From: Flavobacterium haoranii
GTDB lineage: Bacteria > Bacteroidota > Bacteroidia > Flavobacteriales > Flavobacteriaceae
Length of the DNA: 64,000 nucleotides
Reading direction: 5' to 3'
NCBI RefSeq assembly: GCF_009363055.1
Contig: NZ_CP045292.1
Span: 2,232,001-2,296,000 of the forward strand
A program made the position numbers and the translations under genes. The notes under the pieces are model-generated. The model did not search any database, had not been told where the DNA came from, and saw only the letters and a list, made by a program, of their open reading frames with translations. Positions 1-64,000 of this stretch are shown one piece after another; position 1 is the stretch's first letter, and each line of letters begins with the position of its first letter.

Positions 1-245
1 TAGCAACCGAAAGTTTTCAAGATAGTTCTTTACAGGTTTATCCAAACCCAGTTGAAAATCAATTGTATTTACCCGAAAGTACAACCTTTAGGAATTATGA
101 ATTATATGATATAACCGGAAAACAAGTGCAACAAGGTAAAATCTTGCTCAATACTATTAGTTTCAGTGAAATCAATTCAGGAATATATGTTTTGAAGCTT
201 CTTGGACAAAACCTTGAAAAATCTATTAAAGTAATTAAAAAATAA
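1..245 (+). CDS. C-terminal end of a T9SS-secreted protein (5' partial)
   Basis: The gene enters from the left edge and is read from the codon at base 3; about 80 residues are visible. They form a T9SS type A sorting domain: a VYPNP motif, then short beta strands with YDITGKQV and a GIYVLKL segment, ending in a lysine-rich tail. In this family the domain takes the protein across the outer membrane through the type IX secretion system and is then removed. The functional part lies outside the window, so the product is unknown. A strong terminator follows at once, so this is the last gene of its transcript. Confidence 0.85.
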   Translation, partial: ATESFQDSSLQVYPNPVENQLYLPESTTFRNYELYDITGKQVQQGKILLNTISFSEINSGIYVLKLLGQNLEKSIKVIKK

Positions 246-249
246 ACCC

Positions 250-290
250 AAATCCCTGATACACTTTTTGTATTTGGGATTTTAATTTTT
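250..290 (+). terminator. Rho-independent terminator
   Basis: The arms AAATCCC (250-256) and GGGATTT (276-282) enclose a second stem ATACA/TGTAT around a CTTTT loop. A run TAATTTTTT follows. It lies five bases after the stop codon of the left-edge gene and just before the next start. Confidence 0.85.
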
Positions 291-296
291 TGTAAG

Positions 297-3200
297 ATGA
301 AAACAAAATTACAAACGCTATTATTCGTTATTTTTTCACTTTTAAATTTCACCACAAACGCCCAAGATACAGAACTTTGGGGTATGACTTCAAATGGTGG
401 AGAGTATAATGCTGGAACCATTTTTAAAACTGATGGTAATGGAGATAATCATAGTGTTGAAGAATCTTTTTTTAGAAACGAAGGAGGATATCCTAGGGGA
501 AGTTTAGTTAAGGCTGTTGACGGAAAGTTATACGGAATGACCGAAACTCAAGGCGCAAATAGTAGGGGCGTTTTATTTTCTTATGATTATGTAACAGCAA
601 CGTTTACCAAGCATTTAGATTTTGATGGAGCTAATAATGGAAGTAATCCTAAAGGCAATTTAGTAGAAGCTGCTGATGGTATATTGTACGGAATGACTTA
701 TTATGGAGGAGCCAATAATATGGGCGTTTTATTTTCTTATGACCCTGTAACAACAACATATACTAAACATTTAGATTTTAACGGAACTAATAATGGTAGT
801 TATCCCAATGGCAGTTTAGTAGAAGCTACTGATGGTAAATTATACGGAATGACCCGACAAGGAGGAACTAACAATATGGGAGTAATTTTTTCTTATGACC
901 CAGTAACAGCTACGTATACCAAGCATTTAGATTTTAATAACGGGACTAATGATGGAAGACTACCTTTTGGAAGTTTAGTTGAAGCTAGTAATGGAAAGTT
1001 ATACGGAATGACCCGATATGGAGGCACAAGTGGTAATGGCGTTTTGTTTTCTTATGATGTTGTAACAGCTACATACACCAAACATTTAGATTTTGATAAT
1101 ACTAATAATGGAAGATACCCTCAAGGCGATTTAGTTGAAGCAAGTGATGGAAAGTTATACGGAATGACTTATCAAGGAGGAGCCAATAATTATGGCGTTT
1201 TGTTTTCTTATGATGTTGTAACAGCTACATACACCAAACATTTAGATTTTGACGGGACAAACAATGGTAGTGTTCCTCTTGGTAGTTTAACAGAAGCTAG
1301 TGATGGAAAATTATATGGGATGACTGGTTTTGGTGGTACAAATAATTATGGCGTTTTATTTTCTTATGATGCCATAACCGCTACTTACATCAAACATTTA
1401 GATTTTGACGGAACAAACAAAGGAAGTAATCCTGGTGGCAGTTTAGTTTTAGCTAATGATGGTAAATTCTATGGAATGACAGCTACAGGAGGCGCAGCTA
1501 ATAATGGAGTATTATTTTCCTATAATGTTTTAACAGCAACTTATACTAAACATTTAGATTTTAATGGTTATGCTAACGGAAGTAATCCTTATAGTAGTTT
1601 AGTTGAAGCTGTTGATGGTAGGTTCTATGGAATGACTAATTCAGGAGGTGCCAATAATATGGGTGTTTTGTTTTCTTATGATTATGTAACAGCAACGTTT
1701 ACCAAGCATTTAGATTTTGACGGAGCTAATAATGGAAGTAATCCCAGAGGAAATTTAGTAGAAGCTAGTGACAGTAAATTCTATGGAATGACTATTTCAG
1801 GAGGCGCTAATAATGGGGGCGTTTTGTTTTCTTTTGATCCTGTAACAGCAACGTTTACCAAGCATTTAGATTTTGATGGAATTAATAATGGTAGTAATCC
1901 TTTAGGTGGTTTAGTTAAAGCTTTTGATGGTAAGCTATTCGGAATGACTATTAATGGAGGTTCCAATGGTGCGGGCGTTTTATTTTCTTATGATGCTATA
2001 ACAGAAACATACACTAAGCATTTAGATTTTGATGGTATTAATTTTGGAAGATATCCTTATGGTAGTTTAGTTGAAGCTGTTGATGGTAAATTCTATGGAA
2101 TGACTACTTCAGGAGGTGCTAATAATAGGGGTGTTTTATTTTCCTATGACGCTGTAACCGAAACATACACCAAGCATTTAGACTTTGACGGGACAAATAA
2201 TGGGGGCTATCCTAATGGTAGTTTAATTGAAACCACTGATGAAAACTTATATGGAATGACTTCTTCAGGAGGTGCCAATAATATGGGTGTTTTATTTTCT
2301 TATAACCCTATAACAATGACGTACACCAAACATTTAGATTTTAACACAACTAATAACGGAAGTAATCCTCTTGGCTCCTTACTTGAGGGGAATAACGGAA
2401 ATTTATATGGAATGACCACTAATGGTGGTACAAACGATAAGGGTACACTATTTGAATACAATCCAGCAACAGATGTTTTTACTAAAAAACTAGATTTCAA
2501 TGGTGCAAATGGTGCAAATCCGCGATATGGAGCATTAATCGAAGTTAAAAAAGCGGTTATTTGGACCACTGCAAACGAATGGTCAAATGTTGTAGGGCCA
2601 ACAATCGACGATGTAACCATTATTGAAGGCGATTTAGCTGTTGGTACCGATTTTGGCGATTTCTCAGCAAAATCGTTAACCATTAGAGCAGGAGGAAGTT
2701 TAGTTATAGAACCAGGTCATGTAGTAACGGTGAATGCACACATTACAAATCTAGCCACTGAAGCTGATTTTGTAGTTGAAAGCGGCGCTAATTTGGTACA
2801 ATTAAAAGACTTTCAAAACGAAGGAACTGCAACCGTTAAAAGAGAAAGTGCTCCTATTGTTCGTTTAGACTATACGGCTTGGGGAGCACCAGTAGAAGGA
2901 CAAAATTTATTAGATTTTTCACCTCAAACCTTACCAAATCGTTTTTATACCTACGATTATACAGGAACTACAACCCCAACAGCTTGGATTCCAGTAGCCG
3001 ATCCTAGTACTACTAATTTTGAACCTTCTCATGGTTATTTGTTACGCGCACCAAATACTTGGTCGTCATCGGTTTATACGCCTTATCAAGGAGAGTTTAT
3101 TGGAAAACCAAATAACGGAAGCTTTCAAAATACAGTTGGAGTTGGCTATAATTTATTAGGAAATCCATATCCATCACCACTTAGTGCCGATGCATTTTTA

Positions 3201-4127
3201 ACTGCAAACGCTGCTTTAGGAGCAAGTTCGTTGTATTATTGGACACATGCTGTGCCACAAAACGGTGCTTATGTGCCGCAAACTAACTATGCAAGTTATA
3301 ACCTTTCGGGAGGAACTGCAGCTATAGCTGGAGGCGCACAACCCGAAGAGTTTATTCAAGTAGGGCAAGGGTTTTTAATCAATATTGCTACTGCAGGGCA
3401 AGCTCAGTTTACAAACGCACAAAGAAGCGATAATAGTAACAATCAGTTTTTTAGAACTACTACAACTAATGTAGATCGTTTTTGGTTGGGATTACGAACT
3501 GATAATGCAAGTTACAACCAAATGTTAGTTGCCTATATAAATGGCGCTACAAACGGAATTGATTTAGGTTACGATGCAAAATTGTTAACCAATGGGAATA
3601 GTCATTTGTCATCACTAATCAATAATGAAAATTATGTAATTCAAGGACGAAATTCAGTTTTCGAAGTCAATGATGAGGTTCCGTTAAGTTTCACTGCAGA
3701 ACAATCGGGAATGTTTACAATTTCATTAGATGCCGTAGAAGGAATTTTCGATTCACAAGACATTTTACTTTGGGACAAACAATTGAATATTTATCACAAT
3801 TTACAAACAAATAATTATTCGTTTACAACAAACGCAGGAACTTTTAATAATCGTTTTTCGGTAGTTTACAATAGTATGTTAAGCAATCCAACATTTAACG
3901 AAGCTGCTATTTTGGTTTATAAAAACAATGAGCATTTAATAATTAGTTCCAATAATGAAACCCTTCAAAATGTAAAAGTATATGATATTCAAGGGCGATT
4001 ATTGGTTCATAAACAAGAAATAAATACTTCAATGGTAACAATTTCAGAAATCAATGCTAAGAATCAAGTGTTATTAGTAGCTATTCTAACTGATAATGGT
4101 AGCGTAACAAAGAAAATAGGGTTTTAA
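297..4127 (+). CDS. Large GloVer-repeat protein with T9SS type C sorting signal
   Basis: A secreted protein of 1276 residues. Residues 1-22 are a signal peptide ending TTNA. Residues of about 27-750 hold 14 copies of a roughly 52-residue repeat with the recurring words KHLDF, SLVEA, DGKLYGMT and GVLFSYD. This matches the 'choice-of-anchor' GloVer (Gloeo_Verruco) tandem repeat, presumed to fold as beta-propeller-like blades. Residues of about 751-1100 look like the beta-rich region common before the tail of large flavobacterial surface proteins. The last 165 or so residues resemble the ChiA-like T9SS type C signal (QDILLWDK, FNNRFSVVY, VKVYDIQGRLL). It probably ends up on the surface or is released; ligand unknown. 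The start is the ATG just after a terminator. Confidence 0.85.
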   Translation: MKTKLQTLLFVIFSLLNFTTNAQDTELWGMTSNGGEYNAGTIFKTDGNGDNHSVEESFFRNEGGYPRGSLVKAVDGKLYGMTETQGANSRGVLFSYDYVTATFTKHLDFDGANNGSNPKGNLVEAADGILYGMTYYGGANNMGVLFSYDPVTTTYTKHLDFNGTNNGSYPNGSLVEATDGKLYGMTRQGGTNNMGVIFSYDPVTATYTKHLDFNNGTNDGRLPFGSLVEASNGKLYGMTRYGGTSGNGVLFSYDVVTATYTKHLDFDNTNNGRYPQGDLVEASDGKLYGMTYQGGANNYGVLFSYDVVTATYTKHLDFDGTNNGSVPLGSLTEASDGKLYGMTGFGGTNNYGVLFSYDAITATYIKHLDFDGTNKGSNPGGSLVLANDGKFYGMTATGGAANNGVLFSYNVLTATYTKHLDFNGYANGSNPYSSLVEAVDGRFYGMTNSGGANNMGVLFSYDYVTATFTKHLDFDGANNGSNPRGNLVEASDSKFYGMTISGGANNGGVLFSFDPVTATFTKHLDFDGINNGSNPLGGLVKAFDGKLFGMTINGGSNGAGVLFSYDAITETYTKHLDFDGINFGRYPYGSLVEAVDGKFYGMTTSGGANNRGVLFSYDAVTETYTKHLDFDGTNNGGYPNGSLIETTDENLYGMTSSGGANNMGVLFSYNPITMTYTKHLDFNTTNNGSNPLGSLLEGNNGNLYGMTTNGGTNDKGTLFEYNPATDVFTKKLDFNGANGANPRYGALIEVKKAVIWTTANEWSNVVGPTIDDVTIIEGDLAVGTDFGDFSAKSLTIRAGGSLVIEPGHVVTVNAHITNLATEADFVVESGANLVQLKDFQNEGTATVKRESAPIVRLDYTAWGAPVEGQNLLDFSPQTLPNRFYTYDYTGTTTPTAWIPVADPSTTNFEPSHGYLLRAPNTWSSSVYTPYQGEFIGKPNNGSFQNTVGVGYNLLGNPYPSPLSADAFLTANAALGASSLYYWTHAVPQNGAYVPQTNYASYNLSGGTAAIAGGAQPEEFIQVGQGFLINIATAGQAQFTNAQRSDNSNNQFFRTTTTNVDRFWLGLRTDNASYNQMLVAYINGATNGIDLGYDAKLLTNGNSHLSSLINNENYVIQGRNSVFEVNDEVPLSFTAEQSGMFTISLDAVEGIFDSQDILLWDKQLNIYHNLQTNNYSFTTNAGTFNNRFSVVYNSMLSNPTFNEAAILVYKNNEHLIISSNNETLQNVKVYDIQGRLLVHKQEINTSMVTISEINAKNQVLLVAILTDNGSVTKKIGF
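375..2540 (+). repeat. 156-bp in-frame tandem repeat array (about 14 units)
   Basis: The units encode the GloVer repeats of the surrounding gene. The period is 156 bp (52 codons), and the third KHLDF unit carries one extra codon. DNA identity between units is uneven: the unit starting near 579 and the one starting near 1674 are almost identical and lie seven units apart, and neighbouring units near 1050 and 1206 share an identical stretch of about 40 bases. This suggests spread by recombination rather than uniform divergence. Confidence 0.85.
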
Positions 4128-4154
4128 ATAAGTATAACTATAAAATTAATAATT

Positions 4155-4760
4155 ATGAAAACAATTTTTGCAGGATTTTTATTATTTATTACTGTACAAA
4201 TAGGTTTTGCACAAGGAACTGTATGTGAAAATTCATATATCCATTTTGATAAATTTTTTGGGACTTCTTCTTCAGCTAAAGATATAGAATCTCCTTTGGA
4301 TATTCCAGTACGGAAAGCAGGCTTTAATTACGGAACCGATAATAAAGGCAACGAAATGGCAGTAATACATATATGGGGCGAAGGTGGCACAGATGAGCAA
4401 CCTCATTATTATTTATCTCTAATATTTTCAAAATCACAATTAAGTAAAAAAGGAATTATAAAAATACCATTAATTGATAGTTGGAGCGGAAGCGGCTTTG
4501 GTTCTTCGGGTTTAGATGCCAAAGGTAGCGGAATTGTAAAATTTAAACATATATACGACTATGGCGCCGCACAGTGGACAAATTGGGGAGGCCATAAAAA
4601 AGGTAATTCTGAAGGCGAAATTATTATAGAAGTAAAAGATGAAAATACAATCTGTGGAAGTGTAACTTTCAAAACTTATGCAGATGGTTCATCACTCAAC
4701 CCTGACTATTATTCTCAAGGTTCTGTTAAAAATTTTATAGCTAAAAAAATAGAGGAATAG
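4155..4760 (+). CDS. Exported protein of unknown function (201 aa)
   Basis: I do not recognise the family. Residues 1-19 are a clear signal peptide ending IGFAQ, so the product is periplasmic or surface-exposed. The mature part is rich in Gly, Ser, Trp and Tyr, has a glycine/serine stretch near residues 114-130 and two cysteines (near 25 and 172) that could pair. No sorting domain is seen. It starts 28 bases after the GloVer gene and ends two bases before the next gene, so it is probably co-transcribed with 4763-6427. Confidence 0.7.
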   Translation: MKTIFAGFLLFITVQIGFAQGTVCENSYIHFDKFFGTSSSAKDIESPLDIPVRKAGFNYGTDNKGNEMAVIHIWGEGGTDEQPHYYLSLIFSKSQLSKKGIIKIPLIDSWSGSGFGSSGLDAKGSGIVKFKHIYDYGAAQWTNWGGHKKGNSEGEIIIEVKDENTICGSVTFKTYADGSSLNPDYYSQGSVKNFIAKKIEE

Positions 4761-4762
4761 TT

Positions 4763-6427
4763 ATGAAAAAACAAATTACATTTATAATTTTTGTATTTAC
4801 AATATTATCCACAAATTCTTTTGCTCAATTTCTAACAGTTTATTCTGGAAAAGAAGGAACTACTATAGTTAAAGGTCAAGGAACAGCTAATGGAGGTACT
4901 TATACCTATGAGGCAACTATTAAGAGTAAGTTTGAAGCAAAAATTTTAGGAGAATTTTGGATATACTTATCAATTCCTGAATTTAAAATTACAGGATTTA
5001 ATTATAAAGGTAAAGATGCAGCATATTTTGTAGATTCAAGTTTTCCAATTTCTCTTAAAGGAAATTTTCAATCTAAAATATCTGGAGATTATAGATTAAG
5101 TGATGGAATTAACACTAGAATAGCCGGAAATTCATTTGTTGAAGGAGGTGTTGGTCAAAGTATGGATATGATTACATTTATAGACATAGATAATGATAAC
5201 AAAACAGCCCTAAAGCAATATTTAAATGGAGATAAAAGTAAACTAGCAAACATTAAAGCTCAGTTAAGTAAATTAAGCTTAAAAAATGATTATTTCGAAG
5301 AACTCTCAGCTATCGGAAGATTAATTGATAAAAAAATTCAAAATGAGAATCAAATCAAGTATCTACAAAAACAAGAAAATACGGTAGATAATAAAACCAC
5401 CAAAATTTCAAATACTAGTGATGATTTTTGGAATGGATCTGCTTCTAACTCGAGTTCAACCATCACATCTACCCAAACGAAACAAAATAGCAATAAAACA
5501 AGGACATCAACAAACACATCGGGTTTAACTTCAAAGCAAATAAAAGCACATGAAGATTTTAAACAAAAGCAACAAGAGCAAATGCAATACATGCAAGCTA
5601 AAATCTCTGAAAGTCGTCAAAATGCTCAGAATATTCAAAATGCCGCAAATGCAACTGAAATGGCATGGAAAAACGGGAACTACATACAAGGAAGTTCTTA
5701 TTTAGCTAACGAATATGCACGACAAGGCAATGAATCAGCTGCTTATGGAACAATTGCTGTAGGTGTAGGATTAGATATTTATAGCTCAATAAAAGCTGAT
5801 AGAGAAAGAAAAAAAGCACAAGAAGCGCAACAAGCCCAAATTGAAGCTGAAAAAAAACGCGTTGAGGCTGAAAAGAAAGCCTACTTAGAAAGTCTTGTTA
5901 AAAAAAGACGATTAGTGTTAACAGATATTTTAAAATATAAATATCCAAAATATTCTGATGATTATGGAAGTACAGCTTACTTTTATTGCTTTTACATGAC
6001 TGATGTAAATGTTGGAGAATGGACTCCGGAAGTTGGTATAACCCAAGTATTTGAAATTCCTAAATATAGAGACAATACTTGGCCTTTTCAGGAAGCAACA
6101 GAAAATAAATTGAACCCATATCACAAAAATCCCGTTAATCTTATTGGCGGTTTCAAAAGTTATGAAGAGGCAGCACAATCATTAACTAAACTTACCACAA
6201 CATTTTCCGAAACTGGAGTAGCACTTACATTAATTGATCTTTCTAAAGATTTTCCTAATAATACTAATGTTATTAGTAATGATTCAAAAAGTAGTGCTGA
6301 ACAAACCGACTTTTGGGGAAATCCAGCAGAAACAAAGAAAACGAATACTAAATCTAACAAGAATTCAAGTTCATCCAATAAAAAAACAAAAGAAGACGAT
6401 TTCTGGGGAAAATCAATAAAAGACTAA
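4763..6427 (+). CDS. Exported coiled-coil protein with DFW motifs, unknown function
   Basis: A 554-residue protein with a signal peptide (about 1-21, ending NSFAQ). Residues 22-170 look beta-rich. Residues of about 215-300 are Ser/Thr/Asn/Gln-rich. Residues of about 345-385 form a charged, Ala/Lys/Glu-rich coiled coil. A compact domain follows (about 390-505). The motif DFW occurs three times in acidic, flexible surroundings: DDFWNG near 219, TDFWGNP near 515 and DDFWGK near 545. No known family was recognised. It starts two bases after the preceding stop and is followed 19 bases later by the first SUMF1-like gene, so a shared operon is likely. Confidence 0.7.
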   Translation: MKKQITFIIFVFTILSTNSFAQFLTVYSGKEGTTIVKGQGTANGGTYTYEATIKSKFEAKILGEFWIYLSIPEFKITGFNYKGKDAAYFVDSSFPISLKGNFQSKISGDYRLSDGINTRIAGNSFVEGGVGQSMDMITFIDIDNDNKTALKQYLNGDKSKLANIKAQLSKLSLKNDYFEELSAIGRLIDKKIQNENQIKYLQKQENTVDNKTTKISNTSDDFWNGSASNSSSTITSTQTKQNSNKTRTSTNTSGLTSKQIKAHEDFKQKQQEQMQYMQAKISESRQNAQNIQNAANATEMAWKNGNYIQGSSYLANEYARQGNESAAYGTIAVGVGLDIYSSIKADRERKKAQEAQQAQIEAEKKRVEAEKKAYLESLVKKRRLVLTDILKYKYPKYSDDYGSTAYFYCFYMTDVNVGEWTPEVGITQVFEIPKYRDNTWPFQEATENKLNPYHKNPVNLIGGFKSYEEAAQSLTKLTTTFSETGVALTLIDLSKDFPNNTNVISNDSKSSAEQTDFWGNPAETKKTNTKSNKNSSSSNKKTKEDDFWGKSIKD

Positions 6428-6446
6428 AAATTAATGAATGACAAAC

Positions 6447-7947
6447 ATGAAAAAATTATTATTTAGCTTGTTTATAAGTTTAACACTTGTTTCAACAATT
6501 CACGCTCAAGATGCCTTAGCTAAAATTGAATATGGAAATGCTGATGAAGCTTACCAAAAAGGTGAATATAAAAAGCTTTAGAACATTTAGATAAGATAAA
6601 AAAGCATCTTGGTGGTACAAATGCAACAGTTATGTATCTTGAAATATTAACAAGCTACTATGCTTTGCCTTATTTCTTGGAAGATAATGATGTTAAAAAT
6701 TATTTAGATTATTCAAAATATGATTTAGATAATTTCAATTATTTAACGCAAATAAGAACAATGGCTTATTTAGCTTCACAAGGAAAAACATTTAAACCTT
6801 CTGAAGTTGAAAATAAGACCCCGGTAATTAATTTCTTAACAGAAAGTGGATTAAATGAAGCCTTGACTGTTCAAAAAATAACGAAATTAACTAAAACCTA
6901 CATTTCAAAATTTAGCAAGTCTGCTCCGTTAGAAAAAATAAAAGAGATAAGAGATATTCAAAAAAAATAGATCCTTCAGCAATAGCAATAGAATTAATAA
7001 TAGAAGGATTATATGCCATTGAAAATAAAGAATGGGACAACGGTATTTCTTTAATAAATAAAGCTTGTGAAGCTGGAAATAAATTTGCCGTTATAAAAGC
7101 TCGTATTCTTAAAGCTAAAGATATGATACTAAATCATAGGGACGAAATTGTTCAAAACATCTTAAATAACATGGTTTTGGTAGAAGGAGGAACATTTAAA
7201 ATGGGAAATAATCAATATAAAAATCAAAAAGAGCACAATGTCATCTTAAGTAATTTTAACATCAATAAATATGAAGTCACCAATTTAGAATATTATGCTG
7301 TAGTAGGTGGAGTAGAAGAAGAAGGAATGCATAATTATTTTTTAAAATATTACAACTTTCCTATTGAAATCACTACTAGATCTGTCATAGAAAAATTTAT
7401 AAAAGAACTAAATCAATTAACCAATAGAAATTTCATTTTACCTACTGAAGCACAATGGGAATATGCTGCACGTGGTGGAAATATGACTCAAAATTATCAA
7501 TATTCAGGAAGTAATAATGTTAATGAAGTAGCCTTTTTTGAGAACGAAGAAAAAACTACAAAGCTAGTTGTAGGAGGAAGTAAAAAACCAAATGAACTTG
7601 GCCTGTATGATATGAGTGGTAACATAACGGAAATTTGTCAAGATTTATATGATGAAAAATTTTATAATTCAAGTAACAACGCTAAAGACCCTATATGTAC
7701 TAAAACTAAATTTGTTGAGGTCGTTGAAAGTTCAGTCGAACAAGTTACAAATGTTTTTGGGATGCCAAAATCAAGTACCTATAGTAATATTCATGAACTT
7801 AAACCAGAAGCAAAAACATCAGCGGGTATAGTAGGCCGTTTTGGGGTAAAAAATATAAGTGACAGATCTTTTATTTTTTGCTTATCATCTAAAAGTGCAA
7901 CTGCAAGGGTAGGCTTCCGTTTAGCAGAAAAATTACCTTCAGAATAA
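6447..7947 (+). pseudogene. TPR/SUMF1-domain exported protein, interrupted by two frameshifts
   Basis: Three pieces in three frames make one gene: 6447-6581, about 6575-6969, and about 6968-7947. The first break is in the A run 6570-6574 and the second in 6960-6967. Adding one A to each gives a continuous protein of about 500 residues that matches the next gene along its length. It has a signal peptide (ending IHAQ), the same mature start AQDALAK, a TPR-like helical region, and a SUMF1 (formylglycine-generating-enzyme-like) domain from MVLVEGGTFKMG to GFRLAEK. The active-site cysteine pair of true FGE is not present, so the domain is probably structural or binding, as proposed for GldJ and GldK. 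Both breaks sit in A runs, so assembly error is likely. Confidence 0.75.
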
Positions 7948-7963
7948 TTTTAAAAAAGATTTT

Positions 7964-9528
7964 ATGAAAAGATACTTAACAATTATAATCATTATTATAT
8001 TATTTGCTTCAGAAAGCCATGCTCAAGATGCCTTAGCCAAATTAGAGTATCAAGATGCCGAAACCGCTTATCAAAATGACAATTACAGTAAAGCTCTAGA
8101 ACATTTAGAAGCTACAAAAAAACTGTTAGGGAGTACTAATGCTACTATTATGTATCTAGAAATTTCAGCAAAAGATAAATTATTAAATACAAACAATACT
8201 TCCAGTTATACCCATGAAAGTTTAAAACAACTTTGTAATGATAATAATTTTTCATTAATAACATTTTATTTTGATGTAACCAAGTCTATTTATCCAGCAG
8301 TTGGGGGTATAAATGAAACACAATATGTAGAGTTTATTATAAAAGCTGGAAATCAATCAGGAATGTCAAACATTAATAAAGAAGAATTAATGTATCAGGC
8401 ACTAACAGAAGCAGCAACAGAAGTAAAAACTTCTGCGGATACTCATATAAAAAAAATAATAGAAAAGCATAATCTCAAACGAAGTACCAATAATTCATCA
8501 GAAATTGATTTAATTGAAAAGTTAGTAAGTTTAGACAAGTTGAGTAAAAAATACCTAAAGAATTTTCAAAACACCGCACCATTAGATAAAACAAAGGTAG
8601 TATACGAAATTCAACAAAAATTGCAACCTAGAGTTATAGAATCGGATGCTATTATTCAAGGGTTAAAAGCTATTAAAGCAAAACAATATACAAATGCTAT
8701 TATACTCTTAGAAAAAGCATGTAAAGCTGGAAATGAATTTGGATGTATGAAAAGAGAAGAAGCATACTTATGGGATCAAATTACCAATCATAAAGATGAA
8801 ATTATACAAAACTTAGTAAATAATATGGTATTGGTAGAAGGAGGTACTTTTGTTATGGGTATGGAAAGATATGATAATGATAATAAAACACCTCATAGTG
8901 TTACACTTACCGACTTTTATATTAACAAGTATGAAGTTACGCGTTTAGAATGGATGGCGGTTATGGAAGAAGTAGAAACAGATGGGAATAATAAATGTTA
9001 TGATTGTCCTAAAGTAAGTAGCCGATATGAAATTTTAACATTCATTGATAAATTAAACGAAAAAACAGGTAGAAGCTTTATTTTGCCTACAGAAGCACAA
9101 TGGGAATTTGCTGCAACAGGTGGAAATGAATCGGAAGGTTTTGAATTTGCTGGAAGCAATAATAAAGAAGAAGTATATGTAATAATGTACTTAAATGGAA
9201 AAGGTATAACAAGTGTCGGATCAAAAAAACCAAATGAATTAGGTTTATATGATATGAATGGTAATGTAAATGATATGTGTTTAGATTTTTATGATGGAGA
9301 TTTTTACAAAAAAAGTAAAAACAGCATAAATCCGATTTGCAATCAAATTAAAAATTGGGACAAAAAAAATATGAGTTAGATTCAAAAGGATACATTAAGG
9401 GAGTAGATAAAACTTTATATGGTAAATTTAAATTTTCGATAAGAGGAACTACTAAATCAAAAGTAAGATTAAAAACTGAGGAGGCAATTAAAAGTGTAAT
9501 TGGTTTCCGTTTAGCAGAAAATCAGTAA
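7964..9528 (+). pseudogene. TPR/SUMF1-domain exported protein (paralogue), one frameshift near the end
   Basis: A signal peptide (ending SHAQ) is followed by a helical TPR-like region (about 23-270) and a SUMF1-like domain (about 285 to the end). The frame closes early at 9379 after the A8 run 9362-9369. One more A extends it to 9528 and restores the family's final GFRLAENQ, for about 521 residues. It is a tandem duplicate of the preceding gene, with shared words AQDALAK, NMVLVEGGTF, FILPTEAQWE and KKPNELGLYDM. The FGE catalytic cysteines and the RGGSW-type motif are missing, so sulfatase-activating chemistry is unlikely. A perfect terminator follows, so it closes the 4155-9528 cluster. Confidence 0.78.
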
Positions 9529-9563
9529 AAAACAAAAGCCATCGTTTAGATGGCTTTTGTTTT
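9529..9563. terminator. Bidirectional terminator between convergent genes
   Basis: A perfect 15-bp inverted repeat (9529-9543 with 9549-9563) around the loop GTTTA. A-rich and T-rich ends make it work on either strand. It separates the SUMF1-like gene from the M1 peptidase. Confidence 0.9.
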
Positions 9564-9577
9564 ATGTAGAAATGAAA

Positions 9578-11458
9578 TTATTTCTTCTCCCAAGTATTGT
9601 TGTTTAAATCAACATCAGCCATTAAGCCACTTGGATCAATTACAATCGCTTTAACGCCTTTTTTAGCTATTTCGAAGGTAAATGTAGGATAAGCCCAATC
9701 CCATCCTTTTAAAACCGTTCTTTCAATTGGAAATGGATTTGGTTTTTCCCAACGCATTAACGTGTTTGGAATGTAAAACGATTCTTGCGTGCCATCTTCA
9801 TATACCACAAGTAAGTCTATTGGCATTGGCATTCTACCAATTCTTTCCAAAGTTACTTTTGTTGCATTATTTTCTTCAGAAACATTTTTTACACCATAAT
9901 CAATTGTATTGGTAGTTTGTGTCCAATCTACTAAATACCAATCTAAATTTGCTCCCGATACCTTCTCTGCTGTTCTTTTAATATCATTTGGTGTAGGATG
10001 CGTAAATTTATAATCGTAGTAGTAACGTTTTAAAGTTTTCATTAAATTTTCTACACCAATTACATATCCTAGTTGCGATAAAAAGATTTCACCTTTACTG
10101 TAAGCGCCAATTCCATAAGACATATTATAATCATAACGATCTGCATGAGTAGAAAGTGGTTGTTCTTTTCCGCTTTTTATTAAATAACGGTAACCTTGGT
10201 AAGCTCCTTCAAACGGATTAACTTCTTCACCTTCTTTTTTCTTAGAAGGTAAAACTTGTTCCATTGCTAAATCTGAAATAAATGAAGTAAAACCTTCATC
10301 CATCCATTCGTGTTTACTTTCGTTTGAAGCTAAAATATGTTGGAACCAAGAATGTGCAAATTCATGAGCGGTAACACCCACTAAGCTACCATAACTTCTG
10401 TTTCCAGTAATTAAAGTACACATTGCATATTCCATTCCACCATCGCCACCTTGAACAACAGAATATTGTTTGTATGGATATTGACCAACAGCTTTATTGA
10501 AAAACTCTAATAACTCTATAGTTTTTGGCTGTAATTTTTTCCAGTTTTCAATGTTTTCTTTCTTGTTTTTGTAGAAGAAATGTAATTCTACATTATTTGG
10601 TCCAAGAACCATATCGTGGATGTATTCATTATCTGCTCCCCATGCGAAATCATGAACATTTGGAGCTACAAAATGCCAAGTTAATGTTTTTGCTTTCTTA
10701 GGATATTTAACTTCTACACCATTATCTTGATAACCATGACCAATTTCGTTTTTATTTTGAAGGTATCCTGTTCCACCAATAGTATATTCTTTATCAAGTG
10801 TGATTTTTACATCGAAATTACCCCAAACACCATGAAATTCTCTTCCAATGTAAGGATCGGCATGCCAACCTTCAAAGTCATATTCAGCCATTTTAGGATA
10901 CCATTGCGTCATAGATAAAGCCACACCTTCTTCTGAATTTCTTCCTGAACGACGCACTTGTAGTGGTACTTGTCCGTCAAAATCTAAAACAAAAGTAGCT
11001 TTTTGATGAGGTAAAATAGGTTCGTTTAATTCAACTTCTAAAACAGTACCAACTACTTTAGTTGAAGCAGTTTTTCCATTTTGAGAAAAGTTTGAAATTT
11101 TTAAATAACCAATTTCATCTGGCTTTAATGTACTAATTCTACTTTCGGTTACATCTTCAGTCCCTTTTTTAAAAGATTTTACCATTCTTTTATCTGGGTC
11201 AGAAATAGTTTGTAAACGAATATCCATTGCGCTTCCTGGTTGAAAAGCATTTGGATACAAGTGATAAAAAACTTTTTTCAGTGTATCTGGCGAATGATTT
11301 GTATAAACCAATTCTTGATGTCCTTTATATTGGTAATTTTTAACATTCATATCAACATCCATTTTGTAGTCAACATGTTGTTGCCAATAACCAGCATTTG
11401 GATTATTTTGGCTGAATCCAAAAGCTGAAAGAAGTGAAAATACGATTAATTTCTTCAT
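9578..11458 (-). CDS. M1 family metallopeptidase
   Basis: A 626-residue exported zinc aminopeptidase of the gluzincin M1 family, which removes N-terminal residues from peptides. Residues 1-16 are a signal peptide ending FGFSQ. The M1 signature is complete: GGMEYAM (exopeptidase-type motif), then the zinc site HEFAH near residue 365 and the third ligand Glu in WMDEGF about 20 residues later. The N-terminal third matches the beta-sandwich domain of M1 enzymes. It stands alone between two terminators and probably acts in the periplasm or outside the cell in peptide nutrition. Confidence 0.92.
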   Translation of the reverse strand: MKKLIVFSLLSAFGFSQNNPNAGYWQQHVDYKMDVDMNVKNYQYKGHQELVYTNHSPDTLKKVFYHLYPNAFQPGSAMDIRLQTISDPDKRMVKSFKKGTEDVTESRISTLKPDEIGYLKISNFSQNGKTASTKVVGTVLEVELNEPILPHQKATFVLDFDGQVPLQVRRSGRNSEEGVALSMTQWYPKMAEYDFEGWHADPYIGREFHGVWGNFDVKITLDKEYTIGGTGYLQNKNEIGHGYQDNGVEVKYPKKAKTLTWHFVAPNVHDFAWGADNEYIHDMVLGPNNVELHFFYKNKKENIENWKKLQPKTIELLEFFNKAVGQYPYKQYSVVQGGDGGMEYAMCTLITGNRSYGSLVGVTAHEFAHSWFQHILASNESKHEWMDEGFTSFISDLAMEQVLPSKKKEGEEVNPFEGAYQGYRYLIKSGKEQPLSTHADRYDYNMSYGIGAYSKGEIFLSQLGYVIGVENLMKTLKRYYYDYKFTHPTPNDIKRTAEKVSGANLDWYLVDWTQTTNTIDYGVKNVSEENNATKVTLERIGRMPMPIDLLVVYEDGTQESFYIPNTLMRWEKPNPFPIERTVLKGWDWAYPTFTFEIAKKGVKAIVIDPSGLMADVDLNNNTWEKK

Positions 11459-11486
11459 TTTTTATTGTTGTTTCATCTTAAATAAA

Positions 11487-11596
11487 AAAACCTTCTCAAT
11501 TTAGTTGTCATTTCGAGCGAATTCGAGGAATCTCATCAAACATTTAGTTCAATTAGATTCTGAACTTGGTTCAGAATGACAATTTGAGAAGGTTTT
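11487..11596. terminator. Terminator hairpin carrying a repeat element in its loop
   Basis: The outer arms AAAACCTTCTCAA (11487-11499) and TTGAGAAGGTTTT (11584-11596) are exact reverse complements with A and T tails. A 78-base palindromic repeat (11505-11582) fills the loop. On the minus strand it follows the S8 peptidase gene. Confidence 0.7.
11505..11582. repeat. Dispersed palindromic (REP-like) element, copy 1
   Basis: It is bounded by TTGTCATT and AATGACAA. The left half is TCGAGCGAATTCGAGG plus AATCTCAT; the right half is a hairpin ATTCTGAA/TTCAGAAT. The same arrangement is seen at 16647-16719. Confidence 0.75.
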
Positions 11597-11607
11597 CTAA
11601 ATATAAA

Positions 11608-13197
11608 TTATTTAGACATTTGCTCAGCCATAATAATTGCATTGTAGGCATTAACAATTTTACCTGTTTTAGAAGCTTCTGAGAAATTAGCTTTATGTTG
11701 ATCTTCACCTAACTTAACATCATTTTTAAGTGTTATACCACTTTCCATAATGATTTGTTTTACTTGAGCAGCAGTTAAATTAGGATAATAAGAACGAATT
11801 AATGCCGCAACACCAGCAACGTTTGGAGAAGCCATTGATGTTCCTTGTAAATATTCGTAAGATTGATTAGGTGTAGTAGCATAAATTTTCATACCTGGAG
11901 CAAAAACATCTACGTTTTTCTTACCATAGTTTGAAAATGGAGCAACCATTTTAGCACCATATTCAACATTTAAAGCACCAACAATTAATACATTGTTAGA
12001 AATTTCTGGAGCGCCATTATATGAATCTGAAGGGTATTTGTTTTCAACATCTAAATCTTTAGAATCGTTACCAGCTGCAAAAATTACTAGAACATCTTTA
12101 GATGCTGCATATTTTAAAGCATCTTGAACCCATTCTTTGTGAGGAGAAAAATATTTACCAAAAGACCCATTAATTACTTTTGCGCCATTGTCTACAGCAT
12201 AACGAATTCCTAAAGCAATATCTTTGTCATATTCATCTCCGTTAGGCACTGCTCTAACAGCCATTATTTTAACATCTTTAGCAACACCGTCGCCCCCTTT
12301 TCCATTTCCTCTTACTTGAGCTACAATACCGGCAACGTGAGTTCCATGTTTTGCATCTTCTGGATTAGGTCCAATTACATTATTGTTACCATATTTAGTA
12401 TCGTTGATGTCTTCTGGATTGTCACCAACTACTTTTCTACCATTAAAATCAACATTTAAATTGTAGTTTAATTGGTCATACACATAATCTACACCACCTT
12501 TAATTCTTTTATCAAAGTCTTCTTTAGAAGTATTTGATAAAATTTGAGTGAACATAGCTTTATATTGAGATAATGTAGGATCTTCAGTTTGCATCGCTTT
12601 TACATCTTCTAATGTAAAATTATCTTTCTTTAGATAATCTTTAATAGCTTTATCTGCACCAACAATCATATCGATTTGTTGTTTTGTTTGCATTACATCT
12701 GCAATGTCAGCATCTAATTCTGCTTTTGCTTTGTCGTAATCTGGTGTTCCAGGACCTTTTGCAACGATACGCGTTTTTTCTAATTGCTCATTGTTACTAT
12801 CTCCAAGGAAATTCCAACCGTGAACATCATCAATGTAACCATTGTTATCATCATCTTTACCGTTGTTTGCAATCTCTTTTGGATTTGTCCAAATTTGACC
12901 CTGTAAGTCTTCATGGCGAATATCAACACCAGAGTCAACAATACCAACAATTACAGTTGTAGATTTTTTTCCTTTTAATAATTCAGCATAAGCTTTATCA
13001 ACACTCATTCCAGGAACTGTATCTTTAACTAAATCTAAATGACTCCATCTTTTTAAATCATTCTCTGCTAATGGAGTAATTTTAAGAGGTTGTTGATCAA
13101 CATTTTCTATAGGAGTTGAAATCATTTTAGGAGTTCCACAACTAGCCAATGCAAGGGCAACAATCGATGAAACATAAAGTGGTTTTAAAGTTCTCAT
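11608..13197 (-). CDS. S8 subtilisin-like serine protease, lipoprotein
   Basis: A 529-residue subtilase. The N-terminus has a lipobox (LASC, Cys20), so it is probably anchored in the outer membrane. The triad is Asp88 (VGIVDSGVD), His284 (KHGTHVAG) and Ser454 (GTSMASP). The stretch between Asp and His is about 195 residues, far longer than in subtilisin. It contains Asp/Asn-rich segments (GKDDDNNGYIDD) that may bind calcium and a Lys/Asp-rich helical insertion (about 150-245). Broad extracellular or periplasmic protein breakdown is likely. It is monocistronic and followed by the 11487-11596 terminator. Confidence 0.92.
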   Translation of the reverse strand: MRTLKPLYVSSIVALALASCGTPKMISTPIENVDQQPLKITPLAENDLKRWSHLDLVKDTVPGMSVDKAYAELLKGKKSTTVIVGIVDSGVDIRHEDLQGQIWTNPKEIANNGKDDDNNGYIDDVHGWNFLGDSNNEQLEKTRIVAKGPGTPDYDKAKAELDADIADVMQTKQQIDMIVGADKAIKDYLKKDNFTLEDVKAMQTEDPTLSQYKAMFTQILSNTSKEDFDKRIKGGVDYVYDQLNYNLNVDFNGRKVVGDNPEDINDTKYGNNNVIGPNPEDAKHGTHVAGIVAQVRGNGKGGDGVAKDVKIMAVRAVPNGDEYDKDIALGIRYAVDNGAKVINGSFGKYFSPHKEWVQDALKYAASKDVLVIFAAGNDSKDLDVENKYPSDSYNGAPEISNNVLIVGALNVEYGAKMVAPFSNYGKKNVDVFAPGMKIYATTPNQSYEYLQGTSMASPNVAGVAALIRSYYPNLTAAQVKQIIMESGITLKNDVKLGEDQHKANFSEASKTGKIVNAYNAIIMAEQMSK

Positions 13198-13275
13198 TTA
13201 TAAAGTTTTATGTTTTGTTTAATTTTATTTGACAAATATGAATTTATTTTGTTACAACTTAACTGCTATTTAACA

Positions 13276-14136
13276 CTATTTTAGTATTTCATCACAGCTA
13301 AAAACTTCTTTAAGTCTAACGCCTTTTTCTGTGTTTTCAACAGTAATAATTTGGTTGTGAGCATCGTGTTCTAACCATAATAAATAATTCTCATCAGCAG
13401 CTTTTTTTAGAAATAATTCTTTCTCACCTAAAGTCAATAAAGGTCTTGTATCATAACCCATAACGTAAGGAATTGGAATATGTCCAGCAGTTGCTAATAA
13501 ATCAGCCATAAAACAAATTGTTTTTCCCTTATAATTAATCATAGGAATCATTTGTTTTTCGGTATGACCATCGGCAAAGAAAATACCAAAATCTAATTCA
13601 GATGTTTCAGTAAATCCACTTTCCGGTCTTGAAATATAATGTAAATGACCGCTTTCTTGCATTGGAATTATGTTTTCATGTAAAAAAGAAGCCTTTTCAC
13701 GAGCATTAGGTTTTGTGGCCCATTCCCAATGATTTTCATTTGTCCAATATCTGGCATTTTTGAAAGCAACTTCAAATCCTGTTCTGTCTTTGTTCCAATT
13801 TACACTTCCGCCACAATGATCAAAATGTAAGTGTGTCATAAATACATCAGTAACATCATCTGGATGAAAACCTTTGTCTTTTAAAGATTTTTCTAATGAA
13901 TAATCACCCCAAAGTGAATAGTATCCAAAAAACTTTTCAGATTGTTTAGTACCCATTCCAGTATCAATTAAAATCAATCGATTGCCATCTTCAATAAGCA
14001 TACAACGAGCTGCAATATCTATTAAATTATTATTGTCAGCTGGGTTGGTTTTATTCCAAATAGTCTTAGGTACAACACCAAACATAGCGCCGCCATCAAG
14101 TTTAAAATTTCCAGCCTCTATAGGATAAATTTTCAT
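13276..14136 (-). CDS. MBL-fold metallo-hydrolase
   Basis: A 286-residue cytoplasmic protein of the metallo-beta-lactamase fold. The metal motif HLHFDH lies at residues 102-107, preceded by LIDTGMG and followed by a late FADGHTEKQ segment that carries a further ligand His. Length and motif spacing fit lactonase or general hydrolase members (AHL-lactonase-like), but the substrate cannot be told from sequence. No signal peptide. It is transcribed away from the SUF operon, with a 230-base shared upstream region. Confidence 0.85.
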   Translation of the reverse strand: MKIYPIEAGNFKLDGGAMFGVVPKTIWNKTNPADNNNLIDIAARCMLIEDGNRLILIDTGMGTKQSEKFFGYYSLWGDYSLEKSLKDKGFHPDDVTDVFMTHLHFDHCGGSVNWNKDRTGFEVAFKNARYWTNENHWEWATKPNAREKASFLHENIIPMQESGHLHYISRPESGFTETSELDFGIFFADGHTEKQMIPMINYKGKTICFMADLLATAGHIPIPYVMGYDTRPLLTLGEKELFLKKAADENYLLWLEHDAHNQIITVENTEKGVRLKEVFSCDEILK

Positions 14137-14228
14137 CAGAATTAAATTTTCTGCAATTTACAAATTTTATAAGGATTTACTATAAGTTCTTTTTATCTTA
14201 CAATAAGTTATAAAAATGTTACTATTTA

Positions 14229-14258
14229 TTGCAATTCGTTTTTTATAATCTATCTTTG
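14229..14258 (+). promoter_or_regulatory. Bacteroidota-type promoter for the suf operon
   Basis: A -33 TTG (14229-14231), 19 bases, then -7 TATCTTTG (14251-14258), a close match to the Bacteroidota consensus. It leaves a 5' leader of about 100 bases before sufA. Confidence 0.75.
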
Positions 14259-14366
14259 CAATTAATTTAGACAAAATCAAAATTAGCTGTGAAATGAGTA
14301 TTAAAATTGTAAATGACAGTTTTATACAAATTGCATAACACCTTAAAAAACAAATAATTTTAGGTT

Positions 14367-14696
14367 ATGATTAAAGTATCAGATTCTGCAAAAAAGAAAG
14401 CGATTGAGCTCATGACGGATGATGGGTTTGATGCAACTCAAGATTTTATTCGAGTGGGAGTAAAAAGTGGTGGTTGTAGTGGTTTGTCTTATGAATTAAA
14501 GTTTGACAATATTCAAAATAACGAAGATAAATTGTTTGAGGATAATGGCGTTAAAATTTTAGTTGATAAGAAAAGCTTTTTATATTTAATAGGAACAACT
14601 TTAGAATATTCTGGAGGTTTAAACGGAAAAGGATTTGTTTTTAACAATCCTAATGCTAACAGAACATGTGGATGTGGAGAATCGTTTTCGTTGTAA
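14367..14696 (+). CDS. sufA: HesB/IscA-family iron-sulfur assembly protein SufA
   Basis: A 109-residue A-type carrier that accepts a nascent Fe-S cluster from the SufBCD scaffold and passes it to target proteins. The three conserved cysteines are present: Cys37 in GGCSGLSY and Cys101/Cys103 in TCGCGESF near the C-terminus. Length is normal. It is the first gene of the plus-strand suf operon, 100 bases after a good promoter. The next gene is unrelated (a four-helix-bundle gene), and sufB follows that. Confidence 0.92.
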   Translation: MIKVSDSAKKKAIELMTDDGFDATQDFIRVGVKSGGCSGLSYELKFDNIQNNEDKLFEDNGVKILVDKKSFLYLIGTTLEYSGGLNGKGFVFNNPNANRTCGCGESFSL

Positions 14697-14743
14697 ATGA
14701 ATTAAAATAATCTAAAAAAGCTAAAGAATCAAAAAAATAGATT

Positions 14744-15133
14744 ATGGCAAAATATAGTTCATTTGAAGAAATGGAAGTTTATCAAAAAGCTTTACAATTT
14801 GGTGTAAAAGTGTATAAATTAACATTAACAAATGAGCGAATTGCCAAGGATTTAGGGTTGAAAGATCAATTACAAAGAGCAGCATTATCTATTTCAAACA
14901 ATATAGCCGAAGGTTTTGAAAGAGAAACAAAAAAAGAACTGATAAGATATTTGTATTTTTCGAAAGGTTCATCAGGCGAGTGTAGAAATATGCTTAATTT
15001 TCTTCAGTTATTAGAATATATTAATGAGGAGAATTTTTATGAACATAGAAATGATGTTTTAGAAATATCGAGACAATTAGGAAACTATATTAAATATTTA
15101 AAAAATTTAGAAAAAGAGAACAAAAAGTCGTAA
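14744..15133 (+). CDS. Four-helix-bundle protein (S23 / 23S rRNA intervening-sequence family)
   Basis: A 129-residue all-helical protein. EMEVYQKAL at the start, LKDQLQRAALSISNNIAEG near residue 45 and the GSSGECRN turn are hallmarks of the S23 family. Members are encoded in 23S rRNA intervening sequences, and relatives (bAvd) assist reverse transcriptases in diversity-generating retroelements. No rRNA or reverse transcriptase is seen nearby. It sits between sufA and sufB and is followed by 9-bp T-rich repeats, so it may have moved in. A role in Fe-S assembly should not be assumed. Confidence 0.88.
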   Translation: MAKYSSFEEMEVYQKALQFGVKVYKLTLTNERIAKDLGLKDQLQRAALSISNNIAEGFERETKKELIRYLYFSKGSSGECRNMLNFLQLLEYINEENFYEHRNDVLEISRQLGNYIKYLKNLEKENKKS

Positions 15134-15140
15134 TGACTTG

Positions 15141-15171
15141 TTTTTGATTTTTTTGATTTTTTTGATTTTTT
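15141..15171. repeat. Short T-rich tandem repeat
   Basis: GAT followed by a T run recurs with a 9-base period, GAT at 15146, 15155 and 15164. It lies between the four-helix-bundle gene and sufB. A related AATCAAAAAAAT stretch, inverted relative to this one, lies just before that gene (about 14729-14740). Confidence 0.7.
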
Positions 15172-15181
15172 AAATAAAATT

Positions 15182-16630
15182 ATGAGTAAATATACAGAAG
15201 AACATTTAAAAGAGGAATTAGCGTCGAAGGAATACGAGTACGGATTTTATACTGATATAGAATCGGAAACATTTCCTGCGGGTTTAAATGAAGAAATTGT
15301 TCGTGCTATTTCAAAAAAGAAAAACGAACCAGAATGGATGACCGAGTGGCGTTTAGAAGCATTTCGCATTTGGAATGAAATGACGGAACCAGAATGGGCA
15401 AATGTTCATTATGAAAAACCAGATTTTCAAGCAGTTTCATATTATTCGGCACCAAAGAAAAAAGACAAATATGAAAGTTTAGATGAGGTTGATCCTGAAT
15501 TATTAGAAACTTTCAATAAGTTAGGAATTTCATTAGACGAACAAAAACAATTGGCTGGTGTTGCTGTTGATATTGTAATGGATTCGGTTTCTGTGGCAAC
15601 AACTTTTAAAAAGACATTGGCAGAGAAAGGAATTATTTTCTGTTCAATTTCTGAAGCCATTCAAAACCACCCAGAATTAGTTCAAAAGTATATTGGTTCT
15701 GTAGTTCCAAAAACGGATAATTTTTATGCGGCTTTAAATTCGGCGGTGTTTTCTGATGGAAGTTTCTGTTATATTCCAAAAGGCGTTCGTTGCCCAATGG
15801 AATTATCTACGTATTTCCGAATCAATCAAGGTGGAACCGGTCAGTTTGAAAGAACTTTAGTAATTGCTGACGAGGGAAGTTACGTTTCTTATTTAGAAGG
15901 TTGTACCGCTCCAAGTCGCGATGAAAATCAGTTACACGCTGCAGTTGTTGAGCTAATTGCATTAGATGATGCAGAAATTAAATATTCTACAGTTCAAAAC
16001 TGGTATCCAGGAAATAAAGAAGGAAAAGGTGGCGTTTACAACTTTGTAACGAAAAGAGGTTTATGCGAGAAAAACGCAAAAATTTCTTGGACACAAGTAG
16101 AAACTGGTTCTGCTGTAACTTGGAAATACCCATCATGTGTGTTGAAAGGTGATAACTCAATTGGCGAATTTTATTCCATTGCGGTTACCAATAATTTCCA
16201 ACAAGCCGATACTGGAACGAAAATGATTCATTTAGGGAAAAACACGAAATCGACAATCATTTCTAAAGGTATTTCTGCTGGAAAATCACAAAACAGTTAT
16301 AGAGGATTGGTTCAAATTTCATCAAGAGCTGAAAACGCACGTAACTTTTCGCAATGTGATTCTTTGTTAATGGGTAACGAATGTGGTGCACATACTTTCC
16401 CTTATATAGAAAGTAAAAATGCATCCGCAAAAATTGAACACGAAGCAACAACTTCAAAAATTGGAGAAGATCAAGTGTTTTATTGTAACCAAAGAGGAAT
16501 TCCAACTGAAAAAGCAATTGCGTTAATCGTAAACGGATTCAGTAAAGAAGTATTGAATAAGTTACCAATGGAATTTGCTGTGGAAGCACAAAAATTATTA
16601 GAAATTTCATTAGAAGGTTCAGTAGGTTAA
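15182..16630 (+). CDS. sufB: Fe-S cluster assembly scaffold SufB
   Basis: A 482-residue cytoplasmic protein, the main subunit of the SufBC2D scaffold where clusters are built from SufE-delivered sulfur and iron. The C-terminal beta-helix region is highly conserved ([52 protein letters not shown]). Length matches the family. The ATG follows the T-rich repeat. The sufC start lies 114 bases on, across a repeat element, so read-through must cross that element. Confidence 0.96.
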
Positions 16631-16646
16631 TTTGAAAATTCACCAA

Positions 16647-16719
16647 TTGTCATTTCGAGCAAAAGCGAGAAATCACATAAACTAAGATAATAGATTCCGA
16701 AACAAGTTCGGAATGACAA
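16647..16719. repeat. Dispersed palindromic (REP-like) element, copy 2
   Basis: Ends TTGTCATT and AATGACAA. The left half reads TCGAGCAAAAGCGAGAAATC; the right half is the hairpin ATTCCGAA/TTCGGAAT. It is the same composite as copy 1, placed between sufB and sufC inside an operon. Confidence 0.75.
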
Positions 16720-16744
16720 AAAATAAGAATAAACATTGAAAACA

Positions 16745-17494
16745 ATGCTAACAATAAAAAATTTACACGCTTCGGTTGAAGATAAAGAAATTTTAAAAGG
16801 AATTAATTTAGAAGTTAAAGCTGGTGAGGTTCACGCAATTATGGGGCCAAATGGCGCTGGAAAGTCGACACTTTCTTCTATTATTGCTGGAAATGAAAAT
16901 TATGAAGTAACGGAAGGTGAAATTATCCTAGATGGTGAAGATATTGCTGAATTAGCTCCAGAAGAAAGAGCGCATGCAGGTGTGTTTTTATCATTCCAAT
17001 ATCCGGTTGAAATTCCAGGAGTTTCGGTTACTAACTTCATTAAAACAGCTATCAACGAAAGTCGAAAAGCAAAAGGGCAAGAAGAAATGCCCGCTAACGA
17101 AATGTTGAAGAAAATTCGTGAAAAATCGGAATTGTTAGAAATGGATAAAAAATTCTTATCACGTTCTTTAAACGAAGGTTTTTCAGGTGGTGAAAAGAAA
17201 CGTAACGAGATTTTCCAAATGGCAATGTTAGAGCCAAAAGTTGCTATTCTAGACGAAACGGACTCTGGTTTGGATATCGATGCTTTACGTATTGTTGCAA
17301 ACGGAGTTAATAAATTAAAATCCGCTGATAATGCTGTAGTTGTAATTACACACTACCAACGTTTATTGGACTATATCGTGCCAGATTTCGTTCACGTTTT
17401 AATGGATGGAAAAATTGTAAAATCAGGTACTAAGGAATTAGCGCTTGAGTTAGAAGAAAAAGGATACGATTGGATTAAAGCAGAATTACAATAG
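16745..17494 (+). CDS. sufC: Fe-S cluster assembly ATPase SufC
   Basis: A 249-residue ABC-type ATPase that works with SufB and SufD; ATP hydrolysis drives the scaffold change needed for cluster formation. Walker A is GPNGAGKST (34-42), the signature is FSGGEKKR, and Walker B is [11 protein letters not shown] with the family's typical DETDSGLD ending. I take the ATG at 16745 (MLTIKNLHA) as the start, because the TTG at 16736 would add three residues not usual in the family. Confidence 0.95.
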
Positions 17495-17550
17495 TTTACA
17501 GTCTCAGTCACAGTTTAGAGATACTGCGCTGAACACTGCGACTAAACACT
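17495..17550. repeat. CTG-rich degenerate intergenic repeat (copy in suf operon)
   Basis: The stretch between sufC and sufD is a patchwork of words such as TTACAGTC, CAGTCACAG, ACTGCG and CTGAACACTGCGACT. The same vocabulary recurs at 35464-35551 and 33369-33406. It encodes nothing recognisable. Confidence 0.5.
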
Positions 17551-17556
17551 AAAAAA

Positions 17557-18873
17557 ATGGATTTAAAAGATAAATTACTTTCGTCTTACATGGCATTCGA
17601 AGAGAAATTCGATGAAAACTCTAGTTTACATGAAGTTCGAAATAACGCAATAAAAAACTTTGAAGCAAAAGGTTTTCCTTCAAAAAAAGAGGAAGCTTGG
17701 AAATACACGTCTTTAAATGCGGTTTTAAAAAATGATTTTTCGGTTTTCCCAAAATCGGAACCTGCAATTGAGTTTAAAGAAGTAAAAAAATACTTTTTAC
17801 ATGATGTAGATACCTATAAATTGGTGTTTATCGATGGAAAGTTTAGTTCGTTTTTATCTTCAACAACACATGACGGTTTAGATGTTTGTTTGATGTCTTC
17901 GGTTTTAAACAAGCCAAAATATAAATTGGTTTTAGACACTTATTTTAACCAAGTAGCAAGCAAAGACGAATCGTTAACTACGTTAAATACAGCTTTTGCA
18001 AAAGAAGGTGCATTTGTTAATATTCCTAAAGGGAAAATTGCAGATAAACCTATTGAAATTATTCATTTTTCAACAGGAAATGAAGCGGCAATTATGTTAC
18101 AACCGCGTAATTTAATTGTAGTAGGTGAAAATGCACATGTTCAGATTATTGAGCGTCACCAAAGCTTGAATGAAAACCCTGTTTTAACGAATAGTGTTAC
18201 TGAAATTTTTGCACAAAAAAGAGCCATTTGCGATTACTATAAAATTCAGAATGATGAACAATCGGCAAATTTAATTGATAATACTTACATTGCTCAAAAA
18301 CAAGAAAGTAGAGTAGCGGTTCACACGTTTTCATTTGGAGGAAACATCACGCGTAACAATCTAAATTTCTATCACCAAGGCGAACGAATTGATTCCACTT
18401 TAAAAGGAATTACTATCATTGGCGATAAACAACACGTAGATCATTATACATTAGTGCATCACGCACAGCCAAATTGCGAAAGTCACCAAAATTACAAAGG
18501 TATTTATGGTGATAGTTCAACTGGTGTTTTCAATGGGAAAATCTATGTGGAAAAAGAAGCGCAAAAAACAGATGCTTTTCAACAAAACAATAACATTTTA
18601 GTTAGTGAAAAAGCGACCATTAATGCAAAACCTCAATTAGAAATATTTGCTGATGATGTAAAATGTTCGCATGGTTGTACGATTGGTCAGTTAGATGAAA
18701 GTGCTATGTTTTATATGCAACAACGCGGAATTCCTAAAAAAGAAGCGCGTGCCTTATTAATGTATGCGTTTACAGATGAGGTAATGGAAAGCGTTAAAAT
18801 ACCTGAATTAAAACAACGAATTACTAAGATTATTGCCAAAAAACTAGGCGTGAATCTAGGATTTGACTTGTAA
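17557..18873 (+). CDS. sufD: Fe-S cluster assembly protein SufD
   Basis: A 438-residue SufB paralogue, the third subunit of the SufBC2D scaffold. The N-terminal helical part (KKEEAWKYTSLN) and the C-terminal conserved block (DDVKCSHGCTIGQLD, FYMQQRGI) are clear. The His in the CSHGC motif is the residue known to matter for cluster assembly in SufD. The gene ends the first half of the suf locus: a perfect terminator follows, then genes on the opposite strand, before the locus resumes with sufS. Confidence 0.95.
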   Translation: MDLKDKLLSSYMAFEEKFDENSSLHEVRNNAIKNFEAKGFPSKKEEAWKYTSLNAVLKNDFSVFPKSEPAIEFKEVKKYFLHDVDTYKLVFIDGKFSSFLSSTTHDGLDVCLMSSVLNKPKYKLVLDTYFNQVASKDESLTTLNTAFAKEGAFVNIPKGKIADKPIEIIHFSTGNEAAIMLQPRNLIVVGENAHVQIIERHQSLNENPVLTNSVTEIFAQKRAICDYYKIQNDEQSANLIDNTYIAQKQESRVAVHTFSFGGNITRNNLNFYHQGERIDSTLKGITIIGDKQHVDHYTLVHHAQPNCESHQNYKGIYGDSSTGVFNGKIYVEKEAQKTDAFQQNNNILVSEKATINAKPQLEIFADDVKCSHGCTIGQLDESAMFYMQQRGIPKKEARALLMYAFTDEVMESVKIPELKQRITKIIAKKLGVNLGFDL

Positions 18874-18892
18874 AAAATAAATTAGAAATGTT

Positions 18893-18919
18893 AAAAACCG
18901 CTTTAAAAGCGGTTTTTTT
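18893..18919. terminator. Bidirectional terminator after sufD
   Basis: AAAAACCGCTT (18893-18903) pairs perfectly with AAGCGGTTTTT (18907-18917). It also overlaps the last codon of the restored minus-strand serine hydrolase gene. Confidence 0.9.
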
Positions 18920-20563
18920 ATTGTTTTATAAACTCAATTTCAGAGATTGAACCATCACAGGATAATAACATTTTATCAATTTCATTTTTTGAATTTCTGG
19001 TGAAATAATACAAGGTTCGGTCATTATTGCCAAATTCATCTTTCTGAACGGTTTCTAGCGCTATATTATCATGATTTTTATATTTTAAATATAATTTTTC
19101 ATCGGTTTCTAAAAACTCATAAACGACATCTAACTCTTCAGAATAATACTTTCCAACAAATTCGTTTACATTAACAGTTTTAGAATCGATAAAGTGAGCT
19201 TTTTTAAAATAGAATGGAGTGCCACCAAATGAGATGACTAAATCGTGATTTTCGTTTTTCGTAAAATCATACTTAACACTTTCACTATTAATTCTGTGGA
19301 ATTTATTTTTTCAAATCCTTCTAAAGCAGTAGGTTTGTTTGCTCTTGCGCCTTTAGATTTTAAAGTGTCATTTTCAAGAAGAATTTCCATTTTCATATCG
19401 CTATTAACCTCTTTGTATTGTCCTACGAAAGATTTTAAATCTTTTGATTTTGCGATATACTTTTTAGATGATTTTTCTTTTATTGCTTTAGTTTTAGGAA
19501 GAAATAAATCTAATATTTCATAGGAAATAGGCGTTGGATTTATGGATTCTAAATTGGTCATAATGATGATACCTAGTTTCTTTTCAGGAATAGTAATCAA
19601 TTGCGATTGACCGCCCCAACTGTATCCACTATGGCTAATGGTTGTAAATCCTTTATAATCGTCAACCATTACGCCACGAGCGTATTTTGCTTTTTCGCCA
19701 GACGGAAGTGTTTCTAAAGTAGTTAAAAAATGACTCAATCCTATAAATTTTGGATTATCACCATTTAGCATATTAATCCACACTGCCATATCTTTTACAG
19801 TTGAACCCATACTTCCTGCGCCATAGCTAGTTTGGATTCTAGGTAATTGAATAAAACCGTCTTTTGTTTTTCGATATCCAACAGCTTTATTTTTAATAAT
19901 GGTGTTGTTCTCTATTCTTACCAAAGTATTATGCATTTCTAAAGGAATAAATAGTTTTTCTTTAGCAAATTCATGTAAATTCATTCCTGAAATACGTTCT
20001 ATAATAATTGATAATAAAGTATAATTAGTATTAGCATAAACTACTTTTTCACCCGGAATATTATTTAGTTTTGCTTGTTTAGCTGCTAATTTTAATACTG
20101 TGGAATTATCATAATACTCTTTATCATAATCAAAACCCGATAAGTACATTAAAGAATGATAGTTTGAAAGTCCGCTTGTATGGTTTAATAAATGTCTAAC
20201 TTTTATATCCTGACTATGTGCTTTAATTTCAGGTAAATATTTTCTAATATCATCATCTAAACTTAATTTATTTTCTTTTATCAACACCCAAGCACAAGCC
20301 GCCGTAAATTGTTTTGCAATTGATGCAAGACTAAAAACTGTAGAATCTGAATTTTTTATATTGTACTCTAATGTAGTGTACCCTATACTTTTAGAGTAGA
20401 TTATTTCACCATTTTTAATTATGCCAATACCTAAACCCGGCGAATTTGGTTGTTCGTATTTTTGTAAAAGGGAATCTATTTCACTTGAAACATTCTGTGC
20501 TTTTATTAATTGTGTAACAAATAAAAATGTAAAAAACGTAATTAAATAAAATGACTTTGACAT
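18918..20563 (-). pseudogene. Class C beta-lactamase-fold serine hydrolase, frameshifted
   Basis: The catalytic domain is intact: signal peptide (about 1-22), nucleophile motif SIAK (81-84), YAN (176-178) and HSG (311-313), as in penicillin-binding-protein/AmpC-like serine hydrolases. Without a frame change the protein stops at 19238 (441 residues, with an odd basic tail). Restoring one base in the T6 run 19306-19311 (plus-strand view) continues it to the stop at 18918, about 548 residues. The recovered tail reads as normal coding sequence and includes NEFVGKYYSEELDVVYEF, so the break is probably an assembly error. It lies downstream of padR and a small membrane gene. Substrate unknown; do not assume antibiotic resistance. 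Confidence 0.8.
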
Positions 20564-20565
20564 AA

Positions 20566-21005
20566 TTATCTGTTTTTTAGGATGGTTTTTTGTTTTGAAA
20601 GTTGGTATTTATTATAAAAAGCAAAAGGAATAGTTCCAAAAATTAAAATACTAAATCCGCATGCTAATAAAACACTTGCATATGGCCATTGATTTAATTT
20701 GAATAACATTCCTAAAGCTAAAAGCATGATGTTAAAAGTGGAAAACAAAAAAAAGGCTCTTTTTCTGGCTAAAATTGTACGGATTAATTTTTTTCGTTAA
20801 CATCTTTTTGCATGTTTTGTAAAGAAGCGTAACCTCCTAAATTTTGAATTGCTTCTTGATACGCTTTTTCAAAATCAGTTCCATTGTAGCATTCTATGTG
20901 TGTACAAATATGATCCATTAAATCTTCTTTTAGCGTAACATCTGTAATTCCATAAAATTTTAGAGTTGTTGCTATATATTCAACATTTTCATCAGTAAGT
21001 ATCAT
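20566..21005 (-). pseudogene. Small HAAS-like membrane protein, frameshifted
   Basis: Two pieces are seen: a 73-residue helical part (20784-21005; KEDLMDHICTHIE, EAIQNLGG) and a 60-residue part with two membrane segments (20566-20748; FNIMLLALGMLF). Adding one base to the run 20788-20794 joins them into one protein of about 146 residues. The N-terminal part resembles the HAAS/DUF1700-type domain often encoded next to PadR regulators. Its start overlaps the padR stop by four bases, and its stop is two bases from the serine hydrolase start, so the three genes are tightly coupled. Function is unknown; a PadR-controlled signalling or membrane role is an inference. Confidence 0.68.
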
Positions 21006-21340
21006 GATTTTATAGCATTAGAATTAAATATTAGCTGGAGTGTACCAATAAAATCATTTAGTTCAGCAGTAATTTCAGAAATTGCAATTTTGCCAGTTGG
21101 CGTAATTTTATAATATTTTCGTACTCGTTTCCCTAAATACATTTTTTCAGTTTCTAAAACACCATCAGCTTCAAGTTTATGAAGAATTGGGTACAAAGCT
21201 CCTTCAGAAATGTCAATTTTACCTTTTGTCATTTCTTTTACTTTTTGAGTAATTTCATACCCATACATTTTATCATTTTCGCTTATCAACTTTAAGATGA
21301 TAGGTAATAATGTTCCTTTTGTTAGTTCTTTATTATACAT
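21002..21340 (-). CDS. PadR-family transcriptional regulator
   Basis: A 112-residue winged-helix repressor of the PadR family (MYGYEITQKV, ISEGALYPILHKLEADGVL, RKYYKITPTGK). It probably controls its own operon, which includes the small membrane protein and the serine hydrolase. I place the start at the ATG at 21340 (MYNKELTKG) rather than five codons upstream, because a -7 box lies inside the longer version. The stop overlaps the next start by four bases. Confidence 0.9.
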   Translation of the reverse strand: MYNKELTKGTLLPIILKLISENDKMYGYEITQKVKEMTKGKIDISEGALYPILHKLEADGVLETEKMYLGKRVRKYYKITPTGKIAISEITAELNDFIGTLQLIFNSNAIKS

Positions 21341-21344
21341 TTTA

Positions 21345-21370
21345 CAAATATACATTTTATTTCGATGTAT
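21345..21370 (-). promoter_or_regulatory. padR promoter -7 box overlapping a palindromic operator candidate
   Basis: On the minus strand TATATTTG (21352-21345) matches the -7 consensus just upstream of padR. It overlaps the inverted repeat ATACAT (21350-21355), nine bases, ATGTAT (21365-21370). This resembles the ATGT...ACAT type of site bound by PadR proteins, with half-sites in the opposite order. No good -33 TTG is seen. Confidence 0.5.
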
Positions 21371-21447
21371 TTATAGAACGATGTTTATTCTGATTTATTA
21401 TATTCGATTTTAACCTTTATTTATTCTTATTATAAACAATCAAGTTG

Positions 21448-21455
21448 TAAATTTG
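21448..21455 (+). promoter_or_regulatory. -7 box directly before sufS
   Basis: TAAATTTG lies only four bases before the sufS ATG. If used, transcription would start at or near the first codon, giving a leaderless or nearly leaderless message. A clear -33 TTG at the right distance is missing. Confidence 0.45.
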
Positions 21456-21459
21456 CAGT

Positions 21460-22674
21460 ATGATTGATATTCAAAAAACAAGAGCCGATTTCCCAATTCT
21501 TAATCAACAAGTAAACGGAAAGCCTCTAGTATATTTCGATAACGGAGCTACAGCACAAAAACCTCAAGTAGTTATTGATGCTATTTCAAAATATTACAGT
21601 GAGATAAACTCAAATATTCACCGTGGTGTACATACGTTGAGTCAATTAGCAACAGATGCTTACGAATTTTCTCGTAATACTATCCAAAAACATATCAATG
21701 CTAAACATAATCACGAAGTTATTTTTACTTCAGGTACAACTTTCGGAATTAATTTAGTGGCAAATGGATTCGCGGCTTTATTAAAAGAAGGCGATGAGGT
21801 GATGGTTTCCCATTTAGAGCATCATAGTAATATAGTTCCTTGGCAATTTTTATGTGAAAAAACAGGAGCAAAATTGGTAGTCATTCCAATGAATGAGAAA
21901 GGTGAGTTGGTAATATCTGAATTTGATCGATTACTTTCTGATAAGACTAAAGTTGTAGCTGTTAATCATATTTCAAATGCATTGGGAACTATAAATCCTA
22001 TTGAAGAAATTATTGAAAAAGCCCATAAAGTTGGTGCAGCTGTTTTAATCGATGGTGCTCAGGCAACACCGCATTTAAAACCAGATGTTCAAGCGTTAGA
22101 TTGCGATTTTTATGTTTTTTCGGGACATAAAGTTTGTGGGCCAACAGGCGTGGGAATTTTATACGGAAAAGAAGAATGGCTTCGTAAATTACCTCCGTAT
22201 CAAGGTGGTGGCGAAATGATTGCTGAGGTTACTTTCGAAAAAACAACGTATGCCGATTTACCTCATAAATTTGAAGCCGGAACTCCCAATATCGCTGGCG
22301 GAATTGTTTTGGGAACTGCAATTGATTATTTGAACGAAATTGGTTTCGATAACATAGCGGCTTACGAACAAGAATTGTTGGATTACGCTACCGAAAAATT
22401 GCTTCAAATTGAAGGTTTACGCATTTACGGAACTAGTAAACATAAAGCTTCAGTAATTTCATTTAATATAGAAGGAATTCACCCTTATGACATTGGCACG
22501 ATTGTAGATAAGTTAGGTATAGCGGTGCGTACGGGTCACCATTGCGCACAACCCATTATGCAATATTTCAATATTCCTGGTACCATTAGAGCTAGTTTTG
22601 CTTTTTATAACACCAAAGAAGAAATTGATATATTTGTAGAAGCGGTTAAAAAAGCACAAATGATGTTAACCTAA
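21460..22674 (+). CDS. sufS: Cysteine desulfurase SufS
   Basis: A 404-residue PLP enzyme that takes sulfur from L-cysteine and hands it to SufE for cluster building. Features are THLEHH-type SHLEHHSN and DGAQ, the PLP lysine in SGHKVCGPTG, and the catalytic cysteine in RTGHHCAQP. The last motif marks the SufS (group II) type. It starts the second half of the suf locus with its own -7 box. A lipoprotein gene follows after 12 bases, then sufE. Confidence 0.95.
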   Translation: MIDIQKTRADFPILNQQVNGKPLVYFDNGATAQKPQVVIDAISKYYSEINSNIHRGVHTLSQLATDAYEFSRNTIQKHINAKHNHEVIFTSGTTFGINLVANGFAALLKEGDEVMVSHLEHHSNIVPWQFLCEKTGAKLVVIPMNEKGELVISEFDRLLSDKTKVVAVNHISNALGTINPIEEIIEKAHKVGAAVLIDGAQATPHLKPDVQALDCDFYVFSGHKVCGPTGVGILYGKEEWLRKLPPYQGGGEMIAEVTFEKTTYADLPHKFEAGTPNIAGGIVLGTAIDYLNEIGFDNIAAYEQELLDYATEKLLQIEGLRIYGTSKHKASVISFNIEGIHPYDIGTIVDKLGIAVRTGHHCAQPIMQYFNIPGTIRASFAFYNTKEEIDIFVEAVKKAQMMLT

Positions 22675-22686
22675 AAAAATAAAATT

Positions 22687-23163
22687 ATGAAGACTCTATT
22701 TTCTACATTATTAGTATTAGTGGCAATGGTAAGTTGTAACTGTCAAAAAGCTACTACAAGTCAAAGTAATTTAACTTCTAACGAAACTATGAAACAAACT
22801 CAAGAGATTCCAGTTTTAGAGTACGAAGCTTTGTCTAGAGGTTTCTATAAAAAAATTACAATTGAAAATAATAGAGCAATTGTAACTTCTGGAAGAGGAA
22901 CAAAACCAATTGCATTTGATATTTCTAGTGAAGATCTAACAATACTTGCTGAGTTTTATTCAAAAGTTGATAAAGAAGTTTTAAAAGATTTAAAAGCACC
23001 TTCAGAAAAAAGATTTTATGATGGAGCAGCTATCGCTCATTTCAGAATTATTGAAGGAGAAAAATCGTATCAATCTTCTGATTTTGATGGAGGTTTTCCA
23101 CCTGCAGAAATTAAAGAAATTGTAGAAAAAGTAATTGAAGTTTCAGAGAAAAAAATAAAATGA
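22687..23163 (+). CDS. Small lipoprotein in the suf operon, unknown function
   Basis: A 158-residue protein with a signal peptide and lipobox (VAMVSC, Cys17) followed by another cysteine (CNCQK). The mature part has no family I recognise. It is acidic and predicted alpha/beta, with words like ISSEDLTILAEFYSKV and DFDGGFPPAEIK. It lies between sufS and sufE and its stop overlaps the sufE start by four bases, so the two are almost certainly translated from one message. A link to Fe-S assembly is inferred from position only and is odd, because the product should leave the cytoplasm. Confidence 0.75.
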   Translation: MKTLFSTLLVLVAMVSCNCQKATTSQSNLTSNETMKQTQEIPVLEYEALSRGFYKKITIENNRAIVTSGRGTKPIAFDISSEDLTILAEFYSKVDKEVLKDLKAPSEKRFYDGAAIAHFRIIEGEKSYQSSDFDGGFPPAEIKEIVEKVIEVSEKKIK

Positions 23164-23579
23164 CCATAAAAGAAATTCAAGAGGAGATAGTAGACGAGTT
23201 TTCAATGTTTGACGATTGGATGCAACGCTACGAATATATAATCGAGTTAGGAAAATCTTTACCATTAATTGATGAAGAATACAAAACCGATGAAAACATT
23301 ATAAAAGGTTGTCAGTCAAAAGTTTGGGTTCATGCAGAAGAGAAAGAAGGTAATGTTGTTTTTACTGCCGATAGTGATGCAATTTTAACCAAAGGTATAA
23401 TTGCCATTTTAATTCGTGTTTTTTCCGATAAAAAACCAAATGAAATACTAGAAGCAGATACTGATTTTATAGATGAAATTGGTCTAAAAGAACATTTATC
23501 GCCTACACGCGCAAACGGATTGGTTTCTATGATAAAACAAATAAAATTGTATGCCTTGGCTTTCCAAAGCAAAAACTAA
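23160..23579 (+). CDS. sufE: Sulfur acceptor protein SufE
   Basis: A 139-residue cytoplasmic protein that receives persulfide sulfur from SufS and delivers it to SufB. The active cysteine is in IIKGCQSKVWV near residue 50, and the SPTRANGL motif near the C-terminus is typical. Length is normal. The start overlaps the stop of the preceding lipoprotein gene by four bases, and the sufT-like gene follows after 17 bases. Confidence 0.95.
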   Translation: MTIKEIQEEIVDEFSMFDDWMQRYEYIIELGKSLPLIDEEYKTDENIIKGCQSKVWVHAEEKEGNVVFTADSDAILTKGIIAILIRVFSDKKPNEILEADTDFIDEIGLKEHLSPTRANGLVSMIKQIKLYALAFQSKN

Positions 23580-23596
23580 ATTGAAAAAGAAAGAAA

Positions 23597-23920
23597 ATGG
23601 AAGAATTTAACGATACGATAAACTTAGGTGAAAATGTAGTAATGGTTTTAAAAACCATCTTTGACCCTGAAATTCCAGTTGATATTTACGAATTAGGTTT
23701 AATTTATGACGTGATGATTAATGAGAATAATGACGTTAAAATTTTAATGACATTAACGTCACCAAATTGCCCAGTTGCGGAGACTTTACCTCAAGAAGTT
23801 GAAGAAAAAATTAAATCTATAGATGCAGTTAAATCTTGTGAAGTAGAAATTACTTTTGATCCGCCATGGAGTAAAGATTTAATGAGTGAAGTTGCAAAAC
23901 TTGAATTAGGCATGTTATAG
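23597..23920 (+). CDS. DUF59/MIP18-family Fe-S assembly protein (SufT-like)
   Basis: A 107-residue protein of the MIP18 (DUF59) family, the bacterial form of which (SufT) helps Fe-S cluster maturation. The family signature is IPVDIYELGLIYDV near the start and TSPNCPVAETLP with the conserved cysteine near residue 56. It ends with FDPPWSKD, also typical. It sits directly after sufE in the operon. Confidence 0.9.
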   Translation: MEEFNDTINLGENVVMVLKTIFDPEIPVDIYELGLIYDVMINENNDVKILMTLTSPNCPVAETLPQEVEEKIKSIDAVKSCEVEITFDPPWSKDLMSEVAKLELGML

Positions 23921-23985
23921 CATTTATTGTTTGTAGCTTATTTTTTAAAACTATAAACGATTAACCAAAACTATAAACATTAAAA

Positions 23986-24489
23986 ATGGAAGAGATTGTA
24001 AATAAAGTTGCCGAAAGTTCTCTTGAAGTTTTCGATTTAGAAGATTATTTTCCAGATAATCATGTAGTAGAACTTGATATTTCCCAATGGTTATTGGAAG
24101 GTTTTTTACTAAAAGAGAAAGATTTTCGTGAGCAACTAAAAAACTTCGATTGGTCTATTTATGAAGATAAATATGTTGGAATAACTTGTGCTACAGATGC
24201 AATTTTACCAGCTTGGACTTTTGCCTTAGTGGCAGTTTATCTAAATCCTGTTGCTTTAAAAGTGATAAATGGAAATTTAGAAGCTATTACTATTGTTTGG
24301 TATGAAGATATTCTTTCCAAGGTTGATTATTCCAGTTATAAAGATAAGCCAGTTATTTTAAAAGGATGTTCAAAAAAGCAAGTGCCACAAGCTGTTTATA
24401 CATTAGCAATTCAAAAATTAATGTTACACGCTAAAAGCATAATGTTTGGCGAAGCTTGTTCTGCAGTTCCGTTATTTAAACGGAAATAA
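23986..24489 (+). CDS. DUF2480 family protein
   Basis: A 167-residue cytoplasmic protein of the DUF2480 family, found mainly in Bacteroidota and often in suf operons. The family block GITCATDAILPAWTFALV is clear, and two further cysteines occur (KGCSKKQVPQ and GEACSAVPLFKRK). The cysteines and genomic position suggest a link to Fe-S biogenesis, but the function is not established. It lies 65 bases after the sufT-like gene. Confidence 0.85.
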   Translation: MEEIVNKVAESSLEVFDLEDYFPDNHVVELDISQWLLEGFLLKEKDFREQLKNFDWSIYEDKYVGITCATDAILPAWTFALVAVYLNPVALKVINGNLEAITIVWYEDILSKVDYSSYKDKPVILKGCSKKQVPQAVYTLAIQKLMLHAKSIMFGEACSAVPLFKRK

Positions 24490-24532
24490 TGGCAGTTTTC
24501 TTGTTAAGTGTTTCATTTTCATACTAAAAATG

Positions 24533-24540
24533 TAAATTTG
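24533..24540 (+). promoter_or_regulatory. -7 box before the DUF3078 gene
   Basis: TAAATTTG, 24 bases before the ATG, matches TAnnTTTG. No well-spaced -33 TTG is visible, so this may be a weak internal promoter of the suf locus. Confidence 0.45.
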
Positions 24541-24564
24541 CACTTTAATTTTAAATAAGAAAAC

Positions 24565-25407
24565 ATGAAAAAAATTGTAGTGCTTTTACTTCTTGTAGCT
24601 TCTATTGGTTTTGCACAAGAAACAGCAGTCGATTCAACAAAGCATTGGACTAAAAAAGGCGTGTTTACCTTATTAGCAAATCAATCTTCTTTTAGCAATT
24701 GGTTAGCTGGTGGACAAAATAACTTTGCAGGAAATGTAAATGTTAATTATGATTTCAACTACAAAAACGGAGATTGGAATTGGGATAATAAGTTAATTAC
24801 TGCTTATGGTTTAACTAAAATTAAAGGAGCCGATACTCAAAAAACTGATGATAGAATAGAATTTACTTCTTTGTTAGGTAAAAAAGCTTCAGGAAATTGG
24901 TATTATTCTGCTTTTTTAAATTTTAAAACTCAAATGGATACTGGTCTAGATCCAGAAACTCGAACAACAAAAATTTCTCATTTTTTCTCGCCAGCCTATT
25001 TTCAATTTGGACCTGGTATGTTGTGGAAAAAGAGCGATAATTTAAAAGTGAATATTGCTCCAGCAACTTCAAAATTAATTTTAGTTCACAGTCATTTTAC
25101 AGAATTAGGGCCTTCATTTGGAGTTGAGCAAGGCGATACTTCTAGATATGAATTAGGAGCAGCTTTAAATGGTTATTATAAATTTAAAGTAATGGAAAAT
25201 GTTTCAGTAGAAAATATATTAAACTTATATTCTAATTATTTAGAAGATCCACAAAATGTAGATTTAGATTATCAGTTAAATATTGTGATGAAAATCAACA
25301 AATACTTAACTACAAATTTTGCTTTCCAAACAATTTATGATGATAACGCTTTTAGAGGCTTCCAAACACGTCAAGTTATTGGATTAGGATTCAATGCTAC
25401 TTTCTAA
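24565..25407 (+). CDS. DUF3078 domain-containing outer-membrane protein
   Basis: A 280-residue exported protein. Residues 1-17 are a signal peptide (ending GFAQ). The mature part starts with WTKKGVFTLLANQSSFSNWLAGGQ-type sequence, the DUF3078 hallmark, and continues with alternating aromatic/hydrophobic strands ending in Phe (GLGFNATF), as in beta-barrel outer-membrane proteins. Function unknown. It is the last gene before a perfect terminator. Confidence 0.85.
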   Translation: MKKIVVLLLLVASIGFAQETAVDSTKHWTKKGVFTLLANQSSFSNWLAGGQNNFAGNVNVNYDFNYKNGDWNWDNKLITAYGLTKIKGADTQKTDDRIEFTSLLGKKASGNWYYSAFLNFKTQMDTGLDPETRTTKISHFFSPAYFQFGPGMLWKKSDNLKVNIAPATSKLILVHSHFTELGPSFGVEQGDTSRYELGAALNGYYKFKVMENVSVENILNLYSNYLEDPQNVDLDYQLNIVMKINKYLTTNFAFQTIYDDNAFRGFQTRQVIGLGFNATF

Positions 25408-25429
25408 CAAAAAGTGTTTATATAAAACT

Positions 25430-25455
25430 AAAAAGACCTCAATTGAGGTCTTTTT
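25430..25455. terminator. Bidirectional terminator, DUF3078 gene / hflX
   Basis: A perfect palindrome: AAAAAGACCTCAA pairs with TTGAGGTCTTTTT. It sits between convergent genes and touches the end of hflX. Confidence 0.9.
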
Positions 25456-26685
25456 TTATTCAGTTTCGTTTGTATCTTTCCATTCAGGATATAAAAAGTT
25501 GTTATAAGGAAAACGCGTAATGTGAATTTCTCTTACAGCATCGTAAACTTTCTCTCTAAATTCTTCAAAGTTCAATTTATCAGTAGCAGAAATAAACAAT
25601 GCATTGTTTTTACCAATTTTATGCATCCAAGTTTGTTTCCAATCTTCCAAAGTAAAGTGTTTGGTTGTTTTTTCAGCAGTTATATCATTTTCATCAAAGT
25701 GAAGATGTTTGTAAGCATCAATTTTATTGAAAACCATTATTGTTGGTTTATCATCACTTTTAATTTCTTTTAAAATATCATTTACCGAATTGATGTGATC
25801 TTCAAACTCGGGATGCGAAATATCAACAACGTGTAATAACAAATCGGCTTCTCTAACTTCGTCAAGTGTACTTTTAAACGATTCTACTAATTGTGTAGGT
25901 AGTTTTCTAATAAAACCAACTGTATCACTTAATAAGAAAGGTAAATTTCTAATAACTACTTTACGAACGGTAGTATCTAAAGTTGCGAATAATTTATTTT
26001 CGACAAAGACTTCACTTTTTCCTATAGCATTCATTAAAGTAGATTTACCAACATTAGTATAACCCACTAAAGCAACTCGAACCATAGCTCCACGATTACT
26101 TCGTTGAATAGCCATTTGTTTGTCGATAGTTTTTATTTTTTCTTTTAATAAAGCAATTCTATCACGAACAATACGACGGTCGGTTTCAATTTCTGTTTCA
26201 CCAGGACCACGCATACCAATTCCACCTCGTTGGCGCTCTAAGTGTGTCCACATTCCAGTTAATCGAGGTAATAAATATTGATATTGTGCTAATTCAACTT
26301 GAGTTCTTGCGTATGAGGTTTGAGCCCGTTGCGCAAAAATATCTAGAATAAGATTGGTTCTGTCTAAAACTTTGCAATCGTCTCCTAACTCTCTATTGAT
26401 GTTTTTTTGTTGAGAAGGCGATAATTCATCATCAAAAATAACAGTTGTAATGTCGTTATCTTTAACGTAGTATTTAATATCTTCGAGTTTACCTGTTCCT
26501 ACAAAAGTTTTAGGATTTGGCTTGTCCATTTTTTGCCAAAATCTTTTTACTACTTCACCACCAGCTGTATAAGTTAAGAATTCTAATTCGTCTAGATATT
26601 CTTTTAATTTTTCTTCATCTTGATTTTGCGTAACAATTCCTACAACAATTGTTTTTTCAAATACGTGATTATCTTTTTCTAACAT
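25456..26685 (-). CDS. hflX: GTPase HflX
   Basis: A 409-residue ribosome-associated GTPase; in studied bacteria HflX rescues or splits stalled 70S ribosomes under stress. The N-terminal HflX domain (FVGTGKLEDI, FDDELSPSQQKN) and the glycine-rich GGIGMRGPGETEIE segment precede the G domain with G1 GYTNVGKST, G3 DTVGF and G4 NKID. Length is normal. A -7 box TAATTTTG (minus strand, 26711-26704) lies shortly upstream. Confidence 0.95.
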   Translation of the reverse strand: MLEKDNHVFEKTIVVGIVTQNQDEEKLKEYLDELEFLTYTAGGEVVKRFWQKMDKPNPKTFVGTGKLEDIKYYVKDNDITTVIFDDELSPSQQKNINRELGDDCKVLDRTNLILDIFAQRAQTSYARTQVELAQYQYLLPRLTGMWTHLERQRGGIGMRGPGETEIETDRRIVRDRIALLKEKIKTIDKQMAIQRSNRGAMVRVALVGYTNVGKSTLMNAIGKSEVFVENKLFATLDTTVRKVVIRNLPFLLSDTVGFIRKLPTQLVESFKSTLDEVREADLLLHVVDISHPEFEDHINSVNDILKEIKSDDKPTIMVFNKIDAYKHLHFDENDITAEKTTKHFTLEDWKQTWMHKIGKNNALFISATDKLNFEEFREKVYDAVREIHITRFPYNNFLYPEWKDTNETE

Positions 26686-26703
26686 AGAATTATTTTAACC
26701 TTA

Positions 26704-26711
26704 CAAAATTA
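26704..26711 (-). promoter_or_regulatory. -7 box for hflX
   Basis: On the minus strand TAATTTTG, 18 bases before the hflX ATG, fits TAnnTTTG. No clear -33 TTG is seen in the terminator-occupied upstream stretch. Confidence 0.4.
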
Positions 26712-26722
26712 CGATAAAAAAA

Positions 26723-26750
26723 TAAAGCTGTCTTATTAAGGACAGCTTTA
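26723..26750 (-). terminator. Terminator after the PhnA-family gene
   Basis: AAAGCTGTC (26724-26732) pairs with GACAGCTTT (26741-26749). On the minus strand it is followed by a T-rich run, so it ends the 27.8-26.8 kb transcript. Confidence 0.85.
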
Positions 26751-26771
26751 AAATGAATTGCAAATTATTTT

Positions 26772-27343
26772 TTATTTGGTTTTCTTAACATATTGAGTAA
26801 GAATTACAATATGTTGTCCTTCAACGCGACCTTCAATTTGTTCTGCGTTATCCCAAACTAATTTGATATTGTGAACTGGAGCACCTCTTTTTGCAGTGAA
26901 ATTAGCACCTTTAACGTCTAAATCTTTAATTAAAACTACAGAATCACCGTCAAATAGAATATTTCCGTTGCTATCTTTATGAACAATTTTTCCTTCTTCT
27001 TCTTCGCCTTCACCAGTAGCTTTTGCCCATTCTAACGATTCCTCATCAAGATACATTAAATCTAAAAGATCGTGATTTTTTAAACGAGCTAACATGCGCC
27101 AAGATAGAACTTGAACTGGTAAAAATTCGCTCCACATACTTTCTGATAAACCGCGCCAATCTTGTTCATTCATAGCCTCAGCGTTTTCAATTTGTTCAGC
27201 TAAGTTTTTTGCTAATAAAACAGAATGCTCTAGACTTTCAGAAGTATAAGGAGGAAGTGTGTAAACTACTAAATCGTGTTCTGCACCACTTATTTCACAT
27301 TTTGAATTACTTCTATCTTTTAATTTTTTTCGATTACGCTCAT
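26772..27343 (-). pseudogene. PhnA-domain protein, N-terminal frameshift
   Basis: Without correction only 133 residues from 27173 are open (MNEQDWRGL onward). Adding one base in the run 27324-27330 lets an ATG at 27341-27343 read through, giving about 190 residues that begin MSVIEKKLKDRS and include CEISGAEHDLVVYTLPP. That restores the expected N-terminal part of the family, including one cysteine of its zinc-binding region. The C-terminal PhnA domain (GDSVVLIKDLDVKGAN, KRGAPVHNIKL) is intact. Despite the name, no phosphonate genes are near, and many such proteins have no proven role in phosphonate use. It begins two bases after the stop of 27346-27837. Confidence 0.78.
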
Positions 27344-27345
27344 TT

Positions 27346-27837
27346 CTATAAATTAAAACTTGCTCCTATAGAGAAATTAAATTGATTATTATATTTTTCA
27401 AAACCTACAACATCACTATCGTATTTTGCAATTGGGAATTGCATCTCTGAAAATACACCAAAACCATCAGTAAAATAATATCTAGCGCCTAAATGTCCAC
27501 CAAAGTTTTTTAAGCCTAAATCTAAACCAGGATAGATATCCACTTTTTCTTCAATGTTAAAAACATCAGCAATATTAGCATTAAATCTTGCTTTTAAATC
27601 GAAACGATCTTCAAAGTCAGGTTTTTCACCTAAAACTTCTTCCACACCCAATAAATAACTTGAAACAAGACCAACAGAGAAATTTTTACCTAAACCACGA
27701 TCGTAAGTTACCATAATTCCTGTTCCATGATCTTGAATATTTGCCCCAACTTGAAATTTTTGGTCACCTTTTCCAGTAAATACTTGAGCATTTACCATTC
27801 CACATAAAAACAATGTGAATATTATTAATTTTTTCAT
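27346..27837 (-). CDS. Small exported beta-barrel-like protein (DUF6646-like)
   Basis: A 163-residue protein with signal peptide (about 1-17, ending MVNAQ). The mature part is alternating strands with many Gly and aromatic residues, ending in a C-terminal Leu (FNFSIGASFNL), typical of small outer-membrane barrels. It reminds me of flavobacterial DUF6646 proteins, a tentative match. The PhnA-family gene follows two bases later. A -7 box (27862-27855, minus strand) lies 18 bases upstream. Confidence 0.7.
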   Translation of the reverse strand: MKKLIIFTLFLCGMVNAQVFTGKGDQKFQVGANIQDHGTGIMVTYDRGLGKNFSVGLVSSYLLGVEEVLGEKPDFEDRFDLKARFNANIADVFNIEEKVDIYPGLDLGLKNFGGHLGARYYFTDGFGVFSEMQFPIAKYDSDVVGFEKYNNQFNFSIGASFNL

Positions 27838-27854
27838 GCTTATAAAATTTACAG

Positions 27855-27862
27855 CAAATATA
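27855..27862 (-). promoter_or_regulatory. -7 box for the 27346-27837 gene
   Basis: TATATTTG on the minus strand at a suitable distance from the ATG at 27837. No -33 TTG found. Confidence 0.4.
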
Positions 27863-27870
27863 AGAAATCC

Positions 27871-28596
27871 TTAGTTTCTGCCATTTTCATTAGGATATAA
27901 ACTTGGTAATTCATCGCTTTGCCAAAATTCTTTGGTATCAATATCCAAAATTGTGAGTTTACCTTTAAAAGCGGCACCTGTATCTACATTCCAGATACAG
28001 GCTTTATTTACAGGAATAGTTTCTTCTATTTGTGTAACAGGTGTGTGGCCAATGTAAATTTCATGATATAGCTTTAATCTTCTAGGATAATTTAAACTTT
28101 CTTTACTCAGATTTGGATCTAATGACAAAGCTGTTTCCCAAAGCGTTCGATCCCAATAAAATAAAGCTTTAAAAAACTCGTGATCAATTCCTTTTAAATT
28201 GGAAAAACCAGCGTGAATAAAAAGTCTGTTTTTATCATCTAGAAAATAATTTTGTAAACTTTCTAAAAATTTAATGTGTAAATTTTTAGTAGCTGTAGAA
28301 ACCGATTTGTAAGCTTCGAGTGTAGACGCTCCACCATGATTAAACCATTCTTTTGAGTAAGTATCTGTTTTAAGGTAATTTAAAAGTAAATCGTCATGAT
28401 TACCTTTAATGAATATACAACTATGTTGTTGATTAAGTTCAATTAAATAATCAATTACTTGTGGCGATTCGCTCCAGCCATCGACATAATCGCCAAGAAA
28501 GATTAACGTATCGTTTGAGGTAACATGGGCTCTTTCGAGAACTTGTTGCAGTGCTTTTAGACCGCCATGAATATCTCCAATAACTAAATTTCGCAT
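27871..28596 (-). CDS. Metallophosphoesterase (serine/threonine phosphatase-like)
   Basis: A 241-residue cytoplasmic enzyme of the calcineurin-like phosphoesterase superfamily, close to PrpA/ApaH-type phosphatases. All metal motifs are visible: GDIHGGLKAL (near residue 6), FLGDYVDGW (near 34), KGNHDD (near 70) and a later HAGF and GHTPV. The substrate may be phosphoprotein or a dinucleotide. I choose the ATG at 28596 (MRNLVIGDIHG) over a TTG five codons upstream. Confidence 0.9.
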   Translation of the reverse strand: MRNLVIGDIHGGLKALQQVLERAHVTSNDTLIFLGDYVDGWSESPQVIDYLIELNQQHSCIFIKGNHDDLLLNYLKTDTYSKEWFNHGGASTLEAYKSVSTATKNLHIKFLESLQNYFLDDKNRLFIHAGFSNLKGIDHEFFKALFYWDRTLWETALSLDPNLSKESLNYPRRLKLYHEIYIGHTPVTQIEETIPVNKACIWNVDTGAAFKGKLTILDIDTKEFWQSDELPSLYPNENGRN

Positions 28597-28615
28597 AGTA
28601 AATTTTAACAATTTT

Positions 28616-28710
28616 TACAGAAAAACTAGATGGTAATTATAAATTACCGTTTTACCTTTACATTTATATGAATGATATTCAAGCATTTGTAAAATGCTTG
28701 GTATTTTTTA
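28616..28710 (+). promoter_or_regulatory. Leader region with two hairpins before the small lipoprotein gene
   Basis: Hairpin 1: GGTAATT/AATTACC (28632-28648). Hairpin 2: CAAGCATTT/AAATGCTTG (28680-28700) followed by GTATTTTTT, which looks like a terminator or attenuator on the plus strand. TACAGAAAAACTAGA (28616-28630) partly matches a palindrome at 31925-31939. The role is inferred. Confidence 0.45.
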
Positions 28711-28753
28711 AAGTAAAGCAAAAATATAAAAAATAACCCCTAACACAATAAAA

Positions 28754-28975
28754 ATGAAAAAAGTAATCCTAGTAGTGGGAGTAATGGTAGTATTACTTCT
28801 TATGAGTTCATGTTCTGTTGATGAATTAGAAACAAATAACTCTAACTTAAAACAACAAGAAATGAATTATTCTGACGAAATGTTTCAAAGAGAAGGAGAA
28901 GGAGATGAAACAGCTACACAAAATGCAACAACAAGTACAGAAACAGATCCTATTTCAGGTCCAAAAAAAGATTAA
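28754..28975 (+). CDS. Small lipoprotein, unknown function
   Basis: A 73-residue protein with a hydrophobic N-terminus and lipobox (LLMSSC, Cys20). The mature part is short, polar, Glu/Thr-rich and probably disordered. No family recognised. It lies upstream of another small membrane protein and the kinase/regulator pair, all on the plus strand. Co-transcription is plausible, and a role as signal, sensor partner or target of the two-component system is a guess. Confidence 0.65.
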   Translation: MKKVILVVGVMVVLLLMSSCSVDELETNNSNLKQQEMNYSDEMFQREGEGDETATQNATTSTETDPISGPKKD

Positions 28976-28992
28976 TTTAAAAATAAAATATA

Positions 28993-29172
28993 ATGAAAAA
29001 TATTTCCACTTTATTCGGTTTGGTATTGGTATACCTGGTGTTTTTATTATTTCAAAAAAATACTATTGAAAATAAAAAAGTAGTAAAAGAAAATGCTACA
29101 ACAGTAAATTTTACAGCAAATGAAGTTTTATCTTCAGATAGATCGCCAATTATTATGGTAAAAAGAGATTAA
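28993..29172 (+). CDS. Small single-span membrane protein (59 aa)
   Basis: An open frame from ATG 28993 to TAA 29172. It encodes MKNISTLFGLVLVYLVFLLF followed by a charged, polar tail that ends VKRD. The first 20 residues form one membrane segment or uncleaved signal. The A/T-rich start context and 17-base spacing from the lipoprotein gene fit a real gene. No family is recognised. The histidine kinase starts 37 bases later. Confidence 0.6.
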   Translation: MKNISTLFGLVLVYLVFLLFQKNTIENKKVVKENATTVNFTANEVLSSDRSPIIMVKRD

Positions 29173-29209
29173 ATAAATATCTTTAAGATTTTTTAGTATA
29201 CTATTTAAT

Positions 29210-31222
29210 TTGAAGATATATTATTTTCTTTTTATTTTAATTCTTTTTATTTCTTGTAAAAGAAGTGAAGAGAACTTGTATTCAAATGATAAGCTAGATT
29301 ATCATTTCAATGAAGTGTATAACAATGATTTATCTAAAGAGCAGAAATTACAACATATAGATTCGGCTCAAATTTTAGTTGCGAAGCAAAATGATGAAGA
29401 TTCATTAAAAGTTAAGAATTTATTTAAAATTGCAAATAGATATTTTCAACTTCTAGAATATAGAAAATACAAAAATGTTGTTGAACGAATTTATAATCTA
29501 GGCAATAAAATTCAAGACACTTCAATTATTGCTAAATCTCAATATTATTTAGGAGATTATTATTTTTTTACTTCAAAAAATGATAGTGCATATTACTACT
29601 ATTTTGAATCTGAGAAAAAATATAAAAACCTTAAAAACGACTTTAATAAAGGAAGTGTTTTTTTACACAAAGCAAATATCTTATTGTATGAGAGGGACTT
29701 TGTAGGTAGTGAAGCACAAACTATAAAAGCCTTAAATGTTGCTAAGGCAATAAATGATGTTGAATTATTATATGATTGTTATGCAAATCTTGGCAATTCG
29801 CAGCTGGGTTTAAAAAATTACGACGAAGCGCTTAAATATCATTTTAAGAGTTTAGAGGAAATTAAAAATGTTACTTTAGAAAATTATATCCCAATTTTTA
29901 AAGCACAATCTTACAATAACATTGGTCATGTTTATTTAAGCATGGGTAATTACAACAAAGCTAAAGAATACCTCGCCCAAGGTTTAGTAATCCCAAAACT
30001 AAAAGAACTTCAACCTATTTTCTATTCTTCATTATTAGACTACTATGCTTATGCCAATTATAAGCTTAAAAATGAAGCAGAAAATGACTTTTTAAAAGCA
30101 CTAAAAATTAGAGACAGTATTAACGATACTGCTGGAAGAATTAAAAGTAGAATTCATTTAACAGAATTTTATCTTGATAAAAAAGACACAATAGACGCGC
30201 TTCTATTGAACAAGCAAGCATACGATTTAGCTAAAAGCGCAAAATACAATAAGGAAGTTTTAATTGCTTTGGATTTTTATACAAAGTTAGATCCTAAAAA
30301 CGGATTAAAATATGCTCAAGAATACATAAAATTGAGTGATAGTTTGCAAGAGCAAGAAAGAGGAATTCGAAATAAATTAGCCCGAATTGAATTCGAAACT
30401 GATGAAATTTTACAGGAAAAAGAAGTACTTTCTGGAGAAAAATCAATAATTTTACTAACATCGATCACAATACTTTTTATTGGAACTCTGTTGTTTATAA
30501 TTTTCTATTTGAGAAGTAAACAAAAACAATTAGTGTTTGCGAACGAACAACAATTAGCAAACGAAAGAATTTATCAGTTAATGCTTGAACAGCAAACCAA
30601 ACTTGATGAGGCAAGAAAATCGGAAAAGAAAAGGATTGCTCGTGAGTTGCACGATGGAATTATGAATAAACTAGCAAGTACGCGTTTAAACTTGTTTGTT
30701 TTAAATAAAAAAACCGATCCTGAGACCATTAATAAATGTTTAACACATATAACTGATATTCAAAATATTGAAAAAGAAGTTAGAAATATTGCACACGAAT
30801 TATCAACCGAAACATTCACGCAAAAAAATAATTTTAGGTCGGTTTTAGAAAGTTTGTTTCAGGATCAAAAATCGTTATTTAGTGCCAATTTTAACGGTTT
30901 CATTGACGAAAATATAGAATGGGAAAATCTTTCGACCAAACATAAAATGAATTTGTACCGAATTTTACAAGAATCACTCAATAATTGTAATAAATATGCA
31001 GATGCACAAAATATTTCGGTATCAATTGCATTAATTAATAACGAAATTAGAACTGAAATAAAAGATGATGGGAAAGGATTTAATTTAAAAAAATCTAGCA
31101 GTAAGGGAATTGGAATACAAAATATGTACGATAGAACAAATGAAATTGGTGCTGAACTCAGTATTAATTCTAAAATTGGACTAGGAACAACTATAACACT
31201 AGAAATACCTTATAAATCTTAA
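29210..31222 (+). CDS. TPR-containing sensor histidine kinase
   Basis: A 670-residue membrane kinase. The N-terminus is a lipoprotein-like signal (FILILFISC, Cys16). TPR repeats occupy about 60-400 outside the cytoplasm, one membrane segment lies at about 405-428 (IILLTSITILFIGTLLFIIF), then a short coiled coil. A HisKA_3 domain has phospho-accepting His481 in RIARELHDG, and the C-terminal HATPase_c domain has DDGKGF and GIGIQNM. This is the NarL/LuxR-partner kinase type. No ATG is available at the proper place, so the start is TTG at 29210. The response regulator follows after three bases. Confidence 0.92.
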   Translation: MKIYYFLFILILFISCKRSEENLYSNDKLDYHFNEVYNNDLSKEQKLQHIDSAQILVAKQNDEDSLKVKNLFKIANRYFQLLEYRKYKNVVERIYNLGNKIQDTSIIAKSQYYLGDYYFFTSKNDSAYYYYFESEKKYKNLKNDFNKGSVFLHKANILLYERDFVGSEAQTIKALNVAKAINDVELLYDCYANLGNSQLGLKNYDEALKYHFKSLEEIKNVTLENYIPIFKAQSYNNIGHVYLSMGNYNKAKEYLAQGLVIPKLKELQPIFYSSLLDYYAYANYKLKNEAENDFLKALKIRDSINDTAGRIKSRIHLTEFYLDKKDTIDALLLNKQAYDLAKSAKYNKEVLIALDFYTKLDPKNGLKYAQEYIKLSDSLQEQERGIRNKLARIEFETDEILQEKEVLSGEKSIILLTSITILFIGTLLFIIFYLRSKQKQLVFANEQQLANERIYQLMLEQQTKLDEARKSEKKRIARELHDGIMNKLASTRLNLFVLNKKTDPETINKCLTHITDIQNIEKEVRNIAHELSTETFTQKNNFRSVLESLFQDQKSLFSANFNGFIDENIEWENLSTKHKMNLYRILQESLNNCNKYADAQNISVSIALINNEIRTEIKDDGKGFNLKKSSSKGIGIQNMYDRTNEIGAELSINSKIGLGTTITLEIPYKS

Positions 31223-31225
31223 AAA

Positions 31226-31897
31226 ATGAGTAAAATTAATATTTTCATGATTGATGATCATCCTATGATGATTGAAGGATATAAAAGTATCTTGTCATAC
31301 AACTCGTTAGATGTTGAAGTAGACGTTGTTGCTGCGCACAATTGTAAAGAAGCTTATGACCGTATCAATTTTACCACAAATGAAAATGCGTTTGATGTTG
31401 TTTTTTTAGATTTAAGTTTACCAGCATATGAAGAAAAAAATATTAATTCTGGAGAAGATTTAGCATATTTACTTCGTGATAAATTTCCAAATACTAAAAT
31501 TATCATTCTTACTTCTCATGCGGAAGCTTTTTTGCTCTACGATTTAAAGAAAAAAGTAAATCCTGAGGGAATTTTGGTTAAAAGCGATTTTTCAGCTGAA
31601 GAATTATTAAATGCTTTTGAAACCATTTTGAAAGGAGAAATTTTTGAGAGTAAAACCGTGAGGGAAAGCATAGACGAAATTTTACAATCAAAAGACAAAA
31701 TTCTTCTCGATGAAACCAATCGTGAAATCATAAGATTATTAGCTCAAGGCGTTCTCACTAAAAACATGCCACAGTACATTAATCTTGGTATTAGCGCCAT
31801 TGACAAAAGAAAAGCTCAAATTAAAGATTACTTTTTAATTAAAGGTGGAAGTGATGAAGACATCGTTAGATTATCTAAAAAACACGGATTAATTTAA
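31226..31897 (+). CDS. Response regulator of the NarL/LuxR type
   Basis: A 223-residue regulator and partner of the kinase directly upstream. The receiver domain has the acidic pair Asp10/Asp11 (MIDDHP), phospho-acceptor Asp62 (VFLDLSLP), Thr/Ser in ILTSHAE and Lys in LVKSD. The C-terminal part (about 155-215: NREIIRLLAQGVLTKNMPQYINLGISAIDKRK in two words) is a divergent LuxR-type helix-turn-helix. Target genes are unknown; the flanking small genes are candidates. Confidence 0.9.
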   Translation: MSKINIFMIDDHPMMIEGYKSILSYNSLDVEVDVVAAHNCKEAYDRINFTTNENAFDVVFLDLSLPAYEEKNINSGEDLAYLLRDKFPNTKIIILTSHAEAFLLYDLKKKVNPEGILVKSDFSAEELLNAFETILKGEIFESKTVRESIDEILQSKDKILLDETNREIIRLLAQGVLTKNMPQYINLGISAIDKRKAQIKDYFLIKGGSDEDIVRLSKKHGLI

Positions 31898-31924
31898 AAA
31901 AAAACAAAAAAATTTAACAAAATG

Positions 31925-31939
31925 TACAGAAAATCTGTA
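31925..31939. promoter_or_regulatory. Palindrome upstream of a small membrane protein
   Basis: TACAGA-AAA-TCTGTA is a perfect inverted repeat just after the response regulator gene and 59 bases before the next start. Its left half and spacer recur at 28616 (TACAGAAAA), upstream of the same gene group. It could be the regulator's binding site. Inference only. Confidence 0.35.
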
Positions 31940-31997
31940 TACGAGTAAACCTACAAAGGCAGTAACTTTATACTATAAAACTGACAACTTTATAGTT

Positions 31998-32222
31998 ATG
32001 AAAAAATTTACTTTAATAATCGTTTTTTTAATCGTGCTAACTTTAGTCTGGTTAGGTTTAATTATTAATGTTGCGTTTTTCTATTTTGATCATATTAGCG
32101 AATCTAAAATAATTTTAAGAGACATTTCCTTGCAATTTAAAGTTATTTATTTTCTAGGAATAGCTTTAAATATTGGGTTTCTTTCATTAATAATTTTAAG
32201 AAAAGATAATCAATATTTTTAG
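31998..32222 (+). CDS. Small two-span membrane protein, unknown function
   Basis: A 74-residue protein that is mostly hydrophobic: segments at about 5-28 (IIVFLIVLTLVWLGLIINVA) and about 47-66, with a short charged loop between. No family recognised. It follows the response regulator by 100 bases and ends tail to tail with the AlbA_2 gene, sharing four bases. Possibly controlled by the two-component pair. Confidence 0.6.
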   Translation: MKKFTLIIVFLIVLTLVWLGLIINVAFFYFDHISESKIILRDISLQFKVIYFLGIALNIGFLSLIILRKDNQYF

Positions 32223-33358
32223 TTATATTTCATTTTTCTTAATACCCTCATAACTTCTTTAAAAGCAATATAAGCATCTTGATTTTCTAATTTTTTTAAA
32301 ATAGTTTTCGCCTCAATCAGTTTTTGTTTAGCGTCTTCAAATCCATTTAAGTAACAAATCATCAAAGTCGAAGGTAAAATTAGTAAGTCAGAAGTTTCTC
32401 TTTGAGTAAGATTTAATCCATTTTCAAGCTTTTTTAACAAACTCAGATTAGCATTATAAATATGATGCAGTAATTTTCTATTGTATTGAGGCGGTTCAAA
32501 AAGCATTTCGTTTTCCATTTTATAATAACCATTATCAAAAAAGGTAATGGTTACTCTTTCAAGCGGATAATAACTCGTTTTATCATTAATGCCAAGTGGA
32601 ATATATTCGGTTGTTGTAAATGAAGCGTCATCATATTCAATTACAACATCATCCTGAGCCGAATAAAATAATTTTACTTGCTCATTTATTAACTCAATAT
32701 CAACCCGCGAGTAAAATGTCTTATCGCGTACTTTTTTCTTATTTCCAGCCCAACAAACCACAAATAATTCTTTAAAAACTTTGTATTTAGAATGTAAATC
32801 AGCATGCTTGTTATTAATAAAATCTAAAACGCCGTCTAGTGTGTGTTCTATGCTATTTCTAGAATTGTTCTCAATACTTATTACCGTTTCAGTATTGAGT
32901 TTAGAGAAAGGAATTTTTTCTTCGGTAGGAATCGAATTACTGCCTCTTCTTACAAAAGTAGAGTAAGCCGGAATGGTATAAATTCCCTTTCTAAAAAATG
33001 AAGTTTTACTTTTAGGTTTAATAGTAACTAAGCCAATAACTTTAGATTTTGGTAAATTAGGAAAAGGAATGTTTTCATACTGAATTTTAGGTGGATTTTC
33101 CAAATAAGCATTTACCAAGTTTTGAATGCGACTGTCGTCAAAGAAATCATCTCCTACAATTTCATTTGTTTCGTCTTCAACACCAACTAAAATATAAGAA
33201 TTATTTACAGGATTAGAGTTAGATAAAGCACAAATGTGTTTTAAAAATTTTGCCTTTCCTTCTTTAGTATGTAAGTTTAACTGACGCTTTTTATCATAAA
33301 ATGAATTCTCATCATGATGAGCTAATAAATTTTTGATAAGCAAGCGTTTATTAATCAT
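32219..33358 (-). CDS. AlbA_2 (Schlafen-type) domain protein
   Basis: A 379-residue cytoplasmic protein. The N-terminal part (about 25-140: KFLKHICALSNSN, YILVGVEDETNEIVG, NIPFPN and a PAYSTFVRRGSNS segment) fits the AlbA_2 / divergent AAA-4 domain, linked to nucleic-acid binding or transcription control. The C-terminal part is not recognised. No restriction or toxin genes are adjacent, so a defence role is not supported. The gene overlaps the small membrane gene by four bases at its 3' end. Confidence 0.72.
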   Translation of the reverse strand: MINKRLLIKNLLAHHDENSFYDKKRQLNLHTKEGKAKFLKHICALSNSNPVNNSYILVGVEDETNEIVGDDFFDDSRIQNLVNAYLENPPKIQYENIPFPNLPKSKVIGLVTIKPKSKTSFFRKGIYTIPAYSTFVRRGSNSIPTEEKIPFSKLNTETVISIENNSRNSIEHTLDGVLDFINNKHADLHSKYKVFKELFVVCWAGNKKKVRDKTFYSRVDIELINEQVKLFYSAQDDVVIEYDDASFTTTEYIPLGINDKTSYYPLERVTITFFDNGYYKMENEMLFEPPQYNRKLLHHIYNANLSLLKKLENGLNLTQRETSDLLILPSTLMICYLNGFEDAKQKLIEAKTILKKLENQDAYIAFKEVMRVLRKMKYN

Positions 33359-33368
33359 TTTTTAAATT

Positions 33369-33406
33369 CTGTTTACTGAAAACTGAGACTGAAAACTGTA
33401 GACTAA
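33369..33406. repeat. CTG/CAGT-rich degenerate intergenic repeat
   Basis: It holds TTTACTGAAAACTGAGAC and TGAAAACTGTAGACT, the same word set as at 17495-17550 and 35464-35551. It fills the gap between the aldo/keto reductase and AlbA_2 genes. Confidence 0.5.
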
Positions 33407-33407
33407 A

Positions 33408-34271
33408 TCAAGGCACTTTATGTCCCATACTTGTAGTCCAAATTTTAAACCAATCTTCTGTTTCTAATCGAAATGAATTGATTTTTTTCAGGTTTTCAAC
33501 TCGATCACTATTTGCTGTTCCAACAACTGGAATTACTTGCGAAGGATGTTGTAAAATCCATTGTAAAAGAATAATATCTGCCGAAACTTCATATTTAATT
33601 ATCAAATCGGCAAGTAAAATCTTCAATCTTAAAGTTTGCTCGTTATCTTCTTTAAAAACACTACCTAACGGATTCCATGCCATTGGTTTTATCTTATGTA
33701 AATTCATGTAATCTAATTGCCCATCAGTTAAAGGAAAATGATGAGTAACAGAAAATTGAATTTGATTGACTTCTACCTCAACATATTGTTTTACTAAATC
33801 GGTTTGATGAGGTAAAAAATTAGACAAACCAAAATGGTTTATTTTTCCCGTTTTTTTTAATTCCGTAACAGCTTCCGCCACTTCTTCAGCTTGTAAAAGC
33901 GGACTTGGTCTATGCAATAAAAGCAAATCTAAGTAATCAGTTTGAAGATTTTTTAGCGATTCTTCTACACTCCACAAAATATATTGTTTAGAATAATCAT
34001 AATGTTTTATGCTGTAATCTCTTTTTTCAGATAAATATTTAATACCACATTTAGAAATTAATTGAATATTCTCTCTTAGAATTCCAGAATTTTTAAAGGC
34101 CTTTCCAAAGCTTTCTTCGGTTGTATATCCACCATAAATATCGGCATGGTCAAAACTAGTAATATCTTGATTTATAAATGTATGAATAAGTTTTTCCATG
34201 GCATTTGTGTCTAGATTTTTATCCCAAACACCCCAGTTCATAACGCCAGCAATAAGTGAAGAAAATTTCAT
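33408..34271 (-). CDS. Aldo/keto reductase
   Basis: A 287-residue TIM-barrel NAD(P)H-dependent oxidoreductase of the YdhF-like group. The catalytic Tyr is in FDHADIYGGY near residue 46; other core motifs are YLDLLLLHRPS near 117, GLSNF near 151 and PVVGTAN near 250 for cofactor binding. Length is slightly short but complete. Substrate cannot be told. It stands alone, divergent from moxR. Confidence 0.9.
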   Translation of the reverse strand: MKFSSLIAGVMNWGVWDKNLDTNAMEKLIHTFINQDITSFDHADIYGGYTTEESFGKAFKNSGILRENIQLISKCGIKYLSEKRDYSIKHYDYSKQYILWSVEESLKNLQTDYLDLLLLHRPSPLLQAEEVAEAVTELKKTGKINHFGLSNFLPHQTDLVKQYVEVEVNQIQFSVTHHFPLTDGQLDYMNLHKIKPMAWNPLGSVFKEDNEQTLRLKILLADLIIKYEVSADIILLQWILQHPSQVIPVVGTANSDRVENLKKINSFRLETEDWFKIWTTSMGHKVP

Positions 34272-34452
34272 TTTTTTAATGTAATGCTAAAAATTTTCTT
34301 AAAAGTATAAAAAGAAAATCATAAAATGTAGTGCTAGTCAATATTGTACCATTATTTTTAACGCTATATTAACACCGCTATCCTAAATAAATTTTCAATT
34401 TTGAAATGTTAAAAATATTTTCAATTTTTGGCATTCAAAATTTTTTATAAAA

Positions 34453-35457
34453 ATGGAAGAGAATACTGCTACTTTAGACATCCGCGCAATAAATGAAAAA
34501 ATAGAAAGAGAAAGTGCATTTGTGGATTTGCTTACAATGGAAATGAATAAAGTTATTGTAGGACAAAAACAAATGATCGAAAGATTGTTAATTGGTTTAC
34601 TAGGTCAAGGTCACATTTTGTTAGAAGGTGTACCTGGTTTAGCAAAAACATTAGCGATTAATACTTTGTCTCAAGCGGTTCACGGTTCGTTTAGCCGAAT
34701 TCAGTTTACACCAGATTTGTTGCCTGCCGATGTTGTAGGAACAATGATTTACAACATTAAAGCGAATGATTTCTCGATAAAGAAAGGACCAATTTTTGCA
34801 AATTTTGTTTTAGCAGATGAGATTAACCGTGCTCCTGCAAAAGTGCAATCTGCTTTGTTAGAGGCAATGCAAGAAAAGCAAGTTACTATTGGGGACGAAA
34901 CTTTCAAGTTAGATAAACCATTCTTAGTAATGGCAACACAAAACCCAGTTGAGCAAGAAGGAACTTATCCTTTACCAGAAGCGCAAGTGGATCGTTTTAT
35001 GTTGAAAGTGGTTATCGATTATCCAAAAATGGAAGACGAACGATTAGTAATTCGTCAAAATTTGACTGGATCTTTTGAAAAAGTAAACCAAGTAGTCTCT
35101 TTAGAACAAATTTTAAGAGCACAACAAGCAGTGCGCGAAGTTTACATGGACGAGAAAATTGAAAAATATATTTTAGATATTATTTTCGCAACGCGTTATC
35201 CAGAGAAATATAATTTAGAAAGCCTAAAACCATTAATTAGTTTTGGAGCTTCGCCACGTGGAAGTATCAACTTGGCAACTGCTGCTAAATGTTATGCTTT
35301 CATTAAACGTAGAGGTTATGTAATTCCTGAAGATGTTCGTGCAGTAGTTCACGATGTTTTACGTCACAGAATTGGTATTACTTACGAAGCAGAAGCTGAA
35401 AATATTACTTCAGTTGAGATTATTAACAAAATTGTTAATCAAGTAGAAGTGCCTTAA
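34453..35457 (+). CDS. MoxR-family AAA+ ATPase
   Basis: A 334-residue ATPase of the MoxR/RavA class, which acts as a chaperone for proteins with von Willebrand A domains. Walker A is GVPGLAKT (near residue 60), Walker B VLADEIN (near 122), and sensor 1 ATQNPVEQEG. It is the first gene of the Bacteroidota aerotolerance (Bat) operon and probably acts on the VWA proteins encoded downstream (DUF58, BatA, BatB). The next gene is 95 bases on, past a CTG-rich repeat. Confidence 0.93.
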   Translation: MEENTATLDIRAINEKIERESAFVDLLTMEMNKVIVGQKQMIERLLIGLLGQGHILLEGVPGLAKTLAINTLSQAVHGSFSRIQFTPDLLPADVVGTMIYNIKANDFSIKKGPIFANFVLADEINRAPAKVQSALLEAMQEKQVTIGDETFKLDKPFLVMATQNPVEQEGTYPLPEAQVDRFMLKVVIDYPKMEDERLVIRQNLTGSFEKVNQVVSLEQILRAQQAVREVYMDEKIEKYILDIIFATRYPEKYNLESLKPLISFGASPRGSINLATAAKCYAFIKRRGYVIPEDVRAVVHDVLRHRIGITYEAEAENITSVEIINKIVNQVEVP

Positions 35458-35463
35458 TTTTTA

Positions 35464-35551
35464 GTATTCAGTTTACAGTCACAGTATTCAGAAGAATGAT
35501 TTACTATGACTGTTAACTATAGCTGTAAACTGTAAACTGCGACTGCCAACT
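35464..35551. repeat. CTG-rich degenerate repeat between moxR and the DUF58 gene
   Basis: It includes GTTTACAGTCACAGTATTCA and GTAAACTGTAAACTGCGACT. It resembles 17495-17550 and 33369-33406. It contains no gene. Confidence 0.5.
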
Positions 35552-35558
35552 AATGATT

Positions 35559-36425
35559 ATGGATACTAAAGAAATTCTTAAAAAAGTACGTAAGATTGAA
35601 ATTAAAACCCGAAGATTGAGCGATCATATCTTTTCGGGAGAATATCATACGTCTTTTAAAGGACGAGGAATGACATTTTCTGAAGTACGCCAATACCAAT
35701 ACGGAGATGATGTTCGAGCTATTGATTGGAATGTAACAGCGAGATATAACGAACCTTATGTAAAAGTTTTTGAAGAAGAAAGGGAATTAACCATGATGTT
35801 AATGGTAGATTGCAGTGGTTCGGAGAGTTTTGGAACGCAAAATCAACTAAAAAGTGAAGTAGTTACTGAAATTGCAGCAACTTTAGCCTTTTCTTCTACA
35901 AACAACAACGATAAGGTTGGATTGATTCTTTTTTCAGATGATATAGAATTGTTTATTCCACCTAAAAAAGGGAAATCACATGTTTTGAGAATTATTCGTG
36001 AGTTAATTGAATTTCAACCAAAAAGTAAAAAGACAGATATTGCGCAAGCTTTAAAATTCTTATCAAGTGTCATGAAGAAAAAAGCAATTGTGTTTATGAT
36101 TTCCGATTTCATGTCGAAAGATTACGAGCATACTTTGAAAATTGCTTCAAAAAAACACGATGTAACAGGAATTAGAGTTTTTGACAAGCGTGAAGAAAGC
36201 TTGCCAAATTTAGGTTTAGTAAACATGTTAGACGCCGAATCAGATAAAACAATGTTGGTTGATACTTCATCTAAAAAGTTACGCCAAAACTACGAGATTA
36301 ACTATCGCACAAATGTAAATTATTTTACGAGTGTGTTTTCAAAATGTGGTGCTGGATCAGTAAGTTCAAGAGTTGATGAAAGTTATGTAACAAAACTTTT
36401 AGCTTATTTTAAAGCAAGAAATTAG
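35559..36425 (+). CDS. DUF58 / VWA-like protein of the Bat operon
   Basis: A 288-residue cytoplasmic protein. The DUF58 core (GRGMTFSEVRQYQYGDDVR, IDWNVTAR) leads into a VWA-type fold with a MIDAS-like DCSGSE near residue 85. DUF58 proteins are regular partners of MoxR ATPases. I start at ATG 35559 (MDTKEILKK); an in-frame ATG two codons earlier is also possible. It follows moxR and precedes the 36464 membrane protein in the operon. Confidence 0.9.
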   Translation: MDTKEILKKVRKIEIKTRRLSDHIFSGEYHTSFKGRGMTFSEVRQYQYGDDVRAIDWNVTARYNEPYVKVFEEERELTMMLMVDCSGSESFGTQNQLKSEVVTEIAATLAFSSTNNNDKVGLILFSDDIELFIPPKKGKSHVLRIIRELIEFQPKSKKTDIAQALKFLSSVMKKKAIVFMISDFMSKDYEHTLKIASKKHDVTGIRVFDKREESLPNLGLVNMLDAESDKTMLVDTSSKKLRQNYEINYRTNVNYFTSVFSKCGAGSVSSRVDESYVTKLLAYFKARN

Positions 36426-36463
36426 ATTTCAGAAAATAGAAAAAAGAGAAAAGAAGAAAGACA

Positions 36464-38149
36464 ATGAATCTAAATAAAAAATTTAATACTATTGATTTAT
36501 TAAATATTACTTTGTCACATCGAGCGAAGTCGAGATGTCTCATAATTTTATTTTTTCTAATTAATGCATACTCTTTTTCACAATCGATAACTTCAACTGT
36601 AGATTCAACTGCTATTAAAATTGGTTCACAGTTCAATTTAACTATAAAAGCAAATGTAAAGCCTACAGATAAAGTTTCTTTTCCAGAAGGACAAACTTTT
36701 GGAGCATTAGAAATTTTAGAATCTTATCCTGTCGATACAGTTAAAATAAAGGATAAATACGAATTAATAAAAAAATACGGATTAACACAATTTGATTCGG
36801 GACGTTATGTGCTGCCACAATTGGTTGTGTTAATTAATAATAAAACTGTAAAAACCGATTCTTTTCCTATTGTTGTAAATAATGTTGTAGTTGATACAAC
36901 AAAACAGCAAATGTATGATATCAAAGATATTGTAAAAGTTGAAGAGCCTGTTAGCTATTGGTGGTTGTGGGCGATACTAATTTTATTAGGTATTGCTGCA
37001 ACTGGTTTTGGATTGTATTATTTTATTAAGAAAAGACAAACCATAAAAAATGAAAAAGAAGCGATTTTATTTGCTTCTCCTATCGAAAAAGCTTTAGCAA
37101 AACTTCAAACACTTGAAAAGAGAGAGCTTTGGCAACATGGTGAAACAAAAGCTTACTATTCTGAATTAACTGATATTACAAGAACTTATATTGAAGAAGC
37201 TGTAGATGTTCCAGCAATGGAAAGTACTTCAGCCGAATTGTATGAAGCTCTTGTTATTGCAGTAAGAAATAAAAATATTAAACTTAGTCGCGAAACATTA
37301 GATCAATTTAAAAAAGTAATGTCTAATGCCGATTTAGTAAAATTTGCAAAGTCTAAACCATTAGATTTTGAAATTGAAAATGATAAAAAAGGAATAGATA
37401 CGTTCTTAATTTCACTCGATAAAGCAATTCCAAGAAGTGAAGAAGAAACCCAAAATTTATTCGCAGAAGAATTAAAACGTAAAAAAGACAGAAAACAAAA
37501 ATTACAACGAATTCTTATTCCGCTTACTGCAGTAGTTATGCTTTTAGGTATTGTAGGGGTATTTTTTATTGTTACCAAAGGAACAGAATTTGTGAGAGAT
37601 AATATTATCGGTCACAGTTCTAAATCATTGTTGGAAAGTGAATGGGTAACTTCAGATTATGGAGATCCTGCTATTTCTATTTCTACACCAAAAGTTTTAA
37701 AAAGATTTGTAGACGAAAAAATTCAAAATAATTTATCATCAAATATTAAATCAGTTTCTGATTTTAGATATGGAAGTTTAACCGATAATATTGCCATTAC
37801 TTTAGGAACAGTAAAGCTTAATGACACAATAAAAATAGATTTAGATATAGCATTAGAAGCGCGTTTAAAAGGAATGGAGTCTTTAGGGGCTAAAAATATT
37901 ACAGTACAAGTAGATGATTATGAAGATCCTAAAGGTTTAACTGGCAAAAAGGCATTTGGTACTTTTACTGGTGTCAATTTGATAACTAAAGAAAGTGTAG
38001 AGATGCAATATCAAGTATTAATTTTTGCTCAAAATGGAGGAGCTCAGGAATTAATGTTGGCATTTAAGAAAGACGATGAATATGCAAGTCAAATTATGGA
38101 TAGAATTATTCAATCTATCGAATTAAAAAAAGCTATACCAAATGAATAA
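36464..38149 (+). CDS. Bat-operon membrane protein (BatD-like N-terminal region)
   Basis: A 561-residue protein with an N-terminal export signal, a beta domain outside the cytoplasm (about 40-155), a membrane segment (about 166-188, WWLWAILILLGIAATGFGL), a cytoplasmic helical part, a second membrane segment (about 352-372) and a C-terminal alpha/beta domain of unknown type. Such proteins are usual between DUF58 and BatA in Bacteroidota. The odd part is the long region before the signal core: residues of about 17-27 (LSHRAKSRCLI) are read from a dispersed repeat copy (36512-36543). No other in-frame ATG gives a signal peptide. The end overlaps batA by eight bases. Confidence 0.82.
   Translation: MNLNKKFNTIDLLNITLSHRAKSRCLIILFFLINAYSFSQSITSTVDSTAIKIGSQFNLTIKANVKPTDKVSFPEGQTFGALEILESYPVDTVKIKDKYELIKKYGLTQFDSGRYVLPQLVVLINNKTVKTDSFPIVVNNVVVDTTKQQMYDIKDIVKVEEPVSYWWLWAILILLGIAATGFGLYYFIKKRQTIKNEKEAILFASPIEKALAKLQTLEKRELWQHGETKAYYSELTDITRTYIEEAVDVPAMESTSAELYEALVIAVRNKNIKLSRETLDQFKKVMSNADLVKFAKSKPLDFEIENDKKGIDTFLISLDKAIPRSEEETQNLFAEELKRKKDRKQKLQRILIPLTAVVMLLGIVGVFFIVTKGTEFVRDNIIGHSSKSLLESEWVTSDYGDPAISISTPKVLKRFVDEKIQNNLSSNIKSVSDFRYGSLTDNIAITLGTVKLNDTIKIDLDIALEARLKGMESLGAKNITVQVDDYEDPKGLTGKKAFGTFTGVNLITKESVEMQYQVLIFAQNGGAQELMLAFKKDDEYASQIMDRIIQSIELKKAIPNE
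36512..36543. repeat. Dispersed palindromic element, copy 3, inside a coding region
   Basis: It starts TTGTCACATCGAGCGAAG and ends TCGAGATGTCTCAT. It matches the left half of copies 1, 2 and 4 and lies within the N-terminal codons of the 36464 gene. Confidence 0.7.
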
Positions 38150-39146
38150 TGTAACTTTTTTACATCCTCAGTTTTTTTGGTTGTTTTTGGCTTTGCCTTT
38201 AGCAATTGGTTGGTATTTCTGGAAAAGAAAACAACAAGCTGCAAGCTTAACAATGAGTTCAACGGTTGCTTTTCAGCATCAATCTATTTTGTCAAAACTT
38301 CATCCGTTACTTTTTGTTTTACGATTGTTAGCCTTAAGTAGCATCATTGTGGCATTAGCTAGACCAAGAAGTGTAGACGTTTCTGCAAAGTCTAGAGTTA
38401 CAAAAGGAATAGATATTGTTATGGCAATAGATGTTTCGGGTAGTATGTTGGCAAAAGATTTAAAACCAAATCGTTTAGAAGCGCTAAAAAGAGTAGCTTC
38501 AACTTTTGTACAAGATAGAGTAAACGATAGAATTGGATTGGTAGTGTATGCAGGAGAAAGTTATACAAGAACACCAGTGACATCAGATAAACCAATGGTT
38601 TTACAATCGTTAAAAACGATTGAATATGACGATTCAATTTTGGCAGATGGAACAGGAATTGGTGTTGGTTTGGCAACAGCAATTAATCGTTTAAAAGATA
38701 GTAAAGCAAAAAGCAGAGTCATTATTTTGTTAACTGATGGTGTAAATAATGCTGGAACAATTGATCCTAGAATGGCTGCTGATATTGCTAAAGAATACGG
38801 AATAAAAGTTTACACAATTGGAATCGGAACCAATGGAACAGCTCCTTTTCCTTATGCAAGAGATCCAAGAACAGGTCAGTTTTTATTTAGAAACATGCCT
38901 GTAGAAATTGATGAAAGTTTAATGAAGGAAATTGCAAAAACTACTGATGGAAAGTATTTTAGAGCAACAAGTAACAAAAAACTTGCAGAAATTTATACCG
39001 AAATTAATAAGTTAGAAACAACAGAAATTGAAGAACAAAAATATTTCAACTTCGATGAAAAATTTAAACCATTAGTCGGATTTGCATTGTTCTTATTAGC
39101 TTTAGAATTATTGTTGAAAAATACTGTTTTTAGAGGATTTATTTAA
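38142..39146 (+). CDS. batA: VWA-domain aerotolerance protein BatA
   Basis: A 334-residue inner-membrane protein: membrane segments near 8-24, 58-75 and 310-328, with a VWA domain between. The MIDAS motif is complete: DVSGSM near 100, Thr in the TPVTSD region and LLTDG near 195. First of the two VWA proteins of the Bat operon; its MIDAS metal site probably mediates binding between Bat proteins. It overlaps the preceding gene by eight bases. Bat function in oxygen or oxidative stress is known mainly from Bacteroides and is still unclear. Confidence 0.92.
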   Translation: MNNVTFLHPQFFWLFLALPLAIGWYFWKRKQQAASLTMSSTVAFQHQSILSKLHPLLFVLRLLALSSIIVALARPRSVDVSAKSRVTKGIDIVMAIDVSGSMLAKDLKPNRLEALKRVASTFVQDRVNDRIGLVVYAGESYTRTPVTSDKPMVLQSLKTIEYDDSILADGTGIGVGLATAINRLKDSKAKSRVIILLTDGVNNAGTIDPRMAADIAKEYGIKVYTIGIGTNGTAPFPYARDPRTGQFLFRNMPVEIDESLMKEIAKTTDGKYFRATSNKKLAEIYTEINKLETTEIEEQKYFNFDEKFKPLVGFALFLLALELLLKNTVFRGFI

Positions 39147-39197
39147 TAAAATTAAAAATTGACAATTGCTTATTTGTAGTTGTCATTTAGATTAAAA

Positions 39198-40232
39198 ATG
39201 TATCAATTAGAAGAACCAAAATATTTATATCTATTAGCTATAGTAGCCTTACTTATAGCACTTTTTCTATTTCAGTTATTTTGGAAGCGAAAAAAACAAC
39301 GCGAATTCTCTCAAAGCGACTTACTAAGACAATTAGCTCCTAATAAGTCGGTTTTTAAACCAATTTTGAAATTTGTTACAGTAGCTTTAGCATTAGTTGC
39401 TTTAATTATTGCTATGGTTAATCCAAAAATTGGAACAAAATTAGAAACTGTAAAAAGACAAGGTATCGATATTGTTTTTGCTGTCGATATTTCTAAAAGT
39501 ATGCTGGCTGAAGATGTTGCCCCAAATCGTTTAGATAAAGCAAAACAATTGGTGAGCCAAATTATCAATAACCTAGGAACAGACAGGATAGGAATTATTG
39601 GTTACGCAGGGAGCGCTTACCCTGTTTTACCAATGACAACTGATTATAGCATTGCTAAAATGTATTTACAAAGTATGAATACCGATATGGTTTCTTCTCA
39701 AGGTACCGCTCTAGCAGAAGCAGTTAATATGGCAACAAATTATTTTGATGCTGTAGATACAAGTAAACTGATTATTTTAATTTCTGATGGTGAAGATCAC
39801 GGTGAAGGTTATGCTGAAGCAAGTGCTGTTGCAGAAGAAAGAGGCGTAAAAATCATAACTATTGGTGTAGGAACAGTAAATGGTGGCCCAATTCCAATAA
39901 AAGGAAGTAATGGTTCAGTTGCAGAGTATAAAAAAGACAAAGAAGGCGAAGTTGTTATTACTAAACTCAATAAAGAAACTTTAGTGGCAATTGCTGAAGC
40001 CGCTAATGGTGGTTATATTGATGGAACTTCAACAAAACAAGTAGTTGAGCAAATAAAAAATGCATTAGACAATATTGAAAAAACCGAGTTTGAAACACAA
40101 CAAATTGCAGAATATCAAACCCAATATCAATGGTTTATTGGTATAGCTTTTGTATTGTTATTATTAGATATTTTCTTTTTAGAAAGAAAAACAAAATGGT
40201 TACAAAAGCTAAATTTATTTAACGAAAAATAA
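39198..40232 (+). CDS. batB: VWA-domain aerotolerance protein BatB
   Basis: A 344-residue paralogue of BatA with membrane segments near 11-29, 53-72 and 308-326 and a VWA domain. The MIDAS motif is DISKSM (DxSxS), with Thr in PMTTDY and LISDGEDHG. I take ATG 39198 (MYQLEEPKYLY) as the start; the upstream TTG at 39180 is unlikely. A repeat element follows the stop codon, then batC. Confidence 0.92.
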   Translation: MYQLEEPKYLYLLAIVALLIALFLFQLFWKRKKQREFSQSDLLRQLAPNKSVFKPILKFVTVALALVALIIAMVNPKIGTKLETVKRQGIDIVFAVDISKSMLAEDVAPNRLDKAKQLVSQIINNLGTDRIGIIGYAGSAYPVLPMTTDYSIAKMYLQSMNTDMVSSQGTALAEAVNMATNYFDAVDTSKLIILISDGEDHGEGYAEASAVAEERGVKIITIGVGTVNGGPIPIKGSNGSVAEYKKDKEGEVVITKLNKETLVAIAEAANGGYIDGTSTKQVVEQIKNALDNIEKTEFETQQIAEYQTQYQWFIGIAFVLLLLDIFFLERKTKWLQKLNLFNEK

Positions 40233-40236
40233 ATTT

Positions 40237-40268
40237 TTGTCATTCCGAGTGAAGTCGAGAAATCTCAT
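40237..40268. repeat. Dispersed palindromic element, copy 4
   Basis: TTGTCATTCCGAGTGAAG followed by TCGAGAAATCTCAT, between batB and batC. It is the left-half version of the family. Confidence 0.72.
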
Positions 40269-40289
40269 AAAGAAAAATTTGATTAGAAA

Positions 40290-41093
40290 ATGAACAAAAT
40301 AATAACATATTTAATTCTATTAATTTCATCATTAATTTTTGCTCAAAACAAAGACAAAGATTTATATGATGGTACAGTTTCTTTTGAGAAAAAAGATTAT
40401 AAAGACGCTGAAGCCGATTTTAGAATTTCTCAATCTAATAATGCCGAAGCAAAGTCTACTGCAAATTATAATTTAGGAAATAGTATTTACCGTCAAAATA
40501 ATCCATGCGAAGCAAAGTATAAATTTTTTAATGCAGTAGAAACAGCTAAAACTAAAGAACAAAAACATAAAGCTTATCACAATCTAGGAAATGCATTAAT
40601 GCAAGAAAAAGATTACCAAGGTGCAGTTGCAGCTTATAAAAATGCACTTAGAAATAATCCACTTGATGATGAAACTAGATATAATTTTGCTTTAGCAAAG
40701 AAAAAATTAAAGGAAAATCCTCCTCAAGGTAATGATAATAAAGACAAAAAAGGAGGAAATAATAATCAAGATCAACAAAATCAGCAAAACCAGTCAAATA
40801 AAGATAAAGGAAACAATCAAGATAAAGATAATAAAGGCGACAACAAAGACAAAAAAGATAACGATAAAGGAGATCAAAAAGATAAAAACGATCCTAATGA
40901 TAAAGGCAATGATAAAAAAGACCAAGGAGATGAAAAAGAAGATCAAAACCAACAACAAAAGCCTTCTGGTGCAAATAAGCAACAAATAGAAAATTTATTA
41001 GAAGCTGTTAATAATGCCGAAAAGAAAATTCAAGATAAATTAAATGCTAAGAAAGTAAGGGTACAACCTGCAACAAATGATAAAGATTGGTAA
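40290..41093 (+). CDS. batC: TPR protein BatC
   Basis: A 267-residue exported or periplasmic protein with signal peptide (about 1-18, ending IFAQ) and TPR repeats at about 25-135. A strongly charged low-complexity tract made of Asn, Lys, Asp, Gln and Gly fills about 145-230, followed by a short helix (NNAEKKIQDKLNAKK). The layout fits BatC of the Bat operon. The tract is disordered; its length may vary between strains. Confidence 0.88.
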   Translation: MNKIITYLILLISSLIFAQNKDKDLYDGTVSFEKKDYKDAEADFRISQSNNAEAKSTANYNLGNSIYRQNNPCEAKYKFFNAVETAKTKEQKHKAYHNLGNALMQEKDYQGAVAAYKNALRNNPLDDETRYNFALAKKKLKENPPQGNDNKDKKGGNNNQDQQNQQNQSNKDKGNNQDKDNKGDNKDKKDNDKGDQKDKNDPNDKGNDKKDQGDEKEDQNQQQKPSGANKQQIENLLEAVNNAEKKIQDKLNAKKVRVQPATNDKDW

Positions 41094-41100
41094 CACATTT

Positions 41101-41132
41101 TTGTCATTCCGAACTTGTTTTCGGAATCTCAT
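41101..41132. repeat. Dispersed palindromic element, copy 5
   Basis: TTGTC, then the hairpin ATTCCGAA-CTTGTT-TTCGGAAT, then CTCAT. It lies between batC and batD. Confidence 0.72.
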
Positions 41133-41156
41133 AATTAAGTGAATCAGCATTAAAAA

Positions 41157-42917
41157 ATGAACAAGATATATTTTTACATATTACTTTTAATTTCTAGTTT
41201 GACTTTTGCTCAAGAAGTAAATTTCGAAGCAAAAGCTCAAAAAACGTCTGTTGCTTTAAACGAAAGATTTCAAGTTTCCTTCTCAATCAATCAAGATGGA
41301 GACAATTTTTCACCACCTAATTTTGAAGGATTTCGAGTTGTAGGCGGACCTTTTCAATCGACCAACTTTTCTTGGGTAAACGGGGTTAAATCTTTCAATA
41401 GAAGTTATTCATACATGTTGCAGCCTACTGCAAAAGGAACCTTTACAATCAAATCGGCTCAAATTGAATACGACGGACAAGAATATGCTACAAAACCAAT
41501 AAGAATTACCGTTACAGATGCTATCACACAACCTAAAGATCCAAATAGTCCAGAGTATAAAGCTGGAGAAGGAATTCATTTAGTAGCAGATGTTTCAAAA
41601 GGAAATCCTTATTTAAACGAACCTATTACTGTAGTTTATAAATTATATTTTGATCCAAGATTTTCCGTTAGAAATGTACGAGAGGTCGAAAATCCAAAAT
41701 ACAATGGTTTTTGGAGCCAACATATCGATATAAAAAAATTAGAAGCTGTTCCAGGAACTTACAATGGCAAAGATTATGCAATGGTTGTTTGGCGCAAAGT
41801 ATTATTATATCCTCAAGAAACAGGAATAAAGCAATTAGAGCCATTAAAAATCGAATTAGATGTAGATATACCAGTTCGTAAAAGAATGGGCGGATTCTTC
41901 GAAATGATGGATTATGAAACTACTTCTAAAACAGTTTCTGCAGGAGCAAAAAGTGTAACTGTAAAAGCATTACCAGAAAACGGAAAACCAGCAAGTTTTA
42001 CAGGAGCTGTAGGAAAATTTGATTTCAAAGTAAAACCATCAAAAACAGAATTAAAAACCGGAGAATCATTAGATTTAGAAATCAGTGTTACGGGTGATGG
42101 TAACTTAAAATTATTCAATTTACCAAAACCAGAATTTCCAAGTGCGTTTGAAGCTTTTGATCCTCAACACCAAGAGCAAGTTCAAACGCCGCTTACAGGA
42201 ATTACGGGAAAAGTTTCAGATACTTACACAATCGTACCTCAGTTTAAAGGAAAATATACTATTAAACCAATAGAATTTTCATATTTTGATTTAAGAACAA
42301 ATAGTTATAAAACAATAGTTTCAGATCCTATTGAAGTTAATGTACTTCAAGGAAAAGATGCAGTTGCTTCAAACGAAAATTCTCCTTCAACTGCAAAGCA
42401 AAAAGTTGAGAAGTTCAATACGTTTCAATTTATTAAATTAGCCTCTACTTTTGAACCAATTGAAAAAGTGGATTTCTTTGGTAGTACAAAATTTTACGGA
42501 TTATTATTTGCACCATTTTTAATTATTCCGATAATTGTTTTAGCGAAGAAGAAAAAAGAAGCTATTGATGCAGATGAATTTGGTAACAGAATAAAACGAA
42601 ACAATAAATTGGCTAAGAAATATCTTTCTGAAGCTAAGAAACAAATGGGTAACAAAGTACCGTTCTATATGGCAATGGAAAAAGCTCTACATAATTTCTT
42701 GAAAGCAAAATTACACCTTGAAACTTCTGAAATGAGTAAAGAAAATATTCAAGAGTTATTGTTGACCAAAAATGCAAATGAAACGACAGTTTCTCAATTT
42801 ATTAAATTAGTAGATGATTGCGAATTTGCACGTTATACGCCATCTTCTGATGTTGCAATGCAATCAGATTATGAAAGAGCAGTAAGTTTAATTTCAGAAT
42901 TGGAAAAACAGTTATAA
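41157..42917 (+). CDS. batD: Aerotolerance protein BatD
   Basis: A 586-residue protein with signal peptide (about 1-19, ending TFAQ), several beta-sandwich domains outside the cytoplasm (BatD/DUF11-like, with PPNFEGFRVVGGPFQSTNFS near the start) and one membrane segment near 446-464 (FYGLLFAPFLIIPIIVLA). A cytoplasmic helical tail follows. The family organisation and place between batC and batE agree. Its stop is one base before the batE ATG, so translation is probably coupled. Confidence 0.92.
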   Translation: MNKIYFYILLLISSLTFAQEVNFEAKAQKTSVALNERFQVSFSINQDGDNFSPPNFEGFRVVGGPFQSTNFSWVNGVKSFNRSYSYMLQPTAKGTFTIKSAQIEYDGQEYATKPIRITVTDAITQPKDPNSPEYKAGEGIHLVADVSKGNPYLNEPITVVYKLYFDPRFSVRNVREVENPKYNGFWSQHIDIKKLEAVPGTYNGKDYAMVVWRKVLLYPQETGIKQLEPLKIELDVDIPVRKRMGGFFEMMDYETTSKTVSAGAKSVTVKALPENGKPASFTGAVGKFDFKVKPSKTELKTGESLDLEISVTGDGNLKLFNLPKPEFPSAFEAFDPQHQEQVQTPLTGITGKVSDTYTIVPQFKGKYTIKPIEFSYFDLRTNSYKTIVSDPIEVNVLQGKDAVASNENSPSTAKQKVEKFNTFQFIKLASTFEPIEKVDFFGSTKFYGLLFAPFLIIPIIVLAKKKKEAIDADEFGNRIKRNNKLAKKYLSEAKKQMGNKVPFYMAMEKALHNFLKAKLHLETSEMSKENIQELLLTKNANETTVSQFIKLVDDCEFARYTPSSDVAMQSDYERAVSLISELEKQL

Positions 42918-42918
42918 C

Positions 42919-43680
42919 ATGAACAAAATATTAGTTTACATAGCGTTTTTAATTTCCAATTTTATAGTGGCACAAAACGCGGCTCAAATTCTTTTTGAGA
43001 AAGCAAACGAAAATTATAGAAATGGTAAATATGAAGAGGCAATTACTCAATATGAAAGCATTCTTGATGATCAAAAAGTAGCTTCAGCCGATTTATATTA
43101 CAATTTAGGAAGTGCTTATTACAAATTAGGAAAAGTAGCTCCGTCTATTTATAATTTAGAAAAAGCCTTATTGCTTAATCCAGATGATGAAGCGATTGTA
43201 ACCAATTTACATTTTGCTCAAAAATTAGCTATAGATGATATTAAAGTAGTTCCCGAGGTTGGTTTTTCTAAAATCATATACAATTTCACTTCTAATTTAT
43301 CTTATGATCATTGGGCTTGGCTTGCAGTTTTTGCTGCAGTAGCATTTTTGTTGTTTTTTGTGGGTTATTATTTTTCGTATTTAACCATTTTAAAAAGAAT
43401 TTTTTTCGTAGGAATGTTTTTATTGCTAATTGTTTTACTAACCAGTGTGCTTTCAGCTTTTCTTCAAAAAAGATTCGACAATACCATAAAACCTGCAATT
43501 GTTTTTGCTGAAAGTACTTTTGTTAAATCGGAACCAAAAAATAATTCTGAAAATGCATTTGAATTACACGAAGGAACTAAAGTTTATGTAAAAGAAACTT
43601 TAGATAATTGGAAACGTATTCAATTAACTGATAAAACGGAAGGCTGGATTAAAAAAGACGCAATAAAAGAACTTAAATAG
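42919..43680 (+). CDS. batE: TPR and SH3-type protein BatE
   Basis: A 253-residue protein with signal peptide (about 1-18), TPR repeats (about 20-100), two membrane segments near 132-152 and 162-184, and a C-terminal SH3-like domain (about 195-253; KSEPKNNSENAFELHEGTK region and WKRIQLTDKTEGWI). This is the BatE layout. Last gene of the Bat operon. Its end overlaps the decayed MFS gene on the other strand by eight bases. Confidence 0.9.
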   Translation: MNKILVYIAFLISNFIVAQNAAQILFEKANENYRNGKYEEAITQYESILDDQKVASADLYYNLGSAYYKLGKVAPSIYNLEKALLLNPDDEAIVTNLHFAQKLAIDDIKVVPEVGFSKIIYNFTSNLSYDHWAWLAVFAAVAFLLFFVGYYFSYLTILKRIFFVGMFLLLIVLLTSVLSAFLQKRFDNTIKPAIVFAESTFVKSEPKNNSENAFELHEGTKVYVKETLDNWKRIQLTDKTEGWIKKDAIKELK

Positions 43681-44863
43681 CTGTCTGCTTTTTATTCATT
43701 AAGCGAATCACAATTAGTATTCCCACTACAACCATTATTGCACAAAACAAGAACAAGTATTTCATTCCAAATACATTAATTACAGTTCCTTCAAGCGGTC
43801 CTGTTGCTCCAAGCGAAAGATCAATAAAAAGTGCGTAGCAAGCAAGCGCAGAACCTGCATTGGTAGCCGGAGCTAGTTTTACTGCTTCTACTCCTAACGC
43901 TGGGAATACTAATGAAAATCCTAATCCTGCTATTGCAGCACCAATTAATGCCAGACTTTCATTAGGAGCTAAGAACAATAAAAACAAGCCAATTGCTTCA
44001 GTAATCAAGCAAATTAAAGCAACATTTAAACCACCTTTTACATTGATTTGGTTAGAAAATAACCTTCGTCCTAAAATAAATAACGAACTAAACACACTTA
44101 AGCACAAAGCCGCATTATTCCAATTAAAATAGTCGTAGTAAAGTGTAATAAAGTTGGATAAACCTCCAAAACCAAGTCCGGCTAAACCCAAACAAATTCC
44201 AAAAGGTGTAACTAGTTTTAGTACTTTTAGAAAAGGAATTTGTTCAGAGGTTGAGTTCCCATATACAGGTTTTAATGAACTTGTATATACCAATCCTAAT
44301 AAAGCGGTTATAAAAATTGCAATTGCAATATGCTCCATTCCTAAATTTTTACTTAAGATAACTCCAAGAGGAGCGCCAATAGCTAAAGCTCCATAACAAG
44401 CAATTTCGTTATAGGAAATGGCAGTTGCGGTGTGTTCATTTCCAGCAACTAACATCGCCCAATTGATAGGACTAGCGCCAATCATTCCTTCAGCACAACC
44501 AAGTAATTAAACGAGTTATAGCCAAAAGAATAAGACTTATCATTTGAGCTTCTTCAAACTGAAAGGCAACAAATAATAAAATTCCACTTACTAAAAAACT
44601 ACTCATGCTAATCAAAACCGCTAGTTTTGGCCCTTTGGTATCTACCATTTTTCCAGTTAATCCTCTCACTAAAAAAGTAGCGATATATTGTAAACTGATG
44701 ATTATTCCGGCAACTATTTCACTATAGCCTAAATTTTTATGAATAAATATTGGTTAAATAGCTAGTGGTAATCCAATACACAAATACCCAAAAAGGTTAG
44801 CCAAACATAAGTTATGATTTGCATTTTAGATTGATCGAGTCTTAAGGAAATCGTTTTTGGCAT
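43673..44863 (-). pseudogene. MFS transporter, decayed
   Basis: A 12-span major facilitator broken in its first third. From the ATG at 44863, three lesions are seen: a lost base in the run 44790-44794, a TAA stop (44756-44754) in a hydrophobic segment, and a gained base near 44504. Past these the frame is open for 270 residues (44485 to 43673). Putting the frame right recovers expected transporter sequence at each step (FLVRGLTGKMVDTKGP, LLAITRLI then GCAEGMIGASP). The mix of indels and a nonsense codon suggests a real pseudogene. The family recalls YfcJ/YhhS-like efflux proteins; substrate unknown. A -7 box lies upstream. Confidence 0.82.
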
Positions 44864-44889
44864 TTTGTAGAAATGGTAATTTAAAAATG

Positions 44890-44897
44890 CAAATTTA
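44890..44897 (-). promoter_or_regulatory. -7 box for the MFS pseudogene
   Basis: TAAATTTG on the minus strand, 26 bases before the ATG at 44863. No -33 TTG found. Confidence 0.4.
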
Positions 44898-45191
44898 AGG
44901 TGTATTACTAATATTCTTTTTGTTTGTCAGAAGAGATTTAAGTGATATCGTAATTTTTATGATTATGAAAAAAAATCATGAATAAAATTTTGCATTTGAC
45001 AATTAAACCGTTGTTTGCTTGTTTTTGTGATTATTAAAAAAATGAAACATATAACTACCATTTTAAAAATAAAATTTAAAATTTGTAAACTTTTTAACTT
45101 TTTAAAAAAACTAAATAAATAATTTTCAATTATTTAAATAATATTTTTTGTTAACTTTTTTAAATTTAATTATTTTAAAAATTTTATTTTT

Positions 45192-45199
45192 TACTTTTG
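45192..45199 (+). promoter_or_regulatory. -7 box for nrdJ
   Basis: TACTTTTG, 20 bases before the nrdJ ATG, fits TAnnTTTG. No properly spaced -33 TTG is visible in the surrounding A/T tract. Confidence 0.4.
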
Positions 45200-45219
45200 T
45201 GAAGACAAAAAATAAAATT

Positions 45220-47786
45220 ATGGATACAAGTTTAGAAGTTCAAAAAAAGCAAATTTATACGAATGAAGAAGCGTATCAAGCTTCTTTAGTGTATTTTAAA
45301 GGAGATGATTTGGCCGCTAGAGTTTGGTTAAATAAATATGCGTTAAAAGATTCTGAAGGGAATATTTATGAAAAATCTCCAGAAGATATGCATCGTAGAA
45401 TTGCTTCTGAAATTGCCCGAATCGAAAAACAATATCCAAATCCACTTTCTGAAACAGAAGTGTACGATTTAATTAAAAACTTTACCTACATTATTCCGCA
45501 AGGAAGTCCTATGACAGGAATCGGAAATCCGTATCAAGTGGCTTCTTTGTCTAATTGTTTTGTAATTGGAAACAATGGAGAAAGTGATTCTTATGGTGGA
45601 ATCATGAAAATTGACCAAGAGCAAGTACAATTAATGAAACGCCGCGGTGGAGTGGGACACGATTTGTCTCACATTCGTCCGAAAGGTTCACCAGTTAAAA
45701 ATTCTGCGTTAACATCAACAGGTTTGGTTCCGTTTATGGAGCGTTATTCTAATTCTACTCGCGAAGTTGCGCAAGATGGAAGACGTGGTGCCTTGATGTT
45801 GTCGGTTTCTATCAATCATCCGGATGCAGAAGATTTTATTGATGCCAAATTAGAACAAGGAAAAATTACAGGAGCCAATGTTTCTGTTCGAATTGACGAC
45901 GGCTTCATGCAGGCGGTAAAAAGTGGAGAAGCTTACACTCAAAAGTATCCAACGTTTAGTCCAAGTCCGGTAGTATCTAAAAAAATTGATGCTGTAGATA
46001 TTTGGAAGAAAATTGTGCACAACGCTTGGCAATCGGCTGAACCCGGAATTTTATTTTGGGATACCATTATCCGTGAATCATTACCCGATTGTTATGCCGA
46101 TTTAGGTTACAAAACGATTTCTACCAATCCGTGTGGAGAAATTCCTTTGTGTCCTTACGATTCGTGCCGTTTGTTGGCGATTAATTTGTTTTCGTATGTA
46201 CAAAATCCATTTACAAGCGAAGCGTATTTCGATTTCGATTTGTTCAAAGAACACGTGGGTTATGCGCAACGCATGATGGATGATATTATCGATTTAGAAT
46301 TGGAAAAAGTAGATGCTATTTTAGCTAAAATTGATGAAGATCCGGAAGAAGAAGAAATCAAAAGAATAGAACGTAACCTTTGGTTAGAAATTCGTAAAAA
46401 GCTAAAGAAGGTCGTAGAACCGGAGTAGGAATCACTGCCGAAGGCGATATGTTAGCCGCTTTAGGAATTCGCTACGGAAGCAAAGAAGGAAACGAATTTT
46501 CAGTAAATGTTCATAAAACTTTAGCATTAGCAGCCTATCGTTCGTCAGTAGAAATGGCTAAAGAACGTGGCGCTTTTACCATTTTTGAGGCGCAAAGAGA
46601 AGTAAATAATCCATTCGTACAACGAATTAAAGAAGCTGATGAAGCTTTGTTCCGGGACATGCAAAAGTATGGTCGTAGAAATATTGCTTTATTGACGATT
46701 GCACCAACGGGTACAACTTCGTTAATGGCACAAACAACTTCAGGAATTGAGCCTGTGTTTATGCCGGTCTATAAAAGAAGAAGAAAAGTAAACCCTAACG
46801 ATAAAGATGTTCGCGTAGATTTCGTAGATGAAGTTGGCGATTCTTGGGAAGAATACATCGTGTTCCATCACAAATTCAAACAATGGATGGAAGTAAACGG
46901 AATCGATACTTCTGTAAATTATTCTAACGAAGAATTAGATAAAATCATCGAACAATCGCCTTATTACAAAGCAACGTCAAACGATGTGGATTGGTTGAGC
47001 AAAGTAGAAATGCAAGGCGCTATTCAAAAATGGGTCGATCATTCGATTTCGGTAACGATTAATATCCCAAATGACGCCACAGAAGATTTGGTAAACCAAT
47101 TGTATTTAAAAGCTTGGGAAGTAGGTTGTAAAGGTGTAACCGTTTATCGTGATGGTTCGCGTTCGGGCGTTTTAATTGCAAATGACGAGAAAAAAGAAAA
47201 AGAAGTGGAAGAAATGGATGTAACGTTCAAACGTGTATTTCCAACGAAACGTCCTCAAGTTTTGGAAGCTGATGTGGTTCGTTTTCAAAACAATAAAGAA
47301 AAATGGATTGCCTTTATCGGAAAAATTGATGAGCAACCTTATGAAATTTTCACCGGTTTAGCCGACGACGAAGACGGAATTTTATTACCGCGTTGGGTAA
47401 ACGATGGTTTCATTATCAAAAACAGAGACGAAAAAGGAAATTCTCGTTACGATTTTCAATATGTAAATCCAAGAGGCTACAAAACAACAATTGAAGGTTT
47501 GTCGTACCGATTTAACCCAGAGTTTTGGAATTATGCCAAATTATTTTCTGGAACTTTACGTCACGGATTAGAAATCGACAATATTGTAGAATTAATTAAC
47601 GGATTGCAGTTAGATAACGAATCTATTAATACATGGAAAAACGGAGTTGCACGCGCATTAAAACGTTACATTCCGGATGGTACAACGGCAAGCGGACAAA
47701 AATGTGGCAATTGCGGTGGAACCCATTTAATGTATCAAGAAGGTTGTTTGACTTGCAAAGATTGTGGTTCGTCTAAATGCGGATAA
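45220..47786 (+). pseudogene. nrdJ: Adenosylcobalamin-dependent (class II) ribonucleotide reductase, frameshifted
   Basis: Class II reductase that makes deoxyribonucleotides with an adenosylcobalamin radical. Motifs are GGVGHDLSHIRPKG, NPCGEIPLCPYDSC (active-site region) and PTGTTSLMAQTTSGIEP. A C-terminal zinc-ribbon-like CGNCGG...CKDCGSSKCG is typical of NrdJ. The frame stops at 46428 and resumes at about 46400 in another frame. One A added to the run 46396-46400 gives a continuous 855-residue protein (RKKAKEGRRTGVGITAEG across the join). Loss of this gene would matter, so an assembly error is likely. The start is ATG 45220 (MDTSLEVQ), not the earlier TTG. A perfect terminator follows. Confidence 0.88.
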
Positions 47787-47788
47787 AT

Positions 47789-47816
47789 AAAAAGGAGCTT
47801 TTAAGCTCCTTTTTTA
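47789..47816. terminator. Terminator after nrdJ
   Basis: AAAAAGGAGCTT (47789-47800) pairs with AAGCTCCTTTTT (47803-47814) around a TT loop. It also lies just past the end of the convergent cvpA gene. Confidence 0.9.
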
Positions 47817-47822
47817 TTGGAA

Positions 47823-48398
47823 TTATTCTGTTTGTTGTTCACTATCAGATTCGGTATTTTCGTCTTCTAAGTCGTTTGACCGTTCACTGTCAACTGAAGG
47901 CTGAATACTATTTTCATACCATTCTTCAATCTTCGGATATAAAAAAGCTGAGATTTCTTTCGTTGGATTATAAAAAATAGATTCGTCCAGTGTTTCTTGT
48001 TCAACTAGCATATTGTTCACATTCATTTTTTCGAAAAGCAAAATCACAACGCTTAACATCAAAATGGTTTTTATAGCACTAAAAAAAGCTCCGGCTAATT
48101 TATTCATCCAACCTAAATAAGCAAAATCGGCTATTTTAGTCAATACTTTAGCCGAAAGATGAATAATCACGACCACAAGAATAAAGGTTAGTGCAAAAGC
48201 TGAAATCTCGATGTATTTGGGTTCCCAACTTACTTTGGTTTCCAAAACCGATTTTAAAACATACGAAAATTTTATAGCTACAAAAATTCCGGCCACTAGG
48301 GCGATAAGCGAAGCCAATTCAACAAAAAGTCCATTTTTAATACCTTTATATAAAGCATAACTCAAGAATACGGCGAATACAATGTCAATAAAACTCAT
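47823..48398 (-). CDS. CvpA family membrane protein
   Basis: A 191-residue inner-membrane protein with four membrane segments, starting MSFIDIVFAVFLSYALYKGI. The GIKNGLFVELASLIALVAG stretch is typical of the CvpA (colicin V production) family. The C-terminal tail (about 165-191) is acidic and disordered. The start is ATG 48398; an in-frame codon 22 residues upstream is unlikely. Part of the tail's DNA (47877-47915) reads CACTGTCAACTGAAGG, similar to intergenic CTG-rich repeats. Function unclear. Confidence 0.88.
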   Translation of the reverse strand: MSFIDIVFAVFLSYALYKGIKNGLFVELASLIALVAGIFVAIKFSYVLKSVLETKVSWEPKYIEISAFALTFILVVVIIHLSAKVLTKIADFAYLGWMNKLAGAFFSAIKTILMLSVVILLFEKMNVNNMLVEQETLDESIFYNPTKEISAFLYPKIEEWYENSIQPSVDSERSNDLEDENTESDSEQQTE

Positions 48399-48443
48399 GT
48401 TTTCAAGAAAATAGATGAAAGAATAAAGAACAAAGACGACAGA

Positions 48444-48476
48444 TTGTGTAAAAAACGAAACCATCCTTTATCTTTG
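48444..48476 (+). promoter_or_regulatory. Promoter before the 48543 gene
   Basis: TTG (48444-48446), 22 bases, TATCTTTG (48469-48476). The spacing is at the long end of the range for Bacteroidota. Confidence 0.55.
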
Positions 48477-48542
48477 CAAAACTAATATAGAAAGTTGGGA
48501 AAAGTCTTTTTTCTTTTCTCTTTTTTCTTTCATCTTAAAAAA

Positions 48543-48899
48543 ATGTCCAGAGACGAACAATTAAAAGAGCGCTGGGAAAGCGTTGTCAAAATATTATCTG
48601 ATAAATTTACAGATGGAGACGAACTCGATTTAGATGGAATTATTTATCTAATTGGAATTCAAGAATTGGGTAAATTTAAACAAACTTTCAAAAAAGACGA
48701 AAAAGTAAACCTAATGCACATTGCTATTTGTCGTTTGCTTGAACCTTATGGTTATTACGAATTCGAATATTTCGATAACGACGGCTGGCCACATTACAAA
48801 GTAAAAGAACAATTACCTTTGCTAAAAGCCGGAGAGCAAGCCGTTTTAATGAAAGAAGCTGTTGTAAATTATTTTTTAGAGAAGGAGCTTATAGATTAA
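48543..48899 (+). CDS. Conserved hypothetical protein (118 aa)
   Basis: A cytoplasmic acidic protein starting MSRDEQLKERWESVVKILSD. It contains GDELDLDGIIYLIGIQELG and YYEFEYFDNDGWPHY. It looks like a flavobacterial conserved protein of unknown function. I choose ATG 48543 because the longer frame upstream would begin before or within the leader. The symporter gene follows nine bases after the stop. Confidence 0.8.
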   Translation: MSRDEQLKERWESVVKILSDKFTDGDELDLDGIIYLIGIQELGKFKQTFKKDEKVNLMHIAICRLLEPYGYYEFEYFDNDGWPHYKVKEQLPLLKAGEQAVLMKEAVVNYFLEKELID

Positions 48900-48908
48900 A
48901 TCCGATTA

Positions 48909-49871
48909 ATGAAAATAGATAAATTTGTTTTAGCAATAATAGGAATTGTGTTCTTGGCCTATTTGTTCCCGCAGTGGGGTTCAAAAGAAAGTCCAATACC
49001 TTTAGATATTATAGGAAGTTTAGGAATTTCCTTGATTTTCTTTTTCTACGGATTAAAACTGCATCCTGATAAAATCAAAAGCGGACTCAAAAACTGGAAA
49101 TTGCACGTTGTGGTTCAATTGGCTACTTTTTTGTTGTTTCCAATTGTGGTTTTACTATTCAGGCCATTGGCTTCTTCAGAACATACCGAAATGATTTGGT
49201 TGGCATTTTTGTTTTTAGCGGCTTTGCCTTCAACGGTTTCGTCTTCGGTTGTCATGGTTTCTATTGCCAACGGAAATATTCCGGCAGCCATTTTTAATGC
49301 CAGTATTTCAGGTTTAATAGGAATTGCTTTAACACCACTTTGGATGGGAATGTTTTTACAACAATCTACTGCCGATTTCGATTTGGGTGTTATTTATATC
49401 AAACTTTTGACAGAGATTTTAGTACCTGTTATCTTAGGTTTACTATTGCAGCGTTTTTTAGGAAAATATACAGCTAAATACAACAAGCAATTAACGTTAT
49501 TCGATAAAACGATTATTTTAATCATTATTTACAAAAGCTTTTCAGAATCTTTCGAAGAAAAAGTCTTTACTTCAGTGAAGCTAACAGATTTACTTCTGAT
49601 TTTAGTAGCAGATATTCTATTGTTCTTTAGCGTGTATTATTTCATTGGGTTTTTAGTTCAAAAAATGAAATTTAACCGTGAAGACCAAATTACCGCTCAA
49701 TTTTGCGGAACCAAAAAATCATTGGTTCACGGAACTGTTTTTTCAAAAATTCTGTTTCCGGCAACGATGCCTACAGGCGTAATTTTATTACCCTTAATGT
49801 TGTTTCACGCTGCTCAAATCTTCATTATTAGCGTAATCGCTTCAAAACTTGGAACAAGAGTAGATAAGTAG
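48909..49871 (+). CDS. Bile acid:sodium symporter family transporter (SBF-like)
   Basis: A 320-residue inner-membrane protein with about ten membrane segments. The conserved stretches ALPSTVSSSVVMVSIANG and AQFCGTKKSLVHG fit the SBF-like group (PF13593, YfeH type). The substrate is unknown; the family name should not be read as bile-acid transport here. It shares a transcript with the 118-residue gene, nine bases upstream. Confidence 0.88.
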   Translation: MKIDKFVLAIIGIVFLAYLFPQWGSKESPIPLDIIGSLGISLIFFFYGLKLHPDKIKSGLKNWKLHVVVQLATFLLFPIVVLLFRPLASSEHTEMIWLAFLFLAALPSTVSSSVVMVSIANGNIPAAIFNASISGLIGIALTPLWMGMFLQQSTADFDLGVIYIKLLTEILVPVILGLLLQRFLGKYTAKYNKQLTLFDKTIILIIIYKSFSESFEEKVFTSVKLTDLLLILVADILLFFSVYYFIGFLVQKMKFNREDQITAQFCGTKKSLVHGTVFSKILFPATMPTGVILLPLMLFHAAQIFIISVIASKLGTRVDK

Positions 49872-49929
49872 TTTTTGTTCTTAAAACGTGAATCTTTACA
49901 ATTAAATCAAATCAAAAAAATTTAATTTG

Positions 49930-49937
49930 TAAATTTG
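49930..49937 (+). promoter_or_regulatory. -7 box for pheS
   Basis: TAAATTTG, 20 bases before the pheS ATG. A -33 TTG at a good distance is not seen. Confidence 0.45.
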
Positions 49938-49957
49938 CAGCCTATTTAAGATTTGAA

Positions 49958-50977
49958 ATGATAGATAAGATTAAAAATCACATTGAAGAAGTTAAAGCTT
50001 TTCATGCTGATAATAAGGAGAAAGTAGAAGAATTCCGTATTAAATATTTAGGAAGTAAAGGGCTTTTAAAAGAACTTTTTGCCGATTTTAAGAATGTTCC
50101 AAACGAAATGAAAAAAGAGTTTGGACAAGTAATTAATCAGTTAAAAACTTCTGCTGAAGATAAAGTTGCGGCTTTACAAGAACAATTAGAAAGCAAAGAA
50201 GTTGCTAGAGGAATTTATGGAGATTTATCTCGACCAGGCGAACCCATTAATCTTGGTTCTCGTCATCCAATTTCTATTGTAAAAAATCAAATCATTGATA
50301 TATTTTCAAATGTTGGGTTTAATGTTTCTGAAGGTCCAGAAATTGAAGATGATTGGCATAACTTCACGGCATTAAATTTACCAGAATATCACCCAGCGCG
50401 TGATATGCAGGATACGTTTTTTATTCAAACTAATCCTGATATTTTATTACGTACACATACATCATCTGTTCAAGTGCGCTATATGGAATCAAATCAGCCT
50501 CCTATTCGTACTATTTCTCCAGGTCGTGTATTTCGTAATGAAGCAGTTTCATCTCGTTCACATTGTATTTTCCACCAAGTGGAAGGTTTGTATATAGACA
50601 AAGATGTTTCATTTGCTGATTTAAAGCAGACTTTGTTGTATTTCACCAAAGAAATGTTTGGTAAATCTAAAATTCGTTTGCGTCCGTCATATTTTCCATT
50701 TACTGAACCAAGTGCTGAGGTAGATATTTACTGGGGATTAAATAATGAAATTGATTATCGTATTACAAAAGGAACTGGTTGGTTAGAAATCATGGGTTGT
50801 GGGATGGTGGATCCTAATGTTTTGAAAAACTGTGGAATCAATCCAGACGAATATACTGGTTTTGCTTTTGGTATGGGAATCGAACGTATTGCGATGTTGT
50901 TGTATCAAATTGGCGATATCCGTATGTTCTACGAAAATGATGTACGTTTCTTAGAACAATTTAAATCAAGTTTATAA
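49958..50977 (+). CDS. pheS: Phenylalanyl-tRNA synthetase alpha subunit
   Basis: A 339-residue class II aminoacyl-tRNA synthetase subunit that charges tRNA-Phe with the beta subunit (not in the window). The N-terminal coiled coil (about 1-85) binds tRNA. Motif 2 is FRNEAVSSRSHCIFHQVEG (near 196-214) and motif 3 GFAFGMGIERIAML (near 306-319). Length is normal. It is followed by a terminator, so pheT is not co-transcribed here. Confidence 0.96.
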   Translation: MIDKIKNHIEEVKAFHADNKEKVEEFRIKYLGSKGLLKELFADFKNVPNEMKKEFGQVINQLKTSAEDKVAALQEQLESKEVARGIYGDLSRPGEPINLGSRHPISIVKNQIIDIFSNVGFNVSEGPEIEDDWHNFTALNLPEYHPARDMQDTFFIQTNPDILLRTHTSSVQVRYMESNQPPIRTISPGRVFRNEAVSSRSHCIFHQVEGLYIDKDVSFADLKQTLLYFTKEMFGKSKIRLRPSYFPFTEPSAEVDIYWGLNNEIDYRITKGTGWLEIMGCGMVDPNVLKNCGINPDEYTGFAFGMGIERIAMLLYQIGDIRMFYENDVRFLEQFKSSL

Positions 50978-50991
50978 CATTAATAACATAA

Positions 50992-51020
50992 AAACCCGAA
51001 GGCATGCTTTCGGGTTTCTT
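50992..51020 (+). terminator. Terminator after pheS
   Basis: AAACCCGAA (50992-51000) pairs with TTCGGGTTT (51009-51017), followed by CTT. The loop contains GCATGC. Confidence 0.85.
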
Positions 51021-51026
51021 ACTACT

Positions 51027-51434
51027 ATGAAAAAAGACATTATTATTCCGAAAGTAGAAGGCGTTCATATTGTAGCTATTCAAGAATGGAACGATGATTT
51101 TCAAGAAAACTCTTGGTATGCTTATATATTAAATGAAACTGAACAAACATTGGAAATGGCAATGGTAGTTTCTCGTGCTTACGGATTAATAAACGGTGAA
51201 AATCGTAAAACCGGAACATTTCGTCACGCTTTTAAAGAAGTAGCGCCGCAAACGGCTGTAAAAGTAGAATTGTTAGAAAACAATGTTTTGCAGTTAAACA
51301 ATGAATTTTTACTTACTTATTTTCTCGATGGTAAGTTGTACGACAAAAAATTTATCTTTAAAACCAACAGTATCAACGAAAATGCTCAAACTGATTTACC
51401 AGTTATAGCTCGTCGTGGGGTTTTAGCAGTATAA
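51027..51434 (+). CDS. Conserved hypothetical protein (135 aa)
   Basis: A cytoplasmic protein with no signal peptide and mostly beta-strand character. Landmarks are VHIVAIQEWND, EMAMVVSRAYG, FRHAFKEVAPQTAVKVE and a final PVIARRGVLAV. It looks conserved among flavobacteria but no function is known to me. It starts ten bases after the pheS terminator hairpin without a clear promoter, so read-through from pheS may express it. Confidence 0.72.
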   Translation: MKKDIIIPKVEGVHIVAIQEWNDDFQENSWYAYILNETEQTLEMAMVVSRAYGLINGENRKTGTFRHAFKEVAPQTAVKVELLENNVLQLNNEFLLTYFLDGKLYDKKFIFKTNSINENAQTDLPVIARRGVLAV

Positions 51435-51495
51435 ATTAATTTACGTATAGATTTATTGATAAGATTGTCTGCTTTCTAAAATTAAAACATTTTTT

Positions 51496-52473
51496 TTATT
51501 TCTTATACGGAAATAATATCGACCATAAAACGGAAATTACTAAAATACTTCCCACAACAGCGAGTGAAACGGGTGATGAAATATGAATCCAAGGAGCAAT
51601 TAGCATTTTGGTTCCAATAAAAGCTAAAATTAAAGCCAATCCGAAGTGTAAACGGCTAAACATATACATGAAGTTGGCTAAAAGAAAATAAAGCGATCTA
51701 AGGCCTAAAATCGCAAAAATATTTGAGGTATATAAGATAAAAGGATCGTCTGGAGCAATTGCGAAAATAGCGGGAATACTATCAACAGCAAATAATAAAT
51801 CGGTAAATTCAATAATGGCTACGACTACTAATAGAGGAGTAGCCATTTTTATTCCATTTTGAATGGTAAAAAATTTATCGCCATCAAATTTATCTGAAAC
51901 TTTAAAAATTCGATGTACTAATTTTGCCCCTGGACTTTTAGTAAAATCTTTATCGCCATCGTCTTCACCATGACTAAACCACGATTTAAATCCAGCTACA
52001 ATTAAGATAAATCCAAAAATTGTTAGTAAATAATTGATTTTAACAGAATCTCCAAATAATTCCATTTCAGGTAAGTAAGTATAGTTTAGTATCCAAACTC
52101 CTGAAAAAATAAAAATGGCTCTAAAAAACAAAGCACCTAAAACACCCCAAAATAAAACTTTGTGTTGCGCTTCTTTAGCTACATTAAAATAACCGAAAAC
52201 GAGAATAAAAACAAACAAATTATCAACGGAAAGTGCTTTTTCAATCCAATAAGCACCTTGAAATTGGGTGAATTTTTCAAGTCCCATTGTATAATAAATA
52301 ATAGCGCTGAAACCCATAGCAAGGGAAATCCAAATAGCACTCCAAATAGCGGCTTCTCTATTTGAAATAGTATGTCCTTTCTTATTAAGTAATCCTAAAT
52401 CTAAAATTAACATTGCTAGAATAGTAATAATAAAAACAGTAATGATTACAGGGTGATTTATTAAATGATCCAT
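51496..52473 (-). CDS. TerC family integral membrane protein
   Basis: A 325-residue protein with about nine membrane segments. TerC hallmarks are seen: ALSVDNLFVFILVFGYF near residue 82, and EFTDLLFAVDSIPAIFAI near 223. These acidic membrane motifs are thought to handle metals such as manganese in relatives; a tellurite role should not be assumed. It has a good promoter on the minus strand at 52487-52514. Confidence 0.92.
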   Translation of the reverse strand: MDHLINHPVIITVFIITILAMLILDLGLLNKKGHTISNREAAIWSAIWISLAMGFSAIIYYTMGLEKFTQFQGAYWIEKALSVDNLFVFILVFGYFNVAKEAQHKVLFWGVLGALFFRAIFIFSGVWILNYTYLPEMELFGDSVKINYLLTIFGFILIVAGFKSWFSHGEDDGDKDFTKSPGAKLVHRIFKVSDKFDGDKFFTIQNGIKMATPLLVVVAIIEFTDLLFAVDSIPAIFAIAPDDPFILYTSNIFAILGLRSLYFLLANFMYMFSRLHFGLALILAFIGTKMLIAPWIHISSPVSLAVVGSILVISVLWSILFPYKK

Positions 52474-52486
52474 CTTTATTTTTTTG

Positions 52487-52514
52487 CAAAGGTAAGTTCA
52501 GTTTTTTAAACCAA
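52487..52514 (-). promoter_or_regulatory. Promoter for the terC-family gene
   Basis: On the minus strand TTG (52514-52512), 17 bases, then TACCTTTG (52494-52487), 13 bases before the ATG. A near-perfect consensus. Confidence 0.7.
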
Positions 52515-52560
52515 GAGAAAATTTTATAAAAATTTGATTATCAATATTTTATAAAATAAA

Positions 52561-52604
52561 AAAACACTAACCATAATTTTTAAATAATTGATAATTAGTG
52601 TTTT
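52561..52604. terminator. Terminator after gpsA
   Basis: AAAACACTAA (52561-52570) and TTAGTGTTTT (52595-52604) pair, with a weaker A/T inner stem. The T run on the minus strand supports termination of gpsA. Confidence 0.7.
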
Positions 52605-52630
52605 AAGTATATTTTTAAAGGAACGTCTTC

Positions 52631-53626
52631 TTAGTCTAATTTTTCGGTTAATTTTTTAAAGACTTTTTTGGGTTCTTTATTTTCATAAAGTATTTCATAT
52701 ACAGCATCAATAATAGGTGTTTTTGCACCATATTTTTGGTTCAACATATAAGCACTTTTAGTAGCATAATAACCTTCCGCTACCATGCTCATCTCCATTT
52801 GAGCTGACTTTACAGTATATCCTTTACCAATCATGTTTCCAAACATTCTATTTCTAGAAAAGATAGAATAACCGGTCACTAACAAATCACCTAAATAAGC
52901 AGAATTGTTAATGTTACGTTTCATTTTATGAACTTTGCGGATGAATTTTTTCATTTCGCGAATGCCATTACTCATCAAAACCGATTGAAAGTTATCGCCA
53001 TAACCTAATCCGTGTGCAATACCAGCAGCAATTGCATAAATGTTTTTCAACATGGCAGCATATTCTGTTCCAATAATATCATCAGATATTTTAGCATTAA
53101 TGTAGTGACTGCTTAGGTTTTTAGCTACCAATTTTGCTTTAGTTTTATCGCCACAAGCAATAGTTAAATAAGAAAGTCTTTCAAGCGCTACTTCTTCAGC
53201 ATGACACGGCCCCGTAATAACACCAATATTCTCATATGGAATTTCATATTTCGAATGAAAATGCTCTCCAACAATTAAACTAGTTTCTGGAACAATACCT
53301 TTAATTGCTGAAAAAATTACTTTTCCATTTAAGCTTTCGGTTAATTTTTCTAATTCGCCACTTAAAAATGCTGAAGGAATTGCAAAAATAATATAATCTG
53401 CAAATTTTACCGCTTCATTAATGTCATTTGTAAGTTCTAATTTATTGATGTTAAACTCAACTGAGCTTAAATAATTAGGATTGTGCTTTTGATGTTTTAA
53501 ATGCTCAATAGCGTAAGTACTTCGCATATACCACGCAATTTTTTGTTGGTTTTCACATAACATCTTTGCTATTGCAGTAGCCCAACTTCCGCCGCCAATT
53601 ACGGCAAATTTTGGTTGTTTTTCCAT
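52631..53626 (-). CDS. gpsA: NAD(P)-dependent glycerol-3-phosphate dehydrogenase
   Basis: A 331-residue cytoplasmic enzyme that reduces dihydroxyacetone phosphate to glycerol 3-phosphate for phospholipid synthesis. The cofactor motif is GGGSWATAIA (near residues 11-20), then IFAIPSAFL, GVITGPCHAEEV, the catalytic lysine region EYAAMLKNIYAIAAGI, and SYLGDLLVT-like SAYLGDLLVTGYS. Length is normal. A -7 TACCTTTG lies on the minus strand at 53658-53651. Confidence 0.95.
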   Translation of the reverse strand: MEKQPKFAVIGGGSWATAIAKMLCENQQKIAWYMRSTYAIEHLKHQKHNPNYLSSVEFNINKLELTNDINEAVKFADYIIFAIPSAFLSGELEKLTESLNGKVIFSAIKGIVPETSLIVGEHFHSKYEIPYENIGVITGPCHAEEVALERLSYLTIACGDKTKAKLVAKNLSSHYINAKISDDIIGTEYAAMLKNIYAIAAGIAHGLGYGDNFQSVLMSNGIREMKKFIRKVHKMKRNINNSAYLGDLLVTGYSIFSRNRMFGNMIGKGYTVKSAQMEMSMVAEGYYATKSAYMLNQKYGAKTPIIDAVYEILYENKEPKKVFKKLTEKLD

Positions 53627-53650
53627 TCTGTTTTTAAATTTTCAGAACTT

Positions 53651-53658
53651 CAAAGGTA
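53651..53658 (-). promoter_or_regulatory. -7 box for gpsA
   Basis: TACCTTTG on the minus strand, 24 bases before the gpsA ATG. No good -33 TTG. Confidence 0.45.
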
Positions 53659-53805
53659 CAGAATTCTAGTGAATTTAAAAATTAACATTAATTTATACTA
53701 TGTCATACAATTTTAGTCGTTGATTCGTCGTTAATATTCTGTTTTATGTTTATAAATACCTTGCTTTATAGTTTTTGGGTTAAGTCTATTAAGTTTTGGT
53801 TGGTT

Positions 53806-53842
53806 AAAAAAACAGGATTATTATCGATAATCCTGTTTTTTG
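53806..53842 (+). terminator. Terminator-like hairpin just before a T9SS gene
   Basis: AACAGGATTAT (53811-53821) pairs exactly with ATAATCCTGTT (53827-53837), with an A run before and a T run after. It ends 27 bases before the ATG of the NHL-repeat gene, with no gene upstream on the plus strand in the window. Confidence 0.7.
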
Positions 53843-53868
53843 TTTTAATTTTGTTTCAAATTAAAGCT

Positions 53869-55422
53869 ATGAAAACCAAATTTTTAGTTTATTTTTTTTC
53901 TTTATTATACATTGGCGTTGTTTTTTCTCAAGCGCCTCAAATCACTTACAATACCCCAAATACATTTTCAATAAACGAATCAATAACTCCATTAGTTCCT
54001 ATTAATACTGGAGGAAATGTGCCAAATGAGCCCATTGTTTCAACTTATGCAGGTACAGGTTCTATAGGTTCAGTAGATGGGTCGCTTTTAACAAGTAGTT
54101 TTAATTTACCTACGATTTCAATATTTGATAATAATCAAGATTTAATTGTAGTCGATAGAAGTAATAATAAAATAAGAAAAATTGCAAACGGACAAGTTAC
54201 TACAATTGCTGGTACTGGTGCTTTGGGTTCAGTTAATGGCGTAGCAACATCTTCTACATTTCGTTATCCTGATGGTGCCGTTGTAGCATCGGATGGTACA
54301 ATCTATATTTCAGATCAAAGTAATCATAAGATTAGAAAGTTTACAACTGATGGAATGGTTTCAAATTTTGTTGGAACAAATACAGCAGGTTATGTAGATG
54401 GAAATGGTACTAATGCTAGGTTTAATTATCCTGCCGCAATGGCGATTGATACTCAAGATAATTTATATGTAGCCGACTGGGGAAATCATTGTATTAGAAA
54501 AATAACTCCAACAGGAGATGTTACCACTTATGCTGGAATTGGTGGTGTTTCTGGAGATTTAGATGGAAATACGACAATTGCTAAATTTAACGGACCTACA
54601 GGTTTATGTTTAGATAATTTTGGAAATGTTTATGTGGCAGATTATAGTAATCATAAAATTAGAAAGATTGATGTACTTGGTAATGTAATCACATTTGTTG
54701 GAACTGGAATAGCAGGAAATGTTGATGGAAATGCTTCGAATGCAACACTTAATTTACCTGCTGTTGTAGCATTTGATGGAATTGAGAATTTTTATGTTAC
54801 CGATAGTGGTAATAGAAAAGTAAGAAAAATTGATGCTCAAGGAAATGTAACCACATTTGCAGGAACTGGTGAAGGTGGTGCAGTAGACGGTGTTGCTTCA
54901 GTTGCTTCTTTCAGAGCTTTAACAGGTATTATAGCTAAAAACGAAACGGAATTTTATGTTACAGATTATAATAATCATAAAATACGGAAAATAAAAATTT
55001 ACCGATATACGATTGCTCCACAATTACCTGCAGGATTAGTTTTTAACGAACAAACTGGTGAAATTTCAGGAACACCAACAGAAGTTTCACCATTAACAGA
55101 TTATACTGTTACAGCTGAAAACGAGAATGGAACAAGTTCTTTTGTATTAAGTATTGAAGTAAACACACTTTCAACAGATTCATTTAATAATTCTATTACT
55201 AAAGTATATCCCAATCCTTTTGAATCAGAATTACTTTTCGAATTTAAAAATGAATTACCAACGGAAGTTTTAATTTTTAATGTTTTAGGACAAGAAGTTT
55301 TACATTTTAAGCCTCAAGAATTGTTACAAAAGATAGATTTCAAAAATAAATTGAATGGCATTTATTTTGCAAAAATAGTTTTTGAATCTAAAACCGAAAT
55401 TTTACAAATTATTAAAAAGTAA
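53869..55422 (+). CDS. NHL-repeat protein with T9SS type A sorting domain
   Basis: A 517-residue secreted protein. Signal peptide: residues 1-20 (ending GVVFSQ). NHL-type beta-propeller repeats fill about 55-385, with the words NLYVADWGNHCIRKI, VYVADYSNHKIRKI and GTGxxGxVDG recurring about six times. A short putative Ig (He_PIG-type) domain lies near 388-440 (LPAGLVFNEQTGEISGTPT). The C-terminal 75 or so residues are a T9SS type A domain (VYPNPFESELL). It probably sits on the cell surface; ligand unknown. I use ATG 53869; the longer open frame from 53746 crosses the hairpin and lacks a signal peptide at its start. Confidence 0.9.
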   Translation: MKTKFLVYFFSLLYIGVVFSQAPQITYNTPNTFSINESITPLVPINTGGNVPNEPIVSTYAGTGSIGSVDGSLLTSSFNLPTISIFDNNQDLIVVDRSNNKIRKIANGQVTTIAGTGALGSVNGVATSSTFRYPDGAVVASDGTIYISDQSNHKIRKFTTDGMVSNFVGTNTAGYVDGNGTNARFNYPAAMAIDTQDNLYVADWGNHCIRKITPTGDVTTYAGIGGVSGDLDGNTTIAKFNGPTGLCLDNFGNVYVADYSNHKIRKIDVLGNVITFVGTGIAGNVDGNASNATLNLPAVVAFDGIENFYVTDSGNRKVRKIDAQGNVTTFAGTGEGGAVDGVASVASFRALTGIIAKNETEFYVTDYNNHKIRKIKIYRYTIAPQLPAGLVFNEQTGEISGTPTEVSPLTDYTVTAENENGTSSFVLSIEVNTLSTDSFNNSITKVYPNPFESELLFEFKNELPTEVLIFNVLGQEVLHFKPQELLQKIDFKNKLNGIYFAKIVFESKTEILQIIKK

Positions 55423-55426
55423 AACT

Positions 55427-55513
55427 CGTCAGTTCGAGTGAAGTCGAGAACACGAGAAAAATTATTCTCGATATAAATTATTCTTCTAGAATTCACTCGA
55501 ATTGACGTTTTTT
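55427..55513. repeat. Dispersed palindromic element, copy 6 (inverted pair)
   Basis: CGTCAGTTCGAGTGAA (55427-55442) and TTCACTCGAATTGACG (55492-55507) pair with one mismatch. Inside is a hairpin CGAGAA/TTCTCG, and a T run follows. It may also serve as the terminator between the two convergent genes. Confidence 0.75.
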
Positions 55514-55524
55514 GATAAAAGAAA

Positions 55525-56685
55525 TTAATAGCTCATTTCTACAATTTCTTTTACTTTATCTAAAGTTACCAATTGCTTTTCGCCCAAACCTTTCCAACCT
55601 CTTTCTTCAAATCGATTAACAATAAAAGAAGCTGTTTCTTGATAGTTTTCTGTGTTTTCTGATAACTTGGTTTTCATACCAACGCTTTGAAAAAATTCAG
55701 TGGTTTTTTCAATTGCTTTTTGTGCAATTTTTTCATCAGTTCCAGTTAAATTCCAAACGCGTTTTCCGTATTGTACTAATTTTTCCTTTTTAGAATCAAA
55801 CATTACTTTGTATAAATTCGGACCAATAATTGCCAATGTTCGCGCATGATCGATTTCATATAAAGCGGTTAGTTCGTGACCAATCATATGCGTTGCCCAA
55901 TCGGTTGGAACACCTTTATTAAGTAAGCCATTTAACGCCATAGTTGCACACCAAACAAAGTTGGAGGCCAATCTATAATCGGTTGGATTTTCAATTACTT
56001 TCGGACCAATTTCTACCAAAGTTTGTAAAATGCCTTCTGCAATTCTGTCTTGAAGTAAAGCATCATGATTATAGGTTAAATATTGCTCCATTACATGTGT
56101 AAAAGCATCTACTACGCCATTTTGCAATTGTCTTTTCGGTAATGATTCAATTACTGTTGGATCTACAATAGAGAAAACAGGAAATAAAGCACTTCCGCCT
56201 AAAGTCAATTTTTCTTGTGTTGCTTCAATAGTCACAACAGCACCTGAATTCATTTCAGAACCTGTAGCGGGTAATGTTAAAACCGTTCCAAAAGGCACCA
56301 CTTTTGAAGTGTCTTTAAATAAAATGCGTTTGTGTAAAATATCGGCTTCGTTGCCTTCAAAATGAACCGTTGCCGAAATAAATTTGGTTCCATCAATAAC
56401 ACTTCCACCGCCAACAGCTAAAATGAAATCAATTTTTTCTTTGCGAATGATTTCAATCGCTTTCATTAGCGTTTCAAAACGCGGATTCGGTTCAATTCCA
56501 CCAAATTCAATAATTTCAACACCAGAAAGTGCAGCTTTAACTTGCTCGTAAACACCATTTTTAAAAATACTTCCACCACCATAGGTTAAAAGTATTTTTT
56601 TAGACGTTACTAAATCAGAAAGTTTTGCGATTTGTCCTTTTCCAAAGACATAGTTTACAGGATTGTATAATTCAAAATTGTTCAT
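55525..56685 (-). CDS. Iron-containing alcohol dehydrogenase (YqhD-like)
   Basis: A 386-residue NADPH-type oxidoreductase of the group III alcohol dehydrogenase family. Cofactor motif GGGSVIDGTKFIS near residue 94; metal region includes VDAFTHVMEQYLT near 194 and THMIGHELTALYEIDHA near 264-280. The start LYNPVNYVFGKGQI is typical of YqhD/butanol dehydrogenase-like enzymes, which reduce reactive aldehydes. The exact substrate is not set by the sequence. It is followed by a repeat copy upstream (56690-56723) that overlaps its promoter region. Confidence 0.92.
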   Translation of the reverse strand: MNNFELYNPVNYVFGKGQIAKLSDLVTSKKILLTYGGGSIFKNGVYEQVKAALSGVEIIEFGGIEPNPRFETLMKAIEIIRKEKIDFILAVGGGSVIDGTKFISATVHFEGNEADILHKRILFKDTSKVVPFGTVLTLPATGSEMNSGAVVTIEATQEKLTLGGSALFPVFSIVDPTVIESLPKRQLQNGVVDAFTHVMEQYLTYNHDALLQDRIAEGILQTLVEIGPKVIENPTDYRLASNFVWCATMALNGLLNKGVPTDWATHMIGHELTALYEIDHARTLAIIGPNLYKVMFDSKKEKLVQYGKRVWNLTGTDEKIAQKAIEKTTEFFQSVGMKTKLSENTENYQETASFIVNRFEERGWKGLGEKQLVTLDKVKEIVEMSY

Positions 56686-56689
56686 AACA

Positions 56690-56723
56690 TTGTCATGCTG
56701 AATTTAGTTCAGCATCTTGTCAA
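56690..56723. repeat. Dispersed palindromic element, copy 7
   Basis: TTGTC, then ATGCTGAA-TTTAG-TTCAGCAT, then CTTGTCAA. It sits directly before the yqhD-like start on the minus strand and overlaps a -7 box candidate TAACTTTG (56728-56721). Confidence 0.65.
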
Positions 56724-56762
56724 AGTTACAAAAAGCGATTGGGAACAGATTGTAAAGGAATG

Positions 56763-57242
56763 TTAATAGATAAGATTTCTTTTAGTTAATTCTTCTTTCC
56801 AGAAAGAAACAATTTTGTCAGCCAAGTTTATTATTTCAATTGAATTTCCAAACTCAGATACAAACTCTTCTTCTAGATAAATAAGTATGTCATTTTCAAA
56901 ATATTCTTCAGAACAATAATCGTTATCTGCATATCCGGTATCTTCAATTTCTTTTACAGAATTATTTTTATTATTCTTCTTTGGTTCGAAATGTTTTGCT
57001 CCATTGCAAATATGATAATTTATTCTAACCAAAGAACTTTCTTCAAATAATTTTCTTTCTGAACATCCTTTGGAAGTTTTACCTTCAAAAACCCAATCAA
57101 CTAAATGGTATGATGTTACAAAAAAATTAAAAGCTAAGTATACATTTAGTGGGTTTTGTTTCAAAAGATTATAATCAAATAAAACTTTGTTCCAATAATC
57201 AGAAACTGTTTTTAATGATATAAAGCCTTTTCCGTTTTCCAT
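56763..57242 (-). CDS. Hypothetical protein (159 aa)
   Basis: No family recognised. Residues 1-60 are mixed aromatic/hydrophobic (SDYWNKVLFDYNLLKQNP, FVTSYHLVDWVFEG). The middle is basic and Asn-rich (PKKNNKNN), followed by an acidic stretch (DNDYCSEEYFENDILIYLEEEF). No signal peptide. It lies three bases after nadD on the same strand, so it may be read with it, but its composition suggests a laterally acquired or poorly conserved gene. Confidence 0.6.
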   Translation of the reverse strand: MENGKGFISLKTVSDYWNKVLFDYNLLKQNPLNVYLAFNFFVTSYHLVDWVFEGKTSKGCSERKLFEESSLVRINYHICNGAKHFEPKKNNKNNSVKEIEDTGYADNDYCSEEYFENDILIYLEEEFVSEFGNSIEIINLADKIVSFWKEELTKRNLIY

Positions 57243-57245
57243 TAA

Positions 57246-57827
57246 TTACTTTTTATAAAACAAATTATGTTCTACATATTCCCAAACTTTTGAAGACAGC
57301 ATAGGTGTAATATTTTTTCCTTCTTTAATACTGTTTCGAATAAAGGTTGATGATAATTCAACCACAGGTGCACCAATACGATGTATTTTAGGATGATTTA
57401 CAAATTGTTCGTCCATTTCTCCAGAGTTTAATCTTGGATACACATAAATATGATGATTTTGAAGAATAACTTCATAGTTTTTCCATTTATGAAGCGAATT
57501 CAAATTGTCTTCACCCATAATTAATGAAAATTCATGAGTTGGAAATTTTTCTTGTAAATGCGCTAATGTATTTACCGTATAATTGGGTTGCGGTAACTTA
57601 AATTCAATATCGGAAGGTTGAATTTTAGGATAATCTTCCGTCGCCAAATGTACCATGTGTAAACGATGGTAATCATCAAGCAACGTATTTTTCTTTTTAT
57701 GTGGATTATGCGGCGTAACGACCATCCAAATTTGGTCTAAATCAGAATGCTCTGCCATATGATTGGCAATAATTAAATGACCAATGTGAATAGGGTTAAA
57801 TGTTCCGAAGTATAAACCAACCTTCAT
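57246..57827 (-). CDS. nadD: Nicotinate-nucleotide adenylyltransferase
   Basis: A 193-residue enzyme that makes deamido-NAD from nicotinate mononucleotide and ATP, late in NAD synthesis. The nucleotidyltransferase motif is GTFNPIHIGHL (residues 8-18, with HIGH) and the ATP motif is SSTFIRNSI near 164. Length is normal. It lies nine bases after gmk, so gmk-nadD are co-transcribed. Confidence 0.95.
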   Translation of the reverse strand: MKVGLYFGTFNPIHIGHLIIANHMAEHSDLDQIWMVVTPHNPHKKKNTLLDDYHRLHMVHLATEDYPKIQPSDIEFKLPQPNYTVNTLAHLQEKFPTHEFSLIMGEDNLNSLHKWKNYEVILQNHHIYVYPRLNSGEMDEQFVNHPKIHRIGAPVVELSSTFIRNSIKEGKNITPMLSSKVWEYVEHNLFYKK

Positions 57828-57836
57828 TTTATAAAA

Positions 57837-58409
57837 CTATTTCGAAATAAAGTCTTTAACTAATTGATAAGCCTCTTCTTTAGCTGTATCTAAATCATAA
57901 TTTTTTATGATAGTATCAAATTGCGGTGCAGTTGCTAATTCTACGTGAGCTTTTGCAATGCGCATATTAATTTTATCATCACTTTCTGTTGAACGTTCTT
58001 TTAAACGACGTTTTAACTCGTCTACACTAGGTGGTTTTACAAAAACAGCTAAAGTTTCTTCTGGAAATTTATGTTTGATTCGCAATCCTCCTGCTACATC
58101 AATATCAAAAATAACATGTTTTCCTAAAGCCCAAATTCTTTCCACTTCTACTTTTAACGTGCCGTAGAAATTATCAGTATACACTTCTTCCCATTCTACA
58201 AAATCTTCAGCTTTTATGTGATTTTTAAATTCTTGCCAAGAAATAAAATAATAATCTTTACCATTAATTTCTTCACCTCTTGGTTGGCGAGTAGTACAAG
58301 AAATTGAAAACTCTAAGTTTAAATCTTCTTTTCCTAATAAATGTCGAACTATAGTTGTTTTTCCTGAACCAGAAGGTGCTGAAAATACTATTAACTTTCC
58401 TTTAGTCAT
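57837..58409 (-). CDS. gmk: Guanylate kinase
   Basis: A 190-residue enzyme that phosphorylates GMP to GDP. P-loop APSGSGKTT (11-19), the GMP-binding SCTTRQPRGEE near 38-48 and the RLKERSTES lid region are clear. It is downstream of yicC with a repeat-rich 92-base gap, and nadD follows after nine bases. The yicC-gmk-nadD order is common in Bacteroidota. Confidence 0.96.
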   Translation of the reverse strand: MTKGKLIVFSAPSGSGKTTIVRHLLGKEDLNLEFSISCTTRQPRGEEINGKDYYFISWQEFKNHIKAEDFVEWEEVYTDNFYGTLKVEVERIWALGKHVIFDIDVAGGLRIKHKFPEETLAVFVKPPSVDELKRRLKERSTESDDKINMRIAKAHVELATAPQFDTIIKNYDLDTAKEEAYQLVKDFISK

Positions 58410-58415
58410 TTTTAT

Positions 58416-58500
58416 AAGCTTTAAGCTTTAAGCAATTTGCTCTAAGCTTTTGTTTTTAGTTGTGTCTTTTGCCTAAAGCCTATTGCTTATGGCGTATTGC
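58416..58500. repeat. Low-complexity repeat between gmk and yicC
   Basis: It has three near copies of AAGCTTT (TAAGCTTTAAGCTTTAAGC) and then GCTCTAAGC and CCTAAAGCCTATTGC. No gene is seen. A less clear relative (TTATGAGTTTTAAGTTATGAG) lies upstream of yicC near 59400. Confidence 0.5.
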
Positions 58501-58501
58501 A

Positions 58502-59361
58502 TTATAGAACATTCAAAACCTGTTCTTTAATTTTTTCTAATTCGTCTTTCATCATTACCACTAATTTTTGCATTTCGGCATGGTTCGATTTAGAACCCAT
58601 AGTGTTAATTTCGCGACCAATTTCTTGCGTGATAAAACCTAATTTTCGACCATTTGCTTCTTTTCCATCCATAGTCTGCAAAAAGTAGTCCAAATGGTTT
58701 CCTAAACGAACTTTTTCTTCTGTAATATCTAATTTTTCAAGATAATAAATCAATTCTTGTTCAAAACGGTTTTCATCAACATTTACTTTTAGCTCGTCAA
58801 TTGTATTCTGTAAGCGTTCTTTAATAGCGTTTATTCTTTCAGGAGCCAAAGCAACTGCTTCATTCATATACTTACGAATGATTTCAATGCGAAAACGGAA
58901 TTCTTTATCTAAAGATAAACCTTCGTCTTTTCTAAAAGTTGAAATGTTAGTCAAAGCTTCTTGAACTAAACTTTTAATTTCTTTAAGTTCATCCTCATTA
59001 ATTTCTTCACGTTCAGTTTTTAATGCATCGGGCATGCGAACCGCCATTTTCATTAATTCCGTTTCGTCTGCATTAGGAAGAATATCTCTCATTTGAGCTA
59101 TATAACCTTTTACAATAGGAGCATTTACTTTTGCCGTAGTTTCTTCACCTGTAATTTCAACAAACAAAGAAAAATCAACTTTTCCACGCTCTAATTCTTG
59201 CGAAATAGTATTACGTAAACTCAACTCCATTTCTCTAAATGCAGAAGGCATTCTTACATTTAAATCGAGTCCTTTACTATTTAAAGATTTTATTTCAACG
59301 GTAATTTTTTTGTTGGCAATTGCTTAGAAGCTTTACCAAAACCTGTCATCGATATAATCAT
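58502..59361 (-). pseudogene. yicC: YicC family endoribonuclease-like protein, N-terminal frameshift
   Basis: Uncorrected, only 249 residues from 59251 are open. Adding one base in the run 59305-59311 lets ATG 59361 read through: MIISMTGFGKA and ITVEIKSLNSKGLDL, exactly the family's N-terminus, for about 286 residues. The rest is intact (RGKVDFSLFVE, GSKSNHAEMQKLVVMMKDELEKIKEQ in two words, normal C-terminus). YicC proteins act on RNA in some bacteria. The restored start is supported by a -7 box TATCTTTG (59392-59385, minus strand). The single homopolymer change points to an assembly error. Confidence 0.85.
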
Positions 59362-59384
59362 ACAGTTGTATTAAAATAAGGTTT

Positions 59385-59392
59385 CAAAGATA
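59385..59392 (-). promoter_or_regulatory. -7 box for yicC
   Basis: TATCTTTG on the minus strand, 23 bases before the restored ATG at 59361. A -33 TTG is not seen. Confidence 0.45.
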
Positions 59393-59471
59393 GTTAAAAG
59401 TTATGAGTTTTAAGTTATGAGCAATAAGCGAATAGCAGTTTTGAAACTAATTGCTTTCTCCTAATTACGAA

Positions 59472-60350
59472 TTACTTTCTTTTGGTAACCAAATAAACTC
59501 CAATGAAGATTAAAAATGCTGAAATTATTTTTATTCCATTTAAACTATCTTTTCCAAGACTTATAGCAATTATACTTGCAAAAAATGGTTGCAGATAAAT
59601 AAACACAGAAAGTGTTGTAGGTTTTAAAATTCTTATTGCTGAAAGGTTAATCAAATATGCCAAAAATGTTGTAAAAACAACCAAATATCCCATTTCAAAA
59701 TAAATTATTGATGGAATTTGATGCCAGTTAATTGCAGAAAATTCATTGAAACCAAAAGGCAAAACATAAAGTAATCCGAAAGTGTAAATCCATTTAATAA
59801 AAGTAAGCGGACTGTACTTGGCAGCAATTGGTTTTACCAATATTAGATAAACCGCATACGAAGAAGCGTTTATAAAAACGAGAAAATTTCCCCAATTTGC
59901 ATTTGGTGCATTTTCTATAGATTTCCCATAAAGTATTAAAATGGATGTTCCAGTAAGACCGATTAGGATACCAAATATCTTTTTAATTTCTAATCTTTCT
60001 TTAAGTAGAATTGAAGATAAAATTAGAACTAATATGGGCGCAGTTACCATTAAAACAGCCCCACTAATTGGTGACGTATAACTTAACCCTTTAAAAAACG
60101 TCAACTGATTAAAAGCAACGCCAAAAAAAGCAGCTGCCATAATTCTTGGGAAGTCTTTTTTGTCAATTTTCTCTTTTGGTAAAAAAATGGAAACCAACCA
60201 GAATAATGTACAAGCCCCTAAAACACGAATTAAAATAAGTCCAAAAGGCTGAACATAAGTTGGCATTACATCTTTAGCTATGGTAAAAGTTGCACCATAA
60301 ATTAAAGCAACAAAAGTTGCGCCAAGCAATGCCCAATTTCTACTATTCAT
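59472..60350 (-). CDS. EamA-family (DMT) transporter
   Basis: A 292-residue inner-membrane protein with ten membrane segments in two EamA repeats. Repeat 1 begins LLGATFVALIYGATFTIAKD and repeat 2 near residue 152. Members move amino acids, nucleotide derivatives or other small molecules, mostly unknown. Its start overlaps the end of the ArsC-like gene by eight bases, so the two form an operon. Confidence 0.9.
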   Translation of the reverse strand: MNSRNWALLGATFVALIYGATFTIAKDVMPTYVQPFGLILIRVLGACTLFWLVSIFLPKEKIDKKDFPRIMAAAFFGVAFNQLTFFKGLSYTSPISGAVLMVTAPILVLILSSILLKERLEIKKIFGILIGLTGTSILILYGKSIENAPNANWGNFLVFINASSYAVYLILVKPIAAKYSPLTFIKWIYTFGLLYVLPFGFNEFSAINWHQIPSIIYFEMGYLVVFTTFLAYLINLSAIRILKPTTLSVFIYLQPFFASIIAISLGKDSLNGIKIISAFLIFIGVYLVTKRK

Positions 60351-60699
60351 TGTTTAACAAAGTAATTGCAGCTTCCACGTTTTTAGTACTATTACCAACA
60401 AATATTTTATCATTGATAATAATAACGGGACGATTTAAAAAGGTGTAATGTTCTAAAATATATCTTTTAAAATCTACTTCTTGTAAATTTTCATCTTTCA
60501 ACCCCATTTCTTTATACAATTTTGCACGTTTACTAAATAAAACTTCGTAGCTATTTGTTAGTGCATACATTTCCTCTAATTGTTTAACTGTAATAGACTC
60601 TTCTTTTATATCTTGAAGAGTAAATGAATCCAGTTTTGGTAATGATTTTAAAATACGTTTACAAGTGTCACAAGTCTTTAAGTAGTAAATTTTTCTCAT
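60343..60699 (-). CDS. ArsC/Spx-family thioredoxin-fold protein
   Basis: A 118-residue cytoplasmic protein with a CDTCK motif (Cys10 and Cys13), followed by the family's IKEE and a C-terminal NRPVIIINDKIFVG. It belongs to the ArsC/Spx superfamily. The CxxC pair is unlike the single Cys of typical arsenate reductases, so arsenate reduction should not be assumed; a redox role is possible. A -7 box lies upstream. Confidence 0.85.
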   Translation of the reverse strand: MRKIYYLKTCDTCKRILKSLPKLDSFTLQDIKEESITVKQLEEMYALTNSYEVLFSKRAKLYKEMGLKDENLQEVDFKRYILEHYTFLNRPVIIINDKIFVGNSTKNVEAAITLLNNE

Positions 60700-60712
60700 G
60701 GCTAATTTTTTA

Positions 60713-60720
60713 CAAAATTA
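60713..60720 (-). promoter_or_regulatory. -7 box for the ArsC-like gene
   Basis: TAATTTTG on the minus strand, 13 bases before the ATG at 60699. No -33 TTG. Confidence 0.4.
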
Positions 60721-60740
60721 TAAAATTTTAAAGCGAATCA

Positions 60741-60815
60741 TCTGGCTTTTTTGCAAACCATTTTCCCGCTGTTTGTGCTACTCGGTAGCTTACTTCCATC
60801 GGGGCTAGAAAGTTA
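60741..60815. repeat. Intergenic element with TAGCCCCGAT end (minus strand)
   Basis: A locally GC-richer stretch. On the minus strand it begins CTAGCCCCGATGGAAGTAAG and contains GAGTAGCACAAACAGCGGG. It resembles the TAGCCCCGAT-type elements that I recall as scattered between genes in flavobacteria. Only one copy is seen here, so the family link rests on memory. Confidence 0.4.
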
Positions 60816-60845
60816 ACTTTAGGAAAATCTTAATACTTCTTTTTG

Positions 60846-60853
60846 TACCTTCG
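60846..60853 (+). promoter_or_regulatory. -7-like box before the DinB-like gene
   Basis: TACCTTCG, 16 bases before the ATG, one base off TAnnTTTG. No clear -33 TTG. Confidence 0.35.
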
Positions 60854-60869
60854 TAAAAAACAATAACAA

Positions 60870-61328
60870 ATGCACACAAGTTTACAAGTTACCATAGCAA
60901 GTAGAGAATTACTTCAAAAATTTATCGAAAACCATACTTTAGAACAACTAAACACAATACCTGATGGTTTCAAAAATAACATTATTTGGAATATTGGTCA
61001 TGTTATAGTTACACAACAATTATTAGCTTATAAGTTGTCTGGTTTAGCTATGATGGTTACTGATGAAATGGTTGCAAAATACCAAAAAGGATCGGCGCCT
61101 CAAGGAAGCGTTTCTCAAGAAGAAGTTGAGGCTATCAAGAATTTATTATTTACTACAATTACAAAAGCGCAAGAAGATTTAGATAACGGATTATTTCAAA
61201 ATTATATGGAATATACCGTTTCAACTGCCAATTTCACTTTAAAAAATATCGAAGATGCCATGCAGTTTAATAATTTCCACGAAGGCATTCATATTGGAAT
61301 TATAATGCAGTTAAGAAAATTTGTTTAA
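60870..61328 (+). CDS. DinB superfamily protein
   Basis: A 152-residue four-helix protein of the DinB/YfiT-like metal-binding fold. Candidate metal His residues are in NIGHVIVTQQ near residue 48 and in NNFHEGIHIGIIMQ near 135-139, the positions expected for the His triad. Members include thiol transferases and hydrolases; the activity cannot be named here. A Bacteroidota-type box is just upstream, and the PLP gene follows after 29 bases. Confidence 0.88.
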   Translation: MHTSLQVTIASRELLQKFIENHTLEQLNTIPDGFKNNIIWNIGHVIVTQQLLAYKLSGLAMMVTDEMVAKYQKGSAPQGSVSQEEVEAIKNLLFTTITKAQEDLDNGLFQNYMEYTVSTANFTLKNIEDAMQFNNFHEGIHIGIIMQLRKFV

Positions 61329-61332
61329 TTAC

Positions 61333-61340
61333 TACCTTTG
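61333..61340 (+). promoter_or_regulatory. -7 box for the PLP gene
   Basis: TACCTTTG, 17 bases before the ATG at 61358. No well-spaced -33 TTG, so it may be weak. Confidence 0.4.
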
Positions 61341-61357
61341 CAAAAAAAAATAAACAC

Positions 61358-62500
61358 ATGAAATTTAATACAAAAGTAATACATGGTGGTCAACATCATG
61401 AAAAAGTAACAGGTTCTGTTATGCCACCTGTTTTTCAAACGTCAACCTTTGCACAAGTTTCTCCCGGAAAACCAGTTGGTGAATATGAATATAGTAGAGC
61501 TGCAAACCCAACACGTACTGCATTAGAAGACGCTTTAGCAAGTATCGAAAATGGAACACGAGGATTAGCTTTTTCATCTGGTTTAGCAGCAACTGATTCG
61601 GTAATGAAGTTATTAAAGCCTGGCGATGAAGTTATTGCTATGGATGATTTATATGGTGGTACATATAGAATGTTTGCCCGTATTTATCAAGATTTCGGTA
61701 TCAAATTCCATTTTGTAGATATGACCGATTTAGCAAAATTGGAATCTTTAATAAATGCAAATACAAAATTGGTTTGGGTAGAAACACCTACTAATCCATT
61801 AATGAAATTAGCCGATATTGCTGAAGTTGCAAAAATTACAAAGAAACACAATTTGTTATTTGCAGTTGACAATACATTTGCTACACCCTATTTACAAAAA
61901 CCATTAGATTTAGGAGCCGATATTGTAATGCATTCGGCAACAAAATATTTAGGTGGACATTCCGATGTTATTGCTGGAGCTTTAATTGTTAAGGATAAGG
62001 AATTAGGTGAAAAATTACATTTTGCTCAATTTGCTACTGGTGGAACCTTAGGGCCAATGGATTCTTATTTAGTTTTACGTGGAATTAAAACATTACATTT
62101 AAGAGTACAACGTCATTGTGAAAACGGACAAAAAGTTGCAGAATATTTAGCAGCTCATCCTGCTGTTGAACGTGTGTATTATCCTGGACTAGAATCTCAT
62201 CCTAATAATGATATTGCTAAAAAGCAAATGATTGGTGGTTTTGGAGGCATGGTGACTTTTACTTTCAAATCAGGAAAAATGGAAGATGCTGTTAAGTTTT
62301 TAGAAAAAGTAAAAGTTTTCACTCTAGCCGAATCTTTAGGAGGAGTTGAATCTCTAGCAAATCATCCAGCATTAATGACACATGCATCAGTTCCTGCTGA
62401 AAAAAGAGCTGAAATTGGCATTACAGACGATATGGTTCGATTAAGTGTTGGTGTTGAAGATATTCAAGATTTAATTCAAGATTTGGAACAAGCCTTATAA
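61358..62500 (+). CDS. Cystathionine gamma-synthase / gamma-lyase family PLP enzyme
   Basis: A 380-residue Cys/Met-metabolism PLP enzyme. Features: the start FNTKVIHGGQHH, YEYSRAANPTRTALEDALA, GDEVIAMDDLYGGTYR, and the PLP lysine in HSATKYLGGHSDVIAG near residue 198. It fits cystathionine gamma-synthase (MetB) or gamma-lyase; sequence alone does not separate the two. No other methionine or cysteine gene is adjacent. A perfect terminator follows. Confidence 0.9.
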   Translation: MKFNTKVIHGGQHHEKVTGSVMPPVFQTSTFAQVSPGKPVGEYEYSRAANPTRTALEDALASIENGTRGLAFSSGLAATDSVMKLLKPGDEVIAMDDLYGGTYRMFARIYQDFGIKFHFVDMTDLAKLESLINANTKLVWVETPTNPLMKLADIAEVAKITKKHNLLFAVDNTFATPYLQKPLDLGADIVMHSATKYLGGHSDVIAGALIVKDKELGEKLHFAQFATGGTLGPMDSYLVLRGIKTLHLRVQRHCENGQKVAEYLAAHPAVERVYYPGLESHPNNDIAKKQMIGGFGGMVTFTFKSGKMEDAVKFLEKVKVFTLAESLGGVESLANHPALMTHASVPAEKRAEIGITDDMVRLSVGVEDIQDLIQDLEQAL

Positions 62501-62509
62501 GTTATAAAT

Positions 62510-62541
62510 AAAAAAGTCCCGATAATTATCGGGACTTTTTT
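62510..62541. terminator. Bidirectional terminator
   Basis: A perfect palindrome: AAAAAGTCCCGATAA pairs with TTATCGGGACTTTTT. It separates the PLP gene from the convergent barrel protein. Confidence 0.92.
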
Positions 62542-62564
62542 ATTTTAATATATTTTTTGAAAAA

Positions 62565-63365
62565 TTAATCTAAGTAATAGATGTATCCAAAGTGAAACCA
62601 AAGGTTCCAATCATTAGCTTTGTTTTCAGGATGTAAATCTGGATTTTTTTTCAATCCATCAACCCAATCAGAAAAATAGTATTGCCATCTAAGTTCTACA
62701 AATAAATCCGAAAGTTCAGTTAATTTATAACGAGTACCTACAGATGAAACAATAGACCAAGTACTACCACCTTCTGTAGACCAACCATTATAACCACCAT
62801 TGTTAACAGCTTGGTAGTCAGGATAAACGTTATCTGGATTGTTTAATCCCCCTACTCTAGTTGAATATGTATTATTACTAAAGAAACTATAGTGAGCACC
62901 TAAACCTATAAATGGAGCCCAAGCGCCTTCTCTTGCAGTGAACTCACGAATACTCCACGGGAAATATTCTAACTGCATACCAATATCTGTAACTTTAGCT
63001 TCACCTTTCATGGCTTTTAATTTATAAGCATGTTCAGAGTCTTTATCTACCCATTTTCCAAAATGTTCTAATTTTGTACTGTTGTATGATAATTCTGATC
63101 TAAGTTTAAAGTGGTCATTAAAATATGTTTCTGGAGTGTAACAGTTACATTCGGCACGATAAGAAAAGTTCATGTAGTGAACTAAACCAATTCCGAAACC
63201 TGTATTACCTGCGTTTGTTTCAAAATCGTGACGTACTCCAAAGTCAGATTGAAATGCCACACCTCCAATGAAAGCTCCAATTTCGTGTGAAAAACCGAAC
63301 TGTGCATTAGCAAAAAATGGCGCTAAAACTAATAATAAAACGAGATGTTGGATCTTTTTAGTCAT
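62565..63365 (-). CDS. Outer-membrane barrel protein (THC0290_0291 family)
   Basis: A 266-residue exported protein with signal peptide (1-21, ending FFANAQ). The mature part is beta-rich, with FSHEIGAFIGGVAFQSDFG and the block NAGNTGFGIGLVHYMNFSY, which fits the flavobacterial THC0290_0291 family as I recall it. It ends with alternating aromatic strands (WFHFGYIYYLD). It has a Cys pair (CNCY near 75). The start is ATG 63365, placed after a strong promoter; the longer frame would begin before it. Function unknown. Confidence 0.83.
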   Translation of the reverse strand: MTKKIQHLVLLLVLAPFFANAQFGFSHEIGAFIGGVAFQSDFGVRHDFETNAGNTGFGIGLVHYMNFSYRAECNCYTPETYFNDHFKLRSELSYNSTKLEHFGKWVDKDSEHAYKLKAMKGEAKVTDIGMQLEYFPWSIREFTAREGAWAPFIGLGAHYSFFSNNTYSTRVGGLNNPDNVYPDYQAVNNGGYNGWSTEGGSTWSIVSSVGTRYKLTELSDLFVELRWQYYFSDWVDGLKKNPDLHPENKANDWNLWFHFGYIYYLD

Positions 63366-63389
63366 TACTAAAAATTTACCATTATCGGA

Positions 63390-63418
63390 CAAATGTAAAA
63401 AAACAAAGTTCACTTCAA
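63390..63418 (-). promoter_or_regulatory. Promoter for the outer-membrane barrel gene
   Basis: On the minus strand TTG (63418-63416), 18 bases, then TACATTTG (63397-63390). The ATG at 63365 lies 24 bases further on, which supports that start. Confidence 0.65.
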
Positions 63419-63530
63419 AAAAAAAAACTTAAAAAAGTGCTAAAAAAACCTAAAAATTAATATAAGGAAGCGGTCGTAAAATATGTTTTAAAAATTTGAT
63501 AAAAAAAGAGTTATCTGTTTCAATAAAATG

Positions 63531-63538
63531 TATATTTG
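63531..63538 (+). promoter_or_regulatory. -7 box for gdhA
   Basis: TATATTTG, 51 bases before the gdhA ATG. A -33 TTG is not evident at 17-23 bases. Confidence 0.4.
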
Positions 63539-63571
63539 CTTCGATATTAAACTACAATTTTATCAAATTAG

Positions 63572-64000
<429 letters not shown>

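Follow-up and report, generated by a model that had tools for sequence, protein, structure and literature searches.

Programmed -1 ribosomal frameshifting takes place on a slippery heptamer of the form X XXY YYZ read in the zero frame. RNA polymerase slippage on A/T tracts is described for E. coli and Buchnera, with single bases inserted in homopolymers at a rate that rises with length; every run insertion seen there during transcription involved A or T (PMC5574713). Homopolymer errors are a well-known weakness of nanopore consensus sequences, in which single-base indels in runs cause frameshifts in gene calls within contiguous genomes having good completeness scores (PMC9262707).

Here we analyzed a window of 64,000 nucleotides (G000:C1:2232001-2296000) from the Flavobacterium haoranii assembly GCF_009363055.1 (hereafter G000), a single contig of 2,871,082 bases with completeness of 99.85 and contamination of 2.49. 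A first-pass annotation had described nine single-base losses in A/T homopolymers that interrupt eight otherwise good genes, and had attributed them to homopolymer error in an unpolished assembly. All nine runs are present in the DNA with the positions and lengths it gave. As with the long-read errors, losses are concentrated in runs, rise with run length, and are indifferent to gene function and coding status, affecting unrelated genes and 23S rRNA alike. They share single bases, homopolymers, and length dependence with polymerase slippage, but differ from the cases set out in PMC5574713 in that G runs and rRNA are affected and the DNA sequence itself is short. Programmed frameshifting matches in direction and in an in-frame A heptamer at some sites, whereas other sites lack one, relatives are unbroken where tested, and rRNA is affected.

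Judged from sequence, the nine frame breaks look like the result of an assembly dropping single letters from runs, with one affected gene apparently dead for other reasons as well. We assign a probability of about 0.95 to an assembly artefact in which consensus runs are one base too short. The direction of the losses, their run context and length dependence, the unrelated genes involved, and the 23S rRNA all support the proposed homopolymer error.

Frame breaks in the window

Window genes were left unmended. Unbroken proteins from relatives were aligned to the raw DNA using an aligner that scores frame breaks. The features are listed below with coordinates of the window.

6570..6574, plus strand: A run of 5, interrupting tandem copy 1 (about 6447-7947, a secreted protein with an FGE-sulfatase domain); paralogue alignment, PF03781 on the downstream piece
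6960..6967, plus strand: A run of 8, interrupting tandem copy 1 a second time; paralogue alignment
9362..9369, plus strand: A run of 8, possible break late in tandem copy 2 (7964 to about 9528); weak, from low-penalty alignments and a GFRLAE tail
19306..19311, minus strand: run of 6 (gene-sense A), serine hydrolase, PF00144, 18921-20563; 16/16 homologues aligned
20788..20794, minus strand: run of 7 (gene-sense A), small protein, pieces 20566-20796 and 20784-21017; 15/15 matching relatives
27324..27330, minus strand: run of 7 (gene-sense A), PhnA-domain protein, 26772 to about 27343; G061 N-terminus, PF03831 on the downstream piece
44501..44504, minus strand: one-base gain in the MFS pseudogene; 22/23 homologues aligned
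44754..44756, minus strand: in-frame stop in the MFS pseudogene (reported by the alignment at 44754); 21/23 homologues aligned
44790..44794, minus strand: run of 5 (gene-sense T), MFS pseudogene, about 43676-44857; 19/23 homologues aligned
46396..46400, plus strand: A run of 5, class II ribonucleotide reductase NrdJ, 45220-47786; G061 alignment, 79/80 named loci
59305..59311, minus strand: run of 7 (gene-sense A), yicC, 58502-59361; G061 and 8/8 homologues aligned

The main reference was G061, a single F. haoranii metagenome-assembled genome (MAG) with about 80% DNA identity to G000, a dependence that we counted against an artefact. A nearer relative, G135, had long matches at 87-93% DNA identity, and its YicC (95%) occupies an open frame of 307 aa. 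The best named match of the NrdJ C-terminal piece was the F. haoranii MAG SZUA-388 (95%), and the best YicC match was an entry of 286 aa from F. okayamense (94%). The description of that species names F. haoranii as its closest relative and gives a genome, AP024749, sequenced by MiSeq plus GridION (PMC10542280). Of seven pieces searched separately with Pfam, only the FGE, PhnA, and MFS ones were clearly matched, and the window had no hits in Rfam or tRNA scans.

Relatives were unbroken at the tested sites. The alignment of the G061 NrdJ protein spanned 855 residues (94% identity) and contained one break, a one-base-short one at 46403. Of the 80 named loci kept, 79 have the N and C pieces in the same open frame, and the 80th (L068, 3,185 bases) has just the C piece. 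NrdJ by itself is a poor guide to viability because the genome has a second reductase match, class I-like, at another place. YicC showed one one-base-short break relative to G061 (at 59303), and the same break was found against all eight homologues aligned among the 120 listed. For the serine hydrolase, all 16 homologues aligned among the 120 listed placed the break at 19308-19311. The small protein gene at 20788, downstream of a PadR-family regulator gene, has an open frame of 146-162 aa in all 15 matching relatives and of 77 aa here (398 genomes searched, own included). The G061 PhnA-domain protein begins MSIIEKKLKDRS, unbroken, while the window frame reads MSVIEKN-stop and resumes in another frame, placing the break after the sixth codon and inside the MSIIEKKLKDRS stretch. 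The automatic scan described below did not flag this site because its alignment began at residue 6.

A DNA search of 398 genus genomes with positions 6400-9600 returned, among the matches listed outside the own genome, only short partial ones, and so the tandem paralogue directly downstream (7964-9376) served as reference for 6570 and 6960. Aligned to copy 1, it gave one-base-short breaks at 6571 and 6963 under all three penalties. The break at 9362 appeared at low penalties only, and its shifted frame shares the GFRLAE tail at an E value of 0.018, a weak match. Thus, the claim that each break is one base short holds at eight of nine sites when compared with intact relatives or a paralogue, and is weakly supported at the ninth, 9362.

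The MFS gene differs from the rest in being the only window gene with several kinds of lesion. Among the 120 homologues listed, 23 were aligned: 19 reported the one-base-short break at 44790 (the other four start downstream), 21 the in-frame stop at 44754, and 22 the one-base gain at 44501-44504, and in each case the homologues without the lesion are shorter ones beginning downstream of it. Given a stop and a one-base gain besides the short run, we take this gene for a real pseudogene; otherwise, three independent errors would have had to coincide in it. Three of its nearest homologues (P0241-P0243, 86-94% identical) start inside the gene, which may reflect shared decay or contig ends. As 6570 and 6960 fall in one gene, the eight "otherwise good genes" become seven, carrying eight sites, plus one pseudogene carrying the ninth. 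It cannot be told whether the run at 44790 is miscalled too, and we keep it apart from the eight consensus errors.

Frame breaks across the genome

Counting frame breaks genome-wide had been suggested as a check. We scanned 1,444,000 bases of G000 (half of the genome, window included) against 1,284,720 bases of G061, which automatically tested only two of the nine window sites, a limit that we also weighed against an artefact. In total, 570 G061 ORFs were aligned and 395 kept at 60% coverage and 40% identity, with a break considered internal if it lay 15 residues or more from the alignment ends. The kept alignments contained 32 one-base-short, 2 one-base-long, 2 two-short, and 3 two-long internal breaks in 33 genes, as well as 19 stop codons. 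The excess of one-base-short breaks (32 of 34; binomial p = 7e-8) indicates that the defect is genome-wide. Because two G061 paralogues both reported one of these sites, 31 distinct one-base-short sites remain.

At 85% identity or more (128 genes) there were 12 one-base-short breaks, no one-base-long break, no other lesion, and no stop. At 75% or more (234 genes) there were 19 one-base-short and 2 two-short breaks, along with 7 internal stops (6 STOP, 1 in-gap). The 175 dropped rows held 3 one-base-short breaks, 1 two-long break, and 3 stops. A reverse scan (414 of 572 kept) yielded 7 internal breaks, one being one-base-short; the three that reach 85% identity sit in ORFs at the pyrF, ccoN, and nrdJ breaks and hence represent pieces of genes included in the count above. 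With 31 sites in 377,076 bases of aligned coding DNA, extrapolation suggests some two hundred coding breaks genome-wide. The breaks in the window exceed chance, and their number (eight or nine) is somewhat above the extrapolated genome average.

Run context of the losses

Each break was placed to an interval and the longest run touching that interval was taken. Runs of 5 or more were touched by 22 of 31 sites and runs of 4 or more by 27, against 5.6 and 12.2 expected for positions drawn at random within those genes. The other four sites touch no run of 4, an observation that we counted against an artefact. For A/T runs with observed lengths from 3 to 8, the rates per 1000 runs were 0.13, 0.70, 3.98, 7.00, 7.52, and 21.7, respectively, with the values for lengths 7 and 8 resting on 2 and 1 sites. 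G was assigned at three sites, two of which are runs of 3 and 5 within ccoN. Hence, the restriction to A/T homopolymers holds for the window sites and fails genome-wide.

Among A/T runs of 5 or more, 15 of 21 were A in the gene sense, compared to a background share of 0.65 (p = 0.65). Gene-sense A runs are therefore not favored, and the losses follow the DNA rather than the transcript sense. Long runs were not depleted in non-coding DNA (1187.5 per Mb of length 8 or more versus 917.1 in G061), which speaks against an artefact, although this is a blunt test at the rates seen.

Affected genes and ribosomal RNA

We searched NCBIfam with the G061 proteins of 20 affected genes, of which 16 matched and 4 did not. 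Matches above curated cut-offs included orotidine-5'-phosphate decarboxylase (PyrF, two breaks), MenA, and cbb3 oxidase subunit I/II (CcoN, two breaks), as well as UvrC, RecO, DNA polymerase IV, and an RND permease. A RecB-like helicase, also broken, fell below its cut-off. Some of the affected genes are essential. A set of genes that is conserved and partly essential fits assembly error.

Two rRNA operons were compared, and their 23S copies showed single-base differences located in G and C runs. We sought one 23S stretch, consisting of GGCTGATCT, a C run, and AAGAGCTC, with three to five run letters in 61 genomes, and 32 matched. This stretch presumably lies near the peptidyl-transferase centre. 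Its run has five C in 64 of 65 copies from the 31 other genomes, while in G000 it has five C in one of three copies and four C in two of three. The exception elsewhere is one of seven copies in G036. The short copy is thus not unique to G000, which we also counted against an artefact.

Alternative explanations

If the runs were real, the cell could restore the frames through either -1 frameshifting on the ribosome or slippage of RNA polymerase on A/T tracts. The direction is right, with repetition of one base restoring the frame, and a zero-frame A AAA AAN heptamer was read by eye at five of nine sites (6960, 9362, 20788, 27324, and 59305). However, the other four (6570, 19306, 44790, and 46396) have no in-frame A or T heptamer, and the relatives carry unbroken frames at the tested sites, including NrdJ (79 of 80 loci, the 80th incomplete) and the gene at 20788 (15 of 15). 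The first-pass annotation had considered five-base runs short for slippage. With losses at runs of 5 in the window and at G runs elsewhere, long A/T tracts are not the only targets. The short 23S run cannot be explained by recoding because rRNA is not translated, and neither mechanism accounts for the rRNA losses. Given these losses, the G runs, the heptamers missing at four sites, and the lack of sense-strand bias, we rejected natural recoding and slippage, which we regard as extremely improbable. We give equally little credence to a mixed case in which a few breaks at A heptamers (6960, 9362, 20788, 27324, and 59305) are real, bridged by frameshifting, and hidden among assembly errors.

The losses could alternatively be real mutations arising from gene decay or a mutator strain, a reading that we consider very unlikely. 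The MFS gene, with three lesions of three kinds, favors it, and the 19 stops in the 395 kept genes, 7 of them internal at 75% identity or more, may point the same way. Yet decay should have left other lesions, and none accompanied the 12 breaks in the most conserved subset (85% identity or more). Broken repair genes, including uvrC, recO, a DNA polymerase IV gene, and a recB-like gene, would also suit real mutations. The mismatch repair genes mutS and mutL nevertheless have open frames, of 876 and 623 aa, without stops, and a mutator was rejected on this ground. Given their roles, a strain lacking pyrF, menA, ccoN, and two 23S copies together would scarcely be expected to survive, and the estimated completeness of 99.85% also speaks against real mutations.

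Probable assembly artefact

In the favored reading, an assembly artefact, the consensus reports runs of identical bases one base short at eight of the nine window breaks, and the genes of the living organism are intact. The same error would account for about two hundred further breaks expected over the genome. The runs concerned would be mostly A/T, as the genome has 31% GC, and sometimes G or C. Reads would then be predicted to show longer runs. The pattern suggests a long-read platform without short-read polishing, with older nanopore chemistry being our guess.

Implications

These results serve as a warning about data quality. An annotation of this single contig would contain some two hundred false frame breaks, even though its completeness reads 99.85%. 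Claims of recoding or gene loss made from this genome should await reads.

Homopolymer run length in rRNA operons

The same short C run in 23S rRNA that is seen in the source genome was found in G036, a further single-contig Flavobacterium genome, where it occurs in one of seven 23S copies (G036:C1:2536770-2536790). This copy may reflect the same kind of error, that is, an assembly consensus one base too short in runs of one letter. Within the source genome (G000:C1), the operons at 395514-398384 and 622012-624884 differ in leader, spacer and trailing sequence, and single-base run differences separate them as well.

Protein-coding features and their distribution

Four features of the window are considered here:

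297-4127, + strand, large protein that carries a T9SS sorting signal and is matched 14 times by the GloVer tandem repeat domain
6447-9528, + strand, secreted protein with an FGE-sulfatase domain, two paralogues in tandem
43676-44857, - strand, pseudogene of an MFS transporter, disrupted by a stop codon, the gain of one base and the loss of another
45220-47786, + strand, class II ribonucleotide reductase

Three near homologues of the MFS pseudogene in the protein database also have a start within the gene. Searching 398 genus genomes with DNA from 6400-9600 returned no close copy of the tandem FGE-sulfatase paralogues among the matches listed outside the source genome. The C-terminal part of the class II ribonucleotide reductase has a strong match in 4 of 61 genus genomes, its own included, and the distribution of this enzyme across the genus is patchy.
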